The notes under the pieces were generated by a model, which did no database searches, was not told where the DNA came from, and saw nothing but the letters and a program-made list of their open reading frames with translations. Shown piece after piece: positions 1 to 64,000 of a stretch of 64,000 nucleotides of DNA. Position 1 is the first letter of the stretch; every line of letters starts with the position of its first letter. Made by a program: the position numbers and the translations under genes. Source of the stretch: an uncultured Verrucomicrobia subdivision 3 bacterium (GTDB taxonomy: Bacteria > Verrucomicrobiota > Verrucomicrobiia > Limisphaerales > UBA11358). The DNA is taken from contig CAIPKV010000070.1 in the NCBI GenBank assembly GCA_903865745.1, positions 1 through 64,000 on the forward strand, read 5' to 3'.

Positions 1-9
1 ACGCCAGCG

Positions 10-32
10 GGGACGGCGCGGCGCACCGTCCC
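10..32. repeat. REP-like palindrome, copy 1
   Basis: A 23-nt near-perfect palindrome with outer arms GGGACGG/CCGTCCC. It is preceded by CGCCAGCGG and followed by TACC. Copies with the same context lie at 5912-5934 and 6011-6033. It touches the stop codon of the transposase remnant at 32-139, the arrangement expected of a REP element beside its RAYT. Confidence 0.7.
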
Positions 33-139
33 TACCACTTTAGCCGCTGGCCGTCGGCAAAATAGATGAACGGCCAGTCTTCCGGGCGCGCCACGAGCTT
101 TTTTCGCACGGGATTCTCCATAATGTAGGTGGCCTTCGC
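32..139 (-). pseudogene. 3' remnant of a REP-associated (RAYT, Y1/IS200-like) transposase
   Basis: The reverse strand encodes 35 residues ending in a stop, including YIMENPVRKKLVARPEDWPF. The pattern Y-I-x-E-N-P-V-R-x-x-L-V-x-x-x-E-D-W-P is the C-terminal signature of REP-associated tyrosine transposases. The reading frame begins abruptly at about 139, where a dispersed repeat (139-242) starts, so the catalytic HUH and tyrosine part is missing. The end could be intact and the body deleted by the repeat. It is too short for any activity. The family call rests on this one motif only. Confidence 0.65.
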
Positions 140-242
140 TTTCCCAAGTAGTTATTATCTGCGTTAATCGGCGTAATCGGCGGGCAAAGGTCTTCCCGTC
201 TTTGTTTCCAAAATCGTCAATCGTATATCGTCAATCGCAAAT
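139..242. repeat. Dispersed repeat, partial copy (family with 814, 1361 and 2103)
   Basis: Contains TTCCCAAGTAGTTATTATCTGCG, then GGCGTAATCGGCGGGCAAAGGTCTTCC and the short word AATCGTCAATCGTATATCGTCAATCG. The same order of blocks occurs in the copy at 2103-2354. It interrupts the transposase remnant. Confidence 0.75.
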
Positions 243-321
243 GCCCCACCCCTGTCCTCAGCGGAACACCATCTTTACAGGTGACATTTGCACCGTCGGG
301 GTTATTGTGGTTACGTTGATT

Positions 322-507
322 ATGAGCGCGAAAGAAACTCTCCTCGAGATCGCAGAAAAATTACCGCCCGACGCCACGTTGGTTGACGCCATCTACGAAT
401 TGGAGTTCCGGCAGGCCGTGGCCGAAGGGCTGGCCGAACTGGATCGCGGTGAAGGCATCCCCATTGAACAAGTCAAAGCCCAGATTGCCACATGGGCTGG
501 CAAGTAA
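322..507 (+). CDS. Small antitoxin of a ParE/RelE-type pair
   Basis: A 61-residue acidic, helical protein starting MSAKETLLEIAEKLPPDATL. An in-frame upstream extension exists, but its sequence is repeat-derived, so the ATG at 322 is preferred. The stop codon lies inside the start of the next gene (16-nt overlap), the usual translationally coupled antitoxin-toxin order. By family knowledge such a protein binds and neutralises the downstream ParE/RelE toxin and represses the operon. I see no clear DNA-binding motif; the assignment rests on size, acidity and the partner. Confidence 0.75.
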   Translation: MSAKETLLEIAEKLPPDATLVDAIYELEFRQAVAEGLAELDRGEGIPIEQVKAQIATWAGK

Positions 508-800
508 TCATCGCCCCGTCCGCGCAATTAGATTTGGCCGACATCGTCCGCTACATTGCCCGCCGAAATTCCGATGCCGCCGCCCGCCTTGGCTACGAAT
601 TAATCACCCGAACCGAGCGTCTGGCCGACTTCCCTGAAATGGGACGCAATGTGCCTGAATTCCGACAGCCACACTTACGCGAAATAATTTGCCGTTCCTA
701 TCGGATTATCTACCGGCTGAGACCGGACGTGAAACAAGTGCAAATTGTCCGGTTCTGGCATGGGGCACGGGGATTCCCGCACATTCCAACCCTAGTTTAA
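492..800 (+). CDS. ParE/RelE-superfamily toxin
   Basis: 102 residues with the fold signature of the RelE/ParE superfamily: N-terminal strand WQVIIAPSAQLDLADIVRYI, a helix pair ending in ERLADFPEMGRNVPEF, and the C-terminal strands REIICRSYRIIYRL and QVQIVRFWHGAR. By family it is either a ribosome-dependent mRNA endonuclease (RelE) or a gyrase poison (ParE); the spacing and the C-terminal RFWHGAR favour the ParE-like branch, but this cannot be settled by eye. It overlaps its antitoxin by 16 nt. Full length for the family, no disruption. Confidence 0.85.
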   Translation: MGWQVIIAPSAQLDLADIVRYIARRNSDAAARLGYELITRTERLADFPEMGRNVPEFRQPHLREIICRSYRIIYRLRPDVKQVQIVRFWHGARGFPHIPTLV

Positions 801-813
801 ACTGTAAGTACCG

Positions 814-1003
814 AATCAGCCGATCAAGGCTTTGCCCGCAGATTACGCAGACCTGCCGCGCCGAGCGCGAGCACGGCGGGTGAAACGCCGATTATCCCGG
901 CAGGAGTTTCCCAAGTAGTTTTTATCTGCGGAATCCGCGAAATCTGCGGGCAAAGGTCTTCCTCGCTTTGTTACCCAAATCGAATATCGCAAATCGTAAA
1001 TTG
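814..1003. repeat. Dispersed repeat copy A plus short word
   Basis: 814-962 matches the copies at 1361-1560 and 2103-2354 almost base for base: AATCAGCCGATCAAGGCTTT, a CCTGCC...GGCAGG dyad around GCGAGCACGGCGGGTGAAAC, then TTCCCAAGTAGTTTTTATCT and GCGGGCAAAGGTCTTCC. 978-1003 is a short tandem word (ATCGAATATCGCAAATCG). It fills the spacer between two toxin-antitoxin loci. Confidence 0.8.
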
Positions 1004-1015
1004 CCCACCGAAGAC

Positions 1016-1255
1016 TCAGTGGGTCTCGGTCTTGAGGCGGTCGGCGAGCCAGTGTTTGATGAGCGCCTGCCGGGCAATGCCGTATCGTCCGGCCACCAGA
1101 TCCAGTTGCCGAATCATCCAGACGGGAATGTCCACATTCACGCGGTTCTTGACGTGGCCCGGCCGTGTGGCCCGGCGGGCATCAAAATAGTCCGACACAT
1201 CCTCGCCGGCGTCGAATTTCGCCTCCAGGTTTTTAGCCGTTGTTTTGGTCTTCAC
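1016..1255 (-). CDS. brnA: BrnA-family antitoxin, orphaned
   Basis: 79 residues, GTG start. The central block KFDAGEDVSDYFDARRATRPG followed by RVNVDIPVWMIRQLDLVAGRYGIARQALIKHWLADRLK is the ribbon-helix-helix (CopG/MetJ-like) region of BrnA antitoxins. The family dimer neutralises BrnT and autorepresses. The genetic partner should lie just upstream on this strand, but only the first 16 codons of brnT remain (1252-1302), and its stop TGA overlaps this gene's GTG. The antitoxin therefore appears to persist without its cognate toxin, perhaps as an anti-addiction gene or a free repressor. Confidence 0.8.
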   Translation of the reverse strand: MKTKTTAKNLEAKFDAGEDVSDYFDARRATRPGHVKNRVNVDIPVWMIRQLDLVAGRYGIARQALIKHWLADRLKTETH

Positions 1256-1302
1256 TTGGCTTGATTGCTCTGGCTTTTGGCCGGGTCAAATTCAAAATCC
1301 AT
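1252..1302 (-). pseudogene. brnT: brnT toxin remnant (first 16 codons)
   Basis: The reverse strand from 1302 reads MDFEFDPAKSQSNQAK then TGA. F-E-F-D-P-x-K-S-x-x-N-x-x-K is the canonical N-terminus of BrnT ribonuclease toxins, which normally continues HG-I-D-F-x-E-A for about 70 more residues. Here the frame runs straight into the brnA start (AAGTGAAG: the TGA and GTG share bases). The likely history is a clean internal deletion removing the toxin body while keeping its start region and translational coupling to brnA. Call based on motif recognition. Confidence 0.7.
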
Positions 1303-1360
1303 CAACGGTATAAAAATAGCACCCGCCCGTCCGGATTCAAAACGAAATCGAATTACAATT

Positions 1361-1560
1361 GCGGCAGGACTTAAACGCAATGTCGCCAAGCGGCAGAGGT
1401 GCAGGAGCGACCCGAATCAGCCGATCAAGGCTTTGCCTGCAGATTGCGCAGACCTGCCGCGCCGAGCGCGAGCACGGCGGGTGAAACGCCGATTTTCCCG
1501 GCAGGAGTTTCCCAAGTAGTTTTTATCTGCGGAATCCGCGAAATCTGCGGGCAACGCTTC
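1361..1560. repeat. Dispersed repeat copy B
   Basis: Starts GCGGCAGGACTTAAACGCAA and TGTCGCCAAGCGGCAGAGG, shared with copy C at 2103, then the full block seen in copy A, ending ATCTGCGGGCAACGCTTC. About 200 bp, with internal inverted segments (CCTGCC/GGCAGG). Located between the brnA remnant locus and hicA. Confidence 0.8.
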
Positions 1561-1571
1561 TTGCTATCGGA

Positions 1572-1811
1572 CTAGGACTGCTCAAAGGCCCGCAGAAAAT
1601 CTTCACGGCTGATGCTGGATTGCCGGCAAATGAGCCGCAGCGTGGATGACTTGATCCGGGCATGGTTGGGCATGGTCAGCGGCGTACGGGAGCCATCCGG
1701 ATTTTGCCGGAGCATGGAAATGTGTTCACGTTCTCGAACCATCTCAAAACCCAGCGATCGCAAGGTGGAAACTATTTTGGACTTGGGCGCATCTACGGGA
1801 AATTTAGGCAT
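1572..1811 (-). CDS. hicA: HicA-family mRNA interferase toxin
   Basis: 79 residues with the double-stranded-RNA-binding-like HicA fold: MPKFPVDAPKSKIVSTLRSLGF, then REREHISMLR carrying the catalytic histidine, then TMPNHARIKSSTLRLICRQSSISREDF. HicA cleaves mRNA and tmRNA when HicB is depleted. It follows hicB with 2 nt between them on the reverse strand, the hicB-hicA order found in part of the family. Slightly longer than the shortest HicA proteins but complete. Confidence 0.9.
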   Translation of the reverse strand: MPKFPVDAPKSKIVSTLRSLGFEMVREREHISMLRQNPDGSRTPLTMPNHARIKSSTLRLICRQSSISREDFLRAFEQS

Positions 1812-1813
1812 GA

Positions 1814-2023
1814 TTACACGGCGGCTTCCGCCACGAAGGCGTCCAGCGCCGGGTCTTCCGATTCCAAAGCTTCGCGGCCAAACGTTTCAATATGAAATTT
1901 AATCGCGCTTTGCACATCACTCAACGCTTCCGCGAACGTGTCCCCCTGGCCAACCACCACGCCGGGGATACCCGCCGGATAGGCCACATAGCCGTCGGGA
2001 TGCTTTTCAATGATGATTTTCAT
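1814..2023 (-). CDS. hicB: HicB-family antitoxin
   Basis: About 69 residues from MKIIIEKHPDGYVAYPAGIP; the ATG at 2023 is preferred to one 24 nt upstream because HicB proteins begin at this strand. The partial RNase H-like fold is visible: G-Y-V-A-Y-P-x-G-I-P-G-V-V-V-G-Q-G-D-T, then ALSDVQSAIKFHIETFG. The short C-terminus (EDPALDAFVAEAAV) has no obvious DNA-binding extension. It binds HicA and probably autoregulates. Co-transcribed with hicA. Confidence 0.88.
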   Translation of the reverse strand: MKIIIEKHPDGYVAYPAGIPGVVVGQGDTFAEALSDVQSAIKFHIETFGREALESEDPALDAFVAEAAV

Positions 2024-2102
2024 TGGCTCAATATGACCTGCTAACACCAGTCACGCAAGTGAAGGTTGTTTAACCCCGCTAGCTTAATTTATGATATGCG
2101 GT

Positions 2103-2354
2103 TGCGGCAGGACTTAAACGCAATGTCGCCAAGCGGCAGAGGTGCCAGGAGCGACGCGAATCAGCCGAACAAGGCTTTGCCCGCAGATTGCGCCGACCTG
2201 CCGCGCAGGGCGCGAGCACGGCGGGTGAAACGCCGATTTTCCCGGCAGGAGTTTCCCAAGTCGTTTTTATCTGCGCTAATCGGCGTAATCGGCGGGCAAA
2301 GGTCTTCCCGTCTTTGTTTGCCAAATCGTCAATCGTATATCGTCAATTGTAAAT
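2103..2354. repeat. Dispersed repeat copy C with terminal short word
   Basis: The longest copy: GCGGCAGGACTTAAACGCAA at the left end, the common core, then GGCGTAATCGGCGGGCAAAGG and the tandem word AATCGTCAATCGTATATCGTC. Its right half is the same as the partial copy at 139-242. Confidence 0.8.
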
Positions 2355-2413
2355 GGTCTGGGCCTTGGCGGTTTAATCGTTTTCGCGGCTTTGGGCCGGT
2401 CTGAGGCCATTTC

Positions 2414-2707
2414 CGTCGCTTCGGATGCGACAACCGAAGCTTCGAATGCGACATCCGAGAGTCCGTTTGTCGCACTCGAAGGTCCGTATGCGACACTCGA
2501 AGGTCCGTATGCGACACTCGAAGGTCCGTATGCGACACTCGAAGGTCCGTATGCGACACTCGAAGGTCCGTATGCGACACTCGAAGGTCCGTATGCGACA
2601 CTCGAGAAGCCGAATGCGACGATCGAGAGGCCGTTTATCGCAACCGAAGGTCCATATGCGACAACCGAAGGTTCGTTTGTCATACTCGAAGGTCCGAATG
2701 TGGCAAT
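2414..2707. repeat. 21-bp tandem array, 14 units
   Basis: Fourteen contiguous 21-bp units with no spacers. Six consecutive units (2477-2602) are identical, each CGAAGGTCCGTATGCGACAC plus T; units become divergent towards both ends but keep 21-bp phase and a core of CGAxxxxCCGxxTGxGxCAxx. The period is a multiple of three, so several frames stay open on both strands (heptapeptides such as GPYATLE or SHTDLRV); these are treated as a by-product. No promoter or start supports translation. Confidence 0.95.
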
Positions 2708-2739
2708 CGGCCCTTCCTTTTTAGCGGTGGACGGGCAGG

Positions 2740-3404
2740 AATTAACGCCAAGGCGCTAAGAACCAAAGGAACAAAAAACAAAAAGCTGACACTCTAAAAG
2801 GCTTAAACACTAAAATCTCCCTCCTTCCGTATTTCAGCTTTTAAGTTTTTCAGCATTTCAGTTTTTTGGCTATGACGCCTTGGCATTCATCCGTCAGCTC
2901 CCCTTTTCCGTTTTTTTAGATTTCGCGAAATTTCGGGTATTTCGTGGTTCACCCTCCGGCAAAACCAATAATTCTTTTGTCAGGGATTTATTTCCAACCG
3001 CGTTTTTTGGACGGTTATTTCGCCGTTTTCCCGATTCCTGCTTTCCTGCGTTCCTTATTCAATTCGGTTTTGACTGACCCGGGTGGTCGGCCAAAGTTCC
3101 GGATCTACGGCGGACCACGCACTAGCCACCAATGGTACCAGTTGATTAATGCCGATGAGGATATTTGATGCGGCCCAGGTTCACCCCCGATTTACGGACG
3201 ACGGGCTTTGGACGGTTCGCTGTCAAAGTAATCCGCCGAGTAACCGCGGCTAATTCTAATATATTGGATTCCAATTAGTTATACTTTCAATAATCGCGTT
3301 TTAGCCATTGACGCGCTGGGTCGGCATGTTAGTTCTAAGAGTGAAGCAGACGTTCCTTCCAATCATCGCAGTGGCTTCAAGGAATTTTACTGGCAGTCAA
3401 ACTA
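2740..3404. other. Gene-free spacer with repeat words
   Basis: 2748-2775 reads AACGCCAAGGCGCTAAGAAC, followed by runs of related words (CTTTTAAGTTTTTCAGCATTTCAG near 2839, TTTCGCGAAATTTCGGGTATTTCG near 2920, ATTCCTGCTTTCCTGCGTTCC near 3042). From about 3170 the sequence is more A+T-rich and probably carries the promoter of the gene at 3405, but I cannot place a convincing -35/-10 pair. No gene recognised. Confidence 0.6.
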
Positions 3405-4052
3405 ATGACGGGTAAATCGAAAGAACTAAATAAAATGCTAAGAAATCACATCATGCGGTTGTTTCAGACGCAAAAGAACGGCGACTTGGGTGGTACGGCA
3501 CTCCACGTGACGGAAAAGATGACGGGTAATATAAACTTCGTGGATAAGTCCATCGATCCGGCGGCGCTCGGGTTGGCGGCGAACGCCTTCATCAAACAAG
3601 TGGCGGTCTGCAAAGACGGCACTCGCCAGGACACCATCCTGGAACAGCAGTTGAAGGTCGCGCTCATCGCGATGCTGAATAAGTTCGCGGATTTCGTGGA
3701 GGCGAATTCCAACAATGATCCGGTGATCATGGCGTCGTCGGGCTTCCCCTTGGCCAGCCTGGACCGGGTCTCGCCCGCGCCGGTCGGCACGGGGAGCATC
3801 GCTGCGGTCACGAACCCGGACGGCGGTTGCCTGAACCTGGTCGTGACCTGCGGCCCGAATGTCTGGGGGGTTGAGGTGCAGTATTATATCACGCCGGGGG
3901 TCTGGTTGCCCGGGGGCTATTTCACCGACTTGAGCGACATTACGCCGGCAGGTCTGCCGCCGTGTACGGTGCTGGGCTTGCGCGTGCGGTTGCACGGTTC
4001 CTACAACCAAACGAGTCCTTGGAGCGACGTGGTCACCCACACGGTGATGTGA
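3405..4052 (+). CDS. Helical-bundle plus fibronectin-type-III-like protein, paralog 1
   Basis: 215 residues, no signal peptide. Residues about 30-120 are predicted helical and contain a block shared with the protein at 61635-62252: AVCKDGTRQDTILEQQLKVALI, then FVEANSNNDPVIMASSGFPLAS. Residues about 130-215 look like a single FN3-type beta domain (LVVTCGPNVWGVEVQYYI, LPGGYFTDLSD, LPPCTVLGLRVRLHGSYNQT, SPWSDVV). This architecture is known as an uncharacterised family of Bacteroidetes and Verrucomicrobia hypothetical proteins; its function is unknown to me. ATG at 3405 or an internal one at 3435 could be used. A strong hairpin terminator follows at 4107. Confidence 0.75.
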   Translation: MTGKSKELNKMLRNHIMRLFQTQKNGDLGGTALHVTEKMTGNINFVDKSIDPAALGLAANAFIKQVAVCKDGTRQDTILEQQLKVALIAMLNKFADFVEANSNNDPVIMASSGFPLASLDRVSPAPVGTGSIAAVTNPDGGCLNLVVTCGPNVWGVEVQYYITPGVWLPGGYFTDLSDITPAGLPPCTVLGLRVRLHGSYNQTSPWSDVVTHTVM

Positions 4053-4106
4053 TCGAGCAGAGTTAGAGCTCGACTTACGTCGAGCGGCTGCGCTGAATAA
4101 TCAAAC

Positions 4107-4146
4107 TGCCGGCGAGGGGAAGTTTCCCTGGGCCGGCATTCTTTTT
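4107..4146 (+). terminator. Rho-independent terminator after the FN3-like gene
   Basis: TGCCGGC ... GCCGGCA stem with an inner GGGGAAG/TTTCCC pairing, then ATTCTTTTT. A second perfect hairpin, GCTCGAC-TTAC-GTCGAGC, sits just before it at 4068-4085. Confidence 0.8.
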
Positions 4147-4147
4147 A

Positions 4148-4342
4148 ACCGGTTTTAACGCCAAGGTGCGAAAGCCAAAAACTGAAATGCTGAAACGCTT
4201 AAAAGCTAAAATACGGGCGGCCGGAGGGAGATTTAAGCATTTCAGCTTTTCAGTGTTTTAGCGTTTTCATGCTTGGCGTGCTTGGCATCTTGGCGGTTGC
4301 AGATTTCAGCTTTTAAGATTTTCAGCGTTTTAGCGTTATAGT
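4148..4342. repeat. Repeat-word spacer
   Basis: Composed of words in both orientations: TTTTAACGCCAAGGTGCG, AACTGAAATGCTGAAACGC, then inverted forms TTTAAGCATTTCAGCTTTTC and CTTGGCATCTTGGCGG, then TTTCAGCTTTTAAGATTTTC. No gene. Confidence 0.7.
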
Positions 4343-5839
4343 TCATTGATCCGGCGGGCCGAGCAAGGTATGGAGGCCGTGCGGAAATTGCGGGGATTCC
4401 AGCCAGTCGCCCAGCAGATGTAGTTCCAACGCGGTGAAGCCGAGGGTGGAGACGCGCTTGAAAGTGAGCTGTGCCGGGCCGGTCTGGAGCCCGAGCGTGG
4501 TGGTGGCCCCGAGGGATGGCTCAAGATTTTTTAGCCAGTGGGTGGCGGCGGCAGCGGCGGGCAACTGGGACTGATGGAATACGACCCGGAACAACTGGAG
4601 AATAAAAAAGTCATCGTCCATGCGGGTACCCGTCTGCTCGGTATCATAATAAACGAGATTCGGTAGATGCAGGATAAACTGAATCACTTCGGTTGGAGCC
4701 GGATGGGGATTGCCCTCCAGGTAAGGAATCAAACCACCAAACACGAAATCTTGCCGGTTAACGGTGACGGCCTTGAGAAACGGGTCAATAATGAAACAAT
4801 CATGCCACGCGAGCGTGGCGGCATTGGTCAGCCAGACAAAATTGCCCTGGCCATTAGTAGCGAGCCAAGGATTACCCGCCGTCACAAGGCGTTCGGCCAG
4901 GGATCGAACCTGATTACTGGCCCCCGGCAGTGGCGCGGCAAAATAGGTGACGAACGGGCCGCCGTTCTGCACTTGCGCCCATTCAAAAAACTGGTCGGGT
5001 GGGTTGGTCAAGTGGAGGTCTTGGCAGAAGGGCAAGGTGGCCAGCCAGCCCGCGATGCCGCGCACGGCGGTAAAAGAAGTCAGCGGCTGATGGATATAAT
5101 TGGTGGGAATATCCCAAGGCGACGGCGGCAGCGCCAAGGGTTGGGCGAAATCGAGGGTGGCACGGGTGAGGACGTTGCCGGCGTCGCCAGCGGCGGTCAG
5201 GTGGATTTGAGAAAGTGACGAGTGATGAGTGATGAGTGATGAGAAAGCGGGGTCAATCGCGGCCAGGCTGGACGGGGTGAAATCGACTTCGAGCCAATTT
5301 GAAAGAGATGCGCGATGCGGGATGCGGGCGGCGAAATCGGCCGGCGTACCCGGATGGTTGCCAAGGCCAAGACCGATGAGGGTCCAATCGCGGGAATGGG
5401 AGATTTCGGCAGCGGGCAGTGCGGCTGTTAGATTCGTCTGCCAGAGAAGGGTGCGGGCGGCGGGGAGGCGGATCGCCAAAAGAAGGGTTGAGGGTTGAGG
5501 GTTGAGGGTTGAGTTGGCAGGGCCAGAAATCTCCAGATAGAATTCGTTGGTGACCAAATCATCTAGCAGGGGACGGAGCAGGGCGGCGGTGTTCGTATTG
5601 CCGGGGGCGGGCAGGCGGGCAAGCTTGGTCAGGGTTTGATTCACAAGCGCCGTGGTCTCGGACATTTTCCATATGTTCAGGAAATGCGCGGCGTTGGTAT
5701 CGGGGCTGATCTGCTTAAGGCCCAGCCAATGTAATCGAACCACAGGGTTGGTCGCCGGAGCGGCCAACAGCGGCACGACTTGGCCGGTGAAACTCAGCCA
5801 GCCGAGCAGGGCAATCAAACTGACGCGACGAAAATTCAT
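4343..5839 (-). CDS. Exported protein of unknown function, paralog of the protein at 6041-7672
   Basis: 498 residues with an N-terminal signal peptide (MNFRRVSLIALLGWLSFTGQ, cleavage near VPLLAA). Not recognised by function. It shares its layout with the downstream-coordinate paralog: an RPLLDDL motif near residue 90, DDDFF/ILQLF versus related segments, and a C-terminal GPAxLxFxRxSTLGxTAxELxxLxDWLESPQFP. Two tandem words are built in frame into the coding sequence: 5485-5516 (encoding STLNPQPSTLL) and 5215-5243 (encoding SSLITHHSSLS). Both paralogs are read in the same direction and are separated by about 200 bp of REP-like sequence, so they may be one transcription unit. Confidence 0.8.
   Translation of the reverse strand: MNFRRVSLIALLGWLSFTGQVVPLLAAPATNPVVRLHWLGLKQISPDTNAAHFLNIWKMSETTALVNQTLTKLARLPAPGNTNTAALLRPLLDDLVTNEFYLEISGPANSTLNPQPSTLLLAIRLPAARTLLWQTNLTAALPAAEISHSRDWTLIGLGLGNHPGTPADFAARIPHRASLSNWLEVDFTPSSLAAIDPAFSSLITHHSSLSQIHLTAAGDAGNVLTRATLDFAQPLALPPSPWDIPTNYIHQPLTSFTAVRGIAGWLATLPFCQDLHLTNPPDQFFEWAQVQNGGPFVTYFAAPLPGASNQVRSLAERLVTAGNPWLATNGQGNFVWLTNAATLAWHDCFIIDPFLKAVTVNRQDFVFGGLIPYLEGNPHPAPTEVIQFILHLPNLVYYDTEQTGTRMDDDFFILQLFRVVFHQSQLPAAAAATHWLKNLEPSLGATTTLGLQTGPAQLTFKRVSTLGFTALELHLLGDWLESPQFPHGLHTLLGPPDQ
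5215..5243. repeat. In-gene tandem word GAGTGATGAGTGAT
   Basis: Tandem (GAGTGAT)n word inside the exported-protein gene, translated as SSLITHHSSLS. The same kind of word in another version (CGTCACT) is in prmC at 37060. Confidence 0.8.
5485..5516. repeat. In-gene tandem word GGGTTGA
   Basis: Four units of GGGTTGA, in frame, translated on the reverse strand as STLNPQPSTL. Confidence 0.85.
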
Positions 5840-5911
5840 GGAACAGAAATTTAGGCGAGCGACGGAGTTAATTCAAACTGGAAAACGAACCGGCTGAGTC
5901 CTAAATAGGCA

Positions 5912-5934
5912 GGGACGGTGCGCTGCGCCGTCCG
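5912..5934. repeat. REP-like palindrome, copy 2
   Basis: GGGACGGTGCGCTGCGCCGTCCG, a 23-nt palindrome followed by TCTACC, in the spacer between the two paralogous exported proteins. Confidence 0.7.
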
Positions 5935-6010
5935 TCTACCCGCGCTTTCCTATCCCCTGCGGGCAGACTTTTGAAGATTCCGCTGGCTAAAAAGCGGGGA
6001 AGCGCCAGCG

Positions 6011-6033
6011 GGGACATCGCCGCGCAATGTCCC
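6011..6033. repeat. REP-like palindrome, copy 3
   Basis: GGGACATCGCCGCGCAATGTCCC preceded by CGCCAGCG and followed by TACC, as in copy 1. The GG/CC pairs of copy 1 are replaced by AT/AT pairs in both arms, so pairing is kept. Confidence 0.75.
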
Positions 6034-6040
6034 TACCGCG

Positions 6041-7672
6041 CTACCAGTTGCGACCGGGGAATTGCGGCGACTCCAGCCAGTCGGCGAGGAATTGCAGTTC
6101 GGTGGCGGTCAGGCCGAGGGTGGAACGCCGATAAAAACTGAGTTCCGCCGGGCCGGTGCGTTTGACGATGGTAGCCGCTGTGCCGAGCCGGGGGGCGATC
6201 GTGGTCAACCAAGTCAGGCTGGCGGCGGTCGGGGCCATTTGCGGCTGATGCGCGAGCAGGCAGGCGGTCTGACTAATCTGGAAGCAGGCGGGCAGGCGCG
6301 GCCCGGTGACTTCCCAGCCATAATAAACCAGATTCGTGCGGCGCAGAATATCTTGAATCATGCCCGCCGGCGGCGGACTGGCCGTCGCCGTCCGGTCATC
6401 CGGGAATAAGCCGGCGAAGAGCCAGCCCGCACCGGGGTCACCCGCACCTTTGATGAAGGGCCGGATATCCGGCTGATTGCCCCACGTGACGCCATTGCCA
6501 TCGGGCGCGCGATCAAAGCCGACGTAACCGTGGGCGGCCAGCCAGGGATTGCTGGTCTGAAGCAGCCAATCGGTCAGGGTGGCCACCGACCGGCTGGTCT
6601 CGGGCAAGGGAGCGGCGAAATAAGCCTGATAAGGACTATCAGCGAGCGACCAGAAAAAACCTTGGTCGGGCGGCGTGCCTAAGGGCAAAGCTTGCCAGAC
6701 CGGCCAGGCGGCCAGCCAGGGTTGCAGGCCGCGCACCGCGTTAAAACTGGTCAGCGGTTCGTGCAACAGGTCGCTGGGCAATTGCCAGGGCGTCAGGGCG
6801 GCGAGCGGTTGGGCCAGGGTGACTTGGCCGCGCGTGATGACATTGCCACCATCGCCGGTCAAAGCTAAGCCAACATGGGAAATGGCAGATAGCAGATGGA
6901 AGATGGCGGATGGATTATCCACCTCACCCCGACCCGCTCCCCCCGTCCGACGGGCGGAGCGGGAGAAGGTATTGACGAGGCGGGCGGGCGAAAGGTCTGC
7001 TTCCAGCCAGAGGTTGGTGCCGGCCGAAACAAAGGGAACGCCCTCGCGCTGGATGCGGGCGGTGATTTCGGCGGCCAAAGCATTGGGCTCCGGACCGGCA
7101 CTCACCACGGTCCAGTCACTGACCCGGGTAAGCGTAAGGCGATCCGTTGAATTAGTTGGCTGCAGCGTCCAGCCATGCTTGGCTGGGTCGGCGGTAGCGG
7201 GGCGGCCGGTTAGTAGTTGGACGGCTACGGCCAGATTGGTTTCCCAAAGACCGGCGCGGTGGACGTCAACGTGGACAGCGAGAGCTAATGCAGGCGAAGC
7301 ATTGGTGGCGGCCCGCACTTCGACATACGCCTCGGTCTGCGCGAGATCATCCAGCAACGGCCGCAGCACGGCGGCGGGAATCTGCGCCGCCGCGGCGTCG
7401 CCAAGCAATACCCGCCAGGTGCCGGTGGCGAGCCGGTCAAAGGTTTGCGTCTGCAGCCGGGTGGTTTCCGGCAGCGACCAGATCCGGCTGAAAAAGTAGG
7501 CGTCCGCCTGCAGATCCAGCCGGCGTTTACCCACCCAATGAACCGAGGCGAGGGTATCCGGCGAGAGGACCGTGGGCGAAGTGGTGACGGGAGCGGCGGG
7601 CCGCTGGCAACCGGTGACCGCCGCGCAAAAGAGGGCGACGAACAGGGTGAACAAGGCCAGACGAGGTTGCAT
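6041..7672 (-). CDS. Lipoprotein of unknown function, paralog of the protein at 4343-5839
   Basis: 543 residues. Signal peptide with lipobox LFCAAVTGC, so Cys22 is the likely lipidated residue and the protein is probably an outer-membrane or periplasmic lipoprotein. The body shares motifs with its neighbour (RPLLDDLAQTEAYVEV, AVRGLQPWLA, GPAELSFYRRSTLGLTATEL, FLADWLESPQFPG). Function unknown. Two repeat words are built in frame: 6877-6915 (translated SAIFHLLSAISH) and 6921-6970, a palindromic word translated RRTGGAGRGEVD. These occupy a region that is shorter in the paralog, consistent with late insertion. Confidence 0.8.
   Translation of the reverse strand: MQPRLALFTLFVALFCAAVTGCQRPAAPVTTSPTVLSPDTLASVHWVGKRRLDLQADAYFFSRIWSLPETTRLQTQTFDRLATGTWRVLLGDAAAAQIPAAVLRPLLDDLAQTEAYVEVRAATNASPALALAVHVDVHRAGLWETNLAVAVQLLTGRPATADPAKHGWTLQPTNSTDRLTLTRVSDWTVVSAGPEPNALAAEITARIQREGVPFVSAGTNLWLEADLSPARLVNTFSRSARRTGGAGRGEVDNPSAIFHLLSAISHVGLALTGDGGNVITRGQVTLAQPLAALTPWQLPSDLLHEPLTSFNAVRGLQPWLAAWPVWQALPLGTPPDQGFFWSLADSPYQAYFAAPLPETSRSVATLTDWLLQTSNPWLAAHGYVGFDRAPDGNGVTWGNQPDIRPFIKGAGDPGAGWLFAGLFPDDRTATASPPPAGMIQDILRRTNLVYYGWEVTGPRLPACFQISQTACLLAHQPQMAPTAASLTWLTTIAPRLGTAATIVKRTGPAELSFYRRSTLGLTATELQFLADWLESPQFPGRNW
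6877..6970. repeat. Two adjacent in-gene words
   Basis: GGCAGATAGCAGATGGAAGA then a palindrome GCTCCCCCCGTCCGACGGGCGGAGC (arms GCTCC/GGAGC and CCCGTC/GACGGG) preceded by CCTCACCCCGACCC. The palindromic type recurs at 23630-23660, where an IS element is inserted. Confidence 0.8.
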
Positions 7673-7724
7673 GGGCGGGAACCTTGCCGGAAAACCGGAG
7701 TCGGCTCAAATAGAAACTGGCGGT

Positions 7725-9593
7725 CTAAGGTTTGGGTGCCCGTGGAGTTTCATGAAAAGGTTTACCGGCGAGGTAGAGTTCGATTAACTGCTGGTTCCGG
7801 GCCGCAACTGAGGTCAGCCCGCGATCGTTTGCCAGTTGCTCGGCCTGCTCGGCAGTGGCCACGGCCTCGGTGTAACGGCCGGCTTCGGCATAGGCGGCTG
7901 CCAAGGTGCCGAGGAACACGGGTTCATTATTGCTCGTCAGTTCACAGGCGCGTTCACCCAACCGGACCGCCACGGCCCCGTTGCGATATTTATCATCCGG
8001 ACAAGTGGCGAGCAGCCAGGCCAGATTGTTCAGCACCCCGGGATAACCCGGAGCCATTTGGAGGGCCCGAAAGTTACATTGAATCGCCTCGCCAAACCGG
8101 CCTTTGGATGAGAGGGCGTTACCCAGGTTGCTCAAGGCATCGACGTAGTTGGGGTTGAGCTGAAGCGCCTGTTGAAGTTTAGCCGTGGCTTCATCTAACC
8201 GGCCTTGTTCGGTGAGGGCCCGGCCCAGATTGTTAAGCGTTTCGTAACTGTCCGGATTGAGGGCGAGGGCCTGCTGATACTGTTCCACGGCCTCACCCGG
8301 TCGCCCCTGATTTTTCAGCCACAGACCAAGGTTATTATGGGCCATCCAGGAATCTGGATTGCGGGCGAGCGTGGTCCGCCAAAGAGTTTCCAAATCCGTA
8401 TACATCCCGGCTTGGCGCCAGGTCAACAGGCCGAGCGTCAGTAGCAACGCCCCGCCTAGGGGCAGCAGGAAATGGGGTCGGCTCTTAAAGGCGCAGGTTA
8501 TGGCCGCCGCCGTGAAGGCAATCAGACCGATGCTCGCGACGTATTGATAATGATCGGCGACGAAGGTGTAACGGAAAGTGTACAGCATGATGAAGCCCAG
8601 CAGCGGGCTCAACATGGCAACGTAAAAACCAACGGCCACCTCAAGGCTCCGACCCGACCAACGGCGGGCGAATAAAATCACCCCGCCCAATACGAACAGC
8701 AGCGCCAGCCAGAGGTAGGCAGCAAGCCGAGCGGGGTCTAGCTGCCAGTGCGGATAGCTAAAGGTGAGGTTTACGGGCCAGAACAATTTGCCCGCATAAA
8801 ACCAAAGTCCGTGACTGGCCACCAACAGGCGCTCGGGCAGATTTAGCGAAAATAATTTACCCTGCGTGCCTTGATGATTCCGCTCCCACCACATGGTTAG
8901 CAAACCCATGCCGACACCCATGGCGAGAAAAGGAACGACTTGTAGTAGCCGCCGCCAGCTGATGGGTTGGGTTTTTAACCACAGAATGAGCAGGAGCGCC
9001 GCCGGCAGGGTGCAAGCGGTGGTCTTGCTAAACAGGGACAATGGGTAAAGGGCCAGCGCCAGACCATAACAGCGCCAGGTGGCGGCGGGTTTGATGAATT
9101 CAATCCAGCACCGCAGGGTCAACAAAAAGAAGAACAGCGACAGGACATTCTTCAATTCCGTAATCCAGGCCACGGATTCAACTTGAACAGGATGGAGGGC
9201 AAACAGGGCCCCGGCCAGAAATGCGCCCGGCACCGCGAGCTGTTTTAGCAGCCGCCAGACCAGCAGCGCATTGACGGCGTGCAGCAAAACATTGACCCAA
9301 TGATAGCCGGTTGGATTCAGGCCCCAGAGCGAATATTCAAGGCGAAAGACGGAGTAAGTCAGCGGAAAATATTGGGAGGGTGAATCCGTGGTAAACCAAA
9401 TCCGACGCAAGCCTTCCGGTGCCGTCAGCAGCGGATTATTGGTTACATAGGCATCGTCATCCCAGATGAACCCGCCGTTCAAGGCCGGAGAATAGGCGGC
9501 AACAACGAGGACCAAGAGCAGGCTGGCCTGCCAGACTGGCTTGATTTGGCCACGGCTGACAAATTGCAAGGCCAATTTCAGTTGTGACATCAC
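7725..9593 (-). CDS. TMTC-like multi-pass membrane protein with C-terminal TPR repeats
   Basis: 622 residues. The N-terminal two thirds hold about ten membrane segments in the order of PMT/TMTC-type glycosyltransferases: first segment, then NGGFIWDDDAYVTNNPLL with the acidic loop motif, PLTYSVFRLEYSLWG, GYHWVNVLLHAVNALLVW, LFALHPVQVESVAWI. Residues about 430-560 carry at least four TPR units (WMAHNNLGLWLKNQGRPGEA, SYETLNNLGRALTEQGRLDEA, YVDALSNLGNALSSKGRFGEA). By family it may transfer a sugar from a polyprenyl donor to exported proteins; substrate unknown. It is divergent from the gene at 9740 with a 146-bp shared promoter region. Confidence 0.8.
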   Translation of the reverse strand: MMSQLKLALQFVSRGQIKPVWQASLLLVLVVAAYSPALNGGFIWDDDAYVTNNPLLTAPEGLRRIWFTTDSPSQYFPLTYSVFRLEYSLWGLNPTGYHWVNVLLHAVNALLVWRLLKQLAVPGAFLAGALFALHPVQVESVAWITELKNVLSLFFFLLTLRCWIEFIKPAATWRCYGLALALYPLSLFSKTTACTLPAALLLILWLKTQPISWRRLLQVVPFLAMGVGMGLLTMWWERNHQGTQGKLFSLNLPERLLVASHGLWFYAGKLFWPVNLTFSYPHWQLDPARLAAYLWLALLFVLGGVILFARRWSGRSLEVAVGFYVAMLSPLLGFIMLYTFRYTFVADHYQYVASIGLIAFTAAAITCAFKSRPHFLLPLGGALLLTLGLLTWRQAGMYTDLETLWRTTLARNPDSWMAHNNLGLWLKNQGRPGEAVEQYQQALALNPDSYETLNNLGRALTEQGRLDEATAKLQQALQLNPNYVDALSNLGNALSSKGRFGEAIQCNFRALQMAPGYPGVLNNLAWLLATCPDDKYRNGAVAVRLGERACELTSNNEPVFLGTLAAAYAEAGRYTEAVATAEQAEQLANDRGLTSVAARNQQLIELYLAGKPFHETPRAPKP

Positions 9594-9739
9594 CTTTTAA
9601 TATCGGCAAAGCTTTTGCGAAGCAAGGATGGGCCGCAGTAGTTACTTATTTCATTAATATTCAGCCTCCTGTCACCCGTAATAGTCACTGGCTGTTTCCA
9701 ATCTTGCGAGACGGTTGCTGCGTCCGCTACCTTGCGGCC

Positions 9740-12472
9740 ATGCAATCAACCAAACGCGGCGGGCTGGTGCTGGCCCTGTTCTTCGGCTCCGGCGCGACGG
9801 CGTTGATCTATGAGGTGGTGTGGTCGAAGTTTCTGGCGCAGATGTTCGGCAGCACGGTTTATGCGCAGACGGTGGTGCTGGCGGTGTTCATGGGTGGCCT
9901 GGCGCTGGGCAACCGGATCTTTGGCCACTGGGCGGACGGGCGGACCCAGCCGGTCAAAGCCTACGGGATATTGGAAATCTTCATCGGCATTTTCGCCTTT
10001 CTGTTTCCCGCGCTGGACCGCTTAACCGACCGGGTTTTCATCGCCATGGGCACGCCCATCGCCGATCACACCGGCTGGCTGCTGGTGCTGAAAGGAGTTC
10101 TGAGCGCAGTTCTGCTGCTGGGGCCCACTATGTTGATGGGCGGCACCCTGCCTTTGCTGGCCGCCTGGCTGCAGCATAGTTCCGACGATGCGGGCCGGCG
10201 CTCGGCGCGGTTTTATTCCGTGAACAGTCTGGGCGCGGTGACGGGCGCGGCGCTGGCGGGATTCTGGCTGGTCCAGCATTACGGCATGATTGCCACCTTG
10301 CAGATTACCGCCACCGTGAATGTAATCATCGGGGTGACAGCCATCGGGCTGAGCCAAAGCGGTTGGCTGGCCCGGCCGGTTGAATCCGATACCGCCACAT
10401 CGGAAGCGACCCCGACATGGCCGGCCACCACGGAAACCCTGCGCTGGGCGGGCCTCACGGTGGCGCTGACTGGCGCGGTATCCATGGGTCTGGAACTGCT
10501 GGCTTCGCGTTCACTCGCATTGATTTTTGGCTCATCCCTGCAATCGTTCGCCCTCGTGCTCATGGCGTTCATCCTCGGCATCGGCTTGGGCAGCGCGTGG
10601 ATTGCGTCGCCCAAGCGGGCCGCGCAAGCCGGCGAAAAGACCGTCGTACTCCTGCTAGCCGTGGCGGCGGTCTGGGTGACGCTGCTGGTTTTCAATCTCG
10701 AACGGTGGGTGGATTTCTATCGGATTGTGCGCACCGGCCTGGGCCGCACAGAAGTGGGCTACTTTTATCAACTGGTGATTTCGACCGGCATCGCGCTGGT
10801 CATTCTGGGCATTCCGGCGGCGTGTATCGGCGCAGTGTTGCCGCTCATGATCCGGACGGTGGCGGCCGCCGGAGCGCCGCTCGGTGCCCGCGTGGGCGCG
10901 CTGCTGACTTGGAACACCTTGGGGGCGGTGGCCGGCACCTTGTTGACGGGTTTTGGACTGATGCCCTCGCTGGGATTGCGCAACGCCTTTGGGACACTGG
11001 CGTTGGTGCTTGGGCTGATGGCGCTATTCATCGCACTGCGCCGGAGTTGGTGGACCGGAATCGGGCTGACCCTCGCCGGCTGCGGTTTTAGCCTAAGCTT
11101 GTTGCTGGCGAGTGATGCCGACTGGCAAAACGTGATGAGCTCGGGAATCTTCCGGGTGTGGGAGGCTAAGTTTGATCCGCAGTTGATGCCAGTGCGCAAA
11201 CAGCACATCAAAGTCCGTTTTTACGAGGACGCGCCGGACGCGACCGTTTCGGTGGAGGAAACGGACGGTATTATTGCCCAGGCGATAATTGGCTTGCGCA
11301 TCAACGGCAAGCCGGATGCGGGTACGGGATTGGATTTGAGCACCCAGTATTTGCTGGCCAACCTGCCGCTGCTGGCCAAGCCCGGGTCCAAAGATGTGTT
11401 TGTGCTTGGGCTAGGGTCAGGGATTACGGCGGGGGCCGTGCTGGCATATCCCGTGGACCACCTCGTCATTGGCGAGAATTGTGAACCCGTCGTCCGCGCC
11501 GCCCGGCTGTTTGGCGACTGGAACCGGCACGTACTGGATAATCCGAGGGTGCAGGTCCGGACGGAAGACGCCCGAACGGTGCTTAAGTTGCACCCGCAGC
11601 TTTATGACGTGATTATCACCGAGCCCTCCAACCCGTGGACAGTCGGGGTGGGCAGCGTCTTTAGCCGGGAATTTTATGAAATCGCCGCCCGCCGACTCAA
11701 GCCGGGTGGCCTCATCTGCCAATGGTTCCATGTTTATGAAATGAACGACGAGATTTTGAAGCTGGTCTTTCGCACGTTTGGTTCCGTATTCCCCTACATG
11801 GAAATCTGGGACACACGCAATGGCGACATAGTGATGCTCGGTTCCCAGCAGCCGTGGGCGACGGGTCCGGAAGTATTCCGTCAGGGCTTTGCCATAGACC
11901 GGGTGCGGACGGATATGGGGATGATTAATATCAAATCACCGGAGGCCTTGCTGGCGCGACAAGTAGCCTCGCAGCGCACCGGCTTTGCGATTGCGGGTGA
12001 CGGGCCAATCCAAAGCGATTTATTTCCCATTCTGGAATATGCCGCCCCGGAGGCGTTCTTCATGGGTAACGGCACGCGCGTGCTCGATCAGTTTGACGAA
12101 CGAACCCGGCAGTTACTGCTCGCGCCGCCGGAAAAAAACGCCGTTCTCCACTCGCTGCCCACCAGTGAGGCCCAGTATATCTTCAGCGATTTCTCTACGA
12201 TCAACGGGGAACTTTACGGCTGCCTCGCTGGCTACACTTCTAGTGCGGATGTGCCCTGTGCCTTTCAAACTCCGCAGCCAGCCCCGCCGCCAGCCGCTGG
12301 TGGCAGCGCCGTGGCGGCAGCGGAAAGAGCGTTCCATGATGGCAACCTAGCCCAGGCTGAAGCCCTGGTCGGCCTGGCGCTGAATCAAAATCCTAACGAC
12401 GCCCAAGCTGGCTACCTGCGCCGGGTCATTGAAAGGGAGAAGCAACGGCAGCCAAACACCGGAGCATATTGA
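9740..12472 (+). CDS. Membrane-fused spermidine-synthase-like protein with TPR-like tail
   Basis: 910 residues from MQSTKRGGLVLALFFGSGAT; an upstream in-frame extension to 9584 lacks hydrophobic character and is rejected. Residues about 5-500 form a 12-14-segment membrane domain of the fused MFS/spermidine-synthase family (FGSGATALIYEVVWSKFLAQ, MLMGGTLPLLAAW). Residues about 545-800 form a Rossmann methyltransferase-like spermidine synthase domain (VFVLGLGSGITAGAVL, then DVIITEPSNPWTVGVGSVFSREFYE). The tail (AERAFHDGNLAQAEALVGLALNQNP) is a single TPR-like pair. Usually annotated as fused MFS/spermidine synthase; whether it makes polyamines is not established. Confidence 0.8.
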   Translation: MQSTKRGGLVLALFFGSGATALIYEVVWSKFLAQMFGSTVYAQTVVLAVFMGGLALGNRIFGHWADGRTQPVKAYGILEIFIGIFAFLFPALDRLTDRVFIAMGTPIADHTGWLLVLKGVLSAVLLLGPTMLMGGTLPLLAAWLQHSSDDAGRRSARFYSVNSLGAVTGAALAGFWLVQHYGMIATLQITATVNVIIGVTAIGLSQSGWLARPVESDTATSEATPTWPATTETLRWAGLTVALTGAVSMGLELLASRSLALIFGSSLQSFALVLMAFILGIGLGSAWIASPKRAAQAGEKTVVLLLAVAAVWVTLLVFNLERWVDFYRIVRTGLGRTEVGYFYQLVISTGIALVILGIPAACIGAVLPLMIRTVAAAGAPLGARVGALLTWNTLGAVAGTLLTGFGLMPSLGLRNAFGTLALVLGLMALFIALRRSWWTGIGLTLAGCGFSLSLLLASDADWQNVMSSGIFRVWEAKFDPQLMPVRKQHIKVRFYEDAPDATVSVEETDGIIAQAIIGLRINGKPDAGTGLDLSTQYLLANLPLLAKPGSKDVFVLGLGSGITAGAVLAYPVDHLVIGENCEPVVRAARLFGDWNRHVLDNPRVQVRTEDARTVLKLHPQLYDVIITEPSNPWTVGVGSVFSREFYEIAARRLKPGGLICQWFHVYEMNDEILKLVFRTFGSVFPYMEIWDTRNGDIVMLGSQQPWATGPEVFRQGFAIDRVRTDMGMINIKSPEALLARQVASQRTGFAIAGDGPIQSDLFPILEYAAPEAFFMGNGTRVLDQFDERTRQLLLAPPEKNAVLHSLPTSEAQYIFSDFSTINGELYGCLAGYTSSADVPCAFQTPQPAPPPAAGGSAVAAAERAFHDGNLAQAEALVGLALNQNPNDAQAGYLRRVIEREKQRQPNTGAY

Positions 12473-12868
12473 TGCCAAGGCGCTAAGACTCAGAGGCGCA
12501 AGGGGGTTATCTTTCTTAGGAAAGCAGGAATCGAGGAAAAAGTTGAAAAGCTTAAAGGCTAAAAGTCTCCAGTTTTCCCGGTTCGCGTATTTCGGGTATT
12601 TCGCGGTTAAAAAATGGCTTCACCTCGGCTTGCCTCCGGCCCATTCCTGATTTCCTGCTTTCCTCATAGTAAACTTGGCGTCTTGGCGGTTCATTCGCCG
12701 GTTCCGGCTTGCTTGACTTTGATTTCGCGTATTTTGGGAATTTCGCGGTAGATTCCGGCTTCCCCCGTTCTTGGCGGCCTTGGCACCTTGGCGGTTTAAA
12801 TGGGGTTGGACGGTTAGAAGTTGATTTCCGGCGGCAATAGTTTTTAATGCCTCCACTTAATTTTTGAA
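12473..12868. repeat. Repeat-word spacer upstream of sucC
   Basis: About 390 bp made almost wholly of repeat words: ATGCCAAGGCGCTAAGACTC, AAAGTTGAAAAGCTTAAAGG, TTCGCGTATTTCGGGTATTTCG, CCTGATTTCCTGCTTTCCTC, CTTGGCGTCTTGGCGG, ATTTCGCGTATTTTGGGAAT, CCTTGGCACCTTGGCGG. No gene seen; the sucC promoter is presumably in the last 60 bp. Confidence 0.75.
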
Positions 12869-14074
12869 ATGAACATTCACGAATACCAAGCCAAGCAACT
12901 GCTCGCGCAATACGGCGTCGCCGTGCCGTATGAGCTGCCCGCCAAATCGCTCGCCGAGGTGCGCCCGGCCGCGGAGAAGATTGCCGCCACCGGCAGCGCC
13001 AAGGTCGTGGTCAAATCGCAAATCCACGCGGGCGGCCGCGGCAAGGGCACGTTCAAGAGCGGTTTCCAAGGCGGCGTGAAGGTCGCCGGCTCGGTGGACG
13101 AAGCATGCGGCTTCGCCGAAAAAATGCTCGGCCAGACGCTCGTCACCAAACAGACCGGCGCGGACGGCCGCCTGGTCCAGACGCTGCTCCTTGCCGAGGG
13201 CGCGAAGATCAAAAAAGAATTTTATCTGGCGGTACTGCTCAATCGCGAGACCTCCCGCCCGCTCATCATGGCGAGCACGGAGGGCGGCATGGACATCGAG
13301 GAAGTGGCGGAGAAACATCCGGAAAAGATTTTCAAAGAGACGATTGATCCCGCCGTCGGCATCATGCCCTATCAGGCGCGGAAGATTTCCGCGGCGCTCG
13401 GCCTCAAGGGCGATTTGTTCAACGCGGGCGTCAAACTCATCACTGGCGTTTATAACACGTGGTGGGAATGCGATGCGGCGATGGTGGAGTTGAATCCGCT
13501 CGCGGTGGTGGAATTGCGCGATGGCAAGGAAACGGTCATGGCGCTGGATGCCAAGATTTCGCTGGATGACAACGCGCTTTACCGTCACAAGAATATTATA
13601 GAGATGCGCGACTTGAATGAGGAAGCGCCACTGGAGATCGAGGCGAGCAAGTTCGCGCTGAATTACATCAAGCTGGACGGCAGTATCGCGTGTCTTGTAA
13701 ACGGCGCGGGTCTGGCGATGGCGACGATGGATATCATCCAACATTTCGGCGGCAGCCCGGCAAACTTCCTCGACGTCGGGGGTGGTGCGAGCAAGGAGCA
13801 GGTCACGGCGGCGTTCAAGATCATCTTGAGCGACCCGAACGTGAAGGGGATCATGGTGAACATTTTCGGCGGCATCATGGACTGCAACGTCATTGCCACG
13901 GGCATCGTCGCGGCGGTGAAGGAAACGGGTTTGAAACTGCCGCTGGTCGTCCGGCTCGAAGGCAACAACGTGGCCGCCGGCAAGAAAACGCTGGCGGAAT
14001 CCGGCGTGGCCATCATCAACGGTGATTCGATGGCGGATGCCGCGAAGAAGATTGTGGCCGCGGTCGGGAAGTAA
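12869..14074 (+). CDS. sucC: Succinyl-CoA ligase (ADP-forming) subunit beta
   Basis: 401 residues, the usual length. ATP-grasp N-terminus [20 protein letters not shown], nucleotide-binding loop [34 protein letters not shown] with metal ligands, then the CoA-ligase domain INGAG-like [38 protein letters not shown] and VVRLEGNN. It forms the nucleotide-binding subunit of succinyl-CoA synthetase in the TCA cycle. The alpha-subunit gene sucD, usually directly downstream, is not here: the next genes are a small protein and a nucleotidyltransferase. sucD must lie elsewhere if the enzyme is functional. Confidence 0.95.
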
Positions 14075-14091
14075 CCCGGACGCCAAGCGGG

Positions 14092-14292
14092 ATGGCCGAT
14101 GACAATAACAATGTCCTGAATGAGACTGCCACCGCTTATCGCGGGGTGGCCATGGCGGAAGTTGATGTATCACTGCTCCGGGACAGCCTGACGAAATCGC
14201 CGTGGGAGCGGATGCAGGCGAATGACGATGCCCTGAATTTTGCGGAGTCGCTGCGCTTGGCGATGGAAAAGCGAAATGCAAAACTTAAGTGA
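14092..14292 (+). CDS. Small partner protein of the adjacent nucleotidyltransferase
   Basis: 66 residues, mostly helical, with the block VDVSLLRDSLTKSPWERMQAN and DDALNFAESLRLAMEKRNAK. I recognise similar small proteins next to nucleotidyltransferases in this phylum but no functional name. It overlaps the next gene by 17 nt, which argues for translational coupling as in antitoxin-toxin pairs. The first 20 residues (MADDNNNVLNETATAYRG) are low in conservation; an internal ATG near 14152 (MAEVDVSL) could be the true start. Confidence 0.6.
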   Translation: MADDNNNVLNETATAYRGVAMAEVDVSLLRDSLTKSPWERMQANDDALNFAESLRLAMEKRNAKLK

Positions 14293-14755
14293 ACTCACGC
14301 GGCGGTTAATCAGCGCACAGGTGGAATTTGTGCTGGTCGGTGGGTTTGCAGCGGTGGCGCACGGCGTGACGCTCGTCACGCGGGACGTGGATATCTGCTG
14401 CCGTTTCAGCGAGCCAAATTTGCTACGGATTCAAGCAGCCGTTGCCGACCTGCATCCCGTTCACCGTTCCCGACCGGACTTGCCGCTACAACTGACTCCG
14501 GCACAGTGCGCGGGTTTAAAAAACTTGTATCTGAAGACGGACCTCGGTGTGGTAGATTGCCTGGGTGAGGTGCTGGGCGTCGGTGATTTTGATGCGGTCC
14601 GGCAAAACAGCGTCGAAGTGGAACTGCCGGCTGGCAACTGCCGGATTATTGACATCGAAACCTTGATCCGGGCCAAGGAAGCCATGAACCGTGATCACGA
14701 CCGGATTACCGTGAAACAACTGCAAGAAATCATCCGGCAAAGGATGGCGGGCTGA
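14276..14755 (+). CDS. Nucleotidyltransferase, DUF6036/AbiEii-like, probable two-gene TA or accessory module
   Basis: 159 residues from MQNLSELTRRLISAQVEFVL. The nucleotidyltransferase signature is clear: LVGGFAAVAHGVTLVTRDVDICC gives GG ... D-x-D as the nucleotide and metal site. The C-terminal part (VIDIETLIRAKEAMNRDHDRI, QLQEII) matches nucleotidyltransferases whose tail reads L-I-x-A-K-x-A-x-x-R-x-K-D. Related proteins act as toxins (AbiEii, MNT-type antitoxins) or as uncharacterised NTases; which applies is not decidable here. A perfect terminator follows at 14783. Confidence 0.7.
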   Translation: MQNLSELTRRLISAQVEFVLVGGFAAVAHGVTLVTRDVDICCRFSEPNLLRIQAAVADLHPVHRSRPDLPLQLTPAQCAGLKNLYLKTDLGVVDCLGEVLGVGDFDAVRQNSVEVELPAGNCRIIDIETLIRAKEAMNRDHDRITVKQLQEIIRQRMAG

Positions 14756-14782
14756 GTTCGCCCCTATCATGAATTTTTGCTA

Positions 14783-14813
14783 GGCGGCTTTCAGAAATGG
14801 AAGCCGCTTTTTT
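14783..14813 (+). terminator. Rho-independent terminator
   Basis: GGCGGCTTTC-AGAAAT-GGAAGCCGC followed by TTTTTT; it sits between convergent genes and ends the nucleotidyltransferase transcript. Confidence 0.85.
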
Positions 14814-16416
14814 ATGCAATCATCAGCCACACGGTCTTCAAATACGCCGGTTCGTCGCGACTGATGGGGAAATCCGGTGGCTGCGGGACATAGTGTCGTT
14901 TCACACTCTTCCGCCGCGCGCCGCGCACGGCCGCTTCAATGATCGCGAGAAATTCTTCCGGCGGCCAGTCCGCCGCATTCGTCGAGGCGAGCAGCACGCC
15001 GCCCGGCTTCAGCACCCCCAGTGCGGCGGTGACGAGCTGGCCGTAATCTTTCTCCGCGCGGAACGTGCCGTGTTCCTTGGATTGCGAAAAGGTCGGCGGG
15101 TCGAGCACTACGGCATCGAACGCGCGGCCTTTCTTCGCCAGCCGCCGCAGCCAGTCAAAGGTGTCGCCGTAAATGAAATCGTGCGCCGCCGGGTTGAGGC
15201 CGTTGAGCGCGAAGTTGCGTTTGCCCCACTCGAGATATTTTTTAGAGAGGTCGAGGCTGGTGGTCGCCATGCCCGCCTTGGCGGCGCACACGGAGAAACC
15301 GCAGGTGTAGGCAAAGCAATTCAGGATTTCCGCTTTCCGATTTGTGATTTCCGATTTGAATAACGGAAAGTCGGCGGCGACGTGGCCGGTCAGCAGGCGG
15401 CGACGGTTGTCGCGCTGATCAAGGAACAGGCCGACGGAATAACCTTCGTTGAAACTCAGTTCGTAGCGGACGCCGTTCTCTCGAATCTCAAAACGCTCCG
15501 GGGCGGCTTCGCCCAAAACCAATTGCGGCGAGGCTTGAGCGGTCGGGGTGCGCCGGACTTGGCGCGAAAGGGTTTTATGATACGCACCGCGTGACTTGAA
15601 AGCCAAGACGAGACGTGACAACTCTTCGGTCTGCTTGGCGCTCAAGGGTGCTTCCGATTGCGAAAGCAAGAAGTCGCCCAGTTTTTCCACAAACCAACCC
15701 GGCCAACCGTCGCTCGCACCGTGTATCACGCGAAAGGCGTTGGTCGCTTCTGGCTCGATGACCGCCATGCGCAGGGCGAGCCGCGGCTCGTTATTAAAAT
15801 CCGCTGGCACAACAAACTTCTCCGGCTGGCCAGTGGCCGGGTGTTTGAATTCAATTTCTGCTCCGTGTAAATAGACCCGCAACGAAGCGGTGCCACCGTA
15901 AAGCGTGTCGCCAAGAATCGGAAAGCCGCTCTCGGCGGCGTGGACGCGAATCTGGTGTGTGCGGCCGGTTAGTGGTGAGGCGCGGACAGTTTTGAGTTTT
16001 AAGTTTTGAATCTTGAACTCGGCTTCAGCGACGGGCGTGAAGACAGTCTCGGCCATTTCGCCACCTGGACCAATGGCATATTTCTCGCCGACACGGACGA
16101 GCGGAGTCTTTACCGCAAACACTTTCTTTGGCACGGGGCGGTCGGTGAGCAGGAGATATTGCTTGTGGACTTGGCGGGCGGTGAACTGGTCGGTGAGCGA
16201 TTTGTTCGCTAGCGGCGTTTTACCAAAGACGAGAAGGCCGCTGGTTTCCTTATCGAGCCGGTGAAGGATGGCGAGCGATGACCAGCGCGGTTCGCGGTGT
16301 TTCAGCCAGTCGTAGATGCCTTCCCCAGCGTGCGGGGCTGGCGCATGGGTGTTCCAGCCGGCGGGCTTGTGAACCACCAGCAGATGCTCATCTTCGAAAA
16401 GGATGCATGGCGTCAT
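14812..16416 (-). CDS. Fusion of RluA-family pseudouridine synthase and RlmI-like rRNA methyltransferase
   Basis: 534 residues in one uninterrupted frame. Residues 1-210 are a RluA-type pseudouridine synthase: HRLDKETSG with catalytic Asp55 and LTGRTHQIRVH near 150. Residues 220-534 are a class I SAM methyltransferase of the RlmI/YccW type: GLFLDQRDNRRRL, NCFAYTCGFSVCAAKAG, and the catalytic-region motif VVLDPPTFSQSKEHG at 436-450. The two halves probably modify the same or nearby rRNA sites, which is inference. Two repeat words are inserted in frame: residues 132-143 (FKIQNLKLKT) and 352-364 (FKSEITNRKAEIL), each just before a conserved motif. Confidence 0.88.
   Translation of the reverse strand: MTPCILFEDEHLLVVHKPAGWNTHAPAPHAGEGIYDWLKHREPRWSSLAILHRLDKETSGLLVFGKTPLANKSLTDQFTARQVHKQYLLLTDRPVPKKVFAVKTPLVRVGEKYAIGPGGEMAETVFTPVAEAEFKIQNLKLKTVRASPLTGRTHQIRVHAAESGFPILGDTLYGGTASLRVYLHGAEIEFKHPATGQPEKFVVPADFNNEPRLALRMAVIEPEATNAFRVIHGASDGWPGWFVEKLGDFLLSQSEAPLSAKQTEELSRLVLAFKSRGAYHKTLSRQVRRTPTAQASPQLVLGEAAPERFEIRENGVRYELSFNEGYSVGLFLDQRDNRRRLLTGHVAADFPLFKSEITNRKAEILNCFAYTCGFSVCAAKAGMATTSLDLSKKYLEWGKRNFALNGLNPAAHDFIYGDTFDWLRRLAKKGRAFDAVVLDPPTFSQSKEHGTFRAEKDYGQLVTAALGVLKPGGVLLASTNAADWPPEEFLAIIEAAVRGARRKSVKRHYVPQPPDFPISRDEPAYLKTVWLMIA
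15325..15360. repeat. In-gene word (GATTTCC/TCCGATT type)
   Basis: GGATTTCCGCTTTCCGATTT followed by GTGATTTCCGATTTG. Translated KSEITNRKAEI. Same family as 29115-29149. Confidence 0.85.
15989..16022. repeat. In-gene word (GTTTTGAATCTTGAA type)
   Basis: AGTTTTGAGTTTTAAGTTTT then GAATCTTGAACTC. Translated EFKIQNLKLKT in the pseudouridine synthase domain. Confidence 0.8.
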
Positions 16417-16452
16417 GTTCGGAAAACAGATTCCTTTGGACGCCAGTAAGCG

Positions 16453-16845
16453 TCAGCTTTTCTTTTTATACATTTGCTCGGGCGTGAGCAGTTGCGACTC
16501 GGTGGTCTTGAACGCCTGGCCGTCGCTTTCAATGGAACGGAAGAAGCAGGAGTTGTAACCTTCGTGGCAGGCCGGACCTTTTTGTTCCACTTGAATGAGC
16601 AGGCAATCGCCATCGCAGTCGAACGCGATGTCTTTCACGGTCTGGGTATTGCCGCTCTCCTCGCCCTTCATCCAGAATTTCTGACGCGAACGGCTCCAGA
16701 AGTGGGTCTTACCCGTGGCGACAGTGCTTTCGAGGGACGCGCGATTCATCCACGCCATCATCACGACGCGGCCGGTCGCCTGTTCCTGGATGATTGCGGG
16801 AATCAAACCCTGGGCGTCAAATTTTAACTGGTCGTAGAAGCTCAT
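16453..16845 (-). CDS. hisI: Phosphoribosyl-AMP cyclohydrolase
   Basis: 130 residues, single-domain HisI. LIPAIIQEQATGRVVMMAWMN, then KTHFWSRSRQKFWMKGEESG, then the metal-binding signature DCDGDCLLIQVEQKGPACHEG with NSCFFRS: the aspartates bind magnesium and the cysteines zinc. It opens the ring of PR-AMP in histidine synthesis. No hisE domain is fused and no other his gene is close, so the pathway genes are scattered. A tandem word, ATTTACGATTTACGATTTACG, lies just upstream at about 16855-16883. Confidence 0.95.
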   Translation of the reverse strand: MSFYDQLKFDAQGLIPAIIQEQATGRVVMMAWMNRASLESTVATGKTHFWSRSRQKFWMKGEESGNTQTVKDIAFDCDGDCLLIQVEQKGPACHEGYNSCFFRSIESDGQAFKTTESQLLTPEQMYKKKS

Positions 16846-16911
16846 GGGGACAATTTACGATTTACGATTTACGATTTACGAGCCTTAAATCAAAGGGCGC
16901 TGGAATGGAAT

Positions 16912-17991
16912 TCACTGCGGCTTTTCCCCGCGGACCGGCGGCGGCACGGCTAACAGATTCGATGACAGGTCAGTTACATTGGTGACATCGCCCGCACTGG
17001 CTGGCGCGAGTTGCGGCACCATTTTGAGCAGCTTGTCTGCCACCACTGGCTCGGAATTGGTGTCCGGATGCTCATGGTCGGCCAGCGACCGGTAAAGCTG
17101 TTTTTTCAGGCCCAGATAAGCTGCGTTCGTCACGGCGGCGAGATGGTTGCTGGCCTGCTCAAAATATCCGGCGGCAATCTTTATGCGCGCGAGATGCAGT
17201 TCCACGCCCTGCCGCTCGGCATCGGTGTGGGCAATTTGCAGCGCATTGGTCCACGCCACCAGCGCGTCATTCGTGCGGAGCGGGCGGATGCCGTAATAGC
17301 TTTCCGCATAATCCGTCGCGAGCACGAAATTATCCGGCGCCAAGCGCAGGGCCTGTTGGTAAAGCCCCAGCGCCTTGTCGAACACCTGCGGTTCATCCAG
17401 ATGATAAAACTCCTTGGCATCCTTACGGAATAAGTAAACCGACGTCGCCAAGTTCTGGTAATAGACCGGTTCATCCGGCTTGAGCTTGATCGCCTGCGCG
17501 TAATATTCGAACGCCTTCGTCACCGGGCTGTATTCACCGTAATAGTTCGCGAGATTGTTCCAGACGGCGGGATTCTTCGGGTCGAGCTGCAACGAGTTTT
17601 CATATTGCAGGTGCGCGCCTTCCTCATCGCCAATGTCATTCAGGAAACTGCCGTAGGCGAGAAAGCCATGCGCGCTTTCAGGATGGCGCTGGAGAAAGTT
17701 GTCGTAGGCATCGCGCACCTTGCCAAAGCGCGCCTTGATGCGGAGGCTCAAGGCCGCCGAGGCGGCCGCCGTCTTGTTGGTGTCGGCCTGCGAATCATAA
17801 TCGTGGAGCCATTGATTTACCTCATCCTGCGCGGCGTCATCAGCAATCATTACCTCGCGAAGTTCTTTTTCCTCTGGCGACACGGCCAGATTTATGGCTA
17901 CACCCGTCTGCGCTTGGATGACATTGCTTACGGCCTGCGGCTGGTTGGTAGCCAGCAGCGCGCCCAGCAAACCGATGGCGAGTTCGTTCAC
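16912..17991 (-). CDS. TPR-repeat protein
   Basis: 359 residues. After a weak hydrophobic N-terminus (MNELAIGLLGALLATNQPQA) there are at least four TPR units: VRDAYDNFLQRHPESAHGFL, GAHLQYENSLQLDPKNPAVW, AFEYYAQAIKLKPDEPVYYQ, ALGLYQQALRLAPDNFVLAT. Probably a scaffold in a periplasmic or cytoplasmic complex; partner unknown. It reads towards hisI with a 66-bp repeat-word spacer and is divergent from the squalene synthase gene. Confidence 0.75.
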   Translation of the reverse strand: MNELAIGLLGALLATNQPQAVSNVIQAQTGVAINLAVSPEEKELREVMIADDAAQDEVNQWLHDYDSQADTNKTAAASAALSLRIKARFGKVRDAYDNFLQRHPESAHGFLAYGSFLNDIGDEEGAHLQYENSLQLDPKNPAVWNNLANYYGEYSPVTKAFEYYAQAIKLKPDEPVYYQNLATSVYLFRKDAKEFYHLDEPQVFDKALGLYQQALRLAPDNFVLATDYAESYYGIRPLRTNDALVAWTNALQIAHTDAERQGVELHLARIKIAAGYFEQASNHLAAVTNAAYLGLKKQLYRSLADHEHPDTNSEPVVADKLLKMVPQLAPASAGDVTNVTDLSSNLLAVPPPVRGEKPQ

Positions 17992-18124
17992 GCGAAAAAA
18001 TTAACGCTTCGATAGAAAAAAGACAGGCTTAACCAGCGGGAACGTGCCAACTCGCCGAACCGGCGTAAGTCGCTAACGCAATCGGGTACTGACTTTTGGG
18101 AACATTCGGTGTTTCATTCTGCCG

Positions 18125-19183
18125 ATGGCCGAACCGCCCAAAATCTTGCCGGACGACCTGCTCCGGGCGACGTCACGCTCGTTTTATCTGACATTGCGCG
18201 TGCTGCCAGCGGCGGTGCGCCCGCAAATTGGTCTGGCCTACCTACTCGCCCGCACGACCGACACCATCGCAGACACGGAAATCGTATCGCCCGCGCAACG
18301 ACTAGACGCGCTGCATAAACTTCGTGAACGGATTTCTGGCCAAAGTACGGCCCCGCTAAATTTCGGCGCGCTCGCGCAGCAGCAGGGTTCACCGGCGGAA
18401 AAATTATTACTGGAAAAGACCGAGGACAGCCTCGCCCGACTGCAACAGCTTGCGCCGGCCGACTTGAAACTGGTCCGCGACGTTTTGACAACCATCACCA
18501 GCGGACAAGAGCTCGATTTGCGCCGCTTCGGCAGTGCGACTAAGACGGGTACGAGCGCTACCGGCCAGCAGGTTATCGCGCTGGAGACGGCGGCGGAGCT
18601 GGACGATTATACTTACCGGGTGGCTGGCTGCGTGGGCGAGTTTTGGACGAAAATCTGCCGCGCGCACCTTTTTCCCGACGCCCAGCTGGATGAGAAACAG
18701 TTCATCACGGATGGCATCCGGTTTGGCAAAGGTTTGCAGCTCATCAATATTTTACGGGACCTGCCGGCGGACTTGAAAAACGGCCGCTGCTACTTGCCAT
18801 CGCAGCAGTTAGACGAGGCGAAGCTGCTACCGGAGCTGTTGCTGTCGCCCGCAAATGCGCAGAAATTCCTGCCGCTATTCCGCGAATATCTGGACCGGGC
18901 CGAAGCGCACCTTGCGGCGGGCTGGCGCTATACGAATACATTGCCGTTCGGCCAATTCCGCGTGCGCCTCGCCTGCGCGTGGCCAATCCTTATCGGCGTG
19001 CGCACGCTCGAGAAACTACGAGCGGCGAACGTAATGGAGCTGCAACAGCGCGTAAAAGTGTCGCGCCGCGAGATTCGGCGGATCATTTTCCATTCGCTGG
19101 CGCGGAGTCCGTTTGCCCCGGCGTGGCGGCAATTATATTCGCCACCGGTGAAAGCAGTTGATTCCAGACGCGAATTGGCGTAA
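18125..19183 (+). CDS. Squalene/phytoene synthase family protein, probably squalene synthase
   Basis: 352 residues. Two aspartate-rich motifs are intact: DTIAD at 46-50 and DLPAD at 212-216, which bind the diphosphates through magnesium. RATSRSFYLTLRVLP, YTYRVAGCVGEFWTKI and GKGLQLINILRDLPADLKNG match head-to-head prenyl synthases that join two farnesyl diphosphates, more like eukaryote-type squalene synthase than carotenoid phytoene synthase. The product probably feeds hopanoid or sterol synthesis, but no cyclase is in the window. Confidence 0.85.
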   Translation: MAEPPKILPDDLLRATSRSFYLTLRVLPAAVRPQIGLAYLLARTTDTIADTEIVSPAQRLDALHKLRERISGQSTAPLNFGALAQQQGSPAEKLLLEKTEDSLARLQQLAPADLKLVRDVLTTITSGQELDLRRFGSATKTGTSATGQQVIALETAAELDDYTYRVAGCVGEFWTKICRAHLFPDAQLDEKQFITDGIRFGKGLQLINILRDLPADLKNGRCYLPSQQLDEAKLLPELLLSPANAQKFLPLFREYLDRAEAHLAAGWRYTNTLPFGQFRVRLACAWPILIGVRTLEKLRAANVMELQQRVKVSRREIRRIIFHSLARSPFAPAWRQLYSPPVKAVDSRRELA

Positions 19184-19192
19184 GAAGTCGTC

Positions 19193-19705
19193 ATGCAGAT
19201 TTTCAAATTTCCCCTCTGGATTTGCGCCCTAGCCCTTTGTGGCGCCATGACGCTTCAGGCGCAGGATTCAGCCGTTCAAGCCGCCGCACGGTCCGCGTTG
19301 GAGCAAAAGATGAAGGAGTTGGACACCAATTCGACGGACATACCGTCCTCAACACCGGCTGATGCTGCGGTAGTACCAGCCGCACCGGCGGCAGCCGCGA
19401 GCACGGCCCCTCCGGCCACAGCCGTGGCCGCACCGGCAGCAGCGGCAGCCACAGCCACCGCAGTTGAAGCTGCTCCAACCACCCCGGCTCCGGTAGTGGC
19501 AACCCCGCCGCCGGCCGAGACGGCTCCGGCGACGGCTAAAACCGAAGTTGCAGATGCCAGCACCAAACCAGCTCCCGCCGCCAGCGCGCCGCCAACACTG
19601 TCGAAAGCTGAGAGGCTGAGTCTGCTGCTGGGGCAATACAAAGCCGACCAAATCACGCCGCAGGAATACCACACCCAGCGCGCGGCAATCATGGCCGAGC
19701 CGTAA
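19193..19705 (+). CDS. Exported Ala/Pro/Thr-rich protein with SHOCT-like C-terminus
   Basis: 170 residues. Signal peptide MQIFKFPLWICALALCGAMT with cleavage after LQAQ. Residues about 45-130 are an Ala/Pro/Thr-rich linker of low complexity. The last 35 residues (LSKAERLSLLLGQYKADQIT, PQEYHTQRAAIM) resemble a SHOCT/short oligomerisation motif found at the C-termini of many proteins. Function unknown. It starts 9 bp after the squalene synthase gene and ends at a strong terminator, so the two genes are probably one transcript. Confidence 0.7.
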   Translation: MQIFKFPLWICALALCGAMTLQAQDSAVQAAARSALEQKMKELDTNSTDIPSSTPADAAVVPAAPAAAASTAPPATAVAAPAAAAATATAVEAAPTTPAPVVATPPPAETAPATAKTEVADASTKPAPAASAPPTLSKAERLSLLLGQYKADQITPQEYHTQRAAIMAEP

Positions 19706-19719
19706 CATACTTTTTCTCC

Positions 19720-19754
19720 AAACCCGCTGGAAAATCGCCGGCGGGTTTTTATTT
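19720..19754 (+). terminator. Rho-independent terminator
   Basis: AAACCCGC-TGG ... CCGGCGGGTTTTTATTTT, stem AACCCGC/GCGGGTT with a T-rich tail, ending the upstream operon before lysA. Confidence 0.85.
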
Positions 19755-19798
19755 TCCTGACCTTGAACTTTGCGGCGCGGAGATTAAACTCCCGCCCA

Positions 19799-21097
19799 AT
19801 GCATGATTTTCATTTTGCGGACGGCCAGTTGTTTTGCGAAGACGTGAGCCTGACAGCACTGGCTAAGAAATTTGGCACACCGCTTTACGTCTATTCCCAA
19901 CACACGCTGGAGGATCATTTTCAAAAGCTCGACACCGCGCTGGCGCCGATCGACCACCTGATTTGTTTTGCCATGAAGGCGAACTCAAATCTCTCCGTCA
20001 TGCGTGTGCTGGCAAATCGCGGCAGCGGTTTCGACGTGGTAAGCGCGGGCGAATTGCAGCGGGTGATTGCGGCGGGCGGTGACCCCAAGAAATGCGTCTT
20101 CGCGGGCGTCGCCAAGTCGGAAAGCGAAATTGAGTTCGCGCTGCAAAAGGGGATTTATTCGTTTAACTGCGAGAGTGAGCCAGAAATCTTGCGCATTAAT
20201 AAAGTCGCCGCGCGCCTGAAAAAACGCGCACCCATCGCCGTACGCATCAACCCCAACGTGTCGGCCAAGACACATTCCAAAATTACTACCGGCACTTACG
20301 AAAACAAGTTCGGCATCCAGTTCGAGCACGTCGAGGCAATTTACGCCCGTGCCAGCAGACTGAAAAACATCTGGCTGCGCGGCGTGCAGATGCACATCGG
20401 CTCGCAGTTGACGGACGTGACCCCTTACGAACTGGCGGTGAAAAAAGTTCTGCCGCTCGTCAAAAAACTGGCAGACAAATACAAATTGGAATTCTTCAGC
20501 CCCGGCGGCGGCTTGGGCATCATTTATAATCCGGCCCTGGCCAGCGGTTCGGTGAGCTGGTGGAAATCGGCCGCCGCGAAAGGCATTCTGACGCCAGCCA
20601 GCTACGCGGAAAAATTGCTGCCGCTGCTCAAGCCGCTCGGCTTGAAGATTCTCATTGAGCCCGGTCGTTTCATTGTGGGCAATGCCGGTGCCCTGGTGAC
20701 GAAGGTCGAATACGTGAAACGTACCGGCAAAAAGAACTTTGTCATCGTGGACTCCGCGATGAACGACCTCATCCGCCCGGCCTTTTACGACTCGTTCCAC
20801 GAGATTGTCCCACTCGTCAAACGAGGCGGCGCAACAGTTTCATCTGATGTGGTCGGCGGCATCTGCGAGTCCGGCGATTATTTCTGCAAAGACCGGCCGC
20901 TGGCAAAAGTCGGCGAGGGCGATTTGCTGGCCCTGTTGAGCGCGGGAGCCTATGGTTTTGTGATGGCCAGCAATTACAATACGCGGCCCCTCGCCGCCGA
21001 GATTTTGGTCAGCGGCAAAAAATTCGCCGCCGCCCGCAAGCGCCAGCCCATAAAAGAAATTTGGGCAGGCGAAAAAGTTGTGGCATGGTTAAAATGA
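19799..21097 (+). CDS. lysA: Diaminopimelate decarboxylase
   Basis: 432 residues from MHDFHFADGQLFCEDVSLTA; an upstream in-frame start is rejected because the family begins here. PLP-binding Lys in CFAMKANSNLSVMRVL, glycine loop FSPGGGLGI, EPGRFIVGNAG, and the substrate-binding GGICESGDYF with the active-site cysteine, then AGAYGFVMASNYN. It makes L-lysine from meso-diaminopimelate. The FIST-domain gene starts 5 bp after the stop and is likely co-transcribed. Confidence 0.95.
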   Translation: MHDFHFADGQLFCEDVSLTALAKKFGTPLYVYSQHTLEDHFQKLDTALAPIDHLICFAMKANSNLSVMRVLANRGSGFDVVSAGELQRVIAAGGDPKKCVFAGVAKSESEIEFALQKGIYSFNCESEPEILRINKVAARLKKRAPIAVRINPNVSAKTHSKITTGTYENKFGIQFEHVEAIYARASRLKNIWLRGVQMHIGSQLTDVTPYELAVKKVLPLVKKLADKYKLEFFSPGGGLGIIYNPALASGSVSWWKSAAAKGILTPASYAEKLLPLLKPLGLKILIEPGRFIVGNAGALVTKVEYVKRTGKKNFVIVDSAMNDLIRPAFYDSFHEIVPLVKRGGATVSSDVVGGICESGDYFCKDRPLAKVGEGDLLALLSAGAYGFVMASNYNTRPLAAEILVSGKKFAAARKRQPIKEIWAGEKVVAWLK

Positions 21098-21101
21098 GTT
21101 T

Positions 21102-22289
21102 GTGAGCGAAGAACATTCCATAGCAGCCTATTGGTCCGACGGGATGGATGAAGCCGGCCTCGCCGACTGGGCACGGCGGCTGCGGGCGCGGCTGCCGGCG
21201 AAGGAGGTTTCGCTTGGCCTCGTCTATCTATCGCCGAAATTCTTCCCGCACGCGGCCCAGGTTTTGGAAATTCTCCGCGTCCATGCGCGCATCCCCCTGC
21301 TAGCCGGTTGTTCCGGCGGCGGCTTGGTCGCCAATGCCGAGGAACTTGAAGGTGCGGGCGGCCTCGTGCTGGCGCTGTACGCTTTGCCCGGCGCGAAGCT
21401 CAAGGGGGTTCGCCTAACCGAGGACCAAGTCACGGCGGCGGCGGGTGAAGATTTCTGGCCGACTGAAACCGGTGTGGCCAAGGACGAAGTCAACGGCTGG
21501 CTGGCATTCGTTGACCCATTCCACCTCGACGCGGAAAAATGGCTGCGCTCGTGGAATCAAAGTTATTCGCCGATTCCCGTTTATGGCGGCCTCGCCAGCG
21601 GCAATTTCCCCGAACCGCTCGCGCAGGTTTATCTTGATGGCGAAGTCTTCGAGGACGGCGGCGTGGCTATTGCGGTCAGCGGCGACGTGACCCTGACCGG
21701 CGTGATTTCGCAAGGTTGCACCCCCATCGGCGAGGCTTGGACGCTCACACGCGTGCAGCAAAATCTCATCCAGCACATTGGGAATCGCCCCGCCTACGCC
21801 GTGCTGTCCGAGACCGTGCAGCAGCTTTCGGCGGAGGACCAGCGGAAGGTGGCCGGCAACCTCCACATCGGCCTCGTCGTGAATGAATACCTCGACGAAT
21901 TTCATCGCGGTGACTTCCTCGTGCGCAACCTCCTCGGCGGCGACCCGAATTCTGGGGTGCTGGCCGTCGGCGCCCTGCCGCGCATGGGTCAAACCATTCA
22001 GTTCCAGCGCCGTGATGCCGCCGCTGCGTCTGAGGACTTGAACGAACTGCTGGCGCGGGCAAAGAAGAACTTGGCGGGCAAAGAAATCTACGGCGGCTGC
22101 CTCTTCTGCTGCAATGGGCGTGGGAAAAACCTGTTTGGCCGTCCCAGCCACGATAGCGAGCTGGTACAGGCGCATTTTGGCCCAACCGGCGTGGCCGGAA
22201 TCTTCTGCAATGGCGAAATCGGCCCCGTCGGCGAGAAAAACTTCCTGCACGGTTTTACCGCTTCCCTGGCGCTGTTTGTGAAGAAGTAA
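21102..22289 (+). CDS. FIST-domain sensory protein
   Basis: 395 residues, GTG start. Residues about 20-230 fit FIST N (GLVYLSPKFFPHAAQVLEIL, PLLAGCSGGGLVANAEELEG, DPFHLDAEKWL, IPVYGGLASGNF) and about 230-390 FIST C (GNRPAYAVLSETVQQLS, FLVRNLLGGDPNSGVLAVGA, YGGCLFCCNGRGKNLFG, GIFCNGEIGPVG). The domain is thought to bind small ligands such as amino acids, so coupling to lysA is suggestive but unproven. No kinase or methyl-accepting domain is attached. Confidence 0.85.
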   Translation: MSEEHSIAAYWSDGMDEAGLADWARRLRARLPAKEVSLGLVYLSPKFFPHAAQVLEILRVHARIPLLAGCSGGGLVANAEELEGAGGLVLALYALPGAKLKGVRLTEDQVTAAAGEDFWPTETGVAKDEVNGWLAFVDPFHLDAEKWLRSWNQSYSPIPVYGGLASGNFPEPLAQVYLDGEVFEDGGVAIAVSGDVTLTGVISQGCTPIGEAWTLTRVQQNLIQHIGNRPAYAVLSETVQQLSAEDQRKVAGNLHIGLVVNEYLDEFHRGDFLVRNLLGGDPNSGVLAVGALPRMGQTIQFQRRDAAAASEDLNELLARAKKNLAGKEIYGGCLFCCNGRGKNLFGRPSHDSELVQAHFGPTGVAGIFCNGEIGPVGEKNFLHGFTASLALFVKK

Positions 22290-22342
22290 CCGCAATTCGA
22301 CATTGCATTTGCGCGGCCAGCGGCCATCCTCTCGTAAAATTT

Positions 22343-23206
22343 GTGCCTGACGAACGTTCCAATTTGAAATCGCCCGCACCCCGCGCCGGTGGCAATCGCC
22401 GCCGTGGCCGCCGGGGCGGTCGTGGCCGTGGCCCGCGCCCCCTGCCTGCCAAGCCCGGCGCCCCCGAACCTGAAGACATTTCGCCCGCGCCCGAAGTCTC
22501 CGGCCAGCCGGCACCCCCGCCGGAAGCCACCGACCACGCGGAGCATCACGAAGGTGACACCGCCGGCGATTTCCGCGAGCCGCACGCCGAAGCCCCCGCC
22601 GATTTCGCCTCGCATGAGACGGAACCCATGGAAAAGCCCGTCGCCGATCATCCGGTTGCTGATCATTCCGCCGCCGAACATTTCCATGCGCCCGAAGTCC
22701 GGCCACCGCGTGAACCGCAACGCGATTTCCCCCGCGACCGCCGGCCTGACCGTCGTCCGGAGCGTCGCCCGGAACCGCCCGCGCAGCGCCAGTGGGTCAA
22801 GCCCGTTGACTTTCGCCCAGCCGAAAACACAGCCATAAGCGAAGCCGTTGCGCACGCCACCGAGATTGCCGAGTCGCTCAAGCAGATGATTGATCAGCTC
22901 GACGAAGTGCTGGAACTCGTCGAAGTCGCCGAGCGCCAGAAGCTCGCCGACGAACGCGAGATTGACGAACTCCGCCGCGCGCTCCGCCGCATCCAGCCGC
23001 CGCGCCGCGAGCCGCAAACCCCATTGCCTTCACGGGAACCACGGCGTGACGAGCCGCGTCGCAATGAACCGCGCCGTGATTATCGCGACCAAAATCAGCG
23101 GCGCGATGAACCGCAACGTCCGCCCACTGAAGTGCGCGAGCCCGCTGCCGAAACTCCCGAGCCGCCGCCGGCGGCCGAGGGCGGCGAACAACCGCACACG
23201 GATTGA
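22343..23206 (+). CDS. Arg/Pro/Glu-rich low-complexity protein with a coiled coil
   Basis: 287 residues, GTG start. The N-terminus is RGG-like (GGNRRRGRRGGRGRGPRPLP), suggesting nucleic-acid binding; a long Pro/Glu/His-rich disordered part follows; residues about 165-215 form an acidic coiled coil (AVAHATEIAESLKQMIDQLD, EVLELVEVAERQKLADEREI); the tail is Arg-rich with R-R-D/N-E-P repeats. Not assigned to a named family. The gene ends 16 bp before sufE in the same direction. Strong codon bias and an unbroken frame support it as real. Confidence 0.65.
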   Translation: MPDERSNLKSPAPRAGGNRRRGRRGGRGRGPRPLPAKPGAPEPEDISPAPEVSGQPAPPPEATDHAEHHEGDTAGDFREPHAEAPADFASHETEPMEKPVADHPVADHSAAEHFHAPEVRPPREPQRDFPRDRRPDRRPERRPEPPAQRQWVKPVDFRPAENTAISEAVAHATEIAESLKQMIDQLDEVLELVEVAERQKLADEREIDELRRALRRIQPPRREPQTPLPSREPRRDEPRRNEPRRDYRDQNQRRDEPQRPPTEVREPAAETPEPPPAAEGGEQPHTD

Positions 23207-23222
23207 TTTCAGCTTCCGCGCC

Positions 23223-23663
23223 GTGAACCTCGCGGAAAAACAGGTTGAACTCACCACGCAGCTGGCCCAACTGAAAAACGGCCAGGACCGGCTCGCACTC
23301 CTCGTCGAACGCACCAAGAAGCTGACCCCGCTCCCGCCGGAACGACGCGTCGATGAGAATTTGATTCCCGGCTGCCTGGCCAAACTGTGGCTGGTCTCCG
23401 AATTCCGCGCCGGCCACTGTTTCTTTGCCTGCGATTCGAATTCACTCGTCGTCAAGGCCATCGCCGGCCTGCTCTGCGAGTTTTACAGCGACCAGCCGCC
23501 GGCGGACATTCGCGCGCACAGCCCGGAGTTTCTCGCGCCGCTCGGCCTGACCCAGCACCTCACGCCCAACCGCCGCAACGCGCTTTCCAAAGTGTGGGAG
23601 CACATCCGGCAATTCGCCGAACATAATTCTGCTCCCTCGCCCCGCCCGAACGGGGAGAGGTGA
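23223..23663 (+). CDS. sufE: SufE-family cysteine desulfuration protein
   Basis: 146 residues from a GTG (VNLAEKQVELTTQLAQLKNG). SufE features: active-site Cys51 in ENLIPGCLAKLWL, then HCFFACDSNSLVVKAIAGLL and LGLTQHLTPNRRNALSKVWEHI. It accepts sulfur from SufS for Fe-S cluster assembly. Longer upstream readings of this frame are shadows of the Arg-rich gene. The last ten residues (APSPRPNGER) come from a palindromic repeat word, and the stop TGA lies at the junction of that word with the IS element at 23658, so the C-terminus has been replaced. Confidence 0.85.
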   Translation: MNLAEKQVELTTQLAQLKNGQDRLALLVERTKKLTPLPPERRVDENLIPGCLAKLWLVSEFRAGHCFFACDSNSLVVKAIAGLLCEFYSDQPPADIRAHSPEFLAPLGLTQHLTPNRRNALSKVWEHIRQFAEHNSAPSPRPNGER

Positions 23664-23710
23664 CATGAGTTGTTGGCAGGTGAGCGCCGAAGCGCTACAC
23701 CCACCAACGT

Positions 23711-24808
23711 ATGAACTCACAAAAACTAAATAACTCCGAAGTTCGCGCGGAGCAAGCCGCGAATAAAAAACATCAAACCATCAAGCTGGGACTGGACGTC
23801 CACGCGGACAGCATCGTCGTGGTGCGCATCCTTGACCACAGCGCGCCGCAACCGGCCCAGCGTTTCACCTGGGCCAAGTTTCGCGAGTGGATCAAAACCC
23901 AGCTCACGCTGGCCCACGCCGTGCACAGTTGCTACGAGGCTGGGCCCTTCGGCTACGGGCTGCACCGCGAACTGGTCGCTTTGGGCGTTAAGAATGTGAT
24001 TGTCCAACCCGTGTGCCTGGACGAGCGACACACCGGGGTCAACCACGACAAGAGCGACGCCAAGGAACTGGCGCAACGCCTGGATCGTTATGTGGCCGGG
24101 AACACCCACGCGCTGGCCACAGTGCGCGTGCCGACGCCCGAACAGGAGCAAAAGCGGACGGAAAGCCGGCAGCGGGAACAACTGCGCCGCGAAGTCCAGC
24201 GCGTGGCCGCCCAAGGCCGCGGCTTGTTGTTGAGTCAGGGTCACCGGGAAAAAGCCGGCTGGTGGGCCGGCCGGCACTGGGCGGAACTCCACGCCCGGAT
24301 TCCGGCGTGGCTGGTGACCCGACTGGAAGTCTTCCGCCGAGTGCTGACCACGTTGACGACCGAACTGGAAGCCGCCACGAAAACCTTGGAACAAGCCGCG
24401 CCCGCCCGGCGCCCCAAAGGACTGGGCGGCCTGACCTATGAAGTGGTGGAGCGGGAAGTGGGGCAATGGGACCGCTTTGAGAACCGGCGGCAGGTGGGCA
24501 GCTACACCGGCTTGTGTGGCGGCGTCAGCGCCAGTGGCAATAGCCGCCACCTGCTGCCCATCACCAAACATGGCAACGTGCGTCTGCGCACGGCGCTGAT
24601 CGAGCTGGCCTGGCGGTTGGTGCTGTGGCAGCCCGACTGTAAGTTGGTGAAGAAATGGCGGCCGGTGCTGGGCAACGTGAAGGCCAGCAAGGCCGCCAGG
24701 AAGAAAGCCATCGTAGCCATGGCGCGCCAGATGGCGGTCGATCTGTGGCGCTGGCGCACCGGGCGGATTAAACCCGAAACTTTGGGTTGGACGATGGTTG
24801 GGACCTAA
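23711..24808 (+). CDS. IS110-family transposase
   Basis: 365 residues. The N-terminal DEDD RuvC-like domain starts IKLGLDVHADSIVVVRILDH, with further acidic residues in SCYEAGPFGYGLHREL and NHDKSDAKELAQRLD. The C-terminal transposase_20 part carries GGLTYEVVEREVGQWDRFEN, YTGLCGGVSASGNSRHLLPI and the conserved serine region TKHGNVRLRTALIELAW. By family it recombines with the help of a structured guide (bridge/seeker) RNA made from the element's non-coding end. Full length and apparently intact. Confidence 0.92.
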   Translation: MNSQKLNNSEVRAEQAANKKHQTIKLGLDVHADSIVVVRILDHSAPQPAQRFTWAKFREWIKTQLTLAHAVHSCYEAGPFGYGLHRELVALGVKNVIVQPVCLDERHTGVNHDKSDAKELAQRLDRYVAGNTHALATVRVPTPEQEQKRTESRQREQLRREVQRVAAQGRGLLLSQGHREKAGWWAGRHWAELHARIPAWLVTRLEVFRRVLTTLTTELEAATKTLEQAAPARRPKGLGGLTYEVVEREVGQWDRFENRRQVGSYTGLCGGVSASGNSRHLLPITKHGNVRLRTALIELAWRLVLWQPDCKLVKKWRPVLGNVKASKAARKKAIVAMARQMAVDLWRWRTGRIKPETLGWTMVGT

Positions 24809-25136
24809 CTCGACTTGAGTAAATCAACCCCGCAACCAAAACCCTCAAGCAGATGGATCGAGAAGATTTGAAACGGCGCGCGCCCGCCCCAGCCCTTGGG
24901 TTGGCAACGGCCCGTTGGAGAGATTGGGCGCGCTCGTTTCTTGGCTGTGACCGGACAAGTCAACTGGTGCCGTCCCTGTTCAGGGCCGTGCACGGATAGC
25001 AGGTAGAGCAATGGCTGACGCCGTTGCCGGTGCCAAGAAAACGCTTCGAACCTTGAATCCAAATGGAAAGGAAACCCGAAAAAAACAAAAAAACCTTTTA
25101 AGAAAAAACAAACCGCGCTGAGACTTCGCTTGACAT
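24809..25136 (+). ncRNA. Candidate bridge/seeker RNA region of the IS element
   Basis: A 330-bp non-coding 3' end, the place where IS1111-type elements encode their guide RNA. It contains several inverted segments (GGCGCGCGCCCGCC, CCCTTGGGTTGG, and CCCTG-TT-CAGGG near 24974-24985). CAGGGCC at 24981-24987 is identical to the right target flank at 25146-25152 and lies in a hairpin, so it is a candidate guide segment. The assignment is by position and family; no fold was computed. Confidence 0.45.
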
Positions 25137-25166
25137 AACTCATAGCAGGGCCAGGGTGAGGGGCAC

Positions 25167-25964
25167 ATGAAGTTCTACGACGCCCACAACCATTTGCAGG
25201 ACGACCGCTTTGCCGGTCGCCAAAGCGAACTGCTCGCCGCGTGTGCGTCGGCCGGTATCGCCCGCATGGTTGTCAATGGCGCGTGCGAAGCCGACTGGCC
25301 AGCCGTCGCGGCGCTCGCGCGGGAAAACAAAATCGTCCGGCCCAGCTTCGGCTATCATCCGTGGTATCTGGCCGAACGCACGCCGGACTGGCGGGCGACG
25401 CTGGTAAAATTTCTCGATGCCATTCCCAGCGCCGTCGGCGAGATTGGGCTCGACCGCTGGCAGCCGGAGCTAAGCTACGCCGGTCAGGAAGAAGTGTTTC
25501 TGGCGCAACTTGGCCTCGCCGTCGAGCGCAATCTGCCGGTGAGCATCCACTGTTTACAGGCGTGGGGCCGATTGCACGAACTGCTGCGCGACCAACCGCG
25601 CCCGGCGCGCGGTTTTGTGCTGCACAGTTATGGCGGACCGGCCGAGATGATTCCGGCCCTGGCCAAGCTCGGCGCCTACTTCAGTTTTCCCGGCTACTAC
25701 TTACAGGAGCGGAAACTGCGTCAGCGCGAGACTTTTAAATACGTTCCGCCCGACCGGTTACTTATCGAGACCGATGCGCCGGACCAGCAACTGCCGACTG
25801 ATAAAATTCTATATCCGCTGGCGGACACCGATGGGAAGCCCCTGAATCATCCCGCCAACCTACCCGCCGTCTATGCCGGCCTGGCGGAGTTTCTGGGCGA
25901 TAAAATAGAATCGCTTGCCGCGCGCGTCGAAGAGAATTTCCAGCGCGTCTTCGGCGCCCTGTAA
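25167..25964 (+). CDS. tatD: TatD-family metal-dependent hydrolase (DNase)
   Basis: 265 residues. Amidohydrolase-fold ligands: DAHNHLQDDRF at the N-terminus, GYHPWYLAER, AVGEIGLDRW with the metal-bridging Glu, VSIHCLQAWGRL, VLHSYGGPAEM and LLIETDAPDQQLP. TatD proteins are 3'-5' exonucleases or hydrolases of the cytoplasm; the substrate is unknown here. The ribosome-binding site (GTGAGGGG) is supplied by the right half of the repeat word at the IS boundary. Confidence 0.9.
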   Translation: MKFYDAHNHLQDDRFAGRQSELLAACASAGIARMVVNGACEADWPAVAALARENKIVRPSFGYHPWYLAERTPDWRATLVKFLDAIPSAVGEIGLDRWQPELSYAGQEEVFLAQLGLAVERNLPVSIHCLQAWGRLHELLRDQPRPARGFVLHSYGGPAEMIPALAKLGAYFSFPGYYLQERKLRQRETFKYVPPDRLLIETDAPDQQLPTDKILYPLADTDGKPLNHPANLPAVYAGLAEFLGDKIESLAARVEENFQRVFGAL

Positions 25965-26738
25965 TCAACGCTCCGCAATTTCCCGCACGACGTAACCCGC
26001 CGCCGCGAAACCGAACGCACCCGTCACGAACGTCGCCGAGCCGAGACCGCCGTTGCAGTTCAGCCGCGCGCCGTCCTCCGCCGCCGAGCGCATTTCGCAC
26101 ACCGTGCCGTCCGCCTGCGGATACACCGTGCGCTCCACCGAATACACGCACGGCACACCCATCGCCGCTTGCCCAGCGGGAAACCCGTGGTCCTGACGCA
26201 GCCGCCGCCGCACTTCCGCCAGCAGCTTGTCATGGCTGGCTTGCGACAAATCGCCGAGGCGCACCGACGTCAGCTCGTGGCGCCCGCCCGCACCGCCACA
26301 GGCGATGACCGGCAGCTTCTGCTCATGGCAGCGCACAAGCAGCAGCAGCTTGTTCGTCACGTCATCAATCGCATCGAGGATAAAATCAAACTTCGGCACA
26401 AGCAGTTCCGCCGCCGTTTGTTCATTGAAAAACTTTTGTTCCACCGTCACGCGACAATCGGGATTGATGGCGCGAATACGTTCGGCCATCACGGCGACCT
26501 TCGCGCGGCCAACGGTTTCGGTAAGCGCGTGCGACTGACGGTTGATGTTCGTGATACAGACCTCATCCAAATCCACAAGCGTGATGGCACCGACGCCTGA
26601 GCGCGCCAAGGCTTCCGCCGCCCAGGTGCCAACGCCGCCGATACCGACGACGCCCACGTGCGCCGCACGCAGCTTCTCCAGGCCGGCTTTGCCGTAGAGC
26701 CTAGCAATGCCACCAAATCTCGTTTCAAAATCATCCAT
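25965..26738 (-). CDS. tcdA: tRNA threonylcarbamoyladenosine dehydratase (TcdA/CsdL), ThiF family
   Basis: 257 residues from MDDFETRFGGIARLYGKAGL; an upstream in-frame start at 26819 would add a repeat-derived stretch (IILPSSFIIP) and is rejected. E1-like ATP-binding loop GIGGVGTWAAEALARSGVGA, then LVDLDEVCITNINRQ, DAIDDVTNKLLLL and CGGAGGRHELTSVRLGDLSQ. It makes the cyclic form of t6A in tRNA. tsaB and tsaE, which make t6A, are 6 kb away in the same window. Confidence 0.88.
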   Translation of the reverse strand: MDDFETRFGGIARLYGKAGLEKLRAAHVGVVGIGGVGTWAAEALARSGVGAITLVDLDEVCITNINRQSHALTETVGRAKVAVMAERIRAINPDCRVTVEQKFFNEQTAAELLVPKFDFILDAIDDVTNKLLLLVRCHEQKLPVIACGGAGGRHELTSVRLGDLSQASHDKLLAEVRRRLRQDHGFPAGQAAMGVPCVYSVERTVYPQADGTVCEMRSAAEDGARLNCNGGLGSATFVTGAFGFAAAGYVVREIAER

Positions 26739-26744
26739 GCGAAG

Positions 26745-26845
26745 AGGAATTATGAAGGATGAAGGCAGAATGATGAAGTGCAAATCAAGGCGTGCGTCGC
26801 TTCCGACTTCTGCATTCATAATTCACACTTCATAATTCCCACACC
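26745..26845. repeat. Paired repeat words between tcdA and the DUF155-like gene
   Basis: AATTATGAAGGATGAAGGCA at one side and TTCTGCATTCATAATTCACA, CTTCATAATTCC at the other; the outer parts are inverted with respect to each other. Confidence 0.7.
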
Positions 26846-26865
26846 GTGGGCTATGGTGAATTGTC

Positions 26866-27984
26866 ATGAAAGCCAACCCGTCAGCTCGTTACACCGGCGA
26901 AGTGGTTTACATCTACGCTTTCGACGTGGCCTATGACACCGCACGCAAGCCCATCCACGAGTTGCTTGGCCAGCCCGTGGCGCAGTTCGCCGTGGACGCC
27001 AGCAAGCGCAGCCCGCGCCAGCTTTTTTTCTACAAGCCGCAGATGATCCGCCTGCCGCCGATGGAACGCATCGGGCCGCACGGCGCCGTGCGCGTCGAAC
27101 GCGTCATCAAGCTGCTGCCCGTCGGTGCCATCAGCATTACCGTGCGCGTGCCGTTCACGGTCAATCACGTCGAAGACCTCGTCGCGTTTCATGATCTTCA
27201 GTTCAGCAACGGCTCGCTGCATGAGGAAGTCCAGCGCCTCGCGCAGGAAGTGGTGGCCGAATTGCGCGGGCATCTCATCCGGCCGCAACCGCAGTTGCCC
27301 GAGGAGGAAGCCTACACGGTATTTTGCATTGCGGCGCCCGTGACGAATGCTGAAGGCGAGCCGCTGAACGCCGAACAATGGTTTCAAGCGCATCGCCGGC
27401 AGATTGCCGCGCTGCTCACGCAAGAGGAGGAGATGGAGCGGCTCTCGAAACAGGAGGCCGAGGAATCCACCGCGCGCTATTTGAGCTACTACGACAACGA
27501 CCTTGTGGTCATCGACTGGGACGCCGCGCTGCTGGTGGATGAGCCGAAAGATTTTGATGAGGCGCTCTACATTATGGAGCTGGCCAACCTCCAGCTCGCC
27601 GAACTTGAGGCCTACGACCGGCTGCTCGACGAGGCGCTCGAACGTTCCTACCGCGATCTGGGCGAACGTCCACTGCGTTCGCGCGGCGACATTTTGCGCG
27701 AGCTGCGCGAAATCCGCATTGATATGGCGCGGTTCAACGATGAATTGTCCAATATCAGCAAGTTTTTTGGCGACTGGCATCTGGCCCGCATCTACGAAAA
27801 GATTTCCGCGCGCTTCCATCTGGGCGACTGGCACCGCACCATCAACGGCAAGCTCAAGACCCTCGACGACCTCTATCAATTGCTTAAGCAGGATCAGAAC
27901 AACCGCGTGATGTTCTGGCTGGAAATCACCATCGTGCTGCTCTTCGTGATCGACCTCGTCATTTTAGTCGTGGGGCTGAAGTAA
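26866..27984 (+). CDS. DUF155/RMD1-like protein with C-terminal membrane anchor
   Basis: 372 residues. An N-terminal alpha/beta region (VYIYAFDVAYDTARKPIHEL) and a central YTVFCIAAPV ... LLTQEEEMERLS are followed by LSYYDNDLVVIDWDAALLVD, a long helical region rich in charge, and a C-terminal transmembrane segment (FWLEITIVLLFVIDLVILVV) after RVM. The order and the anchor match RMD1/DUF155 proteins, known from yeast mitochondria and bacteria; the bacterial role is not known. Transcribed away from tcdA. Confidence 0.75.
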   Translation: MKANPSARYTGEVVYIYAFDVAYDTARKPIHELLGQPVAQFAVDASKRSPRQLFFYKPQMIRLPPMERIGPHGAVRVERVIKLLPVGAISITVRVPFTVNHVEDLVAFHDLQFSNGSLHEEVQRLAQEVVAELRGHLIRPQPQLPEEEAYTVFCIAAPVTNAEGEPLNAEQWFQAHRRQIAALLTQEEEMERLSKQEAEESTARYLSYYDNDLVVIDWDAALLVDEPKDFDEALYIMELANLQLAELEAYDRLLDEALERSYRDLGERPLRSRGDILRELREIRIDMARFNDELSNISKFFGDWHLARIYEKISARFHLGDWHRTINGKLKTLDDLYQLLKQDQNNRVMFWLEITIVLLFVIDLVILVVGLK

Positions 27985-28028
27985 TCGGCGTTTCATCCGC
28001 CGAATCTGGTTCACCAGTCGTCGCCGGG

Positions 28029-28409
28029 AGTGCAATACCAGCTCTGGAAGGTGTGAAACTAGCTCCGGATGATGCAAAACCAACGGTTGGGGGTGCAAAA
28101 GTAACGGCTACTGCTTAATAAGTAGTGACTACTGCGCATGAAGTAGCGACAACTTCTCATGCAGTAACGACTACTTCTTACGCGGTAGCGGCTACTTCGT
28201 AATAAGTAACGGCTACTTCTCATGCAACAGCCGCAACTTCGCATGCAGTAGCGGCTACTTCTTAACCAACTGCCGCTACTTATTAAGAAGTTGCCGCTAC
28301 TTTTTCACCCCTTTTCGTCGAAAACGAACCTTTTTTGCCAAATAACGACGTTTTTGCCGTCCCAAACCACCTTTTTGGCGTCCGGAAGCGTTTAATTGGT
28401 TTTAAAACC
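28029..28409. repeat. Composite 21-bp tandem array, three sub-families
   Basis: 28099-28308 holds ten 21-bp units of the type AAGTAGCGGCTACTTCTCATG, each with an odd palindrome AAGTAGC-G-GCTACTT; changes on one arm are sometimes matched on the other (AAGTAGT-G-ACTACTT at 28120). 28029-28098 holds older units with the same period (for example GGTGTGAAACTAGCTCCGGA). 28326-28409 holds four more 21-bp units of a third type (GACGTTTTTGCCGTCCCAAA). The spacer lies between two convergent genes. Confidence 0.88.
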
Positions 28410-28433
28410 GCCCTCACCCCGGCCCGCCGGTCA

Positions 28434-30527
<2,094 letters not shown>

Positions 30528-30609
30528 CGCGGGCAATCTGCCCCAAAAGCTGCGCCGTCGCGAACAATTTTGCGTCGTCACCCACGCGCGGCTGCGCTAG
30601 GCTGGCATC

Positions 30610-31326
30610 ATGCTGTCGCAAAGGCCGTGGCGTGCCGAGAACGTGATCCAATTGATCGCGGGCGTCTTCGTCTGCCTGGGCGTGGGCGTGGTGGCCGCCG
30701 GCGTACTGCGGACGGCAGGCGTGGCGGCCTTCAAATCGCCGGATAGCCCGGCGAACATCCTGCTGGCGACGCTGAGTTTTCAGGGCGTGGCGTGGTTTTT
30801 AATCTTTAGTTTTCTGAAGCAGCACGAGGTTCATTGGCACGACGCATTCGGCCTGTCTAATCCGGACTTGAATAAATCCTTGTGGCTGGCGGTTCGCGTG
30901 GTGGCCGTGACGCTCGTGGTAGTCTTGGCTCTGGAACAAGGCTCGATGCTGGTGCTGGAGAAATTCGGCTGGGCACCGGAAGACGAGCGCGCCGTCGCCT
31001 TGATCATGAACGCGAAATCGCCATGGCTGCGGGGCTATCTCGCTTTTTTTGCGATGGTGCTCGCGCCCGTCTCAGAGGAATTCATGTTTCGCGGCGTGCT
31101 CTTTCCGTTCGTCAAACAACTGGGCTATCCCAAACTCGCTTGGTTCGGTGTGAGTTTTCTGTTCGCAGTTATTCACTTCAACGCCCCGACGTTGCTGCCG
31201 CTATTCGTCTTCGCGCTGGTGTTGACGTGGCTGTACCAGAAAACCGATTGCCTGCTCGCGTCCATCGCGGCGCACAGCCTCTTCAACACGGCCAATCTGA
31301 TTATTCTTTTCATACAATCCCGATGA
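30610..31326 (+). CDS. CPBP-family intramembrane metalloprotease-like protein
   Basis: 238 residues with about six membrane segments. The Abi/CAAX-protease motifs are present: SEEFMFRGVLFPF with the paired glutamates at 156-157 and Arg161, FAVIHFNAPTLLPLF with the histidine, and SIAAHSLFNTANL near the end. Such enzymes process prenylated or bacteriocin-type peptides; no partner is identified. The stop overlaps the thiL start (ATGA). Confidence 0.88.
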   Translation: MLSQRPWRAENVIQLIAGVFVCLGVGVVAAGVLRTAGVAAFKSPDSPANILLATLSFQGVAWFLIFSFLKQHEVHWHDAFGLSNPDLNKSLWLAVRVVAVTLVVVLALEQGSMLVLEKFGWAPEDERAVALIMNAKSPWLRGYLAFFAMVLAPVSEEFMFRGVLFPFVKQLGYPKLAWFGVSFLFAVIHFNAPTLLPLFVFALVLTWLYQKTDCLLASIAAHSLFNTANLIILFIQSR

Positions 31327-32255
31327 AGGAATTCGAACTTATCGCGCACCTGACTAAATCGCTGCCAACGAATGAAAACGTGGTAGTTGGCGCGGGCGAT
31401 GACTGCGCCGTACTGGACTTGGGCATACGGGAGAAACTAGTCTTGTTCAAGACGGATGCCGTGGTGGAAGGTATCCATTTCACGCGCGAGACACCGCCGG
31501 AAAAAATCGGGCACAAGGCGCTGGCGCGCTGCCTGAGCGACATCGCGGCGATGGCCGGAACACCGACGGCGGCACTCGTGACCATCGCCCTGCCGAAAGA
31601 TTTTGACGCGGAGTTTGTCAGGAAGATTTACACGGGCTTGAACGCGCTGGCGGAAAGGCATGGCGTTGCCATTGTCGGCGGCGAGACAACCACGAATCCC
31701 GAACGCATTTTGATTTCTATTGCGCTGCTTGGCACCGTACCACGCCGAAAACAAATTCTGCGGGGCGGCGCAAGCGTCGGCGACGCGATTTTCGTGACCG
31801 GCGAACTGGGCGGCTCGCTGGCAGATAAACATTTAAGTTTTGAGCCGCGTCTGGCTGAGGCGCGCTGGCTCGCGGAACATTTTCACTTGCACGCGCTGAT
31901 GGATTTGAGCGACGGCCTGGCTGGTGATTTACGCCACATCCTAAACGCGAGCAAAGTCGGCGCAGAGATTTTAAAATCAGCGGTGCCAGTCTCGCGCGCG
32001 GCCAAAGTGCGGGCAAAGGAAAATTCTGCCGCTAAGCCAGCGTTCGTAGCGGCCCTAACGGACGGTGAGGATTTTGAACTGCTTTTCACCATCGCCAGCA
32101 AGGAAGCGGTGAAACTGCTGGACGCCTGCAAGAAACAGTTTCCAAAACTAAAATTAAGCTGCATTGGAAAGATTGTTGCTGGCGACGGCATATTAATTCG
32201 CGACAAATATGGCGCGCATAAATTTAACGGACATGGCTACGTTCATTTCACATAA
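31323..32255 (+). CDS. thiL: Thiamine-monophosphate kinase
   Basis: 310 residues. ATG at 31323 overlaps the preceding stop. Typical ThiL blocks: VVGAGDDCAVLDLG, FKTDAVVEGIHFTRETPPEKIGHKAL (metal and TMP binding), SDIAAMAGTPTAALV, AIVGGETTTNPERI, DLSDGLAGDLRHIL and TDGEDFELLFTI. It phosphorylates TMP to the cofactor TPP. The second gene of a four-gene overlapping operon; its last 23 nt overlap tsaE. Confidence 0.95.
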   Translation: MKEFELIAHLTKSLPTNENVVVGAGDDCAVLDLGIREKLVLFKTDAVVEGIHFTRETPPEKIGHKALARCLSDIAAMAGTPTAALVTIALPKDFDAEFVRKIYTGLNALAERHGVAIVGGETTTNPERILISIALLGTVPRRKQILRGGASVGDAIFVTGELGGSLADKHLSFEPRLAEARWLAEHFHLHALMDLSDGLAGDLRHILNASKVGAEILKSAVPVSRAAKVRAKENSAAKPAFVAALTDGEDFELLFTIASKEAVKLLDACKKQFPKLKLSCIGKIVAGDGILIRDKYGAHKFNGHGYVHFT

Positions 32256-32664
32256 CCCGGCGGACACCGAAGCGCTTGGCGAAAAGTTTGGGCGCGCGGC
32301 ACGGTGCGGTTGGGTCATCGCCTTAAGCGGCGACTTGGGCGCGGGCAAGACACAGTTCGTTCGCGGACTGGCGCGGGGACTGGAATTTCCCGGTCGCGTG
32401 CATTCGCCAACATTTACGCTCGTGAATGAATACGCTGGCGGGAGGCTGAAACTGTTTCATCTCGATTTGTACCGGTTGGAAACGGGGGCGCAACTCGTGA
32501 GCGCGGGAATTGAGGAGTTTTTCTCGCCGGACGGCGTGGCCGTGATTGAATGGGTGGAGAGAATTTACGATTCGCGATTTACGATTCACGATATGAAGCA
32601 GGTGCAAATTGAGATTGTGAGCGAGACGGAACGGAAAATTATTTATGACGATTCTGGCATTTGA
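32233..32664 (+). CDS. tsaE: tRNA t6A synthesis ATPase TsaE
   Basis: 143 residues; start at 32233 (MATFISHNPADTEALGEKFG) chosen because it matches the family N-terminus. Walker A GDLGAGKT at 33-40, then RVHSPTFTLVNEY, FHLDLYRLE and VAVIEWVER. It drives the TsaB-TsaD-TsaE cycle of t6A formation. A repeat word is inserted in frame right after VIEWVER (residues 110-121, IYDSRFTIHDMK), where most TsaE proteins go directly to the last strand. Overlaps thiL by 23 nt and tsaB by 20 nt. Confidence 0.92.
   Translation: MATFISHNPADTEALGEKFGRAARCGWVIALSGDLGAGKTQFVRGLARGLEFPGRVHSPTFTLVNEYAGGRLKLFHLDLYRLETGAQLVSAGIEEFFSPDGVAVIEWVERIYDSRFTIHDMKQVQIEIVSETERKIIYDDSGI
32561..32594. repeat. In-gene word (ATTTACGATTCGCG type)
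   Basis: GAATTTACGATTCGCGATTT then ACGATTCACGATAT; related to the intergenic word at 16855-16883. Translated IYDSRFTIHD. Confidence 0.85.
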
Positions 32665-33277
32665 ATTTTCGTCGGAACGGCGGAGCGTGGCCTTGGCTTA
32701 CGACGGCGTCGTCCGATCCGAGGCAGAGGAATCTGGCAGCTACCGAGTGACCAATGCGTTCGCCTTGACGAAAAAAGTGCTAACGGAAGCTAAAGTTTCG
32801 CGCGAGGAAGTGGAAGTAATTGCAGTCGGCCTCGGGCCGGGCAGCTATACCGGCATTCGCGCGGCGATTGCCCTAGCGCAAGGGTGGCAACTCGCATGCG
32901 GAATAAAGTTGCTCGGCGTAAGCAGCGCGGATTGCCTGGCGGCACAGGCGCAGGCGGAAAAGATTTTCGGGCGCGTGAACGTGGTGATTGACGCGCAACG
33001 CGAGGAATTTTACGTATCGACTTGGAATATCTCAGAGGCGGGCCGCACGGAGGTTTCGCCACTGAAAATTGTGCCAGCAGCGGAAATTGAAGCGCTAAAA
33101 TTAGCAGGTGAAGCCTGCGTTGGCCCCGAGACCGGAAGCATTATATTTCCCAGCGCGGCAATGGTCGCGCGGTTGGCGGCGGTACGGACAGATTTTGTGA
33201 CGGGCGAAAAGCTGGAACCAATTTACTTACGGGAAACAGCGTTCGTTAAAGCTATACCAGTATTACGAAGCTATTAA
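32645..33277 (+). CDS. tsaB: tRNA t6A synthesis protein TsaB
   Basis: 210 residues, ASKHA fold: TILAFEFSSERRSVALAYDG at the start and the family signature VGLGPGSYTGIRAAIALAQG. TsaB is the inactive partner of the TsaD catalytic subunit. Last gene of the CPBP-thiL-tsaE-tsaB operon; it overlaps tsaE by 20 nt. Confidence 0.93.
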   Translation: MTILAFEFSSERRSVALAYDGVVRSEAEESGSYRVTNAFALTKKVLTEAKVSREEVEVIAVGLGPGSYTGIRAAIALAQGWQLACGIKLLGVSSADCLAAQAQAEKIFGRVNVVIDAQREEFYVSTWNISEAGRTEVSPLKIVPAAEIEALKLAGEACVGPETGSIIFPSAAMVARLAAVRTDFVTGEKLEPIYLRETAFVKAIPVLRSY

Positions 33278-33291
33278 CCCCGGGGAAGAAC

Positions 33292-33966
33292 TTACTTACG
33301 GCGTTTCCGATTAGCCATCCAGAGGCCTACTAGGCTGCTGCCAAGCAGGGTCCAAGTCTGCGGTTCCGGCACAGTACTCACCGTTAATCCCCAACTCACA
33401 ATGGTAGATACTCCGCCGGGAGATAAATCGGCCATGAACAACGTCCAAGTGCCGTTCGGGTCTGCGCCGTCCAAGCTAATAAGGGTATTGCCGGTCGGAC
33501 TGGTAGCATTGAACGTGCTAGGGTCGCCGAGGGGATCCACCGTGTTGTAATCCGGTGCCCAAGTGCCAATCAGCTGACCGCCGCTGATTGTATAGCCTCC
33601 AGTCTGGTAAGTGTGAATATTGTTTCCTGAAGCGCTGTCAAGGGTGATGTTGAAACCGGCGTTACCGTAGCCATACGGATTGCCTGACACCACACCGACG
33701 CGGTCCAGCAGAACCACTATTGTTCCCGTAGGTGAAACGAGGTAGGAGTACAAGTCGCCATTGAAGCCGCCGGTAATGTCGAGATTAACCGTGAGGTTGA
33801 TGGTACTTCCGGTCATACCACTTACGTTGAGTGTCGAAGATAAACCAACCGGATTGGCATCAGGAACCGTCACGCCGGGAGTAGCAGTGAAGGTCGCGTT
33901 GGTCGAACTGGCGCGACTGGCCAAGGTGGCCAGTAGCAACAGCAAGATTCCAAACGTTTTTTTCAT
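33292..33966 (-). CDS. PEP-CTERM exported protein with P-type beta domain
   Basis: 224 residues from MKKTFGILLLLLATLASRAS; the ATG at 34002 is less likely. Signal peptide, a beta-rich body related to the proprotein-convertase P domain (STINLTVNLDITGGFNGDLY, SPTGTIVVLLDRVG, NTLISLDGADPNGTWTLFM), and a C-terminal sorting signal VPEPQTWTLLGSSLVGLWMA followed by NRKRRK. It is expected to be handled by an exosortase; none is in the window. Separate transcription unit, convergent to tsaB. Confidence 0.9.
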   Translation of the reverse strand: MKKTFGILLLLLATLASRASSTNATFTATPGVTVPDANPVGLSSTLNVSGMTGSTINLTVNLDITGGFNGDLYSYLVSPTGTIVVLLDRVGVVSGNPYGYGNAGFNITLDSASGNNIHTYQTGGYTISGGQLIGTWAPDYNTVDPLGDPSTFNATSPTGNTLISLDGADPNGTWTLFMADLSPGGVSTIVSWGLTVSTVPEPQTWTLLGSSLVGLWMANRKRRK

Positions 33967-34128
33967 TTTAACTTTGGCACACGGATTTTTTAAACCCGAC
34001 ATGCAGCCAATGGTTTTACGGCATACAGACTATTCAACCACTTTACCATTGGCCTATTATTGGACAATGTAAAACGCGTCAGCCGGTAAATCAACCCCCA
34101 TTCTGTTACAAGTCGGCAACAAAATCTG

Positions 34129-34491
34129 TCAGTTCTTCCAACGGACGGATGGTATTACTAAAAGCCATCCAGCCATCAGGCAAAGCCCACCCACTGGGGT
34201 GACCCCGCCCAGCCATAAAGCGTTTGTCATCGCCAATAAATACAATGAACCTGAGAAAATCACTATGCCGAAGAAAAAACACCACCACGCCGCCGTTGGA
34301 AATTCCTTCCGTTCTGCAAGAATGAATAGCATCACCGCGTGGATGAAATGGTAGAACACCGCCTTTTCCCAGATTGCTGCGGTACCGTTATGCGCGAGTA
34401 AATCCTTTAGTCCATGTGCGCCAAACGCGCCCAGCGCCACGGCAAACAGGCCGGTTAGCGCCGCGATGCGTGTGGCCTTGGCGGCCTTCAT
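34129..34491 (-). CDS. DUF423 (YgdD-like) inner-membrane protein
   Basis: 120 residues with four membrane segments. LTGLFAVALGAFGAHGLKDL, WEKAVFYHFIHAVMLFILA, WWCFFFGIVIFSGSLYLLAM and GGVTPVGGLCLMAGWLLVI match the family closely. Role unknown. Its start overlaps the stop of the upstream nuclease-like gene (ATGA). Confidence 0.88.
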   Translation of the reverse strand: MKAAKATRIAALTGLFAVALGAFGAHGLKDLLAHNGTAAIWEKAVFYHFIHAVMLFILAERKEFPTAAWWCFFFGIVIFSGSLYLLAMTNALWLGGVTPVGGLCLMAGWLLVIPSVRWKN

Positions 34492-35525
34492 TTTGGCTCC
34501 CCCGCCGCGCGCCGCTGTAGTTCATGTTCTAGAAACACATCTTCCGGTGCCGTCCGCCACGCTGTAAGCCAGAGGTCACCGAGCAACTGGCCGCTCTTCA
34601 CCAACTGACCCTCCAGAAATGCGCGACCTTCCCAGCCCGCGTCGCCTTGATTAGACAGTTTACCTGCCTTTTCAAGCTGGTAAAGCGGCTCCACGAGGTG
34701 GTTGGCGGCTACAATGAAATTCACGGATTCATAAAAAACCCCATTGGAATTGTCCGCCGACGGGATTAGTTCCGCTGGATGAATTTTGGTGGCAAGTTGT
34801 TTCTCGTCAATGCCGCCGGTCTTGCGAAAGAAACCGCCGTCAATCCATGCATGGAACCCCGATGAGGTCGTATAATTGTTTGGATTCTCACCCACCCAAC
34901 CGTGGTGATGAATGGTCGTATGCAGAGGCTGGCTGGCGTCGCCGACATAATGCCCCATCACTCCCATTACATAAATGATGTCCTGCCTGACGTTTGCAAT
35001 CTCCGCAGGGGTGCCGCCGAATTTTTCCAGCGCAGCGAGCGTGGCGAAGCCGGACTGTAGTTTTTCGTAATTCTCCGTAATCGCCCACGGCAGAAAGCCG
35101 CTCAGCTCGCGTGTGTGATCCGTATCTCTTTCCGGGTCAATCGCCGGAAACCGTTCCGGATGCGCCGCGCGAGCACGCACTATATCCGCCACGAAATCGT
35201 ACCGTAGCGGCGGCAATGTCGCCGGCTTCAGGTCGTAAAGCTTGATGTCCTCCAAGTCAAGGTAATGGTCTGGTCCACTCGCGTGGCCGAGCGCGAGACC
35301 GGTGCCGTTTTTCAAGCTAGTCTCGTTGCGCCAGCGGTCCGGCTCGCCCCCGAGAAACTCGATGCGCGCACGTGCCTCCGGCGTAAGTGCGAACGCTGGA
35401 AAACTCGCCGGCAGCGAGGCTAGCGCCAGTTCGTTGACCGCGTGGTGGCCTTCGTAATCCCACGCGCCGGCTTTTACGGCGAACGCGCCCAGCAGGGCAA
35501 TTAGGGGAAAAGTCAGGCGGTTCAT
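34488..35525 (-). CDS. S1/P1 nuclease-like, zinc-dependent secreted hydrolase
   Basis: 345 residues with a signal peptide ending at AVKAGA; the mature N-terminal Trp22 is the usual zinc ligand. Further ligands are in WDYEGHHAVNELA (His), GHASGPDHYLDLED, IIYVMGVMGHYVGDASQPLHT (the H-x3-D ... H pattern) and TIHHHGWVGENPN, SGFHAWIDG. Such enzymes cut single-stranded nucleic acids or phosphodiesters in the periplasm; some relatives are phospholipase C. Substrate not decidable by eye. Confidence 0.82.
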   Translation of the reverse strand: MNRLTFPLIALLGAFAVKAGAWDYEGHHAVNELALASLPASFPAFALTPEARARIEFLGGEPDRWRNETSLKNGTGLALGHASGPDHYLDLEDIKLYDLKPATLPPLRYDFVADIVRARAAHPERFPAIDPERDTDHTRELSGFLPWAITENYEKLQSGFATLAALEKFGGTPAEIANVRQDIIYVMGVMGHYVGDASQPLHTTIHHHGWVGENPNNYTTSSGFHAWIDGGFFRKTGGIDEKQLATKIHPAELIPSADNSNGVFYESVNFIVAANHLVEPLYQLEKAGKLSNQGDAGWEGRAFLEGQLVKSGQLLGDLWLTAWRTAPEDVFLEHELQRRAAGEPK

Positions 35526-35628
35526 AATCTCAAGCTTCAGCGTAACGGAATTAATATCGGTTGCAAAATTGTTTCAGGTCGCAACAAATTCCGTGTTCCT
35601 CGCGCCCATCCGTGGTTTAATGCTGGGC

Positions 35629-36498
35629 ATGAAAATTATCACCGACGAACGCTGCACTGGCTACGCGCGCGTCGGCCACCCGGAAAAACCCCGGCGCATC
35701 GCCGCCACTGTCGCACGTCTGCATAGCCAGACGGATTTGCTGCTCAACTGGGTTGCTCCCAGCCAGAATGTTTCGGATGAAATCATCCTCCGCGCCCACG
35801 CACCTGAACTAATTGTGCGCCTTGAAGTGCCGGAAGATTTGGATGCTGACACACCGTTCTTTGAAAACATTTCCGGCCATGCCCGTGCTTCCGTCGCCGC
35901 TTCGCTGGACGCCTTGAAATATGCGCGCGCCGGGGAAACTGTCTTCAGCCTCATGCGCCCGCCCGGCCACCATGCCACCCGGAATAAATCGATGGGCTTT
36001 TGCTATTTCAACAATGCCGCCATCGCCGTACTGGAAGCCCGCGCCACCGGCGCTAAACGTGTCGCGGTCTTCGACTTCGATGTCCACCATGGCAATGGCA
36101 CTGAAGACATTTTACTCAATCAGCCCGGCGTGGAATTTTTTTCCGTGCATCAGAACTTTGCATTTCCCTCGGATACCGGCGCGGAAAACGCCGGCCACAA
36201 CTGCTTCAATTATCCTGTGTTCCCAAATGCCCCCCGCCTGATGTATCGCGCCAAGCTCGCCCACGCATTGGACGATCTGCGGAGCTACCGGCCCGACCTG
36301 ATTGCCGTGTCGGCCGGATTCGATGCCTACGTGAATGACCCGCTCGCGGATAGCCTACTGCTCGCGGAGGATTTCTACTGGCTCGGCCAGTCGTTGCGCA
36401 CGCTCGGCGTGCCGTTCTTCAGCCTGCTCGAAGGCGGTTACAGCGAAGATATGCCGGAACTCGTTCTGGCGTATCTCAAGGGTGTTGAGGGGAAATAA
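35629..36498 (+). CDS. Histone-deacetylase-family metal amidohydrolase
   Basis: 289 residues from MKIITDERCTGYARVGHPEK; an ATG 9 nt upstream (MLGMKI) is an alternative. Class II-like: RPPGHHATRNKSMGFCYFNN with His114-His115, VAVFDFDVHHGNGTEDIL with zinc ligands Asp151 and His153, AVSAGFDAYVNDPLA, and LLEGGYSEDMPEL. Bacterial members deacetylate acetylated polyamines or lysines; the substrate here is unknown. Confidence 0.92.
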   Translation: MKIITDERCTGYARVGHPEKPRRIAATVARLHSQTDLLLNWVAPSQNVSDEIILRAHAPELIVRLEVPEDLDADTPFFENISGHARASVAASLDALKYARAGETVFSLMRPPGHHATRNKSMGFCYFNNAAIAVLEARATGAKRVAVFDFDVHHGNGTEDILLNQPGVEFFSVHQNFAFPSDTGAENAGHNCFNYPVFPNAPRLMYRAKLAHALDDLRSYRPDLIAVSAGFDAYVNDPLADSLLLAEDFYWLGQSLRTLGVPFFSLLEGGYSEDMPELVLAYLKGVEGK

Positions 36499-36500
36499 AA

Positions 36501-36731
36501 ATGTTGCCTGACCCAACCAAGCCTCCAACGCCGCAGGAGTTCGCCGTGATTGCGGTTTTGCTTTGTATCTTGCCAATCGTCGCAGGCATCACTGGTTTTG
36601 CTTTCGCATTTATGTTGCCGCCGGAAAAACATGCACTGGCCTTGCAAATGGAACATTATTCCGGCTTTTCAATGGCTAGCGGAGTTTTAATTACTGTGGT
36701 TGTCTGGGTGTTGCGTAAATTCACCGAATAA
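36501..36731 (+). CDS. Small two-segment membrane protein
   Basis: 76 residues. Two hydrophobic helices: EFAVIAVLLCILPIVAGITG and GFSMASGVLITVVVWVLRKF. It starts 2 nt after the deacetylase-like gene and ends 5 nt before prmC, so it is probably co-transcribed. Not recognised by function. Confidence 0.7.
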   Translation: MLPDPTKPPTPQEFAVIAVLLCILPIVAGITGFAFAFMLPPEKHALALQMEHYSGFSMASGVLITVVVWVLRKFTE

Positions 36732-36736
36732 TTCGC

Positions 36737-37588
36737 ATGACCGTCCTCGAAGCGATTCAGAAGAGTACCGAGTTTCTCACTAAAAAAGGGGTTGAGTCGC
36801 CGCGCTTACAAACGGAACTCCTCCTCGCGCATCTGCTCAAGCTGCCGCGCATGAAATTGTATCTGAATTTCGAACGCGCGCTTTCACCAACCGAAACCAA
36901 CGCCTTACGCGAGTTCGTCAAACGTCGCGGCCAGCGCGAACCGCTCCAGCACATTACCGGCTCCACGTCATTTTGTGGTCATGAGATTGCCGTCAGCCGC
37001 CACGCACTCATCCCGCGCCCGGAAACCGAACTCCTCGCCGAACTCGGCTGGAAGTTTCTCGTCACTCGTCACTCGTCACTCGTCACTGCTTTGGATTTCG
37101 GCACCGGTACCGGCTGCATCGCCATTGCCATTGCGGCAAAATGCCCGGAGGCCAAAATCACTGCACTCGACATATCCTCCGAAACGCTGGCCTTGGCGAA
37201 ACTAAACGCCTTGCAAAACCAAGTCGCAGAGCAAATTGATTTTTTGTTGGGTAATGGTTTTGGTGCGCTGACGGCAGGAACACAATTCGATTTGATTGTG
37301 AGCAATCCGCCCTACATCGCCTCGGCCGAAATTGAGACGCTGGAGCCAGAGGTGAAAGATTTTGATCCGCGCGGCGCGCTGGATGGCGGCGCGGACGGAC
37401 TGGTCTTTTATCGGCGGCTGGCAGCGGAGGCCAAACCCTACCTGAAAGCGGACGGCAAAATCATGCTGGAATTCGGCGACGGCCAAGCGGACGCCATAAA
37501 AAGGATTTTTGAAAATGAAAAGTGGATTGTCGAAGCCGTGCAGGACGATTACAGTCAGCGCGCCCGAATTTTAATCGCTCACAAATAA
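36737..37588 (+). CDS. prmC: Release factor glutamine N5-methyltransferase
   Basis: 283 residues. N-terminal helical domain (LLAHLLKLPRMKLYLNFERA, REPLQHITGSTSFCGHEIAV), ALIPRPETELL, SAM loop LDFGTGTGCIAIAIA and catalytic SNPPYIASAE with NPPY at 190-193. It methylates the GGQ glutamine of RF1 and RF2. A tandem word at 37060-37088 adds LVTRHSSLVT (residues 108-117) just before the SAM-binding loop. murA begins 6 nt downstream. Confidence 0.95.
   Translation: MTVLEAIQKSTEFLTKKGVESPRLQTELLLAHLLKLPRMKLYLNFERALSPTETNALREFVKRRGQREPLQHITGSTSFCGHEIAVSRHALIPRPETELLAELGWKFLVTRHSSLVTALDFGTGTGCIAIAIAAKCPEAKITALDISSETLALAKLNALQNQVAEQIDFLLGNGFGALTAGTQFDLIVSNPPYIASAEIETLEPEVKDFDPRGALDGGADGLVFYRRLAAEAKPYLKADGKIMLEFGDGQADAIKRIFENEKWIVEAVQDDYSQRARILIAHK
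37060..37088. repeat. In-gene tandem word CGTCACT
   Basis: Four units of CGTCACT in frame; translated VTRHSSLVT. Confidence 0.88.
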
Positions 37589-37594
37589 TTTCAA

Positions 37595-38857
37595 ATGGAA
37601 AGTTTCTTGATCAAAGGCGGCGTGCCCTTGCACGGCGAAGTCACCATCAGCGGCAGCAAAAATGCCGCGCTCCCCATCCTCGCTGCGACGCTGCTGACGG
37701 ACGAGCCGTGCGTCATCCGCCGCGTGCCGGACTTGAGCGACACGCGGTTCATGGTGCAAATCCTCGAATCGCTCGGCGCCACGGCCAAGTTTGAAAACGG
37801 CACCGTCACCGTCCACGCCAAGAAGATCAAGGGCTACGCCGACTACGAACTCGTCCGTAAAATGCGCGGCTCCATCTGCATTGTCGGACCGCTGCTGGCG
37901 CGGCTGCGGAAGGCGCGGATTTCCCTACCCGGCGGCTGCATCATCGGCGCGCGACCAATCAACCTGCATCTAAAAGGTTTTGCCTCCCTTGGTGCGAAAA
38001 TTAAAATCGAAGGTGGTTATGTGGATGCAGCGGCGAAAAAAATCATCGGCGCGACGATGTTCCTCGGTGGTCGCGCCGGCCCCACGGTGCTGGGCACGGC
38101 GAACGTGATGATGGCCGCGACGCTGGCGGACGGCGTGACGGTCATCGAAAGTGCGGCGTGCGAGCCGGAGGTCGTGGACCTTGCCAATTTCTTGAATGCG
38201 ATGGGCGCACAAATCGTTGGCGCGGGCAGCCCAACCATCACCATCACCGGCGTTAAGAAATTGCACGGCGCGGAGCATGAGGTGATTCCTGACCGCATCG
38301 AGGCGGCGACGTTTCTCATTGCCGCCGGCGCAACGAATGGCGAAGTGACCTTGAAAGGCGCGCGCGCTGACCATCTGCGCGCGGTGATTGATAAATTGAA
38401 CGAAGCGGGCGTTTCCGTCGAGCGCAGCGGCACGAATCTGGTGGCGCGGCGGAATGGAAAACTGAAGGCGACGGACATCACGACGCTGCCGTATTCCGGT
38501 TTTCCGACGGATGTGCAGGCGCAGATGATGTCGCTGCTGGCGCTCGCACCGGGCATCAGCATCATCACGGAGCGGATTTTTGAATCGCGCTTCATGCACG
38601 TCAGCGAGTTGGCGCGGCTGGGTGCCGACATCGAGATTGAGGGACCGAGCGCGATTGTAAAGGGCGGCCGGCCGTTGAGCGGAGCGCCGGTGATGGCGAG
38701 CGATTTGCGTGCGAGCGCGGCGCTGGTCATCGCGGGGCTGTCGGCGAAGGGGGCGACGCAGGTGAACCGCATCTACCATCTGGACCGCGGCTACGAGCAG
38801 ATGGACGCGAAGCTGCGAAAGCTCGGCGCAAGGATTCAGCGCGTAGAAGAAAAATGA
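37595..38857 (+). CDS. murA: UDP-N-acetylglucosamine 1-carboxyvinyltransferase
   Basis: 420 residues. GEVTISGSKNAALPILAATL at the N-terminus with the UDP-GlcNAc-binding Lys-Asn, the active-site loop LPGGCIIGARPINLHL with Cys115 (the residue attacked by fosfomycin) present, then TVLGTANVMMAATLADG, LNAMGAQIVGAGSPTITITG and FPTDVQAQMMSLLALAPG. It starts peptidoglycan precursor synthesis in the cytoplasm. Cys115 predicts fosfomycin sensitivity of this target. Confidence 0.96.
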   Translation: MESFLIKGGVPLHGEVTISGSKNAALPILAATLLTDEPCVIRRVPDLSDTRFMVQILESLGATAKFENGTVTVHAKKIKGYADYELVRKMRGSICIVGPLLARLRKARISLPGGCIIGARPINLHLKGFASLGAKIKIEGGYVDAAAKKIIGATMFLGGRAGPTVLGTANVMMAATLADGVTVIESAACEPEVVDLANFLNAMGAQIVGAGSPTITITGVKKLHGAEHEVIPDRIEAATFLIAAGATNGEVTLKGARADHLRAVIDKLNEAGVSVERSGTNLVARRNGKLKATDITTLPYSGFPTDVQAQMMSLLALAPGISIITERIFESRFMHVSELARLGADIEIEGPSAIVKGGRPLSGAPVMASDLRASAALVIAGLSAKGATQVNRIYHLDRGYEQMDAKLRKLGARIQRVEEK

Positions 38858-39266
38858 ATCAGAGTTAACCCAGCGCATCTAGCCGGATGCAGGCAGTGGC
38901 CGCAATCCACCACGGGCTGGCTGGGCAAAGGGAGATAGGCCTTGGGCACTTCATGCAGCCGGCCGCGCCACTGCACCGCCAGCCCCTGCCTACGCAACTT
39001 GGCGATATGCTTGAAGGCAGCTGTCGTAGCTGCACCCATTCACTTGGGCTATCTCATCGATGGGCGCGGTTCGCAGTCCTCAAGGCACGAAGCATTTTCT
39101 AGCGGTTGGGATGGCTAAGGGCGCTGGCAAGCTGGCATTGGGAGCGGGCGGCGGCGGAATTGTTTTGTCCTCCCCAATGCAGGGTCAGTGACTAGTGGCA
39201 GGTAATGAGGCCGCTGGTGCGGAGACTCTTCACTTGCCACCCGTCACTGACCATCAAGCTTCGGCT
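38858..39266. other. Gene-free region with an inverted repeat
   Basis: Nothing recognisable as a gene. A 67-codon reverse frame (38836-39039) has no family match I know and overlaps the murA stop. 39183-39210 and 39225-39252 are inverted copies (GGTCAGTGACTAGTGGCAGG versus GGTCAGTGACGGGTGGCAAG on the other strand), forming a 27-bp imperfect stem with a short loop. Confidence 0.5.
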
Positions 39267-39608
39267 TCATGCGGCGATGATCTCGCGGCTGCTGGCGTAG
39301 ATGCGCGCCTGCCGGGCGGCTTGGCGGACGGCGGTGCGGCTCTTTTCCTCGAACAGCGCGGGAAACACGAGCAGCGGGTAGAACGTGACCCACGCCAGCG
39401 CAGCCGCGTCGTTGGCGGCACGCCGCAGCGGGGCATTCAGTTCGGGTCGCTCAGCCTCGTCGAGGGTCTCGGCAAGTAAACGGCGCTTGAGCCGCTCGAA
39501 TTCGCTTTCGAGGTTGGCCCGGAACGGCGCGCTCGTCGCCGTCGGCAGCGTGAAACGCGTTTCCGGCGCGAACCTGGTGGCTACTTTTGTCTTATTGTTG
39601 TTGTTCAT
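39267..39608 (-). CDS. Verrucomicrobia-type hypothetical protein
   Basis: 113 residues from MNNNNKTKVATRFAPETRFT; the ATG at 39662 would run through the terminator at 39631 and is rejected. The block NAPLRRAANDAAALAWVTFY, PLLVFPALFEEKSRTAVRQA is of a type I associate with small proteins of this phylum; function unknown. Mostly helical, Arg/Ala-rich, no signal peptide. Confidence 0.65.
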   Translation of the reverse strand: MNNNNKTKVATRFAPETRFTLPTATSAPFRANLESEFERLKRRLLAETLDEAERPELNAPLRRAANDAAALAWVTFYPLLVFPALFEEKSRTAVRQAARQARIYASSREIIAA

Positions 39609-39630
39609 ATTTTTCTTTTGTTGGTTGGTT

Positions 39631-39673
39631 AAAAAACACAAAACCCGCGACTGCCTAGGCAATCGCGGGTTTT
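39631..39673 (-). terminator. Strong Rho-independent terminator
   Basis: A 16-bp stem AAAACCCGCGAttGCC/GGCagTCGCGGGTTTT with a 2-nt loop, followed on the reverse strand by GTGTTTTTTAA. It ends the transcript of the 36-codon gene at 39693-39803. Confidence 0.88.
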
Positions 39674-39692
39674 GAAAAATTGTTTTAGCGAA

Positions 39693-39803
39693 TCAAGATT
39701 TCGTCACCACGATGCCCAAAGGACAGGAGTAGCGCTGCCAAATGGCTAGAGAGCCATTGACCGGCGCGTGGGTCTTCATCAGGTTAGTGAACGTGGTGTT
39801 CAT
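39693..39803 (-). CDS. Short gene encoding a 36-residue peptide
   Basis: The reverse strand from ATG 39803 reads MNTTFTNLMKTHAPVNGSLA, IWQRYSCPLGIVVTKS and stops at 39693. It is followed 20 bp later by a strong terminator, so it has its own transcription unit. The composition (Trp, Cys, Pro-Leu-Gly) is not random-like, and there is no competing gene. No family known to me. No clear ribosome-binding site. Could be a leader or a small regulatory peptide. Confidence 0.5.
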   Translation of the reverse strand: MNTTFTNLMKTHAPVNGSLAIWQRYSCPLGIVVTKS

Positions 39804-39895
39804 TTAGTACGGGGTCAAAATAGCAGTTTACGGCATTTTGTCAAATTTTCCCCCCTTGTCGAAATTGACGGGCATGGTAGCTTGGACTCACTTAC

Positions 39896-40900
39896 ATGAG
39901 CGACCGACCACTCAAAATGGTGACTTGTCCGGGCTGCGACGCCAAGACGTTCATCCCCGGCGACCTGCCGCCGCTGGCCTCTGAGCCATGCAAAAAATGC
40001 GGGCACGCCATCATGATGCCGATGCAGCTGAGGCAGTTCGAGCTGCGCAGCAAGATTGCCTCCGGCGGGATGGGCACGGTCTATCGCGCCTGGGACATCA
40101 CACTGGAACGACTCGTGGCCGTGAAGCTCATGAAGAATGAGCTTCTGGATGATCCGAAGATGCTCGAAAGTTTCTATCTCGAAGCCCGCGCTTGCGCGAA
40201 GTTGAACCACACGAACATCATTCACATTTATACGTTCGATGAATGGGAGGGGCAGCGCTATCTCGTGATGGAAATCGCGGACCAGGGCAGCCTCGACGCG
40301 CGCATCGAGAAGCTGCGGCTCCTGCCGGAATTGCAGGTGCTGGATATCGGCATCAAGATTGCCTCAGCCCTGGACATGGCGTTGAAATACGATTTGCTGC
40401 ACTGCGATATCAAGCCGGGGAATATTCTGTTCAATGCTGACCATGAGCCGAAGCTGGTGGATTTCGGCCTTGCGCGCAAGACGGATGCAGAAGCGGAAGG
40501 CACGGAGTTTACTCGCGGCACGCCGTATTATGTCGCGCCGGAAAAAATCAAGCGTGAGCCGGAAACTTTTCTTTCGGACATGTACAGCCTTGGTGCGACG
40601 CTGTATCACGCCGTCACCGGCCATGTGCCATTCGATGCGCCAACGGTGGAGGAAGTCGTCGTCGCGCAGGTGCAGACGCCGCTGACGCCGCCGAACTTGG
40701 TCGTACCAGAGATTTCGCAGGCAACCAGCGACGCATTGGGACAGGCGCTGGCGAAAAACCCGGCCGAACGCTTCTTGAGCTATGATGAATTCATCATGGC
40801 CCTCACACGCGCACGCAGCGAACTTCTCGTCAGCCAATATTCCGCCCCGGAAGCCGCGCAACAACCTAAGCGGATGACGAGCTGGTGGCGTAAAAAATAA
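39896..40900 (+). CDS. Hanks-type Ser/Thr protein kinase with N-terminal zinc ribbon
   Basis: 334 residues, no transmembrane segment. Zinc-ribbon-like CPGC at 11-14 and CKKC at 32-35, then the kinase domain: ASGGMGTVYRAW glycine loop, VAVKLM with Lys77, Glu96, LLHCDIKPGNIL with Asp171, VDFGLARK with Asp189, and GTPYYVAPEKI. The usual HRD is HCD, a non-RD kinase not expected to need activation-loop phosphorylation. Soluble, so its signal probably arrives through a partner; targets unknown. Confidence 0.93.
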   Translation: MSDRPLKMVTCPGCDAKTFIPGDLPPLASEPCKKCGHAIMMPMQLRQFELRSKIASGGMGTVYRAWDITLERLVAVKLMKNELLDDPKMLESFYLEARACAKLNHTNIIHIYTFDEWEGQRYLVMEIADQGSLDARIEKLRLLPELQVLDIGIKIASALDMALKYDLLHCDIKPGNILFNADHEPKLVDFGLARKTDAEAEGTEFTRGTPYYVAPEKIKREPETFLSDMYSLGATLYHAVTGHVPFDAPTVEEVVVAQVQTPLTPPNLVVPEISQATSDALGQALAKNPAERFLSYDEFIMALTRARSELLVSQYSAPEAAQQPKRMTSWWRKK

Positions 40901-40932
40901 AAAAAGGCGGACGTTGCCGTCCGCCTTTTGTT
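40896..40932. terminator. Bidirectional terminator between convergent genes
   Basis: AAAAAAAGGCGGACG-TTGC-CGTCCGCCTTTTG: an 11-bp stem with A and T runs on both sides, serving the kinase gene and the gene at 40950. Confidence 0.88.
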
Positions 40933-40949
40933 AAGAATTTTCGACCGAA

Positions 40950-41312
40950 TTACTGTTGGGGCTGGGTTTTCTTCTTACCTGAGTGAAACACTGTGGCGTT
41001 CAGCTTATCACCATCTTTCTTGTAAGCACCACCAACTGAATCGCCCACGGTAAAATCAGCCAACGTGGCGGGCTGACCATTCTTGGTGATCTTGGTTTCC
41101 GAGGTGATGGTGTAGGTCTGGGTACCGACCGTCACCGTCGAGGCGGTGGCGTCAATAGCAGCAATTTTACCATGGAACGGCAGACCGTGTTTCTTGTGAG
41201 CAGGCGCAGTGGCGGCGGAGGAATTGGTGGCCGTGTCCTGTGCGCGAGTGATGGCGGGTACGGCCAGCAGGGCCGCAGCCGTGATGGCGATTAATGCGAT
41301 GTTCTTTTTCAT
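40950..41312 (-). CDS. Exported DUF5666-like beta-barrel protein
   Basis: 120 residues from MKKNIALIAITAAALLAVPA; signal peptide cleaved near ITRAQD. The body (HGKIAAIDATASTVTVGTQT, YTITSETKITKNGQPATLAD, FTVGDSVGGAYKKDGDKLNA) looks like a small OB-type DUF5666 domain, common in periplasmic proteins. Function unknown. The start at 41399 would overlap the lptE gene and is rejected. Confidence 0.75.
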   Translation of the reverse strand: MKKNIALIAITAAALLAVPAITRAQDTATNSSAATAPAHKKHGLPFHGKIAAIDATASTVTVGTQTYTITSETKITKNGQPATLADFTVGDSVGGAYKKDGDKLNATVFHSGKKKTQPQQ

Positions 41313-41388
41313 TATAAGTTGTTGTTTTATTGTTAGTGTACTGTCCGCTAATACAGACCGACGAACCGCACGAAAGGTTTCAAAAAAA

Positions 41389-41901
41389 TTACCAGGCACC
41401 TTCTGTCAGCAGTTCGGTGATATTCTGCGCCAGGTCGGCAGCCAATAGCGGCTGCGCCTGCCGCTCGGAACTGGCGAAGTCAGGCCCCACGTTGACGAGC
41501 GTTTGACCTTTCACATTGCGGTCTAAAATAAGTTTACCAGAAACGCGCTCCCGAATAGTGACATGAACCGTGATGCTGACGTGATAATTCTGAGTGGTTA
41601 CTGCGTCACGGTTCAAATAGCCCAACCCGTCGCGTTCGTAACTGCGGATAACGCCGCTGATGACCAAATCGCCTGGCTCGCTGGTCGCCAGCCGATAGGT
41701 GGCGTCCACCTGCAGGCGCTCGCGCAATGCCTGCGTAACGGAGTCGCCCAGGCGCGGCTGGAGGGTTTGATTATTGAATGGCATTACCTGCACGGTTTTT
41801 TCGCCGGCCAAGTCGCCGTTAACGGAACCAAGATGGTAGCCAGCGCAACCGGTAAAAAGATTCGCCGCTAAGACGGCAAGGAGAAAATTTAACGCGCGCA
41901 T
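41389..41901 (-). CDS. lptE: LPS-assembly lipoprotein LptE
   Basis: 170 residues. Lipobox LFTGC with Cys19; GYHLG, VQVMPFNNQTLQPRLGDSVT, QALRERLQVDATYRLATSEP and DLVISGVIRSYERD match LptE. It plugs LptD in the outer membrane and delivers lipopolysaccharide. It implies an LPS-bearing Gram-negative cell. It follows bamD with 6 nt between them, so the two outer-membrane assembly genes are co-transcribed. Confidence 0.9.
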   Translation of the reverse strand: MRALNFLLAVLAANLFTGCAGYHLGSVNGDLAGEKTVQVMPFNNQTLQPRLGDSVTQALRERLQVDATYRLATSEPGDLVISGVIRSYERDGLGYLNRDAVTTQNYHVSITVHVTIRERVSGKLILDRNVKGQTLVNVGPDFASSERQAQPLLAADLAQNITELLTEGAW

Positions 41902-41907
41902 GGCGAC

Positions 41908-42897
41908 CTACTTTTGTGGTGCAGCCGAGAGTCGCGGTTTCAAAACCTCAATCCGCTGGCGAGCCTGCACGGCCAACGGTGAATTAGCATCGAGCTGTAG
42001 TACATCGTTATAATAGATGATTGCGCCCGCCCACTTATGGTTACTCTCGTAAAACTGGGCGATTTCAAAACTACCCCGCACCTGCTCAGCTTTAAGCTTG
42101 GCGACGGCGTTTTGGGCATTAGACACACGTCGGTCATCGGGGAAAACCACCATGAAATCAGTGTACGCAGCGATGGCCTGCGCAGCTGCACTCTGGTCGT
42201 ACTCAGCGGTATCGGCCTGTTTTTCCCAAGCTACACCGGCGCGATACATAGCATCGGCGGCGATAAGGGGCTGTCCGTTATACCGATCAGCGGCAGTGTT
42301 ATAGGCCTTGACGGCGTCCGCATAATTTTTTTCCTTCTCGTGGGCCGCACCTATGTTTAGTTGCGCGTGCGGGGCAACTTCGCTATAAGGCCCATTAGCC
42401 ACAATTTTGTCATAAAGTTTCGCCGTCTCGTCCATCGAAGAATAAAGCGGAATGGTATTCCACAGCCTGAAAAACTCACCGTTTAGGAAACGTCCAGCAA
42501 TGGCAAACTGGCGCCACAAAACCTCGTTGTATTGTCCGCTCTTGGGATATTTCTCAATGATTTTTTGGTAGGACTTGAAAGCCGCCTCGTCCTTTCCGTC
42601 CATTTCCTGACAGCGACCGATGAGGTAGGCAGCTCGGGGGGCATAATCTGAAAGGGGCCACACGCGCATGACCCGATAGGCCGCACGAAGGGTCGTAGAG
42701 TAATTTTTTGCCGCGAATGCGTCCTCGGCCACCTGCAGCTGGTCCTTAGCGCGGGTACGCTGCCATTTAGCCGTCTCGCCGTAAGGTTCATAATACCACC
42801 CCTCGCCGGGAACATACATCAGCGGTGCCGGGGAATGCATCGGCAGCAGCACAACCACTGCGACGATCAAAAACCAGAAGCGAGACCAGCGATTCAT
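41908..42897 (-). CDS. bamD: Outer-membrane assembly factor BamD
   Basis: 329 residues from MNRWSRFWFLIVAVVVLLPM, chosen over an upstream ATG because the signal segment starts here. TPR-like helical repeats: AAKNYSTTLRAAYRVMRVWP, FKSYQKIIEKYPKSGQYNEV, YADAVKAYNTAADRYNGQPL, and AIAAYTDFMVVFPDDRRV. No lipobox cysteine is visible in the signal segment, unlike E. coli BamD. Works with BamA in beta-barrel insertion. Confidence 0.82.
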   Translation of the reverse strand: MNRWSRFWFLIVAVVVLLPMHSPAPLMYVPGEGWYYEPYGETAKWQRTRAKDQLQVAEDAFAAKNYSTTLRAAYRVMRVWPLSDYAPRAAYLIGRCQEMDGKDEAAFKSYQKIIEKYPKSGQYNEVLWRQFAIAGRFLNGEFFRLWNTIPLYSSMDETAKLYDKIVANGPYSEVAPHAQLNIGAAHEKEKNYADAVKAYNTAADRYNGQPLIAADAMYRAGVAWEKQADTAEYDQSAAAQAIAAYTDFMVVFPDDRRVSNAQNAVAKLKAEQVRGSFEIAQFYESNHKWAGAIIYYNDVLQLDANSPLAVQARQRIEVLKPRLSAAPQK

Positions 42898-42941
42898 TTG
42901 TTCAGAACGGTAACGGCCAATTTCCACCAAGTCAAAGCCAT

Positions 42942-43439
42942 TCAACCCCGATAGACAATCAGGACGCCGTAGTCAGTAATGATTTTCTGCACACCAACGT
43001 CAAACATCTCGTAGCTAATCGAGTGAACACCAATAAGGTTAGTCTCCGTAACCTCCTGTAAAAACGCCGTGACTTTCTCGTCAAACTTATCATGGCCAGA
43101 CTCGATACACGCCGCGCGGCGGATGGTGTGGATCCGAAGCTTTTTGCCAGCGCCCTTTTGGACAACCTCCAGTGGCGGCTTAGGCTTGTCTATTAACGAT
43201 TCGCCCGGCGTATCACGCACCGGCACTTTGAGATGCAATTGCACCTTGGCAGCAGACGCAGCAATAGGGTTGGGCGTTGTCGGCGGAGCGACCGCCGGCA
43301 GCGAGCCGGTGGTCACCTTGCCACTGGAGGGAATTGTGATTTTTTCGCCACAGGAAGGGCAGTCAATTTCGGAGCCAGCACCGGACTGATCAACCGCCAT
43401 TTCTTGGTCGCAGTTCGGACAGTTGAAGACGATGTCCAT
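42942..43439 (-). CDS. Zinc-ribbon protein of unknown function
   Basis: 165 residues. N-terminal zinc ribbon FNCPNCDQEMAVDQSG ... IDCPSCGEKITIPSSG, a Pro/Ala linker, and a C-terminal alpha/beta part (LRIHTIRRAACIESGHDKFD, EKVTAFLQEVTETNLIGVHS). I associate this type with Verrucomicrobia; no function is known. Located between pilT and bamD in the same direction. Confidence 0.7.
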   Translation of the reverse strand: MDIVFNCPNCDQEMAVDQSGAGSEIDCPSCGEKITIPSSGKVTTGSLPAVAPPTTPNPIAASAAKVQLHLKVPVRDTPGESLIDKPKPPLEVVQKGAGKKLRIHTIRRAACIESGHDKFDEKVTAFLQEVTETNLIGVHSISYEMFDVGVQKIITDYGVLIVYRG

Positions 43440-43547
43440 AATTTTTTAGGAAATAGATTTTAAGCAGACTACGCCCCACCAATGCTGCAAACCAGAAAAT
43501 AATTCAAACACAATTCTACAATACACTGCCAGCGGAGCAACCTTACA

Positions 43548-44744
43548 TCACATTGCCCGTGAAGTAGACGGCGGCACAGTGGTGGCTGACGTTACGACCA
43601 TCATGGGCGTCACTGAGGCCGACTTGGACGGTCTACGTCCGCGTGTATTGGCAATGTCCAAACGCTGGCGCATGTTTGGCTTGTTGACGCTGTAGAGCAG
43701 GGCATTTTCCTCAGTAATCATATCCTGCTCGTAGGCCTTCAGCAGAGACTGTTCAAAGCTGTGCCACCCGGCGTTGCTACCAGCCTCGATGATGTCATGG
43801 AGCCGGCGGTTTTCACCTTCGCCTAACTCGATAGCCTCGCGCGTGCGCAAGCTACTGCCCATCAATTCAGTAACCAGCACACGGCCACCGTTTTTTTTGG
43901 GGACAAGCCGCTGGCCCACGATGTATCGCAAGGAAACTGCCAGTCGGCGCCGAACCTGCTGTTCTTCGTCCTTGGAGAACATACCAAGAATGCGGTAGAT
44001 AGTCTGGTCGGCGCTAATGGTATGTAACGTGCTAAAAACCAGATGACCGGTCTCGCCAGCAGTGAGAGCGATCTCCATGGTCTCGCGGTCCCGAATTTCG
44101 CCGACAAAAATCACCTTGGGGGCTTGGCGGAGTGCCGCACGCAAGCCATCAGGGAAACTGAAAAAGTCGCGCCCCAGTTCGCGCTGACTAAAGGTGGAAT
44201 TCATCTGCGGGTGCAAAAACTCAACAGGATCCTCCAACGTGACCACATGAACCTTGCAGTCGCGATTGATCTCGTTCAGCAGTGCGGCAATCGTGGTACT
44301 CTTGCCATTGCCTGCACCGCCAGTGACAAACACCAAACCGTTACGTTCTTTGACGATTTCACGGAATGCAATCGGCAGGCCGAGTTTGTCCATCGTGGGA
44401 ACCAGCGGCTGTAGCCGGCGCAGGACCATCGCGTAGGTGCCGTTCTGGCGGTAAATGTTCACGCGGAATCGGCAAAAATCGTTCAAAGGATGGCTGCAAT
44501 CGCATGACCCATATGCGGTAAGGTCGGCCAGCAACTTGGGGTTGTTGTTGAGAATCAGACGTGCCATGATTTCGATACGTTCACCGGTCAGCACCGGTTC
44601 GGGCGGGTTGAGCGAAGGCGTTTCCAAAACGCCGTATGCCTCCACCTGAGGTTTCTGGCCGGCTACAAACAGCAAATCGGAAATGCCGTCGTAGCTCTTA
44701 ATCATAGCCGTCAACAACTGGTCAAGTTCTTGAATGGTCTGCAT
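43548..44744 (-). CDS. pilT: PilT/PilU-family twitching ATPase
   Basis: 398 residues. ASP-box region LRFRVNIYRQNGTYAMVLRR, Walker A GGAGNGKSTT (142-151; the family norm is GPTGSGKSTT), VVTLEDPVEFLHPQ, the HIS-box region ALRQAPKVIFVGEIRDRETM and TAGETGHLVFSTLHT. It retracts type IV pili. The Walker A start GGAGN is unusual. A Ser/Thr-rich tail of about 30 residues follows the last helix. It is the last gene of a four-gene block with roadblock and MglA. Confidence 0.9.
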   Translation of the reverse strand: MQTIQELDQLLTAMIKSYDGISDLLFVAGQKPQVEAYGVLETPSLNPPEPVLTGERIEIMARLILNNNPKLLADLTAYGSCDCSHPLNDFCRFRVNIYRQNGTYAMVLRRLQPLVPTMDKLGLPIAFREIVKERNGLVFVTGGAGNGKSTTIAALLNEINRDCKVHVVTLEDPVEFLHPQMNSTFSQRELGRDFFSFPDGLRAALRQAPKVIFVGEIRDRETMEIALTAGETGHLVFSTLHTISADQTIYRILGMFSKDEEQQVRRRLAVSLRYIVGQRLVPKKNGGRVLVTELMGSSLRTREAIELGEGENRRLHDIIEAGSNAGWHSFEQSLLKAYEQDMITEENALLYSVNKPNMRQRLDIANTRGRRPSKSASVTPMMVVTSATTVPPSTSRAM

Positions 44745-44748
44745 TTGA

Positions 44749-45231
44749 CTATGGCTGCTTCTTGCGGAAAAAAACCTGCGGGTTCATCGCGTTTAACGCC
44801 GAAAGGTCAAGCCCAGCCTGCGGGCTGCGCTCCTGCGCAAGCGCGAGCTGCCGGGCGATTTTTTTGACCGCCACGCTGGCGTAAAATTTTACCACACCCA
44901 CGCCGGTATGCTGCATAAAAATGACTGCCAGCATGCAATACTCATCTACGTTAATGACGAACATGGAAAACTTTTCGCCCTGCTGATAGATGCTGTCAAA
45001 GTTTTTTTCATTTACCAATCCCGCAATGGTCTGGTTTGCCATAAATGCTCCAGATGCCAGAGCGCCAATCGTTGTTAAATCAAACTGCTGATTATCTCCG
45101 GCGTATGCAATAAGGAACCCCCCTTTATCAATCACCAGGGATGTGGTCGCATCAGTCTGCGCATTAAATTCCCGCAGCGTCTCGTCGAGCTGCTGTATAT
45201 CTTCCTCGATGAGCTGTGGCAGCGTGGCCAT
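44749..45231 (-). CDS. Roadblock/LC7 protein (MglB-like)
   Basis: 160 residues. LDETLREFNAQTDATTSLVI, DKGGFLIAYAGDNQQFDLTT, IGALASGAFMANQTIAGLVN and FSMFVINVDEYCMLAVIFMQ fit the roadblock/LC7 fold. MglB-type proteins are GTPase-activating partners of MglA. It lies 2 nt downstream of mglA and 4 nt upstream of pilT, supporting a polarity role. Confidence 0.85.
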   Translation of the reverse strand: MATLPQLIEEDIQQLDETLREFNAQTDATTSLVIDKGGFLIAYAGDNQQFDLTTIGALASGAFMANQTIAGLVNEKNFDSIYQQGEKFSMFVINVDEYCMLAVIFMQHTGVGVVKFYASVAVKKIARQLALAQERSPQAGLDLSALNAMNPQVFFRKKQP

Positions 45232-45233
45232 AG

Positions 45234-45848
45234 TTAGAGAGCTTGCGGTGTGCCTTGGGTGAGATATTTCTGAAGAAGCATCCGCGTAATCATGTTCAAC
45301 GTCTCGAAGACCCCTTCACATTTATGCGCGGTAGCGGAGAAAGACGGCACCTGCACCTCGCGATTGTTTAGGAGATAGTCCAAATATTCCGTTGGCGCAG
45401 CGTTTGGCAAATCACGCTTGTTGTATTGCAATACATAAGGAATGTCCATGAGGTTTAACTTGAGTGAATTCAAATTATCCACCAAGTTCTGAAAGCTTTC
45501 TACATTTTCCGGCATTTTTTCATATTGCGAATCCGCCACAAATACAATGCCATCCACGCCGCGCAGCACCAGTTGCCGCGTCGTATTATAAATTACCTGG
45601 CCAGGCACGGTGTAAAGTTGGAACTTCGTCTTGAACCCCTTAATCGTCATCGCCTCGATCGGCAGGAAATCAAAAAACAACGTACGATCCGAACTCGTCG
45701 CCAGCGAGACGAGCTTGCCCTTATTACCCGCAGTCGTCTGGACATGGTCGTGCACTTGTACGAGATTGGTCGTTTTGCCGCCCATCGCCGGGCCGTAATA
45801 AACGATTTTAACCTGCAGTTCTTTGGTCGCTTGATTGATGATGGCCAT
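45234..45848 (-). CDS. mglA: MglA-family small GTPase
   Basis: 204 residues. P-loop YYGPAMGGKTTNL (19-26), switch region LVSLATSSDRTLFFDFLP, the G3 sequence LYTVPGQVIYNTTRQLVLRG with PGQ for DxxG, and G4 LQYNKRDLPN. MglA sets the front/rear polarity of type IV pilus machinery in Myxococcus; here it sits between roadblock proteins and PilT. The usual second gene order is mglB-mglA; here the order is long roadblock protein, mglA, mglB-like, pilT. Confidence 0.93.
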   Translation of the reverse strand: MAIINQATKELQVKIVYYGPAMGGKTTNLVQVHDHVQTTAGNKGKLVSLATSSDRTLFFDFLPIEAMTIKGFKTKFQLYTVPGQVIYNTTRQLVLRGVDGIVFVADSQYEKMPENVESFQNLVDNLNSLKLNLMDIPYVLQYNKRDLPNAAPTEYLDYLLNNREVQVPSFSATAHKCEGVFETLNMITRMLLQKYLTQGTPQAL

Positions 45849-45852
45849 AAGA

Positions 45853-47511
45853 TTATTGAGTCCTTTTACGGTCTAATTCCCCCGACAACACGGCAAGTTG
45901 CGTTGCTGGCAACGGCTCACCCGAGCGACCAAATGCCGCAAAATACACAGCGTTTACGCGAAAAATCTGCCAGGGCACATTACCTACCGTAAAGCTGACA
46001 TTGTTCAGAGCGCCCATCCTAAGCTCTTTCGCACTCTGATTCATCCGCTCAAAAATCTGCGGGATGAACGCCGCCAACGTGTCGGCACTAAATTCCACCG
46101 GTACTTGGCTGGCCACGCGCAAACCATCCGGCAGCGTCACCACCGCGCCAACTACGCCGGGCAACGCGATTGCCCTCGTCACCACGTCTTTTGGTGACGC
46201 AAATCGATGCGTAAAATCCGTCTGCGGCACCGGCGGTGGCGCAAAAGTATTTTCAACCACATTCAGTTCCGCACTGCGCTCACTCTTGACGAAGAAATTT
46301 GAATCGGTAGATTTTTTCTCCGCCGGAGCTGTCAATTTCACCGGAACCTCTGGCGCGGCTTGTGGAAAACCAAAAAATAGGTCCGGTATTTCTGGCGCAA
46401 CGGCGGTCTTCTGACGCGCCCCCTGCAGATTTTTCTGCGCGGCGAAAAACAGCGGCGCAATTACCTTCAACGGAAGGTCTAGTTCCACGTTGTCGTTTTG
46501 AGACGGTGGCGAACTCGGCTTAGCTAGTATGCGTAATTGTTTCCAGGCCATCGTCACGCGACCGCGCTTCAGGCCGGCCTCCACCAAATTGCCCGCCAGC
46601 GGCACGCTGACATTTGCCAATGAGGTTTGGGAAATTTCATCCTTCAATTCCTCCGGCCAGTGTTCTGCCAAATCCCAGAGCGAAGCAAAAACCGTCGGCT
46701 GCAAAGGTTCAGAACGCGGGGTTGCGAAGGCGGGCGCGGGAGCGGCAGTTATCGTTGGGATGGCCGAAACGGGCGAGGCAGGACGGATCGGTGTAACTTG
46801 TGGTGCGGGCGGTACAACTCGTTGAACCGGCGGCGGCGTGAATGCAATCGGCGCGGGCGTGCCAATTGGTGCAACGACGGGTGGGTTCATACGCAGAGGC
46901 ACAGAGGCCGGTTCAGGCGCAGGAATTGGCGCCGGAGTAGTCGTGGGCGCCTTAAGAGGTTGCGTGGTGAAAGCGACGCCGGCACCGCGTCCACCAAAAG
47001 GTCCATTGACATCATTGGAAACTTCCACCTTAGGGCCGGTGCGCCGTGCAAGTAGAGCTGGGTTCAGGCGCGGTAAAATTTCAGCCAGCGGCAGACTGAC
47101 CATTTTGCTGTCATGTTCACCGCCGGAATTAACGAAGGCCGCGGGCGCAAGCTGCCGTAGTTCACCGAATGAAATTTTAACCACGCCAAATGCTAGCTGC
47201 GCCGTAATCGTCTCAATGGGCAAGTTGATAGCGAAAGCGGGAGGTACAGCCACAATTTTTCCGCGCAACTCCGGCGGCAGGCCGGTGATGATGGGCGCAA
47301 GTGGTATGGCAATTTCATTTCCGTTCGGCGGCGGGTTAGGAGCCAACACCGGTGGCGGCGGGGCTGTGCTGGAAGCTGTAGCCACCTGCTTGATGGGCGC
47401 GGCGGCGGCGACCGGGCGCGACACCAGCGATGGCTCCGCCTCAGAAGAATCCATCCGGCGCAAAATACTCCGCAACAGGCCAGCAAAACTTGTTTTAACC
47501 ATGTTTGACAT
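45853..47511 (-). CDS. Long Pro/Ala-rich protein with C-terminal roadblock-like domain
   Basis: 552 residues, no signal peptide. Three or four similar short folds of the type IAIPLAPIITGLPPELRGKI, VSLPLAEILPRLNPALL and VSVPLAGNLVEAGLKRGRV are joined by Pro/Ala linkers. Residues about 440-540 look like a roadblock/LC7 domain (VVTRAIALPGVVGAVVTLPD, GLRVASQVPVEFSADTLAAF). Probably a scaffold of the MglA/PilT polarity system. Spacing to mglA is 4 nt. Confidence 0.72.
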   Translation of the reverse strand: MSNMVKTSFAGLLRSILRRMDSSEAEPSLVSRPVAAAAPIKQVATASSTAPPPPVLAPNPPPNGNEIAIPLAPIITGLPPELRGKIVAVPPAFAINLPIETITAQLAFGVVKISFGELRQLAPAAFVNSGGEHDSKMVSLPLAEILPRLNPALLARRTGPKVEVSNDVNGPFGGRGAGVAFTTQPLKAPTTTPAPIPAPEPASVPLRMNPPVVAPIGTPAPIAFTPPPVQRVVPPAPQVTPIRPASPVSAIPTITAAPAPAFATPRSEPLQPTVFASLWDLAEHWPEELKDEISQTSLANVSVPLAGNLVEAGLKRGRVTMAWKQLRILAKPSSPPSQNDNVELDLPLKVIAPLFFAAQKNLQGARQKTAVAPEIPDLFFGFPQAAPEVPVKLTAPAEKKSTDSNFFVKSERSAELNVVENTFAPPPVPQTDFTHRFASPKDVVTRAIALPGVVGAVVTLPDGLRVASQVPVEFSADTLAAFIPQIFERMNQSAKELRMGALNNVSFTVGNVPWQIFRVNAVYFAAFGRSGEPLPATQLAVLSGELDRKRTQ

Positions 47512-47759
47512 GAATTTCGTTTCTTGAGTTCACCCTGTCAATCTTCTAGGGCGGACAACTTTAAGCACACTTCACGCCACGGATGCTGAACCTGATTTTT
47601 TCCAGTTTTTGTCCCACGATGGGACTGGCTAATGCCTAAGCTGTCCATTTTTGCACCTCAAAAATCGGCTGGCAGCGCGGAACGCGGCTTGCTTATATTT
47701 GTCAATCGGTTTTAAAACTTGAGTTTCGCCCGCCGTACGGTTAGCCGTAGCGCAGGCTG

Positions 47760-48830
47760 ATGATGGAAAAACGACATAAAATCTTACTTCTGGATGACGA
47801 TACTGACTGGCTCACGCTGAGCCAGGAGATGCTCGCCGCTTTGCCCAGCCGCCCGGAAATCCTCACCGCTAACAACGGCAAACGCGCCCTTTCCCTTCTC
47901 GAATCCGAACCAGTACGGCTGCTGATCTGTGATTTGAAAATGCCACGGATTGATGGTTTGCAAATCCTTTCCATCGTCCGCCGTCGTTATCCGGAGCTGC
48001 GCACCGTCGTCTTGAGTGGTTTGGAAGATGAAGATTTTCGTTCGCGCGCCTATGCGCTGGGTGTCGATCTGTTTTGGATCAAGATGGAAATGCAACGCAA
48101 TTCCAAATTATTTATAGAGTGTCTCGAATCCTTACTTGGCCGCGATGATGAACCAGGTTTTCGCGGCATCCAGAGTAAGAGCCTGATGGACATTATCCAG
48201 ATGGAATGTCTTTCCCGTAGCTCGTCCGTACTTCGCATCACGCGCGGGCCGCTAGTGGCGAAACTGTGGATTCAGGATGGCGAACTAATTGATGCTGAGG
48301 CCGAGGGCGCTCGTGGTGAGGCAGCGTTCCGGCGGATTTTGTCCTGGAAATCCGGCACGTTTGAAAACTTGCCCGCCGAGCCGGAGCACGCGCGCACCAT
48401 TATGAAGCCCGTCAACGCCCTGCTACTCGAAACCGCGCAGAATATTGATGAAGCCGCCAGTCCGGCCACTCCAGAATCCATCGAGCAAGCCGCCCACCGC
48501 AAGTCAGTCTGGAAACTTTCCTTACTGACCCGTGAGGGCGCGGATTTTGTTATCTCCATCCCGCCCGAAGGCAGGGGCGAACCCGAGGCGCTTGGCACGC
48601 AGATGATTACGCCGCTCGTCAAGTGGACCCGCCACGCCGCCGCCATCGCTCGCAGACTGGGTGAACAACTCGAGGCCGGGCCGGTCATGCAAGTCACTGG
48701 CCAAAACTTGGAACGTCAGGTGCTAGTATTAGAACGTGAGGAACGGTTGTTCCTTGTCGGCTGGCCGGTCGAAGCCACCGGAAATTTATTGGAAAAAAGC
48801 CGAAAACTTGTTGCGTCATGGGATTCCTAA
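47760..48830 (+). CDS. Response regulator with DUF4388 and roadblock-like C-terminus
   Basis: 356 residues. Receiver domain (ILLLDDDTDWLTLSQEML) with phosphorylatable Asp58 in LLICDLKMP and Lys108; then a DUF4388 segment (SLMDIIQMECLSRSSSVLRI, LWIQDGELIDAEAEGARGEA) as in Myxococcus-type regulators; then about 110 residues that resemble a roadblock domain. No DNA-binding domain, so the output is by protein contact. Divergent from the PilT/MglA block and probably part of the same polarity circuit. Overlaps the next gene by 13 nt. Confidence 0.83.
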   Translation: MMEKRHKILLLDDDTDWLTLSQEMLAALPSRPEILTANNGKRALSLLESEPVRLLICDLKMPRIDGLQILSIVRRRYPELRTVVLSGLEDEDFRSRAYALGVDLFWIKMEMQRNSKLFIECLESLLGRDDEPGFRGIQSKSLMDIIQMECLSRSSSVLRITRGPLVAKLWIQDGELIDAEAEGARGEAAFRRILSWKSGTFENLPAEPEHARTIMKPVNALLLETAQNIDEAASPATPESIEQAAHRKSVWKLSLLTREGADFVISIPPEGRGEPEALGTQMITPLVKWTRHAAAIARRLGEQLEAGPVMQVTGQNLERQVLVLEREERLFLVGWPVEATGNLLEKSRKLVASWDS

Positions 48831-49135
48831 AAAGATTCTTTCGCGGCCGCGCAGGCGTGCAGCAGTTGCCCACCGGCACCATTACGGTGGACCGCCAAGG
48901 TCGTATTGTCACCTCGACCGTATCGTCCGCGTATCCCCAAAACTTCCTGCGCGAAATCGGCCGCGACGTTTTGGATCTCTTCAGCGAGGCTCGCACTGCG
49001 CAGATGCCTCTGGCCGAGATCAGCCTTCAGTTTGGCAGCCTACATATCACCGCCCGCGAGCTGCGCGGCGGCGCAATTATTTTTTTATTCCCTCAAACCG
49101 CGTTGCTCGCAACGCCAACCCGCTCACGCCCATGA
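48818..49135 (+). CDS. Small roadblock-like protein
   Basis: 105 residues. PTGTITVDRQGRIVTSTVSS, AYPQNFLREIGRDVLDLFSE, and SLQFGSLHITARELRGGAII have the strand-helix-strand pattern of roadblock folds, in a minimal version. Overlaps both neighbours (13 nt with the regulator and ATGA with the next gene), so all three are translated together. Family assignment is tentative. Confidence 0.65.
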   Translation: MGFLKRFFRGRAGVQQLPTGTITVDRQGRIVTSTVSSAYPQNFLREIGRDVLDLFSEARTAQMPLAEISLQFGSLHITARELRGGAIIFLFPQTALLATPTRSRP

Positions 49136-49524
49136 CTCCCAAGGATATCAACCAGCTAGTCACGCAGATCGAGACTCACATCGAATGCTGGAAGCAGTTC
49201 AACCACTTCATCTCCATCGCCCGCGCAAAAAAATTTGGCCCTGCCGACGACAACCATTTTCTTGAGATTAAAAGCATCATTGTGCAGGAGCTAGAACTGA
49301 TTTTTGCGTCCATTGATGTCCAATCGCCCACGCGCGAAGAAATCCATGGCCTCATCACCAACGCCCCGTCGCTGCGCTATTTAAGCGAGATGAGCGAAGG
49401 CGCACTGCGCGGGCTCGAAACCCAGTGGCACAAGATTTACATCGGCTGGCACGCCATCCTCGGCCAGCTCAAAGTTAAACAGCGTCAGGAAGAATCCAAG
49501 GCCTTCTGGGGCGGGAAGAAATAA
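49132..49524 (+). CDS. Small helical protein of the regulator operon
   Basis: 130 residues from MTPKDINQLVTQIETHIECW. All-helical: QFNHFISIARAKKFGPADDN, FLEIKSIIVQELELIFASID, LRYLSEMSEGALRGLETQWH, KIYIGWHAILGQLKVKQRQE. No family known to me. Translationally coupled to the preceding gene; starts the spacer to uppP. Confidence 0.65.
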   Translation: MTPKDINQLVTQIETHIECWKQFNHFISIARAKKFGPADDNHFLEIKSIIVQELELIFASIDVQSPTREEIHGLITNAPSLRYLSEMSEGALRGLETQWHKIYIGWHAILGQLKVKQRQEESKAFWGGKK

Positions 49525-49581
49525 TTTCAGCAAGTCATCCGGCGTTGTGATTTAGAAACTCTTCGGGCAAACTAAACCATC

Positions 49582-50445
49582 ATGTTGAGCTATGTTCAAA
49601 TTCTCATCCTAGCGCTCGTTCAGGGCGCCGCAGAACTCCTGCCCGTCTCCAGTTCCGCCCACGTTATAGCGGCTGCCAAACTTATGGGCGTGAAAGACGT
49701 TTCCAGCCCCGAAATGGTCATGCTACTGCTCTTGTTGCATACGGGCACGATGTTCGCTGTCATCGTCTATTTTTGGAAACGCTGGAAACGCGACTACTTT
49801 GCCTCAGCCGCACAGTTTCAATGGTTTGCCATTCAAGTCGCGCTTGCCACCATTTGTACCGTCATCGTCGGCTTGGGACTAAAAGTGCTCATTGAAAAAG
49901 TTTTCATGCGCGGGACGCCGCACGCCGAGGTGGAAAATTTGTTCAACAACTTGCCGCTCATCGCTGGCTCACTCGCGGCCGTCGGACTACTAATCATTTA
50001 TGCGGGCGTGCGCGAGAATAAATCGCCGCGGGACGCAGAAATTCAGCCGCACCATTCCTTTTGGATTGGGGTGGTGCAGGGAATTTGCCTCCCGTTCCGC
50101 GGCTTCTCCCGTTCGGGCGCGACCATTTCCACCGGCCTCATCCTCGGCCTATCAAAACAGAAACTGGAAGAATTTAGCTTCGCGCTCGCCGTGGTGTTGA
50201 CCCCGCTCGTCATCGCGGACGAGGCCCACCGGCTCATCAAGGCCCACGCCTTGAGCGGGGCCAACTCCGTGTTTCATTTGCTTGCCCCCGGATTGATCGG
50301 GATGTTTTTAAGTTTTATCGCGGGCCTGATTGCACTGAAGCTTCTATCACGCTGGCTCGATGGCGGGCGCTGGAAATTCTTCGGTTTCTACTGCCTCGCC
50401 GCCGCCGTTGGCGTGTTGCTCATCTACTACAAGCTGCCGAATTAA
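49582..50445 (+). CDS. uppP: Undecaprenyl-diphosphatase UppP (BacA)
   Basis: 287 residues with eight membrane segments. The catalytic loops are LVQGAAELLPVSSSAHVIAA (E-x3-PVSSS) and PFRGFSRSGATISTGLILGL (family norm PGTSRSGAT; the first residues are changed). It recycles the lipid carrier of peptidoglycan and O-antigen synthesis. The motif change in the second loop is conservative around the Ser-Arg-Ser-Gly core. Confidence 0.92.
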   Translation: MLSYVQILILALVQGAAELLPVSSSAHVIAAAKLMGVKDVSSPEMVMLLLLLHTGTMFAVIVYFWKRWKRDYFASAAQFQWFAIQVALATICTVIVGLGLKVLIEKVFMRGTPHAEVENLFNNLPLIAGSLAAVGLLIIYAGVRENKSPRDAEIQPHHSFWIGVVQGICLPFRGFSRSGATISTGLILGLSKQKLEEFSFALAVVLTPLVIADEAHRLIKAHALSGANSVFHLLAPGLIGMFLSFIAGLIALKLLSRWLDGGRWKFFGFYCLAAAVGVLLIYYKLPN

Positions 50446-50665
50446 ACTGCGGGCACATTCACTGTCAGGGTGGCGATCTTAGACGGTTTTGCCTAATTCG
50501 TTATAGACAAGCAGGGTTTCGATTTTCACCAGCCCCAATTTGGCAGTATAAACACGTTTTAAAGCCTGATTTTCACCATAATTAGCCAGCGACTAAGGAG
50601 TTCCAGCCGGAAAATGGTGGGCGCGGTAAATCTCGGTTACCGCAGTTCAACGCACGGAGGTAAAG

Positions 50666-51262
50666 TCACTTCGCGTTTGCGTCTGGAATAAATATCTTCT
50701 TACCCGCAATGAGCGCGTTCGGGTTCAACTTGGGATTGGCCGCGATGATTTGCGATGACGTTACCTTCACACCCTGCGCGCGATATGCCTTAGCGATGGC
50801 CGAAACCGTGTCGCCCGATGCAATTGTATATTCATAGCCCTTCTGTGGTACCGCCGGGGTCGCGGGATTATCCGGACCTGCCGAGTTCGCCTCTGTATTC
50901 ACCTTTGACTTGTGGCTAATCGGCGCGCCACCGCCAGTCTTGGCGAGGTTTTCAATCTGCTTAAGGATGAGGTCGCGGTCATCCTGGCGTTTCTTGTCAA
51001 TTTCCTGCACCTGCGTCGCGAGGGATTTCAAATCTTCCGCGCTGGCACTGTTATTGACGGCGGGCGAATTCACCTTGTCGGTCAACTCAGAAATTTGTTT
51101 TTCCAGCGCGTCAATCCGTTTGCCATGCTGCTCCTGGGCGGCGAGCAGGTCCTGAATCTGGCCGGACAATTTATCAATCTGCTGCTGCGTGCCGGTATCC
51201 TGCGCGCGCAGAAGCGAAACCGCGCAAATCAGAATAAAACCGCCTAGCAAAATCTTTTTCAT
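50666..51262 (-). CDS. Exported coiled-coil LysM protein
   Basis: 198 residues. Signal peptide MKKILLGGFILICAVSLLRA, a long coiled coil (QQIDKLSGQIQDLLAAQEQH, GKRIDALEKQISELTDKVNS, DLILKQIENLAKTGGG) and one C-terminal LysM domain (YTIASGDTVSAIAKAYRAQG, SQIIAANPKLNPNALIAGKK). LysM binds peptidoglycan; the coiled coil suggests trimerisation. Periplasmic or outer-membrane-associated. Confidence 0.85.
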   Translation of the reverse strand: MKKILLGGFILICAVSLLRAQDTGTQQQIDKLSGQIQDLLAAQEQHGKRIDALEKQISELTDKVNSPAVNNSASAEDLKSLATQVQEIDKKRQDDRDLILKQIENLAKTGGGAPISHKSKVNTEANSAGPDNPATPAVPQKGYEYTIASGDTVSAIAKAYRAQGVKVTSSQIIAANPKLNPNALIAGKKIFIPDANAK

Positions 51263-51325
51263 CCGCCGAAAATAAACGTCTGCCAGTTCCCGTCAAGGTG
51301 AAGTGCGCACGGCACTTGGTAAATT

Positions 51326-52048
51326 TCACCACCCCAGCCAGCGCGTCAGCAGCGGCGCAACCACCAGTGCCGGCAGATAGTTGGCCAATTCCACGCGCCG
51401 CACGTCCAGCATGACCAACGCGGTCGCAGCGATTACCAGCCCAGCGGTGGCGTTTACGGCGTAAACCAAATGGTGAGTATTTATCCAAGGCAGCGCGAAT
51501 GCGTGGACAGAGATTGCAATGTCATTGAGAAAAAAGAAGACCGGCACCGCTGCCATGGCCGCCGGCCAGCGCAATATTTTAACAAAGCCGACCATGGCCA
51601 GCCCATCCATCACAGCCTTCAGCCCGAGCGGAAAGAAATAATTATCCAGTCCGTCCGTCACCGCCCCAACGATGCCTAACGGCGCAGCACAGAATAGAAT
51701 TGTGCCCGCAATGAAACCATCATGCTTTTTACCAGCACCCGTCGGCTCGGCGGTGAGCAGCTTCGCCGCATAACCACCCAACCGGTTGGAAAACTTTTGC
51801 AAGCCGAGGATTTTTCCCAGCAGATTGCCCAGCACGACAGCCAATCCAGCGAGGAAAAACTGTTTTAGCGCATGCAAAAAACCGCCACCAATGTTCTGCC
51901 AGACCAGTTGCAGCCCGCAGAACGCGGTGAACACGCCGAGTGCGGTCTTAAGCCGGAGCTGCGTGCGCGCTGATAATTCGCCGCGACCTGTCAGGCCGTA
52001 CAGCGCACCGAGCAGGATGCCGAAGGCATTAAGAAAGGCACCAATCAC
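51326..52048 (-). CDS. DUF554 membrane protein
   Basis: 240 residues from GTG 52048 (VIGAFLNAFGILLGALYGLT), which matches the family N-terminus better than the ATG at 52099. About seven membrane segments; GLAVVLGNLLGKILGLQKFS, FIAGTILFCAAPLGIVGAVT, DGLDNYFFPLGLKAVMDGLA and LPALVVAPLL. Transport role unknown. Divergent from the MFS gene with 84 bp between. Confidence 0.85.
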   Translation of the reverse strand: MIGAFLNAFGILLGALYGLTGRGELSARTQLRLKTALGVFTAFCGLQLVWQNIGGGFLHALKQFFLAGLAVVLGNLLGKILGLQKFSNRLGGYAAKLLTAEPTGAGKKHDGFIAGTILFCAAPLGIVGAVTDGLDNYFFPLGLKAVMDGLAMVGFVKILRWPAAMAAVPVFFFLNDIAISVHAFALPWINTHHLVYAVNATAGLVIAATALVMLDVRRVELANYLPALVVAPLLTRWLGW

Positions 52049-52132
52049 GCGCTGATTGTGCCGCGCGCCGATAGGGAAGGAAACGAAGAAAAGTTTCATT
52101 TACCTGCGCTGCGACATAACATCCGCCGAACA

Positions 52133-53413
52133 ATGTCCGTACCAAAAAGAACTTCACCGTGGTGCTGGGTGCCGACGCTTTACGTCGCTGAAGGACTGCC
52201 CTACGCGCTCGCATTGTCGGTGTCGGTGGTGCTTTACAAAAATCTCGGCTTGTCCAACGCCGCCATCGCGTTCTACACCGGCTGGTTGTATTTGCCGTGG
52301 GTCATCAAACCGTTGTGGAGCCCAGTCGTGGACGCGCTGCGGACACGGCGCTGGTGGATTGGCGCGATGCAGTTCTGCCTCGGCGCGGCTCTGGCTGGCA
52401 TCGCACTGACAATTCCGACGACGCATTTTCTGCAGCTCACACTGATGTTTTTCTGGCTGGTGGCGTTCGCCTCGGCCACGCACGACGTGGCGGCGGACGG
52501 CTTTTACCTGCTGGCGCTGCCGGAGCGCGACCAGTCGTTTTTTAGCGGGGTGCGGAATACTTCTTATCGCATCGCCGCCATCGTGGCGCAAGGGCAACTG
52601 GTTGTCCTCGCCGGAATAATCCACGGACAGACCGGCAGTTTTTCAACGGCGTGGCTGGTGGTGTTCGCGCTGATGGCGGTGGTGTTCCTGGCATTTTCAA
52701 TTTATCACCGCTGGATTTTGCCGCGCCCGGTGAACGACCTCGCTGACGGGCCAGAGCCGCAGAAAAGATTTACGGAAAACTTCTTTAGCACGTTCGCGAC
52801 GTTTTTCCAGAAGCCGAAGATCGGCACACTGCTCGCCTTTATCCTGCTCTACCGCTTCGGCGAGGCGCAGTTGCTCAACGTCGCCAAATTCTTCCTGCTC
52901 GATCCGCGTGCCAGCGGCGGGCTGGCTTTGACGGACGACCAGTTTGGCTGGATTTACGGGCACATCGGCGTGAGCGCACTTTTAGTAGGCGGCTTGCTCG
53001 GCGGCTGGGTCGTGTCGCGGCGCGGATTGAAATTCTGGCTGTGGCCGATGCTGCTCGCAATCCACTTGCCGGACGCGGTGTTCATCTGGCTGGCGTCTGC
53101 GCAGCCGGAAAACCTTTACGCCATCGGCGCGGGTGTCGCTATTGAGCAGTTCGGCTATGGCTTTGGGTTCACTGCGTTTATGCTCTACCTGATCCGCATC
53201 GCGCGCGGCCCGCACGCAACAGCGCACTACGCGCTATGCACCGGCTTCATGGCGCTGGGCATGATGCTACCGGGAATGTGGAGCGGCTGGCTACAGCAAC
53301 AGCTCGGCTACAAGCTATTCTTCATCTGGGTTATATTGGCGACAATTCCCAGTTTTCTGGTGGCGACAAAAATTCCGCTGGAGCCGGAGTTTGGTAAACG
53401 CCAGGCTTTTTGA
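52133..53413 (+). CDS. AmpG-like MFS transporter
   Basis: 426 residues from MSVPKRTSPWCWVPTLYVAE. Twelve membrane segments with EGLPYALALSVSVVLYKNLG, WLYLPWVIKPLWSPVVDAL, FASATHDVAADGFYLLALPE (AmpG norm ATQDIAxDAY) and FRYTGEAQ-like LLYRFGEAQLLNVAKFF. AmpG-type permeases import muropeptides; related ones carry other solutes. Substrate inferred only. Confidence 0.78.
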   Translation: MSVPKRTSPWCWVPTLYVAEGLPYALALSVSVVLYKNLGLSNAAIAFYTGWLYLPWVIKPLWSPVVDALRTRRWWIGAMQFCLGAALAGIALTIPTTHFLQLTLMFFWLVAFASATHDVAADGFYLLALPERDQSFFSGVRNTSYRIAAIVAQGQLVVLAGIIHGQTGSFSTAWLVVFALMAVVFLAFSIYHRWILPRPVNDLADGPEPQKRFTENFFSTFATFFQKPKIGTLLAFILLYRFGEAQLLNVAKFFLLDPRASGGLALTDDQFGWIYGHIGVSALLVGGLLGGWVVSRRGLKFWLWPMLLAIHLPDAVFIWLASAQPENLYAIGAGVAIEQFGYGFGFTAFMLYLIRIARGPHATAHYALCTGFMALGMMLPGMWSGWLQQQLGYKLFFIWVILATIPSFLVATKIPLEPEFGKRQAF

Positions 53414-53467
53414 CGCAAGAAATAATTTGCTTTGAACATACCGCGCTAGAGAGAATCCAACTTCCCA

Positions 53468-54604
53468 ATGAAATATAACCGCCTGCTAATTTTGGTCGCC
53501 GCGCTACCAACCGTTTTAACCGCGCACGCCGATCTCAGTTCCATTTTCACTAACGCTGTGCCCGCCGGTTCGAACGCCCGCCGGCCCAGCATTATTTTCA
53601 TCCAGTACCACGACCTCGCGCGCGGCGATTTGAGCTGCTACGGCCAGACGAATTACCAGACCCCAAACCTCGACCGGCTCGCGACGGGCGGCATCCGCTT
53701 CAGCCATTACACCGGCGGCGCGGATAGCGCGGCAACCACCGCCCAGCTGCTCGCTGGGAAAAATTCTCCTTTGGCGGCAGGCGAAGCGAACCTCGCTCAA
53801 CGCCTTCGGGTCGAGGGCTACCACACCGGCCTCATCGGCGAATGGAGTCTTGCTGGGCAGCCGTGGACACAGGGGTTTGACGAGTTTGCCGGGTTTTTGG
53901 ACGACACCGAAGGAATGAATTATTTCTCGGATTTCGTCTGGCGTTACGCGCCCAAGAGCATCCTCGACGGCACGAACCTGACCCTGACCGACTACACCGG
54001 CAAGGAGCAGATTTATCCCAACCTCGGCGGCAAAAAGGGGCAGTATCTGCCGGATTTGCTCGTCAACGCGATGGACAATTTCATACGCATCAACGCCCCG
54101 GACGCCCCGCGCCATTGGCGTCCGTTTTTTCTGCTCGTGGATTTTCCCGCGCCGCGCACCGCGACTGCCGGCGCGGATGATTTTCCCGTGCCCAGCGATG
54201 CGCCGTTCACTGACGAACCGTGGCCGCAGGCTGCGAAGAACCGCGCCGCGCTCATCACCCGCCTTGACGGCGGCATTGGCCGCCTATTCGAGCAGTTGGG
54301 CAAATCAAAAATGACTAATAACTACGTCATCTTCTTCACCAGTAGCGTCGCGCCGGAAAGATTTGCCAACCCGAACTTAAACTTCCTGCTGCCTGCCGGC
54401 GATTTCCGCGAAGCCACTAACCCCGCGCCGCTGCCGATGATTGTGAAATGGCCGGACAACATTCCCGCCGGCCGCGTCAGCGATGCACCTTGGAACGTGA
54501 TTGATTTTGCGCCCACGGCTTTGGAGATTGGCTATCTAAAGCCGGTGACGAATTTCACCGGGACATCCGTGCTGCCCGAGTTATTGGGCAAAAAGACCGA
54601 GTAG
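53468..54604 (+). CDS. Sulfatase-fold protein lacking catalytic residues
   Basis: 378 residues with a signal peptide ending near THAD. Alkaline-phosphatase/sulfatase fold: PSIIFIQYHDLARGDLSCYG, TPNLDRLATGGIRFSHYTGG, AQRLRVEGYHTGLIGEWSLA, TNYVIFF-like NNYVIFFTSSVAPERF. The formylglycine motif C/S-x-P-x-R is replaced by SAATT near residues 87-91, the DD metal pair by HD (48-49), GKWHLG by GEWSLAG (124-130) and TSDNG by TSSVA. It is therefore probably a binding or scaffolding pseudoenzyme. Shorter than active sulfatases (usually above 450). Confidence 0.85.
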   Translation: MKYNRLLILVAALPTVLTAHADLSSIFTNAVPAGSNARRPSIIFIQYHDLARGDLSCYGQTNYQTPNLDRLATGGIRFSHYTGGADSAATTAQLLAGKNSPLAAGEANLAQRLRVEGYHTGLIGEWSLAGQPWTQGFDEFAGFLDDTEGMNYFSDFVWRYAPKSILDGTNLTLTDYTGKEQIYPNLGGKKGQYLPDLLVNAMDNFIRINAPDAPRHWRPFFLLVDFPAPRTATAGADDFPVPSDAPFTDEPWPQAAKNRAALITRLDGGIGRLFEQLGKSKMTNNYVIFFTSSVAPERFANPNLNFLLPAGDFREATNPAPLPMIVKWPDNIPAGRVSDAPWNVIDFAPTALEIGYLKPVTNFTGTSVLPELLGKKTE

Positions 54605-54606
54605 CT

Positions 54607-54765
54607 CTAGTGCGCTGGCGCGCTGGCGGGCAAAGGCCCGAAGTCGCGCTGCTGTTCCACTTTTTTCGCGGCGATCGCCACCCATACCACCGCCAACACG
54701 ATGGCGAGGAATACTGCTGCCGCGGCAAACCATGGCCATCGGTAATTTTGTCTGGGTTCGTTCAT
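54607..54765 (-). CDS. Small membrane protein
   Basis: 52 residues read on the reverse strand: MNEPRQNYRWPWFAAAAVFL, then AIVLAVVWVAIAAKK and a polar tail. One membrane helix flanked by Arg/Trp at one side. I associate the N-terminus (N-x-P-R-Q-N-Y-R-W-P-W-F) with a conserved small protein of this phylum, function unknown. It is tail to tail with the sulfatase-fold gene (2 bp apart). Confidence 0.65.
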   Translation of the reverse strand: MNEPRQNYRWPWFAAAAVFLAIVLAVVWVAIAAKKVEQQRDFGPLPASAPAH

Positions 54766-54865
54766 CGCGCCGACAGTCTCGCACAAGTTCGCCTTGCCAC
54801 CAAGTGACAGAATTTTTGAAAACTAGACCACGCCGGTTTTTGCGGTAGATTGCGCGCTGCGTTTC

Positions 54866-56239
54866 ATGCACGAAACCGAACTCCAGGAAGATCCCGAACT
54901 GACGCCGACACTCCCGCCGGCCGGCCGGCAGACCTACGCCCTTTTTCGCAACGCCGAATTCACCCGTTACCTCATTGCGCGCTTTATCGCGGCGCTGGGC
55001 ATGCAGATGCTGGTCACGGCAATGGACTGGGAGCTTTACAAGCGCGCACACTCCGGCCTCGCACTCGGCTTCGTCGGCCTGTCGCTGATGGTGCCAATGA
55101 TTCTCTGCACCCTGCCAGCGGGGCAGCTCGCCGACCGCCTCAATCGAAAAAAAATCATCCTCGGCTCCACCTTCCTGCTTGCCCTCGCAAGCCTCGGGTT
55201 GACGCTGGCCTCCGCGTTCATTGACCTGAAACAAAATGTCGCGACGTTCCAGTTTTTCGCTTACTCACTACTCGTCGTCATCGGTATCGCGCGAACCTTT
55301 CTCTGGCCGGCCAGCGCCGCGTTTGTGACCGCGCTCGTTTCGCGCGAGGAACTGCCGCGCGCCATCACCTTCAATAGCGGTGCGTTCCAGCTTTCATGCG
55401 TGCTGGGCCCGTCCGTGGCGGGTGTCATCATCTGGCTCACCCATGGCGCGTGGCTGGTGTATGCCTTTAACGTCGTTGCCACGCTCACCTGCCTCGCCCT
55501 TATCACGGGCATCCGGCACGAACACAAAATTCCGCCGCGCGAGCCGGTCTCGCTCAAAAGCCTCATCACCGGCTTCCAGTTCGTCTATCAAAACAAAATC
55601 ATTCTCGGCACCATCACCCTGGATATGTTCGCCGTGCTCCTTGGCGGCGCGGTAACACTCCTGCCGATATTTGCTGTAGACATTATTCCGTTGCATGGCG
55701 GTGCGGAAGGCGTCGGGCTTGGTCTGCTGCGCGCGGCCATTCCCATTGGCGCGATTGCCTGCGTCTTTTTTCTCGCGCACCGGCCGCCGTTGCAAAAGGC
55801 CGGTCGCACCATGCTCCTGTGCGTGGCCATCTTTGGCGTCGCAACAATATTATTCGGCCTCGCCAACCGCCAGTGTCTCGGCGGATTCCTGCCGGCGGCG
55901 GACGGCGCGTGGTTCTGGGTGGCGTTCGGGCTGATGGCGCTGTGCGGCGCGGTGGACAACGTCAGCGTGGTGGTGCGCGCGACGCTGGTGCAGATTTTGA
56001 CGCCGGACGAAAAGCGCGGGCGCGTCTCGGCGGTGAACAGCCTCTTCATCGGCACGTCCAACGAGTTGGGCGGCTTCGAGTCCGGCATGACCCAGCACCT
56101 GTTCGGGCCGGTCATGGGCAACACCATGGCCACCGGCGCGATTTTGTCCGTGGTGATTGGCGGGTTCGGGACGCTGGCAGTGGTGCTGGTCGTCGCGTGG
56201 CTCTGGCCGGAAATCCGACGCTACGGCAAGCTGTCGTAA
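54866..56239 (+). CDS. MFS transporter, MFS_3/EntS-like
   Basis: 457 residues, 12 membrane segments after a soluble N-terminus of about 25. ALFRNAEFTRYLIARFIAAL, MVPMILCTLPAGQLADRLNR (motif A, DRLNRK), FLWPASAAFVTALVSREELP and FDIP-like AGVIIWLTHGAWLVYAFNVV fit the MFS_3 family of siderophore and drug exporters. Substrate not predictable. Divergent from the 52-residue gene. Confidence 0.82.
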   Translation: MHETELQEDPELTPTLPPAGRQTYALFRNAEFTRYLIARFIAALGMQMLVTAMDWELYKRAHSGLALGFVGLSLMVPMILCTLPAGQLADRLNRKKIILGSTFLLALASLGLTLASAFIDLKQNVATFQFFAYSLLVVIGIARTFLWPASAAFVTALVSREELPRAITFNSGAFQLSCVLGPSVAGVIIWLTHGAWLVYAFNVVATLTCLALITGIRHEHKIPPREPVSLKSLITGFQFVYQNKIILGTITLDMFAVLLGGAVTLLPIFAVDIIPLHGGAEGVGLGLLRAAIPIGAIACVFFLAHRPPLQKAGRTMLLCVAIFGVATILFGLANRQCLGGFLPAADGAWFWVAFGLMALCGAVDNVSVVVRATLVQILTPDEKRGRVSAVNSLFIGTSNELGGFESGMTQHLFGPVMGNTMATGAILSVVIGGFGTLAVVLVVAWLWPEIRRYGKLS

Positions 56240-56274
56240 AATCTCACAGCAAGCAGATTTACTGCGCAGATTTT

Positions 56275-57654
56275 TTACTTCGTCCCGTCCAAAAGATATT
56301 CGTCGAGCCGCGTGTGCTTCAGAACATTACGCACGGACGCAGTGGGATTGGCAAACTTCAAGTTGATGTTACGCCGTTGAAGATTTTTTTTGAAACGCAG
56401 CATCAGGCCGATGCCCGTGCTGTCCACAAACGTCACGCGCGCCAGATCAATCACCACCGTCATGCCCGGCTCAGTTTGGGACAACTCCGATTCCGTATGA
56501 ACGCCCAACTCCACCGCGTTCAGCGCGGTAACTTCACCAGACCAGCGGATCTGTAATTCTGACGCCTGCATACCACTGGTGACAACCGGAACGTGCGCCA
56601 GGCTTTCCATCAAGATGCGCGCACCAGCGACGCTCATCTGCATATTGAAAAACTCATCCAGCTTCATCATCCGCAGCACCGCCTCGACCGGCGGTCGCGC
56701 TGCCACGAGGAAGAAATGCTGACCCAGCTCACGCGCCCGCTTGCGTAACCGGATGAGCGCGCCAATGCCCGTACTGTCCGTGAACTTGGTGTCGCTCAAG
56801 TCAAACAACACCGGGCCGCCCTCGACGGTGCGCAGCCATTCGGGCAGAAATACCTGTGCCTCCGCCGCGCCCAACCGCTCCGGCGCACGGATAATAAAAT
56901 TTCCCAAGGGATCGGGGGTAATCTCCGCCTTGGTGGTAGGCGGGGCCGATTTGGTGCCGCGCAGCCGCAGCCGTTGACGCGCGACGGCGGTGACAAATTT
57001 CCAAAGAATTTTTGCACCACCGCGCCGAGGCGTGCCGACGCCGGTCAGAAAGTCAAACGTCGAACCCGTGCCCAGCACAAATGGCACGCCCGCTTCGCGG
57101 TAATTCATGTTGATCCACTTCTCCTGCTTCGGCGAACCGAAAGCCACCAGCAAAATATCCGGCTTCGCCTGGCGCAAGCGGTGGAGGATATCCGAATTAT
57201 CCATTTCCAAGAGCGGCTTCTCGGGCGGGATATGTACGCCTACCAACTGTAGTTGCGGATGCCGCGCCCGGATTTTCTCCGCCGCCCCTTCGCCGCCACC
57301 AAGCAGAAACACGCGCCACTGCTTTTGTTCGGCGAGCGTGAGCAGTTGTGGAATCAGGTTGGGGACCGTGACATTTTCTGGCAAGGGGTTGCCCAGCATC
57401 TTCGAGGCGCGCACCACCGCCTTTTCCTCGGCCAGAACCAGATGCGCGTCGAACAAAATGCGGCGCAACTCCACGTCCTCCAATGACTGCACGAGAAAAT
57501 CCACTCCCACCGTCGTCACGTAGTGCGGCTGGGCGGACGCAATCATTTCGCCGGCCAACGCCAGAGTTTCAGCGAGGCTGACACCGTCGAATGGCACGCC
57601 CAAGATAGCAATGGGTGCGCGTCCGGACTGGTCAGATGGAATAGTAGCCTGCAT
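56275..57654 (-). CDS. WecG/TagA-family glycosyltransferase fused to two STAS domains
   Basis: 459 residues. Residues 1-235 match GT26: VDFLVQSLEDVELRRILFDA, VFLLGGGEGAAEKI, and AFGSPKQEKW at 171-180; the usual acidic catalytic block is LAEEKAV here. Residues about 255-345 and 365-455 are two STAS domains, each with DSTGIG (293-298 and 411-416), the phosphorylation site of anti-anti-sigma factors. Probable role: extracellular polysaccharide or glycan synthesis with a regulatory anti-sigma antagonist attached. No anti-sigma kinase or sigma gene is adjacent. Confidence 0.87.
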   Translation of the reverse strand: MQATIPSDQSGRAPIAILGVPFDGVSLAETLALAGEMIASAQPHYVTTVGVDFLVQSLEDVELRRILFDAHLVLAEEKAVVRASKMLGNPLPENVTVPNLIPQLLTLAEQKQWRVFLLGGGEGAAEKIRARHPQLQLVGVHIPPEKPLLEMDNSDILHRLRQAKPDILLVAFGSPKQEKWINMNYREAGVPFVLGTGSTFDFLTGVGTPRRGGAKILWKFVTAVARQRLRLRGTKSAPPTTKAEITPDPLGNFIIRAPERLGAAEAQVFLPEWLRTVEGGPVLFDLSDTKFTDSTGIGALIRLRKRARELGQHFFLVAARPPVEAVLRMMKLDEFFNMQMSVAGARILMESLAHVPVVTSGMQASELQIRWSGEVTALNAVELGVHTESELSQTEPGMTVVIDLARVTFVDSTGIGLMLRFKKNLQRRNINLKFANPTASVRNVLKHTRLDEYLLDGTK

Positions 57655-57716
57655 GAAACCTGCTGATTTTTAGCACTGTGCCCGCCAAAGTCCAAGCACG
57701 GAAAATCACCGGCGCC

Positions 57717-58106
57717 TCACGAACTCTTCGGCTCCAGGATCTTTTTCACCTCGACCAACAGCTGGTTCGGGCTGAATGGCTTGGTCATGAATAGCGCCGC
57801 CCCGGCGAGTTCCGCCTCGACCTTCGTCAGTGCGTGGCCCTTGGCCGACAGCACCACCACCGGAATATGTTTCGACAACGGATTCTCCTTCAACTGCCGG
57901 AGCGCCTCCAGTCCGTCGAGGCCGGGCATAATGACGTCGAGCACGATGAGCTGCGGCTGCGCGGTGTAGGCGGTGGCCAGTGCCTCGTGACCATCGCGGC
58001 AGGCGACGACGGCAAAGCCACCTTTTTTAAAGGTCATCTCCAACAGACGCACCATGTAAACCTCGTCGTCGGCAATGAGTACTTTCGGGGCGGCGGGCTC
58101 GTTCAT
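57717..58106 (-). CDS. Single-domain response regulator
   Basis: 129 residues, CheY-like. Acidic pocket VLIADDEVYMVRLLE, phospho-acceptor Asp57 in LIVLDVIMPGLDG, Thr/Ser in VVLSAKG and Lys109 in FMTKPFSPNQLL. No output domain, so it probably acts with the nearby hybrid kinase by phosphotransfer or protein binding. Confidence 0.93.
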   Translation of the reverse strand: MNEPAAPKVLIADDEVYMVRLLEMTFKKGGFAVVACRDGHEALATAYTAQPQLIVLDVIMPGLDGLEALRQLKENPLSKHIPVVVLSAKGHALTKVEAELAGAALFMTKPFSPNQLLVEVKKILEPKSS

Positions 58107-58209
58107 ACAAACAAGTTCCGCCCGCCTAACCGAGGCTTTGAATAATCAATGCTCACCACGGCCCGATATTATGCCGTTCAAGGCTTTTTGGAAAGCGGGC
58201 AAAATACCT

Positions 58210-61200
58210 TCAAACGACCGGAGGCGGATTCTGACTGTCGAGCCAGCGACGAATCCGGCTGCCGCCGGACTCCGCCAGTGCGGGCAGATTCGCCAGCAAC
58301 AGATTGATTTTTTGAGCGTCGGCGCCATCGGCGGCATCCTCGATTGCAAGAAACGCTTCCGCGAGCGAGCGCAAGCCGAACAACGCGCACAGGCCCTTGA
58401 GCGAATGCGTGGCCCGCTCGAGTTCCGTCCATTGCTGTTCGTTGGTATAACGCTGGACCTCAGCCAGGCGCATCGGCAGCTCCTTGATAAAATCATCGGC
58501 CATCTCCACGACCCCCTCACGGTTGAGCTCGTTGCAAAGCTGGTCCAGCTTGGCGGGATCGAACGCTTCGCCGTTATCGGCGGCAGGCGGCACGGCGGCG
58601 AGCAGCGACTGGTAGAGCTGCTGGGCGGTGTAAGGTTTAGAAATATAGTCGTCCACACCGGCGGCGAGGCAGCGCTCGCGTTCGCCGACCAGCGCATTGG
58701 CCGTAATGGCGATGATGCGGACGCGCTGCGTGACTTTATTCTCCTTCTCGATTTTGCGGATGACGCCGGTCGCTTCCAACCCATCGAGTTCCGGCATATT
58801 GCAGTCCATCAAGATGGCGTCAAATTTACCGGGCTGAAACTTGTCCACGGCCTCTTGCCCGTTGAACGCCCACTCGGCGCGCGCCCCAAAGTTATCCAGA
58901 ATCAACTGGCACAGCTTGCGATTGAACGGATGATCCTCGGCCGCGAGAATGCGCAAATCAGAGATCGCCGTGCGCTTGGGCGTGGCGGCCGCGCGGGTAA
59001 TGAACTCCGTACCATCGGCCGGCTCTACCGCCGGCTTCAGGTCTGGCTTGGCCCCGTCCACAACGGCCAGCAGCGCGTCAAACAAGGGCTGCTGCCGCAC
59101 CGGCTTGAGTAGCACATTCACAAAACCTGCCGGACCGGCCGCGTCCATGCCCAGCGACCCGGCCGGGTTCGCCAGCAAGATACTCGACACAATATCCTTC
59201 TTTTCCACCAGCAACCGGCTCAGCTCCTCGCCCCCGGCGGTAAGCATCTCATCGTCACAGATCACCAGCGGAATCACCGCCGCGCCGAGATTGTTCCGCA
59301 GCAAGCGGCTCAGTTCGCCCGCCGTCGCTACCGCGCGACAGTCCACGCCCCAGCCCTGCAACTGTTCGACCAACGATTCGCGCAGGCTTGCGTCCGGCGC
59401 GGCGACGGTGGCTTGCAAAAAGACCAGACCGGGATAACTGCGCTCGGTGACCGGCTGCGGCGGCACTTCAAAGGGCACTTCAAACCAAAACGTCGAACCC
59501 TGACCGGGCACGCTGTTCACGCCAATCTTGCCGTTGAGCAGCCCAATGATTTTGCGCGAGATGGCCAGGCCCAGGCCGGTGCCGCCGAACTTCCGCGACG
59601 ACGACGTATCGGCCTGCATGAACGGCTGGAATAATTTACTGATCTCATCCGCCGTCAAACCGATGCCCGTATCAATGACCTCAAAGCGTAAAGTATTCTT
59701 ACCGGGTGATTGAAATTGCGATTGCACGCGCACCACCACTTCGCCGCGCTCGGTGAACTTGATGCCGTTGCCGACCAGATTCAGCAAAACCTGCCGGAGC
59801 CGGATCGGGTCGCCGGTGAGCCGGTGCGGAATATCGCGGCGGACGATGGCGGTCAGCGCCACTTTCTTGCCGGTGCTGCGCGCGGCGACATTTTCCAAAA
59901 CCGAATCCACCACCGAGCGTACCGAGAAATCCTCACTAGACACGGTCATCTTGCCGGCCTCGATCTTGGAAAAATCCAGCACGTCGTTGATGACGCGCAG
60001 CAGGGCGTTGGCGCTCTCGACGGCGGCATCGGCGAACTCGCGCTGGCGTTTATCGAGCCGCGATTGCGCCAGCAATTCGACCATGCCGAGAATGCCGCTC
60101 AACGGTGTGCGAATCTCATGGCTCATGTTCGCCAGAAATTCGCTCTTCGACTGATTGGCGCGATTGGCTTGCGCGGCGGCATCGCGCGATTCCGTGGCGG
60201 CGGCCTGGAGCTGGAAGTTCATTTGCTCCAGCGCGTGTTTGGCGTCCTGCGCGGCCAGCTCGGCGCGTTTGCGCGGCGTGATGTTTTGCATCACGGCCTG
60301 ATACTCGGTCTGGCCATCCTCGCGGACGAGGCGGCGGATGCTGCACTGATGCCATTCGTTACGACCGTTCGCCCCGGCGGCATAGCGGTCAATGTTCAAG
60401 ACCGGATTTTCCTCCGGCAACGCTTCCAGACTGGCGCGCAACCGGGTCGCATCCGTCGCCTCGACCACTTGGAAAAAGTTTTCGCCGAGCAACGCCTGCG
60501 GCTCCTTCCCGTAGAAACGGCCGAACGCCGGATTCACAAACGTCAACGTCCCTTCCGGCTCGAAGCGGCAGAGCAAATCCGTCTGGTCGGTGATGACCAT
60601 GCGCAACCGCTTTTCATTTTCAACAATATCCGCCATTACCCGGCGGCGTTCCGTCATGGCAACCGCGAACAGCAGATTGGCCGTGGCCAAAATGCCGAGG
60701 TACATCTCAATCCATTGCAAACTGTCTGCCGCATCACCCACCGCGAACGGGCCGCGCTCGCACGTCAGCGCCAGAATGGCCAACATAGCCAGCAACACAT
60801 TGCCCGTGACCGCGCCGCGCACGCCCGAACGGAGCGCCAGCCAGAGCAACGCCGGATACGGCAACAGCGCGAGCGGATAATCCTGCCAGCCGGGAATGCG
60901 CCAGAGGTCAAAGGCCAGCAACGCACTCGCGACCAAAGCCGCCGCCGCCAGCAATCCTTCAGCTGCCAAAGAAACCCAGCGCCGCGACCGGGTCGGTTTC
61001 GGCCAGATGATGATGGCCGGCGTCACGAGCAGAAAGGAGAGCGCATTCGGAATCCACCACGCGCCGACGAGCGGCAGGATTTGCTCCGACGCCGCCAGCT
61101 TGGCGCCGACCAGACCGCCCACGAGGCACGCAGCGTTCACCGTGGCGCCGAGCGCGGCCGTCACCAAGACATAGAGGGCCGCCGCGCGCGGGTGGCCAAG

Positions 61201-61527
61201 CTCGTTTTTAAAGTCCGCGAACTTCTTGAGCACGAAGGCGCAGGCCAGCGCGCCGAGGACGTTGCCGATGGCGTTGGCCAAAGCGAAGAGGCCGAGGGGC
61301 ACGCGATCAATGGTGGAAAACAGCAGCGCCCCGACGACGATGCCCGGCCAATAGCGCCAGCCGAACATGAGGATGACTGCGAGCGCGATACCGGAGGCGG
61401 GCCACACTGCGATGCTGCCGGAATGAAACGTAGAAAGCCGGCCGAGCCAGCCGCCCAGCGCAAACAACGCCAGCAGGATGGCCACACGTTTGAGTGTGGT
61501 TACGGACGGTTTGCGGGGCGAAGCCAC
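58210..61527 (-). CDS. MASE1-PAS hybrid histidine kinase with receiver and Hpt domains
   Basis: 1105 residues. MASE1 membrane sensor about 15-295 (WPASGIALAVILMFGWRYWP), PAS about 305-420 (DLLCRFEPEGTLTFVNPAFG), HisKA with His470 in NMSHEIRTPLSGILG, ATPase with NLVGNGIKFTERGE, DTGIGLT and GGTGLGLAISRKI, a degenerate receiver about 700-825, a receiver with Asp908 in LMDCNMPELDG, and an Hpt domain with His1041 in RATHSLKGL. A phosphorelay in one protein. The CheY-like regulator is the neighbouring downstream gene. Confidence 0.93.
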   Translation of the reverse strand: MASPRKPSVTTLKRVAILLALFALGGWLGRLSTFHSGSIAVWPASGIALAVILMFGWRYWPGIVVGALLFSTIDRVPLGLFALANAIGNVLGALACAFVLKKFADFKNELGHPRAAALYVLVTAALGATVNAACLVGGLVGAKLAASEQILPLVGAWWIPNALSFLLVTPAIIIWPKPTRSRRWVSLAAEGLLAAAALVASALLAFDLWRIPGWQDYPLALLPYPALLWLALRSGVRGAVTGNVLLAMLAILALTCERGPFAVGDAADSLQWIEMYLGILATANLLFAVAMTERRRVMADIVENEKRLRMVITDQTDLLCRFEPEGTLTFVNPAFGRFYGKEPQALLGENFFQVVEATDATRLRASLEALPEENPVLNIDRYAAGANGRNEWHQCSIRRLVREDGQTEYQAVMQNITPRKRAELAAQDAKHALEQMNFQLQAAATESRDAAAQANRANQSKSEFLANMSHEIRTPLSGILGMVELLAQSRLDKRQREFADAAVESANALLRVINDVLDFSKIEAGKMTVSSEDFSVRSVVDSVLENVAARSTGKKVALTAIVRRDIPHRLTGDPIRLRQVLLNLVGNGIKFTERGEVVVRVQSQFQSPGKNTLRFEVIDTGIGLTADEISKLFQPFMQADTSSSRKFGGTGLGLAISRKIIGLLNGKIGVNSVPGQGSTFWFEVPFEVPPQPVTERSYPGLVFLQATVAAPDASLRESLVEQLQGWGVDCRAVATAGELSRLLRNNLGAAVIPLVICDDEMLTAGGEELSRLLVEKKDIVSSILLANPAGSLGMDAAGPAGFVNVLLKPVRQQPLFDALLAVVDGAKPDLKPAVEPADGTEFITRAAATPKRTAISDLRILAAEDHPFNRKLCQLILDNFGARAEWAFNGQEAVDKFQPGKFDAILMDCNMPELDGLEATGVIRKIEKENKVTQRVRIIAITANALVGERERCLAAGVDDYISKPYTAQQLYQSLLAAVPPAADNGEAFDPAKLDQLCNELNREGVVEMADDFIKELPMRLAEVQRYTNEQQWTELERATHSLKGLCALFGLRSLAEAFLAIEDAADGADAQKINLLLANLPALAESGGSRIRRWLDSQNPPPVV

Positions 61528-61634
61528 GCGGTCTTTTACCGTTTTTCGGGCAGCGCGACTAGCGGGAATTTTTAGTTGGGGGACGAATCGAATTTATCCG
61601 TGTCCCGGTCGCAGGCAAGTTCCCCTGGCAATCA

Positions 61635-62252
61635 TCAAGTGCTCATGTGCTGGACCGGCTCGCACCACGGGCCGGTCAGATTCTTCGCCACCATCGTACG
61701 AGCGCGCAGCGAATGCATGGAACCGGAGGGCAACTCATCCAAAACGACATTGTCCGGGTCGGTGAAGGTGCTGTATTTGACCGTTCCACCGGGCAGCAAC
61801 GTATCTTCAACCACATAACACCAGGCGGCGGGGTCGTGTTGCAATTCCAGACCTAGCCGGCTGGGACCGAGATTGGTGACGCTGATAATGGCGGTAAGTC
61901 CGGGCACGCTGCCAGTGCGGGTATCGCTGGCCAGCTTGAAACCATACGCTGGCACGATAGCCGGATTGTTAGCGGCGTTGGCCGCGTTCACGACGTCGTT
62001 GCAAAGTGTATCAAACAGCGCAATCAGTTCCTCGCGGATGGCTATTTTGTTGAGGGTATCTTCCTTCGTGCCATTTTCGCAGACGGCGACGATATCCAAT
62101 AGCGCCTGCGCCTTGGCCTTCAAAATCAACGCCGTGACCGTGGTGGTGATGGCGTAAGTGCTCTTGGCGATGAGGGCGGCGCCGCTCAAGCCGTGTTCGC
62201 CTAGGTCGGTGTCGGACAGTTTATGATATTCGTGCAGGGCTTTGATGCTCAT
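61635..62252 (-). CDS. Helical-bundle plus fibronectin-type-III-like protein, paralog 2
   Basis: 205 residues, paralogous to the protein at 3405: VCENGTKEDTLNKIAIREEL versus VCKDGTRQDTILEQQLKVAL, AANNPAIVPAYGFKLASDT versus NSNNDPVIMASSGFPLASL, and a FN3-like C-terminus (GLELQHDPAAWCYVVEDTLL, PGGTVKYSTFTDPDNVVLDE, GSMHSLRARTMVAKNLTGPW). No signal peptide. Function unknown. Its 5' end faces a hairpin and 20-bp array 120 bp away. Confidence 0.75.
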   Translation of the reverse strand: MSIKALHEYHKLSDTDLGEHGLSGAALIAKSTYAITTTVTALILKAKAQALLDIVAVCENGTKEDTLNKIAIREELIALFDTLCNDVVNAANAANNPAIVPAYGFKLASDTRTGSVPGLTAIISVTNLGPSRLGLELQHDPAAWCYVVEDTLLPGGTVKYSTFTDPDNVVLDELPSGSMHSLRARTMVAKNLTGPWCEPVQHMST

Positions 62253-62369
62253 GTTGGCTAGATGGAGTTGAATGTTTTAGCCGTCCAGCACGCCCCCCTG
62301 GCTACACTTACGACCTTTGACCAAACTGAAGTTAACAGAACGCGCCAGCATAGCAATGGGGCGGATACG

Positions 62370-62410
62370 ATTCGCATCTGGCTAATAGTATGTATTAGCC
62401 AGACGCGAAT
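62370..62410. repeat. 18-bp-stem hairpin at the array edge
   Basis: ATTCGCaTCTGGCTAATA (62370-62387), loop GTATG, then TATTAGCCAGAcGCGAAT (62393-62410): 17 of 18 pairs match. It ends at the base before the first unit of the 20-bp array. No T-run follows, so it is not a terminator. Confidence 0.85.
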
Positions 62411-62670
62411 GGACGGCAAAGTCGCGTGGCCGACGGCGAAGTCATTTTGCCGACGGCAAAGCTACTTTGCGGACGGCAAAACTCCTAAGCGGTTCGCCAG
62501 CACCGGTTCGCGTTGTCGAAAACTGCTGCGCCGTTTGGGAAATGACTTTGCCGTCGGCAGCGTCATTTCCCCGACGGCAAAACGCCAACCGAATCCGGGA
62601 ATGCGACTTCGCCGACGGCGGAGCAGGTTTGCCGACGGCGAAAAGCCTCTGCCAAGCCGTTTATGGCCGG
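62411..62670. repeat. 20-bp tandem array, 13 units
   Basis: Units start at 62411 and every 20 bp after, each with a GACGGC(A/G)AA-type start: GGACGGCAAAGTCGCGTGGC, CGACGGCGAAGTCATTTTGC, CGACGGCAAAGCTACTTTGC and later divergent units. The common core TTTGCCGACGGCAAA is an odd palindrome. Between convergent-facing genes; no spacers, so not CRISPR. Confidence 0.88.
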
Positions 62671-62747
62671 CGAAACGGGGAAAACGTTGGCGGGGCGGGA
62701 ACTTTGTAATGGACAACCGGCGGCGGCGAAATTAGAAAGACTGCCTA

Positions 62748-63671
62748 CTACTCTTCAAAGTAATCACCATCGATTCGCTTGATTTCGTAGGAGTGAGCTG
62801 GTGCTACACCAATGTTGTGTTCAATCATCAAGTCAGCGAGCCGACTTCCATCGATAAGAATGACCTTTTGCGAAATACTTTTGGCGTAAGCCTTCGCCGT
62901 CTCAGCAAAGTCACTGGTCGTAATAAAAATCCCCTTCTGCGCCTGTTTTCCAGCAAGTGCACCTACGAAACTTTGAATGTCAGGTCGACCAACTGTCGTG
63001 TCACTCCATTTTTTAGCTTGAACATAAATCACATCCAAACCAAGACGGTCTTCATTGATCACACCATCAATGCCTTCGTCGTTTGAAGCTTTAGTAACAC
63101 GCGCGGCTTCTTCACGAGAACCGCCGTAGCCCATTGCTACCAACAAATCCAAGACGAGTTGTTCAAAACGAAACGCATCCATCTTCTTTACGATACCCAG
63201 CAGTTCGCTTTTGAGACTGCTCTGGAGTGTCCCATACGCTGCTTCAATAATTTCTTCGGGAGTTTTTGAATCTGCCTCTTTGCCTGCGGCCACTTCGTTG
63301 TCTTGGTTTTGATTTTTCGTTTTACCTTTAGCCTCCGCAAATTCTACAAAGCTTGGGAACTTCATTAAGTATTCACGGTCAATCATTGTCGGCTTTTCAG
63401 TCGCAACTTTTTTTCCAAGCTCGGTGATTACATAGAGACCTTTCTTCGGACGGTCCAGAAGCCCAGCGCGAAACAAATCATAACAAGCCCAGTTAGCGCG
63501 GTTATGCCACCGGCGTTGTGTCCCGCTTGGCAACATTTCATTTTGTTCGGCTTCAGTTAATTTGAAGTGAACAGCAAGTGTCGTAAAAACTTCAGCAAGA
63601 CGATGCGGCTTACCATCCGAGAAGAACTGCATTGCCGGCGCTTTGATTTCGTTAAATTCAGGAACTGGCAT
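62748..63671 (-). CDS. mrr: Mrr-type restriction endonuclease
   Basis: 307 residues. N-terminal winged-helix Mrr_N (FSDGKPHRLAEVFTTLAVHF, RRWHNRANWACYDLFRAGLL, KGLYVITELGKKV) and a C-terminal PD-(D/E)xK domain: FEQLVLDLLVAMGYGG, NDEGIDGVINEDRLGLDVIY with the aspartate, and VQAKKW with the Q-x-K lysine. It cuts modified or invading DNA. No methylase gene is adjacent, as expected for a type IV enzyme. A+T-richer codon use than the neighbours suggests acquisition. Confidence 0.92.
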   Translation of the reverse strand: MPVPEFNEIKAPAMQFFSDGKPHRLAEVFTTLAVHFKLTEAEQNEMLPSGTQRRWHNRANWACYDLFRAGLLDRPKKGLYVITELGKKVATEKPTMIDREYLMKFPSFVEFAEAKGKTKNQNQDNEVAAGKEADSKTPEEIIEAAYGTLQSSLKSELLGIVKKMDAFRFEQLVLDLLVAMGYGGSREEAARVTKASNDEGIDGVINEDRLGLDVIYVQAKKWSDTTVGRPDIQSFVGALAGKQAQKGIFITTSDFAETAKAYAKSISQKVILIDGSRLADLMIEHNIGVAPAHSYEIKRIDGDYFEE

Positions 63672-63698
63672 AATTCTTCACGGCTTGTTTTTACTTTG

Positions 63699-63759
63699 TT
63701 ACTCCCACTCGATCGTGCCGGGGGGGCTTGCTGGTGATGTCGAGGACGCAGCGGTTCAT
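63699..63759 (-). pseudogene. guaA: Displaced guaA 3' end (GMP synthase C-terminus)
   Basis: The reverse strand reads MNRCVLDITSKPP, then after one extra C in a run of seven, GTIEWE and a TAA stop. (I/V)NR-x-x-(Y)D-(V/I)-(T/S)-x-KPP-x-TIEWE is the conserved end of GMP synthase. Only about 20 codons are present; hicA occupies the position where the body should be, and the fragment starts at hicA's stop codon. The guaA 3' end is a known integration site of genomic islands. Confidence 0.72.
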
Positions 63760-63971
63760 AGCAACGCGGCGAATTCTTCCACAGTCATGCCCGCCTGGTC
63801 AATCAGCCCTTTAAGCGTGCCGGGCTTGATGGGTTTGTGCTGGGGAACAACCACCGTGCGGGAACCACGTCGCATAATGAGATGGGAACCGGTCTGGCGC
63901 TGAGTTTCAAATCCGGCGCGTCGGAGAGCGCGTGCGGCTTCGGAGCCGGACACGTCGCGGGGAATTTTCAT
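63756..63971 (-). CDS. hicA: HicA-family mRNA interferase toxin
   Basis: 71 residues: MKIPRDVSGSEAARALRRAG, FETQRQTGSHLIMRRGSRTV with the catalytic His, then PQHKPIKPGTLKGLIDQAGM. A closer match to standard HicA than the copy at 1572. Its start overlaps the hicB stop (ATGA) and its stop overlaps the guaA-like fragment. Confidence 0.93.
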   Translation of the reverse strand: MKIPRDVSGSEAARALRRAGFETQRQTGSHLIMRRGSRTVVVPQHKPIKPGTLKGLIDQAGMTVEEFAALL

Positions 63972-64000
63972 GCCAGCACCAGCGCGGGGTCTTCCACGAA
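63968..64000 (-). CDS. hicB: HicB-family antitoxin, C-terminal part only
   Basis: The last 10 codons (FVEDPALVLA) of a frame that ends in an ATGA overlap with hicA. The position and the motif V-E-D-P-A-L-V-x-A fit the C-terminus of HicB; compare EDPALDAFVAE in the hicB at 1814. The rest is beyond the window. Confidence 0.6.
   Translation of the reverse strand, partial: FVEDPALVLA

What the first reader, a model, noticed from the sequence alone, without database searches (positions are those of the whole stretch)
1..63700. Lexicon of short tandem words, both intergenic and in frame inside conserved genes
A small set of words of about 30-50 bp, each built from a 7-12-bp unit, recurs through the window. 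Inside genes they add characteristic peptides: STLNPQPSTL (5485-5516), SSLITHHSSLS (5215-5243), SAIFHLLSAISH (6877-6915), KSEITNRKAEI (15325-15360), FKIQNLKLKT (15989-16022), [10 protein letters not shown] (29115-29149), IYDSRFTIHD (32561-32594, tsaE) and VTRHSSLVT (37060-37088, prmC). The same units occur between genes (16855-16883, 213-242, 978-1003, 26745-26845). All the in-gene cases keep the frame and sit just before or after a conserved motif, where the loop is tolerant. That looks like an active, selected insertion process with a limited vocabulary rather than ordinary microsatellite slippage. I recognise the style from Verrucomicrobiota but do not know a named element family.
Basis: partly seen in the sequence, partly recalled or inferred. 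Interest (0 to 1): 0.85.

Follow-up and report, generated by a model that had tools for sequence, protein, structure and literature searches.

The report
Seven-base repeat words rewriting gene linkers
Short runs of about four copies of a seven-base unit sit in flexible linkers of this bacterium's genes, and related species carry different seven-base units in the very same linkers, which points to a mutation process that rewrites these spots rather than to a known mobile element.

Summary
The unit is almost always exactly 7 bp and the words are about 30 bp (four units plus 1-3 bases), far above chance. The same units recur at unrelated places within and between genomes of the genus, about 24-53 times more often than random heptamers of that composition. 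One word, (ATTTACG)n, occurs in several phyla.

Orthologs change the interpretation. In prmC, tsaE and a pseudouridine-synthase/methyltransferase gene, congeners carry different but internally uniform heptamer words in the same linker; lag-7 self-match beats cross-species match at all three sites (0 of 2000 permutations each). At three sites array-less orthologs have equal slot lengths, so the words overwrite existing linkers; at the DUF255 gene they are a net 21-33 bp gain. Sister species can hold different words between similar flanks. Y1 transposase, reverse transcriptase and MutS loss do not explain it.

Best reading: a neutral, 7-nt-register template-switching process that homogenises and swaps about four-unit words. 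Tandem heptamer words are known in bacteria; their turnover inside conserved protein genes looks like a new variant.

The parts
212..237 (.). degenerate heptad array (AATCGTC), outside the listed ORFs
   Evidence: TRF (78% match, score 38); another array with the same unit at 2324-2358
976..1001 (.). degenerate heptad array (CAAATCG), outside the listed ORFs
   Evidence: TRF (73% match, score 31)
5214..5243 (-). word AGTGACG(AGTGATG)3AG on the + strand; read as SSLITHHSSLS in ORF 4343-5839
5484..5513 (-). word (AGGGTTG)4AG; read as STLNPQPSTL in ORF 4343-5839
6878..6914 (-). degenerate heptad/14-mer word; read as SAIFHLLSAISH in ORF 6041-7672, whose product matches the ORF at 4343-5839 at 42% identity
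15325..15357 (-). heptad word in the methyltransferase half of ORF 14812-16416; in the orthologous slot the best period is 7 in 19 of 20 congeners
15988..16022 (-). heptad word (AGTTTTG type) before the TGRTHQIR motif of the pseudouridine synthase; equal in length to the array-less linker of congeners
16853..16881 (.). word (ATTTACG)4A between listed ORFs; identical word at the same site in G028, absent in G034
26746..26839 (.). inverted pair of degenerate heptad arms (potential hairpin), overlapping the start of the ORF listed at 25965-26819
   Evidence: arms 26746-26779 and 26806-26839, 76% complementary
29116..29146 (-). word (ATTTCCG)2(ATTTTCG)2ATT in the DUF255/Thioredox_DsbH gene 28434-30581; (ATTGCCG)4 in G026, (ATTGCGG)4 in G027, absent in six other congeners
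32561..32594 (+). word ATTTACG/ATTCGCG/ATTCACG in tsaE (32209-32664)
37058..37087 (+). word (CTCGTCA)4CT in prmC (36737-37588), just before methyltransferase motif ALDFGTG

Best explanation
The words are patches of about four tandem 7-bp units that arise and are rewritten by a mutational process working in 7-nt steps, most likely polymerase template switching or transient misalignment by one unit, with occasional copying from similar arrays elsewhere in the genome. They persist only where DNA is tolerant: intergenic DNA and flexible protein linkers. Units within an array are homogenised without a change of length, so essential reading frames survive. Whole words are also replaced by other words of the genus's lexicon while the flanks stay put. 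Shown: the strict 7-bp period, the narrow length, the non-random lexicon, concerted units at orthologous slots, slot reuse, equal slot lengths with and without words at three sites, and net gain at one. Inferred: the polymerase-level step, the donor arrays, and neutrality.
For: Period 7 stands alone among short non-triplet periods in this genome. At three orthologous slots a species' units match each other more than another species' units at the same lag: RluA/MTase 0.661 vs 0.446 (19 congeners), prmC 0.674 vs 0.477 (18 slots of 30 bp) and tsaE 0.608 vs 0.396 (22 slots), each 0 of 2000 permutations; lag 14, and lag 21 where tested, behave alike. At prmC, G000 and G028 differ by the same base in all four units with equal length. 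Slot lengths of array and array-less orthologs coincide. prmC: 30 bp in 10 array-bearing and 3 array-less members of the genus. tsaE: 42 or 51 bp in 17 of 19 uncut array orthologs and 5 of 9 array-less ones. Site 15988: 39 bp in 3 array and 9 array-less congeners. Of six sister pairs with support 0.92 or more and tsaE known in both, five differ in their tsaE word or word versus none; in the sixth both lack a word. Same-word species are no more alike in the flanks than different-word species (0.786 vs 0.792 over 150 nt). Exact unit sharing at non-orthologous sites is 12 of 206 pairs within genomes and 40 of 1534 between, against 0.0011 for random heptamers.
Against: Short lag-7 matches (runs of 6-8) are not clearly enriched over neighbouring lags, so there is no general 7-nt copying outside established arrays; birth of an array is unexplained. 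A test that conserved flanking codons seed the unit was negative at both sites tried (1093 and 1463 of 5000 permutations reach the observed value). At DUF255 the word is a net gain, not an overwrite, and one search reports stops inside the DUF255 match of G005, G015, G020 and G026, among others, so that frame is not assured in each. The permutation tests ignore relatedness, and some other lags show small excesses (RluA lag 10: 0.235 vs 0.192, 9 of 2000; lag 17: 17 of 2000; tsaE lag 6: 42 of 2000; in other families lag 8 at the RluA site, 0 of 2000). At the RluA slot two of four sister pairs keep the same word class. No donor array with the same internal variant pattern was identified. The 7-nt step size itself is not explained.
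Confidence: 0.5

Rival explanations
1. Ordinary heptanucleotide slippage: arrays gain and lose units by replication slippage, and purifying selection keeps only in-frame lengths in genes; the different units are just drift.
For: Heptamers are reported as the commonest long simple repeats in most bacterial genomes surveyed (Mrazek et al. 2007, as summarised in PMC4679880). Block patterns such as CCG CCG TCG TCG at 29116 look like neighbour duplication. In other taxa unit number varies widely, up to 166 bp.
Against: Homogenised units with no length change in tsaE and prmC would need paired +7/-7 steps through frameshifted intermediates. The lexicon is shared across loci far beyond random heptamers. 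Of five own arrays outside open frames, where no frame constrains length, three are 28-30 bp (the others 20 and 45).
Confidence: 0.22
2. Gene-segment transfer: allelic recombination between congeners moves stretches of prmC, tsaE and so on, carrying the words along.
For: The same word classes appear in non-sister species at tsaE.
Against: Same-word species are not closer in the flanks (150 nt up: 0.786 vs 0.792; 33 nt down: 0.746 vs 0.756). Sister pairs G017/G003 and G022/G021 keep 0.89 and 0.91 upstream identity with different words.
Confidence: 0.1
3. A mobile word moved by a transposase such as RAYT or IS200-type Y1 enzymes.
For: Shared lexicon. 52 of 59 genomes have a Y1 match, G000 two. 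At DUF255 the word is a net gain. In an Akkermansia-like genome most arrays sit inside a larger dispersed element with recurring edges.
Against: Words are direct repeats, not palindromes, and in this genus show no common flank by eye. G007 has no Y1 match but a perfect 29-bp prmC array; G011 and G016 also have no match. Overwriting at constant length is not transposition.
Confidence: 0.07
4. Templated synthesis by a reverse transcriptase (DRT10/telomerase-like or diversity-generating).
For: DRT10 makes tandem-repeat DNA from an RNA template (PMC12632851, passages read).
Against: No RVT_1 match in 40 of 59 genomes, G000 among them. 31 different unit classes among 45 genus arrays, whereas one RNA template gives one unit.
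Confidence: 0.02

Closest known systems
Heptameric tandem words TAACTGA in Beggiatoaceae, Cyanobacteria and Bacteroidetes (MacGregor 2015, PMC4679880; abstract, passages and section 15 read)
   Same: 7-bp unit, few copies per set, same word in unrelated phyla, some inside ORFs, no mechanism evident
   Different: there essentially one word, mostly just upstream of start codons, in-ORF cases mainly at the periphery of proteins; here a lexicon, internal linkers of conserved genes, and turnover at orthologous sites
GGGAATC heptamer repeats of Xanthomonas and Nostoc (Rehm 2015, PMC4692102; passages and section 10 read)
   Same: 7-bp unit, four units the commonest array, many inverted pairs, long repeats not at the same genes in related species
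   Different: G-quadruplex word, 89-93% intergenic in Xanthomonas; here many words without G-tracts and common in genes
Repeat-motif classes in the P6b stem-loop of the Nostoc trnL intron (PMC4476775, 2015; abstract and passages read; that the motifs are heptanucleotides is recalled)
   Same: one slot, alternative repeat classes, scattered on the tree through repeated independent replacement
   Different: RNA stem-loop and two main classes; here protein-coding slots and many words
Short tandem heptamers (STRR) of the cyanobacterium Calothrix (one sentence seen in PMC4692102; otherwise recalled)
   Same: tandem heptamers repeated in a genome
   Different: orthologous turnover and coding slots not described there as far as I recall
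Rickettsia palindromic elements (recalled; only search listing seen)
   Same: in-frame presence in conserved protein genes
   Different: palindromic insertions of roughly 100 bp or more (recalled); here direct repeats of ~30 bp, often with no net length change

Membership tests
Heptameric tandem repeats of bacteria (STRR/TAACTGA/GGGAATC kind) | tandem unit of exactly 7 bp, few copies | tested here: met
Heptameric tandem repeats of bacteria (STRR/TAACTGA/GGGAATC kind) | same unit dispersed at many unrelated loci | tested here: met
Heptameric tandem repeats of bacteria (STRR/TAACTGA/GGGAATC kind) | mostly intergenic (as reported for TAACTGA and GGGAATC) | tested here: not met
   11 of 16 own arrays lie in open frames of 200 codons or more, which cover 85% of the sample; descriptive in those papers, not a strict criterion of the kind
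Rickettsia palindromic elements | palindromic element inserted in frame (recalled definition) | tested here: not met
   words are direct repeats; prmC and tsaE slots show no net insertion
REP/RAYT or IS200-type elements | palindromic repeat | tested here: not met
   words are direct repeats; some intergenic arrays do form inverted pairs
REP/RAYT or IS200-type elements | Y1 transposase in the genome | tested here: inconclusive
   52 of 59 have a match; array-bearing G007 has none
RT-templated repeats (DRT10, diversity-generating retroelements) | reverse transcriptase present | tested here: not met
   RVT_1 absent in 40 of 59 genomes, G000 included
Mismatch-repair-loss microsatellites | MutS absent | tested here: not met
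   MutS_I present in 48 of 59, G000 included

The most novel reading that the evidence does not exclude
A dedicated or by-product cellular process makes short (~30 nt) heptamer-repeat DNA from a small lexicon and writes it over unconstrained stretches at replication forks, acting as a genome-wide rewriter of protein linkers in several phyla.
Probability: 0.07. Interest if true: 0.9.

Novelty: new variant of a known kind. Interest (0 to 1): 0.62.

Why it matters
Heptamer repeats have been noted in bacteria since at least 2007 without a demonstrated mechanism. Orthologous slots in essential genes give aligned comparisons that show homogenisation and word swapping at constant length, which makes the 7-nt step a testable mutation process rather than a curiosity. 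It also warns that fast-evolving linkers in such genomes can be mutational products, and that peptides such as STLNPQPST need not be functional motifs.

Tried and rejected
Flank seeding: I suspected that conserved flanking codons supply the unit. The test was negative at the RluA/MTase and tsaE slots.

General 7-nt copying: short lag-7 runs are not clearly enriched (own genome, runs of 6: 113 at lag 7 against 71-94 at lags 4, 5, 8, 10, 11 and 13; runs of 7 and 8 show nothing), so I do not claim it.

Fixed word edges: AKNNNYG-type arrays start at the A in 10 of the 12 own arrays that fit the template, and 36+33 of 103 ATTTACG arrays elsewhere start at phase 0 or 6. Congener arrays are less regular (4 of 11 at phase 0), and many copies elsewhere come from a few genomes. 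I keep this as a hint only.

Akkermansia-like bursts: (ATTTACG)3 occurs in 4 of 387 phylum genomes, three of them among 23 sampled species of one other genus, with 14, 143 and 156 matches; the reversed control gave 1 match in one genome. There the array is mostly inside a larger dispersed element, so it is not the same situation as the bare words here.

RAYT, reverse transcriptase and MutS loss were tested and not supported. Rfam finds nothing in the window at gathering scores.

Not followed: the loci of the P0006 family (L268-L297) were fetched but not aligned. No structure was predicted. In one search G002 was wrongly put in a word class and one row was undefined; one search repeats that test correctly. 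One search counted a few nearby inverted pairs and orthologous sites; one search drops them (8 close and 86 orthologous-flank flags, partly overlapping; 1740 of 1830 pairs kept). L244 was left out of the test because its slot holds a longer insertion. tsaE rows L357 and L360 are cut matches and are left out of length counts; one search reports a stop inside 3 of the 30 same-genus tsaE matches that were given loci (G021, G025, G029). The output was cut.
Full report
What was checked. The window lies in a 3.63-Mb, 87-contig genome. Its genus matches MAG records named Verrucomicrobia, two of them 'subdivision 3' (L108, L134; L148 is named only Verrucomicrobia), at 66-78% DNA identity. In the window, period 7 is the only period from 4 to 13 with exact match runs of 12 or more; 14 is its harmonic. 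In 464 kb of the genome there are 17 period-7 arrays at score 12 or more against 1 in a shuffle; 14 of 17 are 26-33 bp long with a mode of 30. At score 13 the density is 34 per Mb here (16 in 464 kb), 62 per Mb in stretches of congeners (45 in 725 kb, partly chosen around the window's orthologs and so biased upward), 25 per Mb in other families of the order (8 in 315 kb) and 10 per Mb in the rest of the phylum sample (3 in 310 kb, where period 9 with 11 arrays is commoner). The other periods that ring are mainly multiples of three, above all 21.

The lexicon is real. ATTTACG twice in a row has 14+18 matches in the genome, its reversed control none. Among 61 arrays of the genus, pairs at non-orthologous, non-adjacent places share the exact unit in 12 of 206 pairs within a genome and 40 of 1534 between genomes, while random heptamers of the same composition do so at 0.0011. 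Within-genome sharing exceeds between-genome sharing (24 of 1000 label shuffles reach it for exact units, 6 of 1000 for one mismatch). Assembly error is therefore an unlikely explanation. The word is nevertheless patchy: 4 of 387 genomes of this phylum have three copies in tandem.

Orthologous slots. A prmC search matched 57 of 59 genomes, own included, some only through related methyltransferases. The slot before the ALDFGTG motif is 30 bp in this genome and holds (CTCGTCA)4. Of 31 members of the genus with a readable slot it is 30 bp in 13: ten with heptad words (this genome and nine others, mostly with other units; lag-7 match 0.65-1.00) and three with no heptad pattern (0.26-0.35). The rest are 21-39 bp (six) or 54-96 bp (twelve, most with palindrome-like inserts). 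In other families of the order it is 30 bp in five of ten; one of these, G037, has a near-perfect word of yet another unit (0.96) and two are weakly periodic (0.61, 0.65). Homologs of known structure have a linker one to three residues shorter with unrelated residues; tsaE homologs likewise have a short unrelated linker. tsaE: of 30 congeneric orthologs, 21 have a lag-7 match of 0.5 or more in the slot. Leaving out two cut matches, 17 of 19 have slots of 42 or 51 bp; five of nine array-less orthologs have those same lengths. The words fall into an ATTNNNG class (42 bp) and a GGAAGAT class (51 bp), besides others (AATGCGG, CATCCAA, AGAAGGC, GGCAGAT).

RluA-type pseudouridine synthase fused to a methyltransferase (Pfam; matches in 59 of 59 genomes, some to paralogs only). 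At 15988 the slot is 39 bp in this genome and two other congeners with heptad words and in nine array-less ones; other congeners have 33, 24 or 9 bp. In G028 and G034 the plain linker reads F.I....LK.V, as the word does here. At 15325 the best period is 7 in 19 of 20 congeners, with lineage-specific units, but in only 3 of 11 genomes of other families; the eight plain linkers there are 48-63 bp against 45-63 in the congeners, one of which has 96. DUF255 protein: words in this genome, G026 and G027 (three different units); four congeners are 33 bp shorter and two 21 bp shorter with no word. So at three slots words and plain linkers share lengths, and at one the word is a net gain. At the methyltransferase slot both kinds vary in length.

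Concerted evolution. If units drifted independently, a species' unit would match its own neighbour no better than another species' neighbouring unit. It matches better at all three slots tested: 0.661 vs 0.446, 0.674 vs 0.477 and 0.608 vs 0.396, each with 0 of 2000 permutations, and also within both tsaE length classes. Lag 14 (and 21 at the methyltransferase site) behave alike. Other lags show at most small excesses (lag 10 at the methyltransferase site 0.235 vs 0.192, 9 of 2000, is the largest in the genus). These permutations do not model relatedness, but the nearly flat neighbouring lags argue against a composition artefact. Because 7 is not a multiple of 3, amino-acid selection is not expected to create a 7-nt period (reasoning).

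Word turnover. On a tree of 47 genomes from three genes with the slots removed, six sister pairs have support of 0.92 or more and tsaE in both: five differ in word, or word versus none, and in the sixth (G032/G012) both lack a word. At the methyltransferase slot two of four such pairs differ in class. Upstream flanks of the five tsaE pairs are 0.83-0.91 identical. Species sharing a tsaE word class are no closer in the flanks than species that do not. Words are therefore swapped without their surroundings.

Mechanism. The data call for a process that works in 7-nt steps, homogenises without length change, and draws on a genome-level lexicon. Template switching or transient misalignment by one unit, plus copying from similar arrays, fits these points. 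MacGregor 2015 reports (passage read) that an earlier survey proposed 7 nt as the stretch interacting with the DNA polymerase; I could not read that survey. Two expectations of a stronger version failed: no clear enrichment of short lag-7 matches and no seeding from conserved flanks. Birth of a new array therefore remains unexplained. Y1 transposases are not found in one array-bearing congener, reverse transcriptases are not found in 40 of 59 genomes, this one included, and MutS is present here.

Comparison with what is known. Tandem heptamer words shared across phyla, with few units and no evident mechanism, are in print for TAACTGA (PMC4679880); four-unit arrays and inverted pairs are in print for GGGAATC (PMC4692102). 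Repeated replacement of one repeat class by another in a single slot is in print for the Nostoc trnL intron (PMC4476775). My searches listed no paper that by title or abstract describes the present case; the library lacks most subscription journals. I therefore call it a new variant of a known kind: the same heptamer phenomenon, now seen rewriting linkers of conserved protein genes at orthologous positions.

Noticed in passing
prmC slot in L043, L046, L062-L069 (congeners): Where the 30-bp prmC slot is longer (54-96 bp) it mostly holds in-frame, G+C-rich, palindrome-like inserts; similar inserts recur at a second prmC loop (around residue 181). They look like Rickettsia-type in-frame palindromic elements in Verrucomicrobiota (by eye).
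   Followed up: partly
window 2425-2700 and 28024-28309: Long arrays with a 21-bp unit (13 copies at 2425; 21/42/84-bp higher-order repeats at 28024), outside the listed ORFs.
   Followed up: no
window 168-189, 830-851, 934-955, 2175-2196, 2280-2301: Dispersed 22-bp inverted repeats of the type TCGGCGTAATCGGCGGGCAAAG.
   Followed up: no
L027 5177-6669 (G000:C85 about 35.2-36.7 kb): Four heptad arrays of three different units inside one open frame of 1476 codons.
   Followed up: no
G163, G063, G127 (loci L218-L237): In an Akkermansia-like genus 3 of 23 sampled species carry bursts of (ATTTACG)n; in G163 mostly inside a larger dispersed element with recurring edges (ggcgcct on the left, cagggaattcgcgcg on the right); the other 20 have no match.
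   Followed up: partly
L067 7648-7715, L093 1215-1301, window 26746-26839: Heptad arrays in inverted pairs that could form hairpins, as reported for Xanthomonas GGGAATC repeats.
   Followed up: partly
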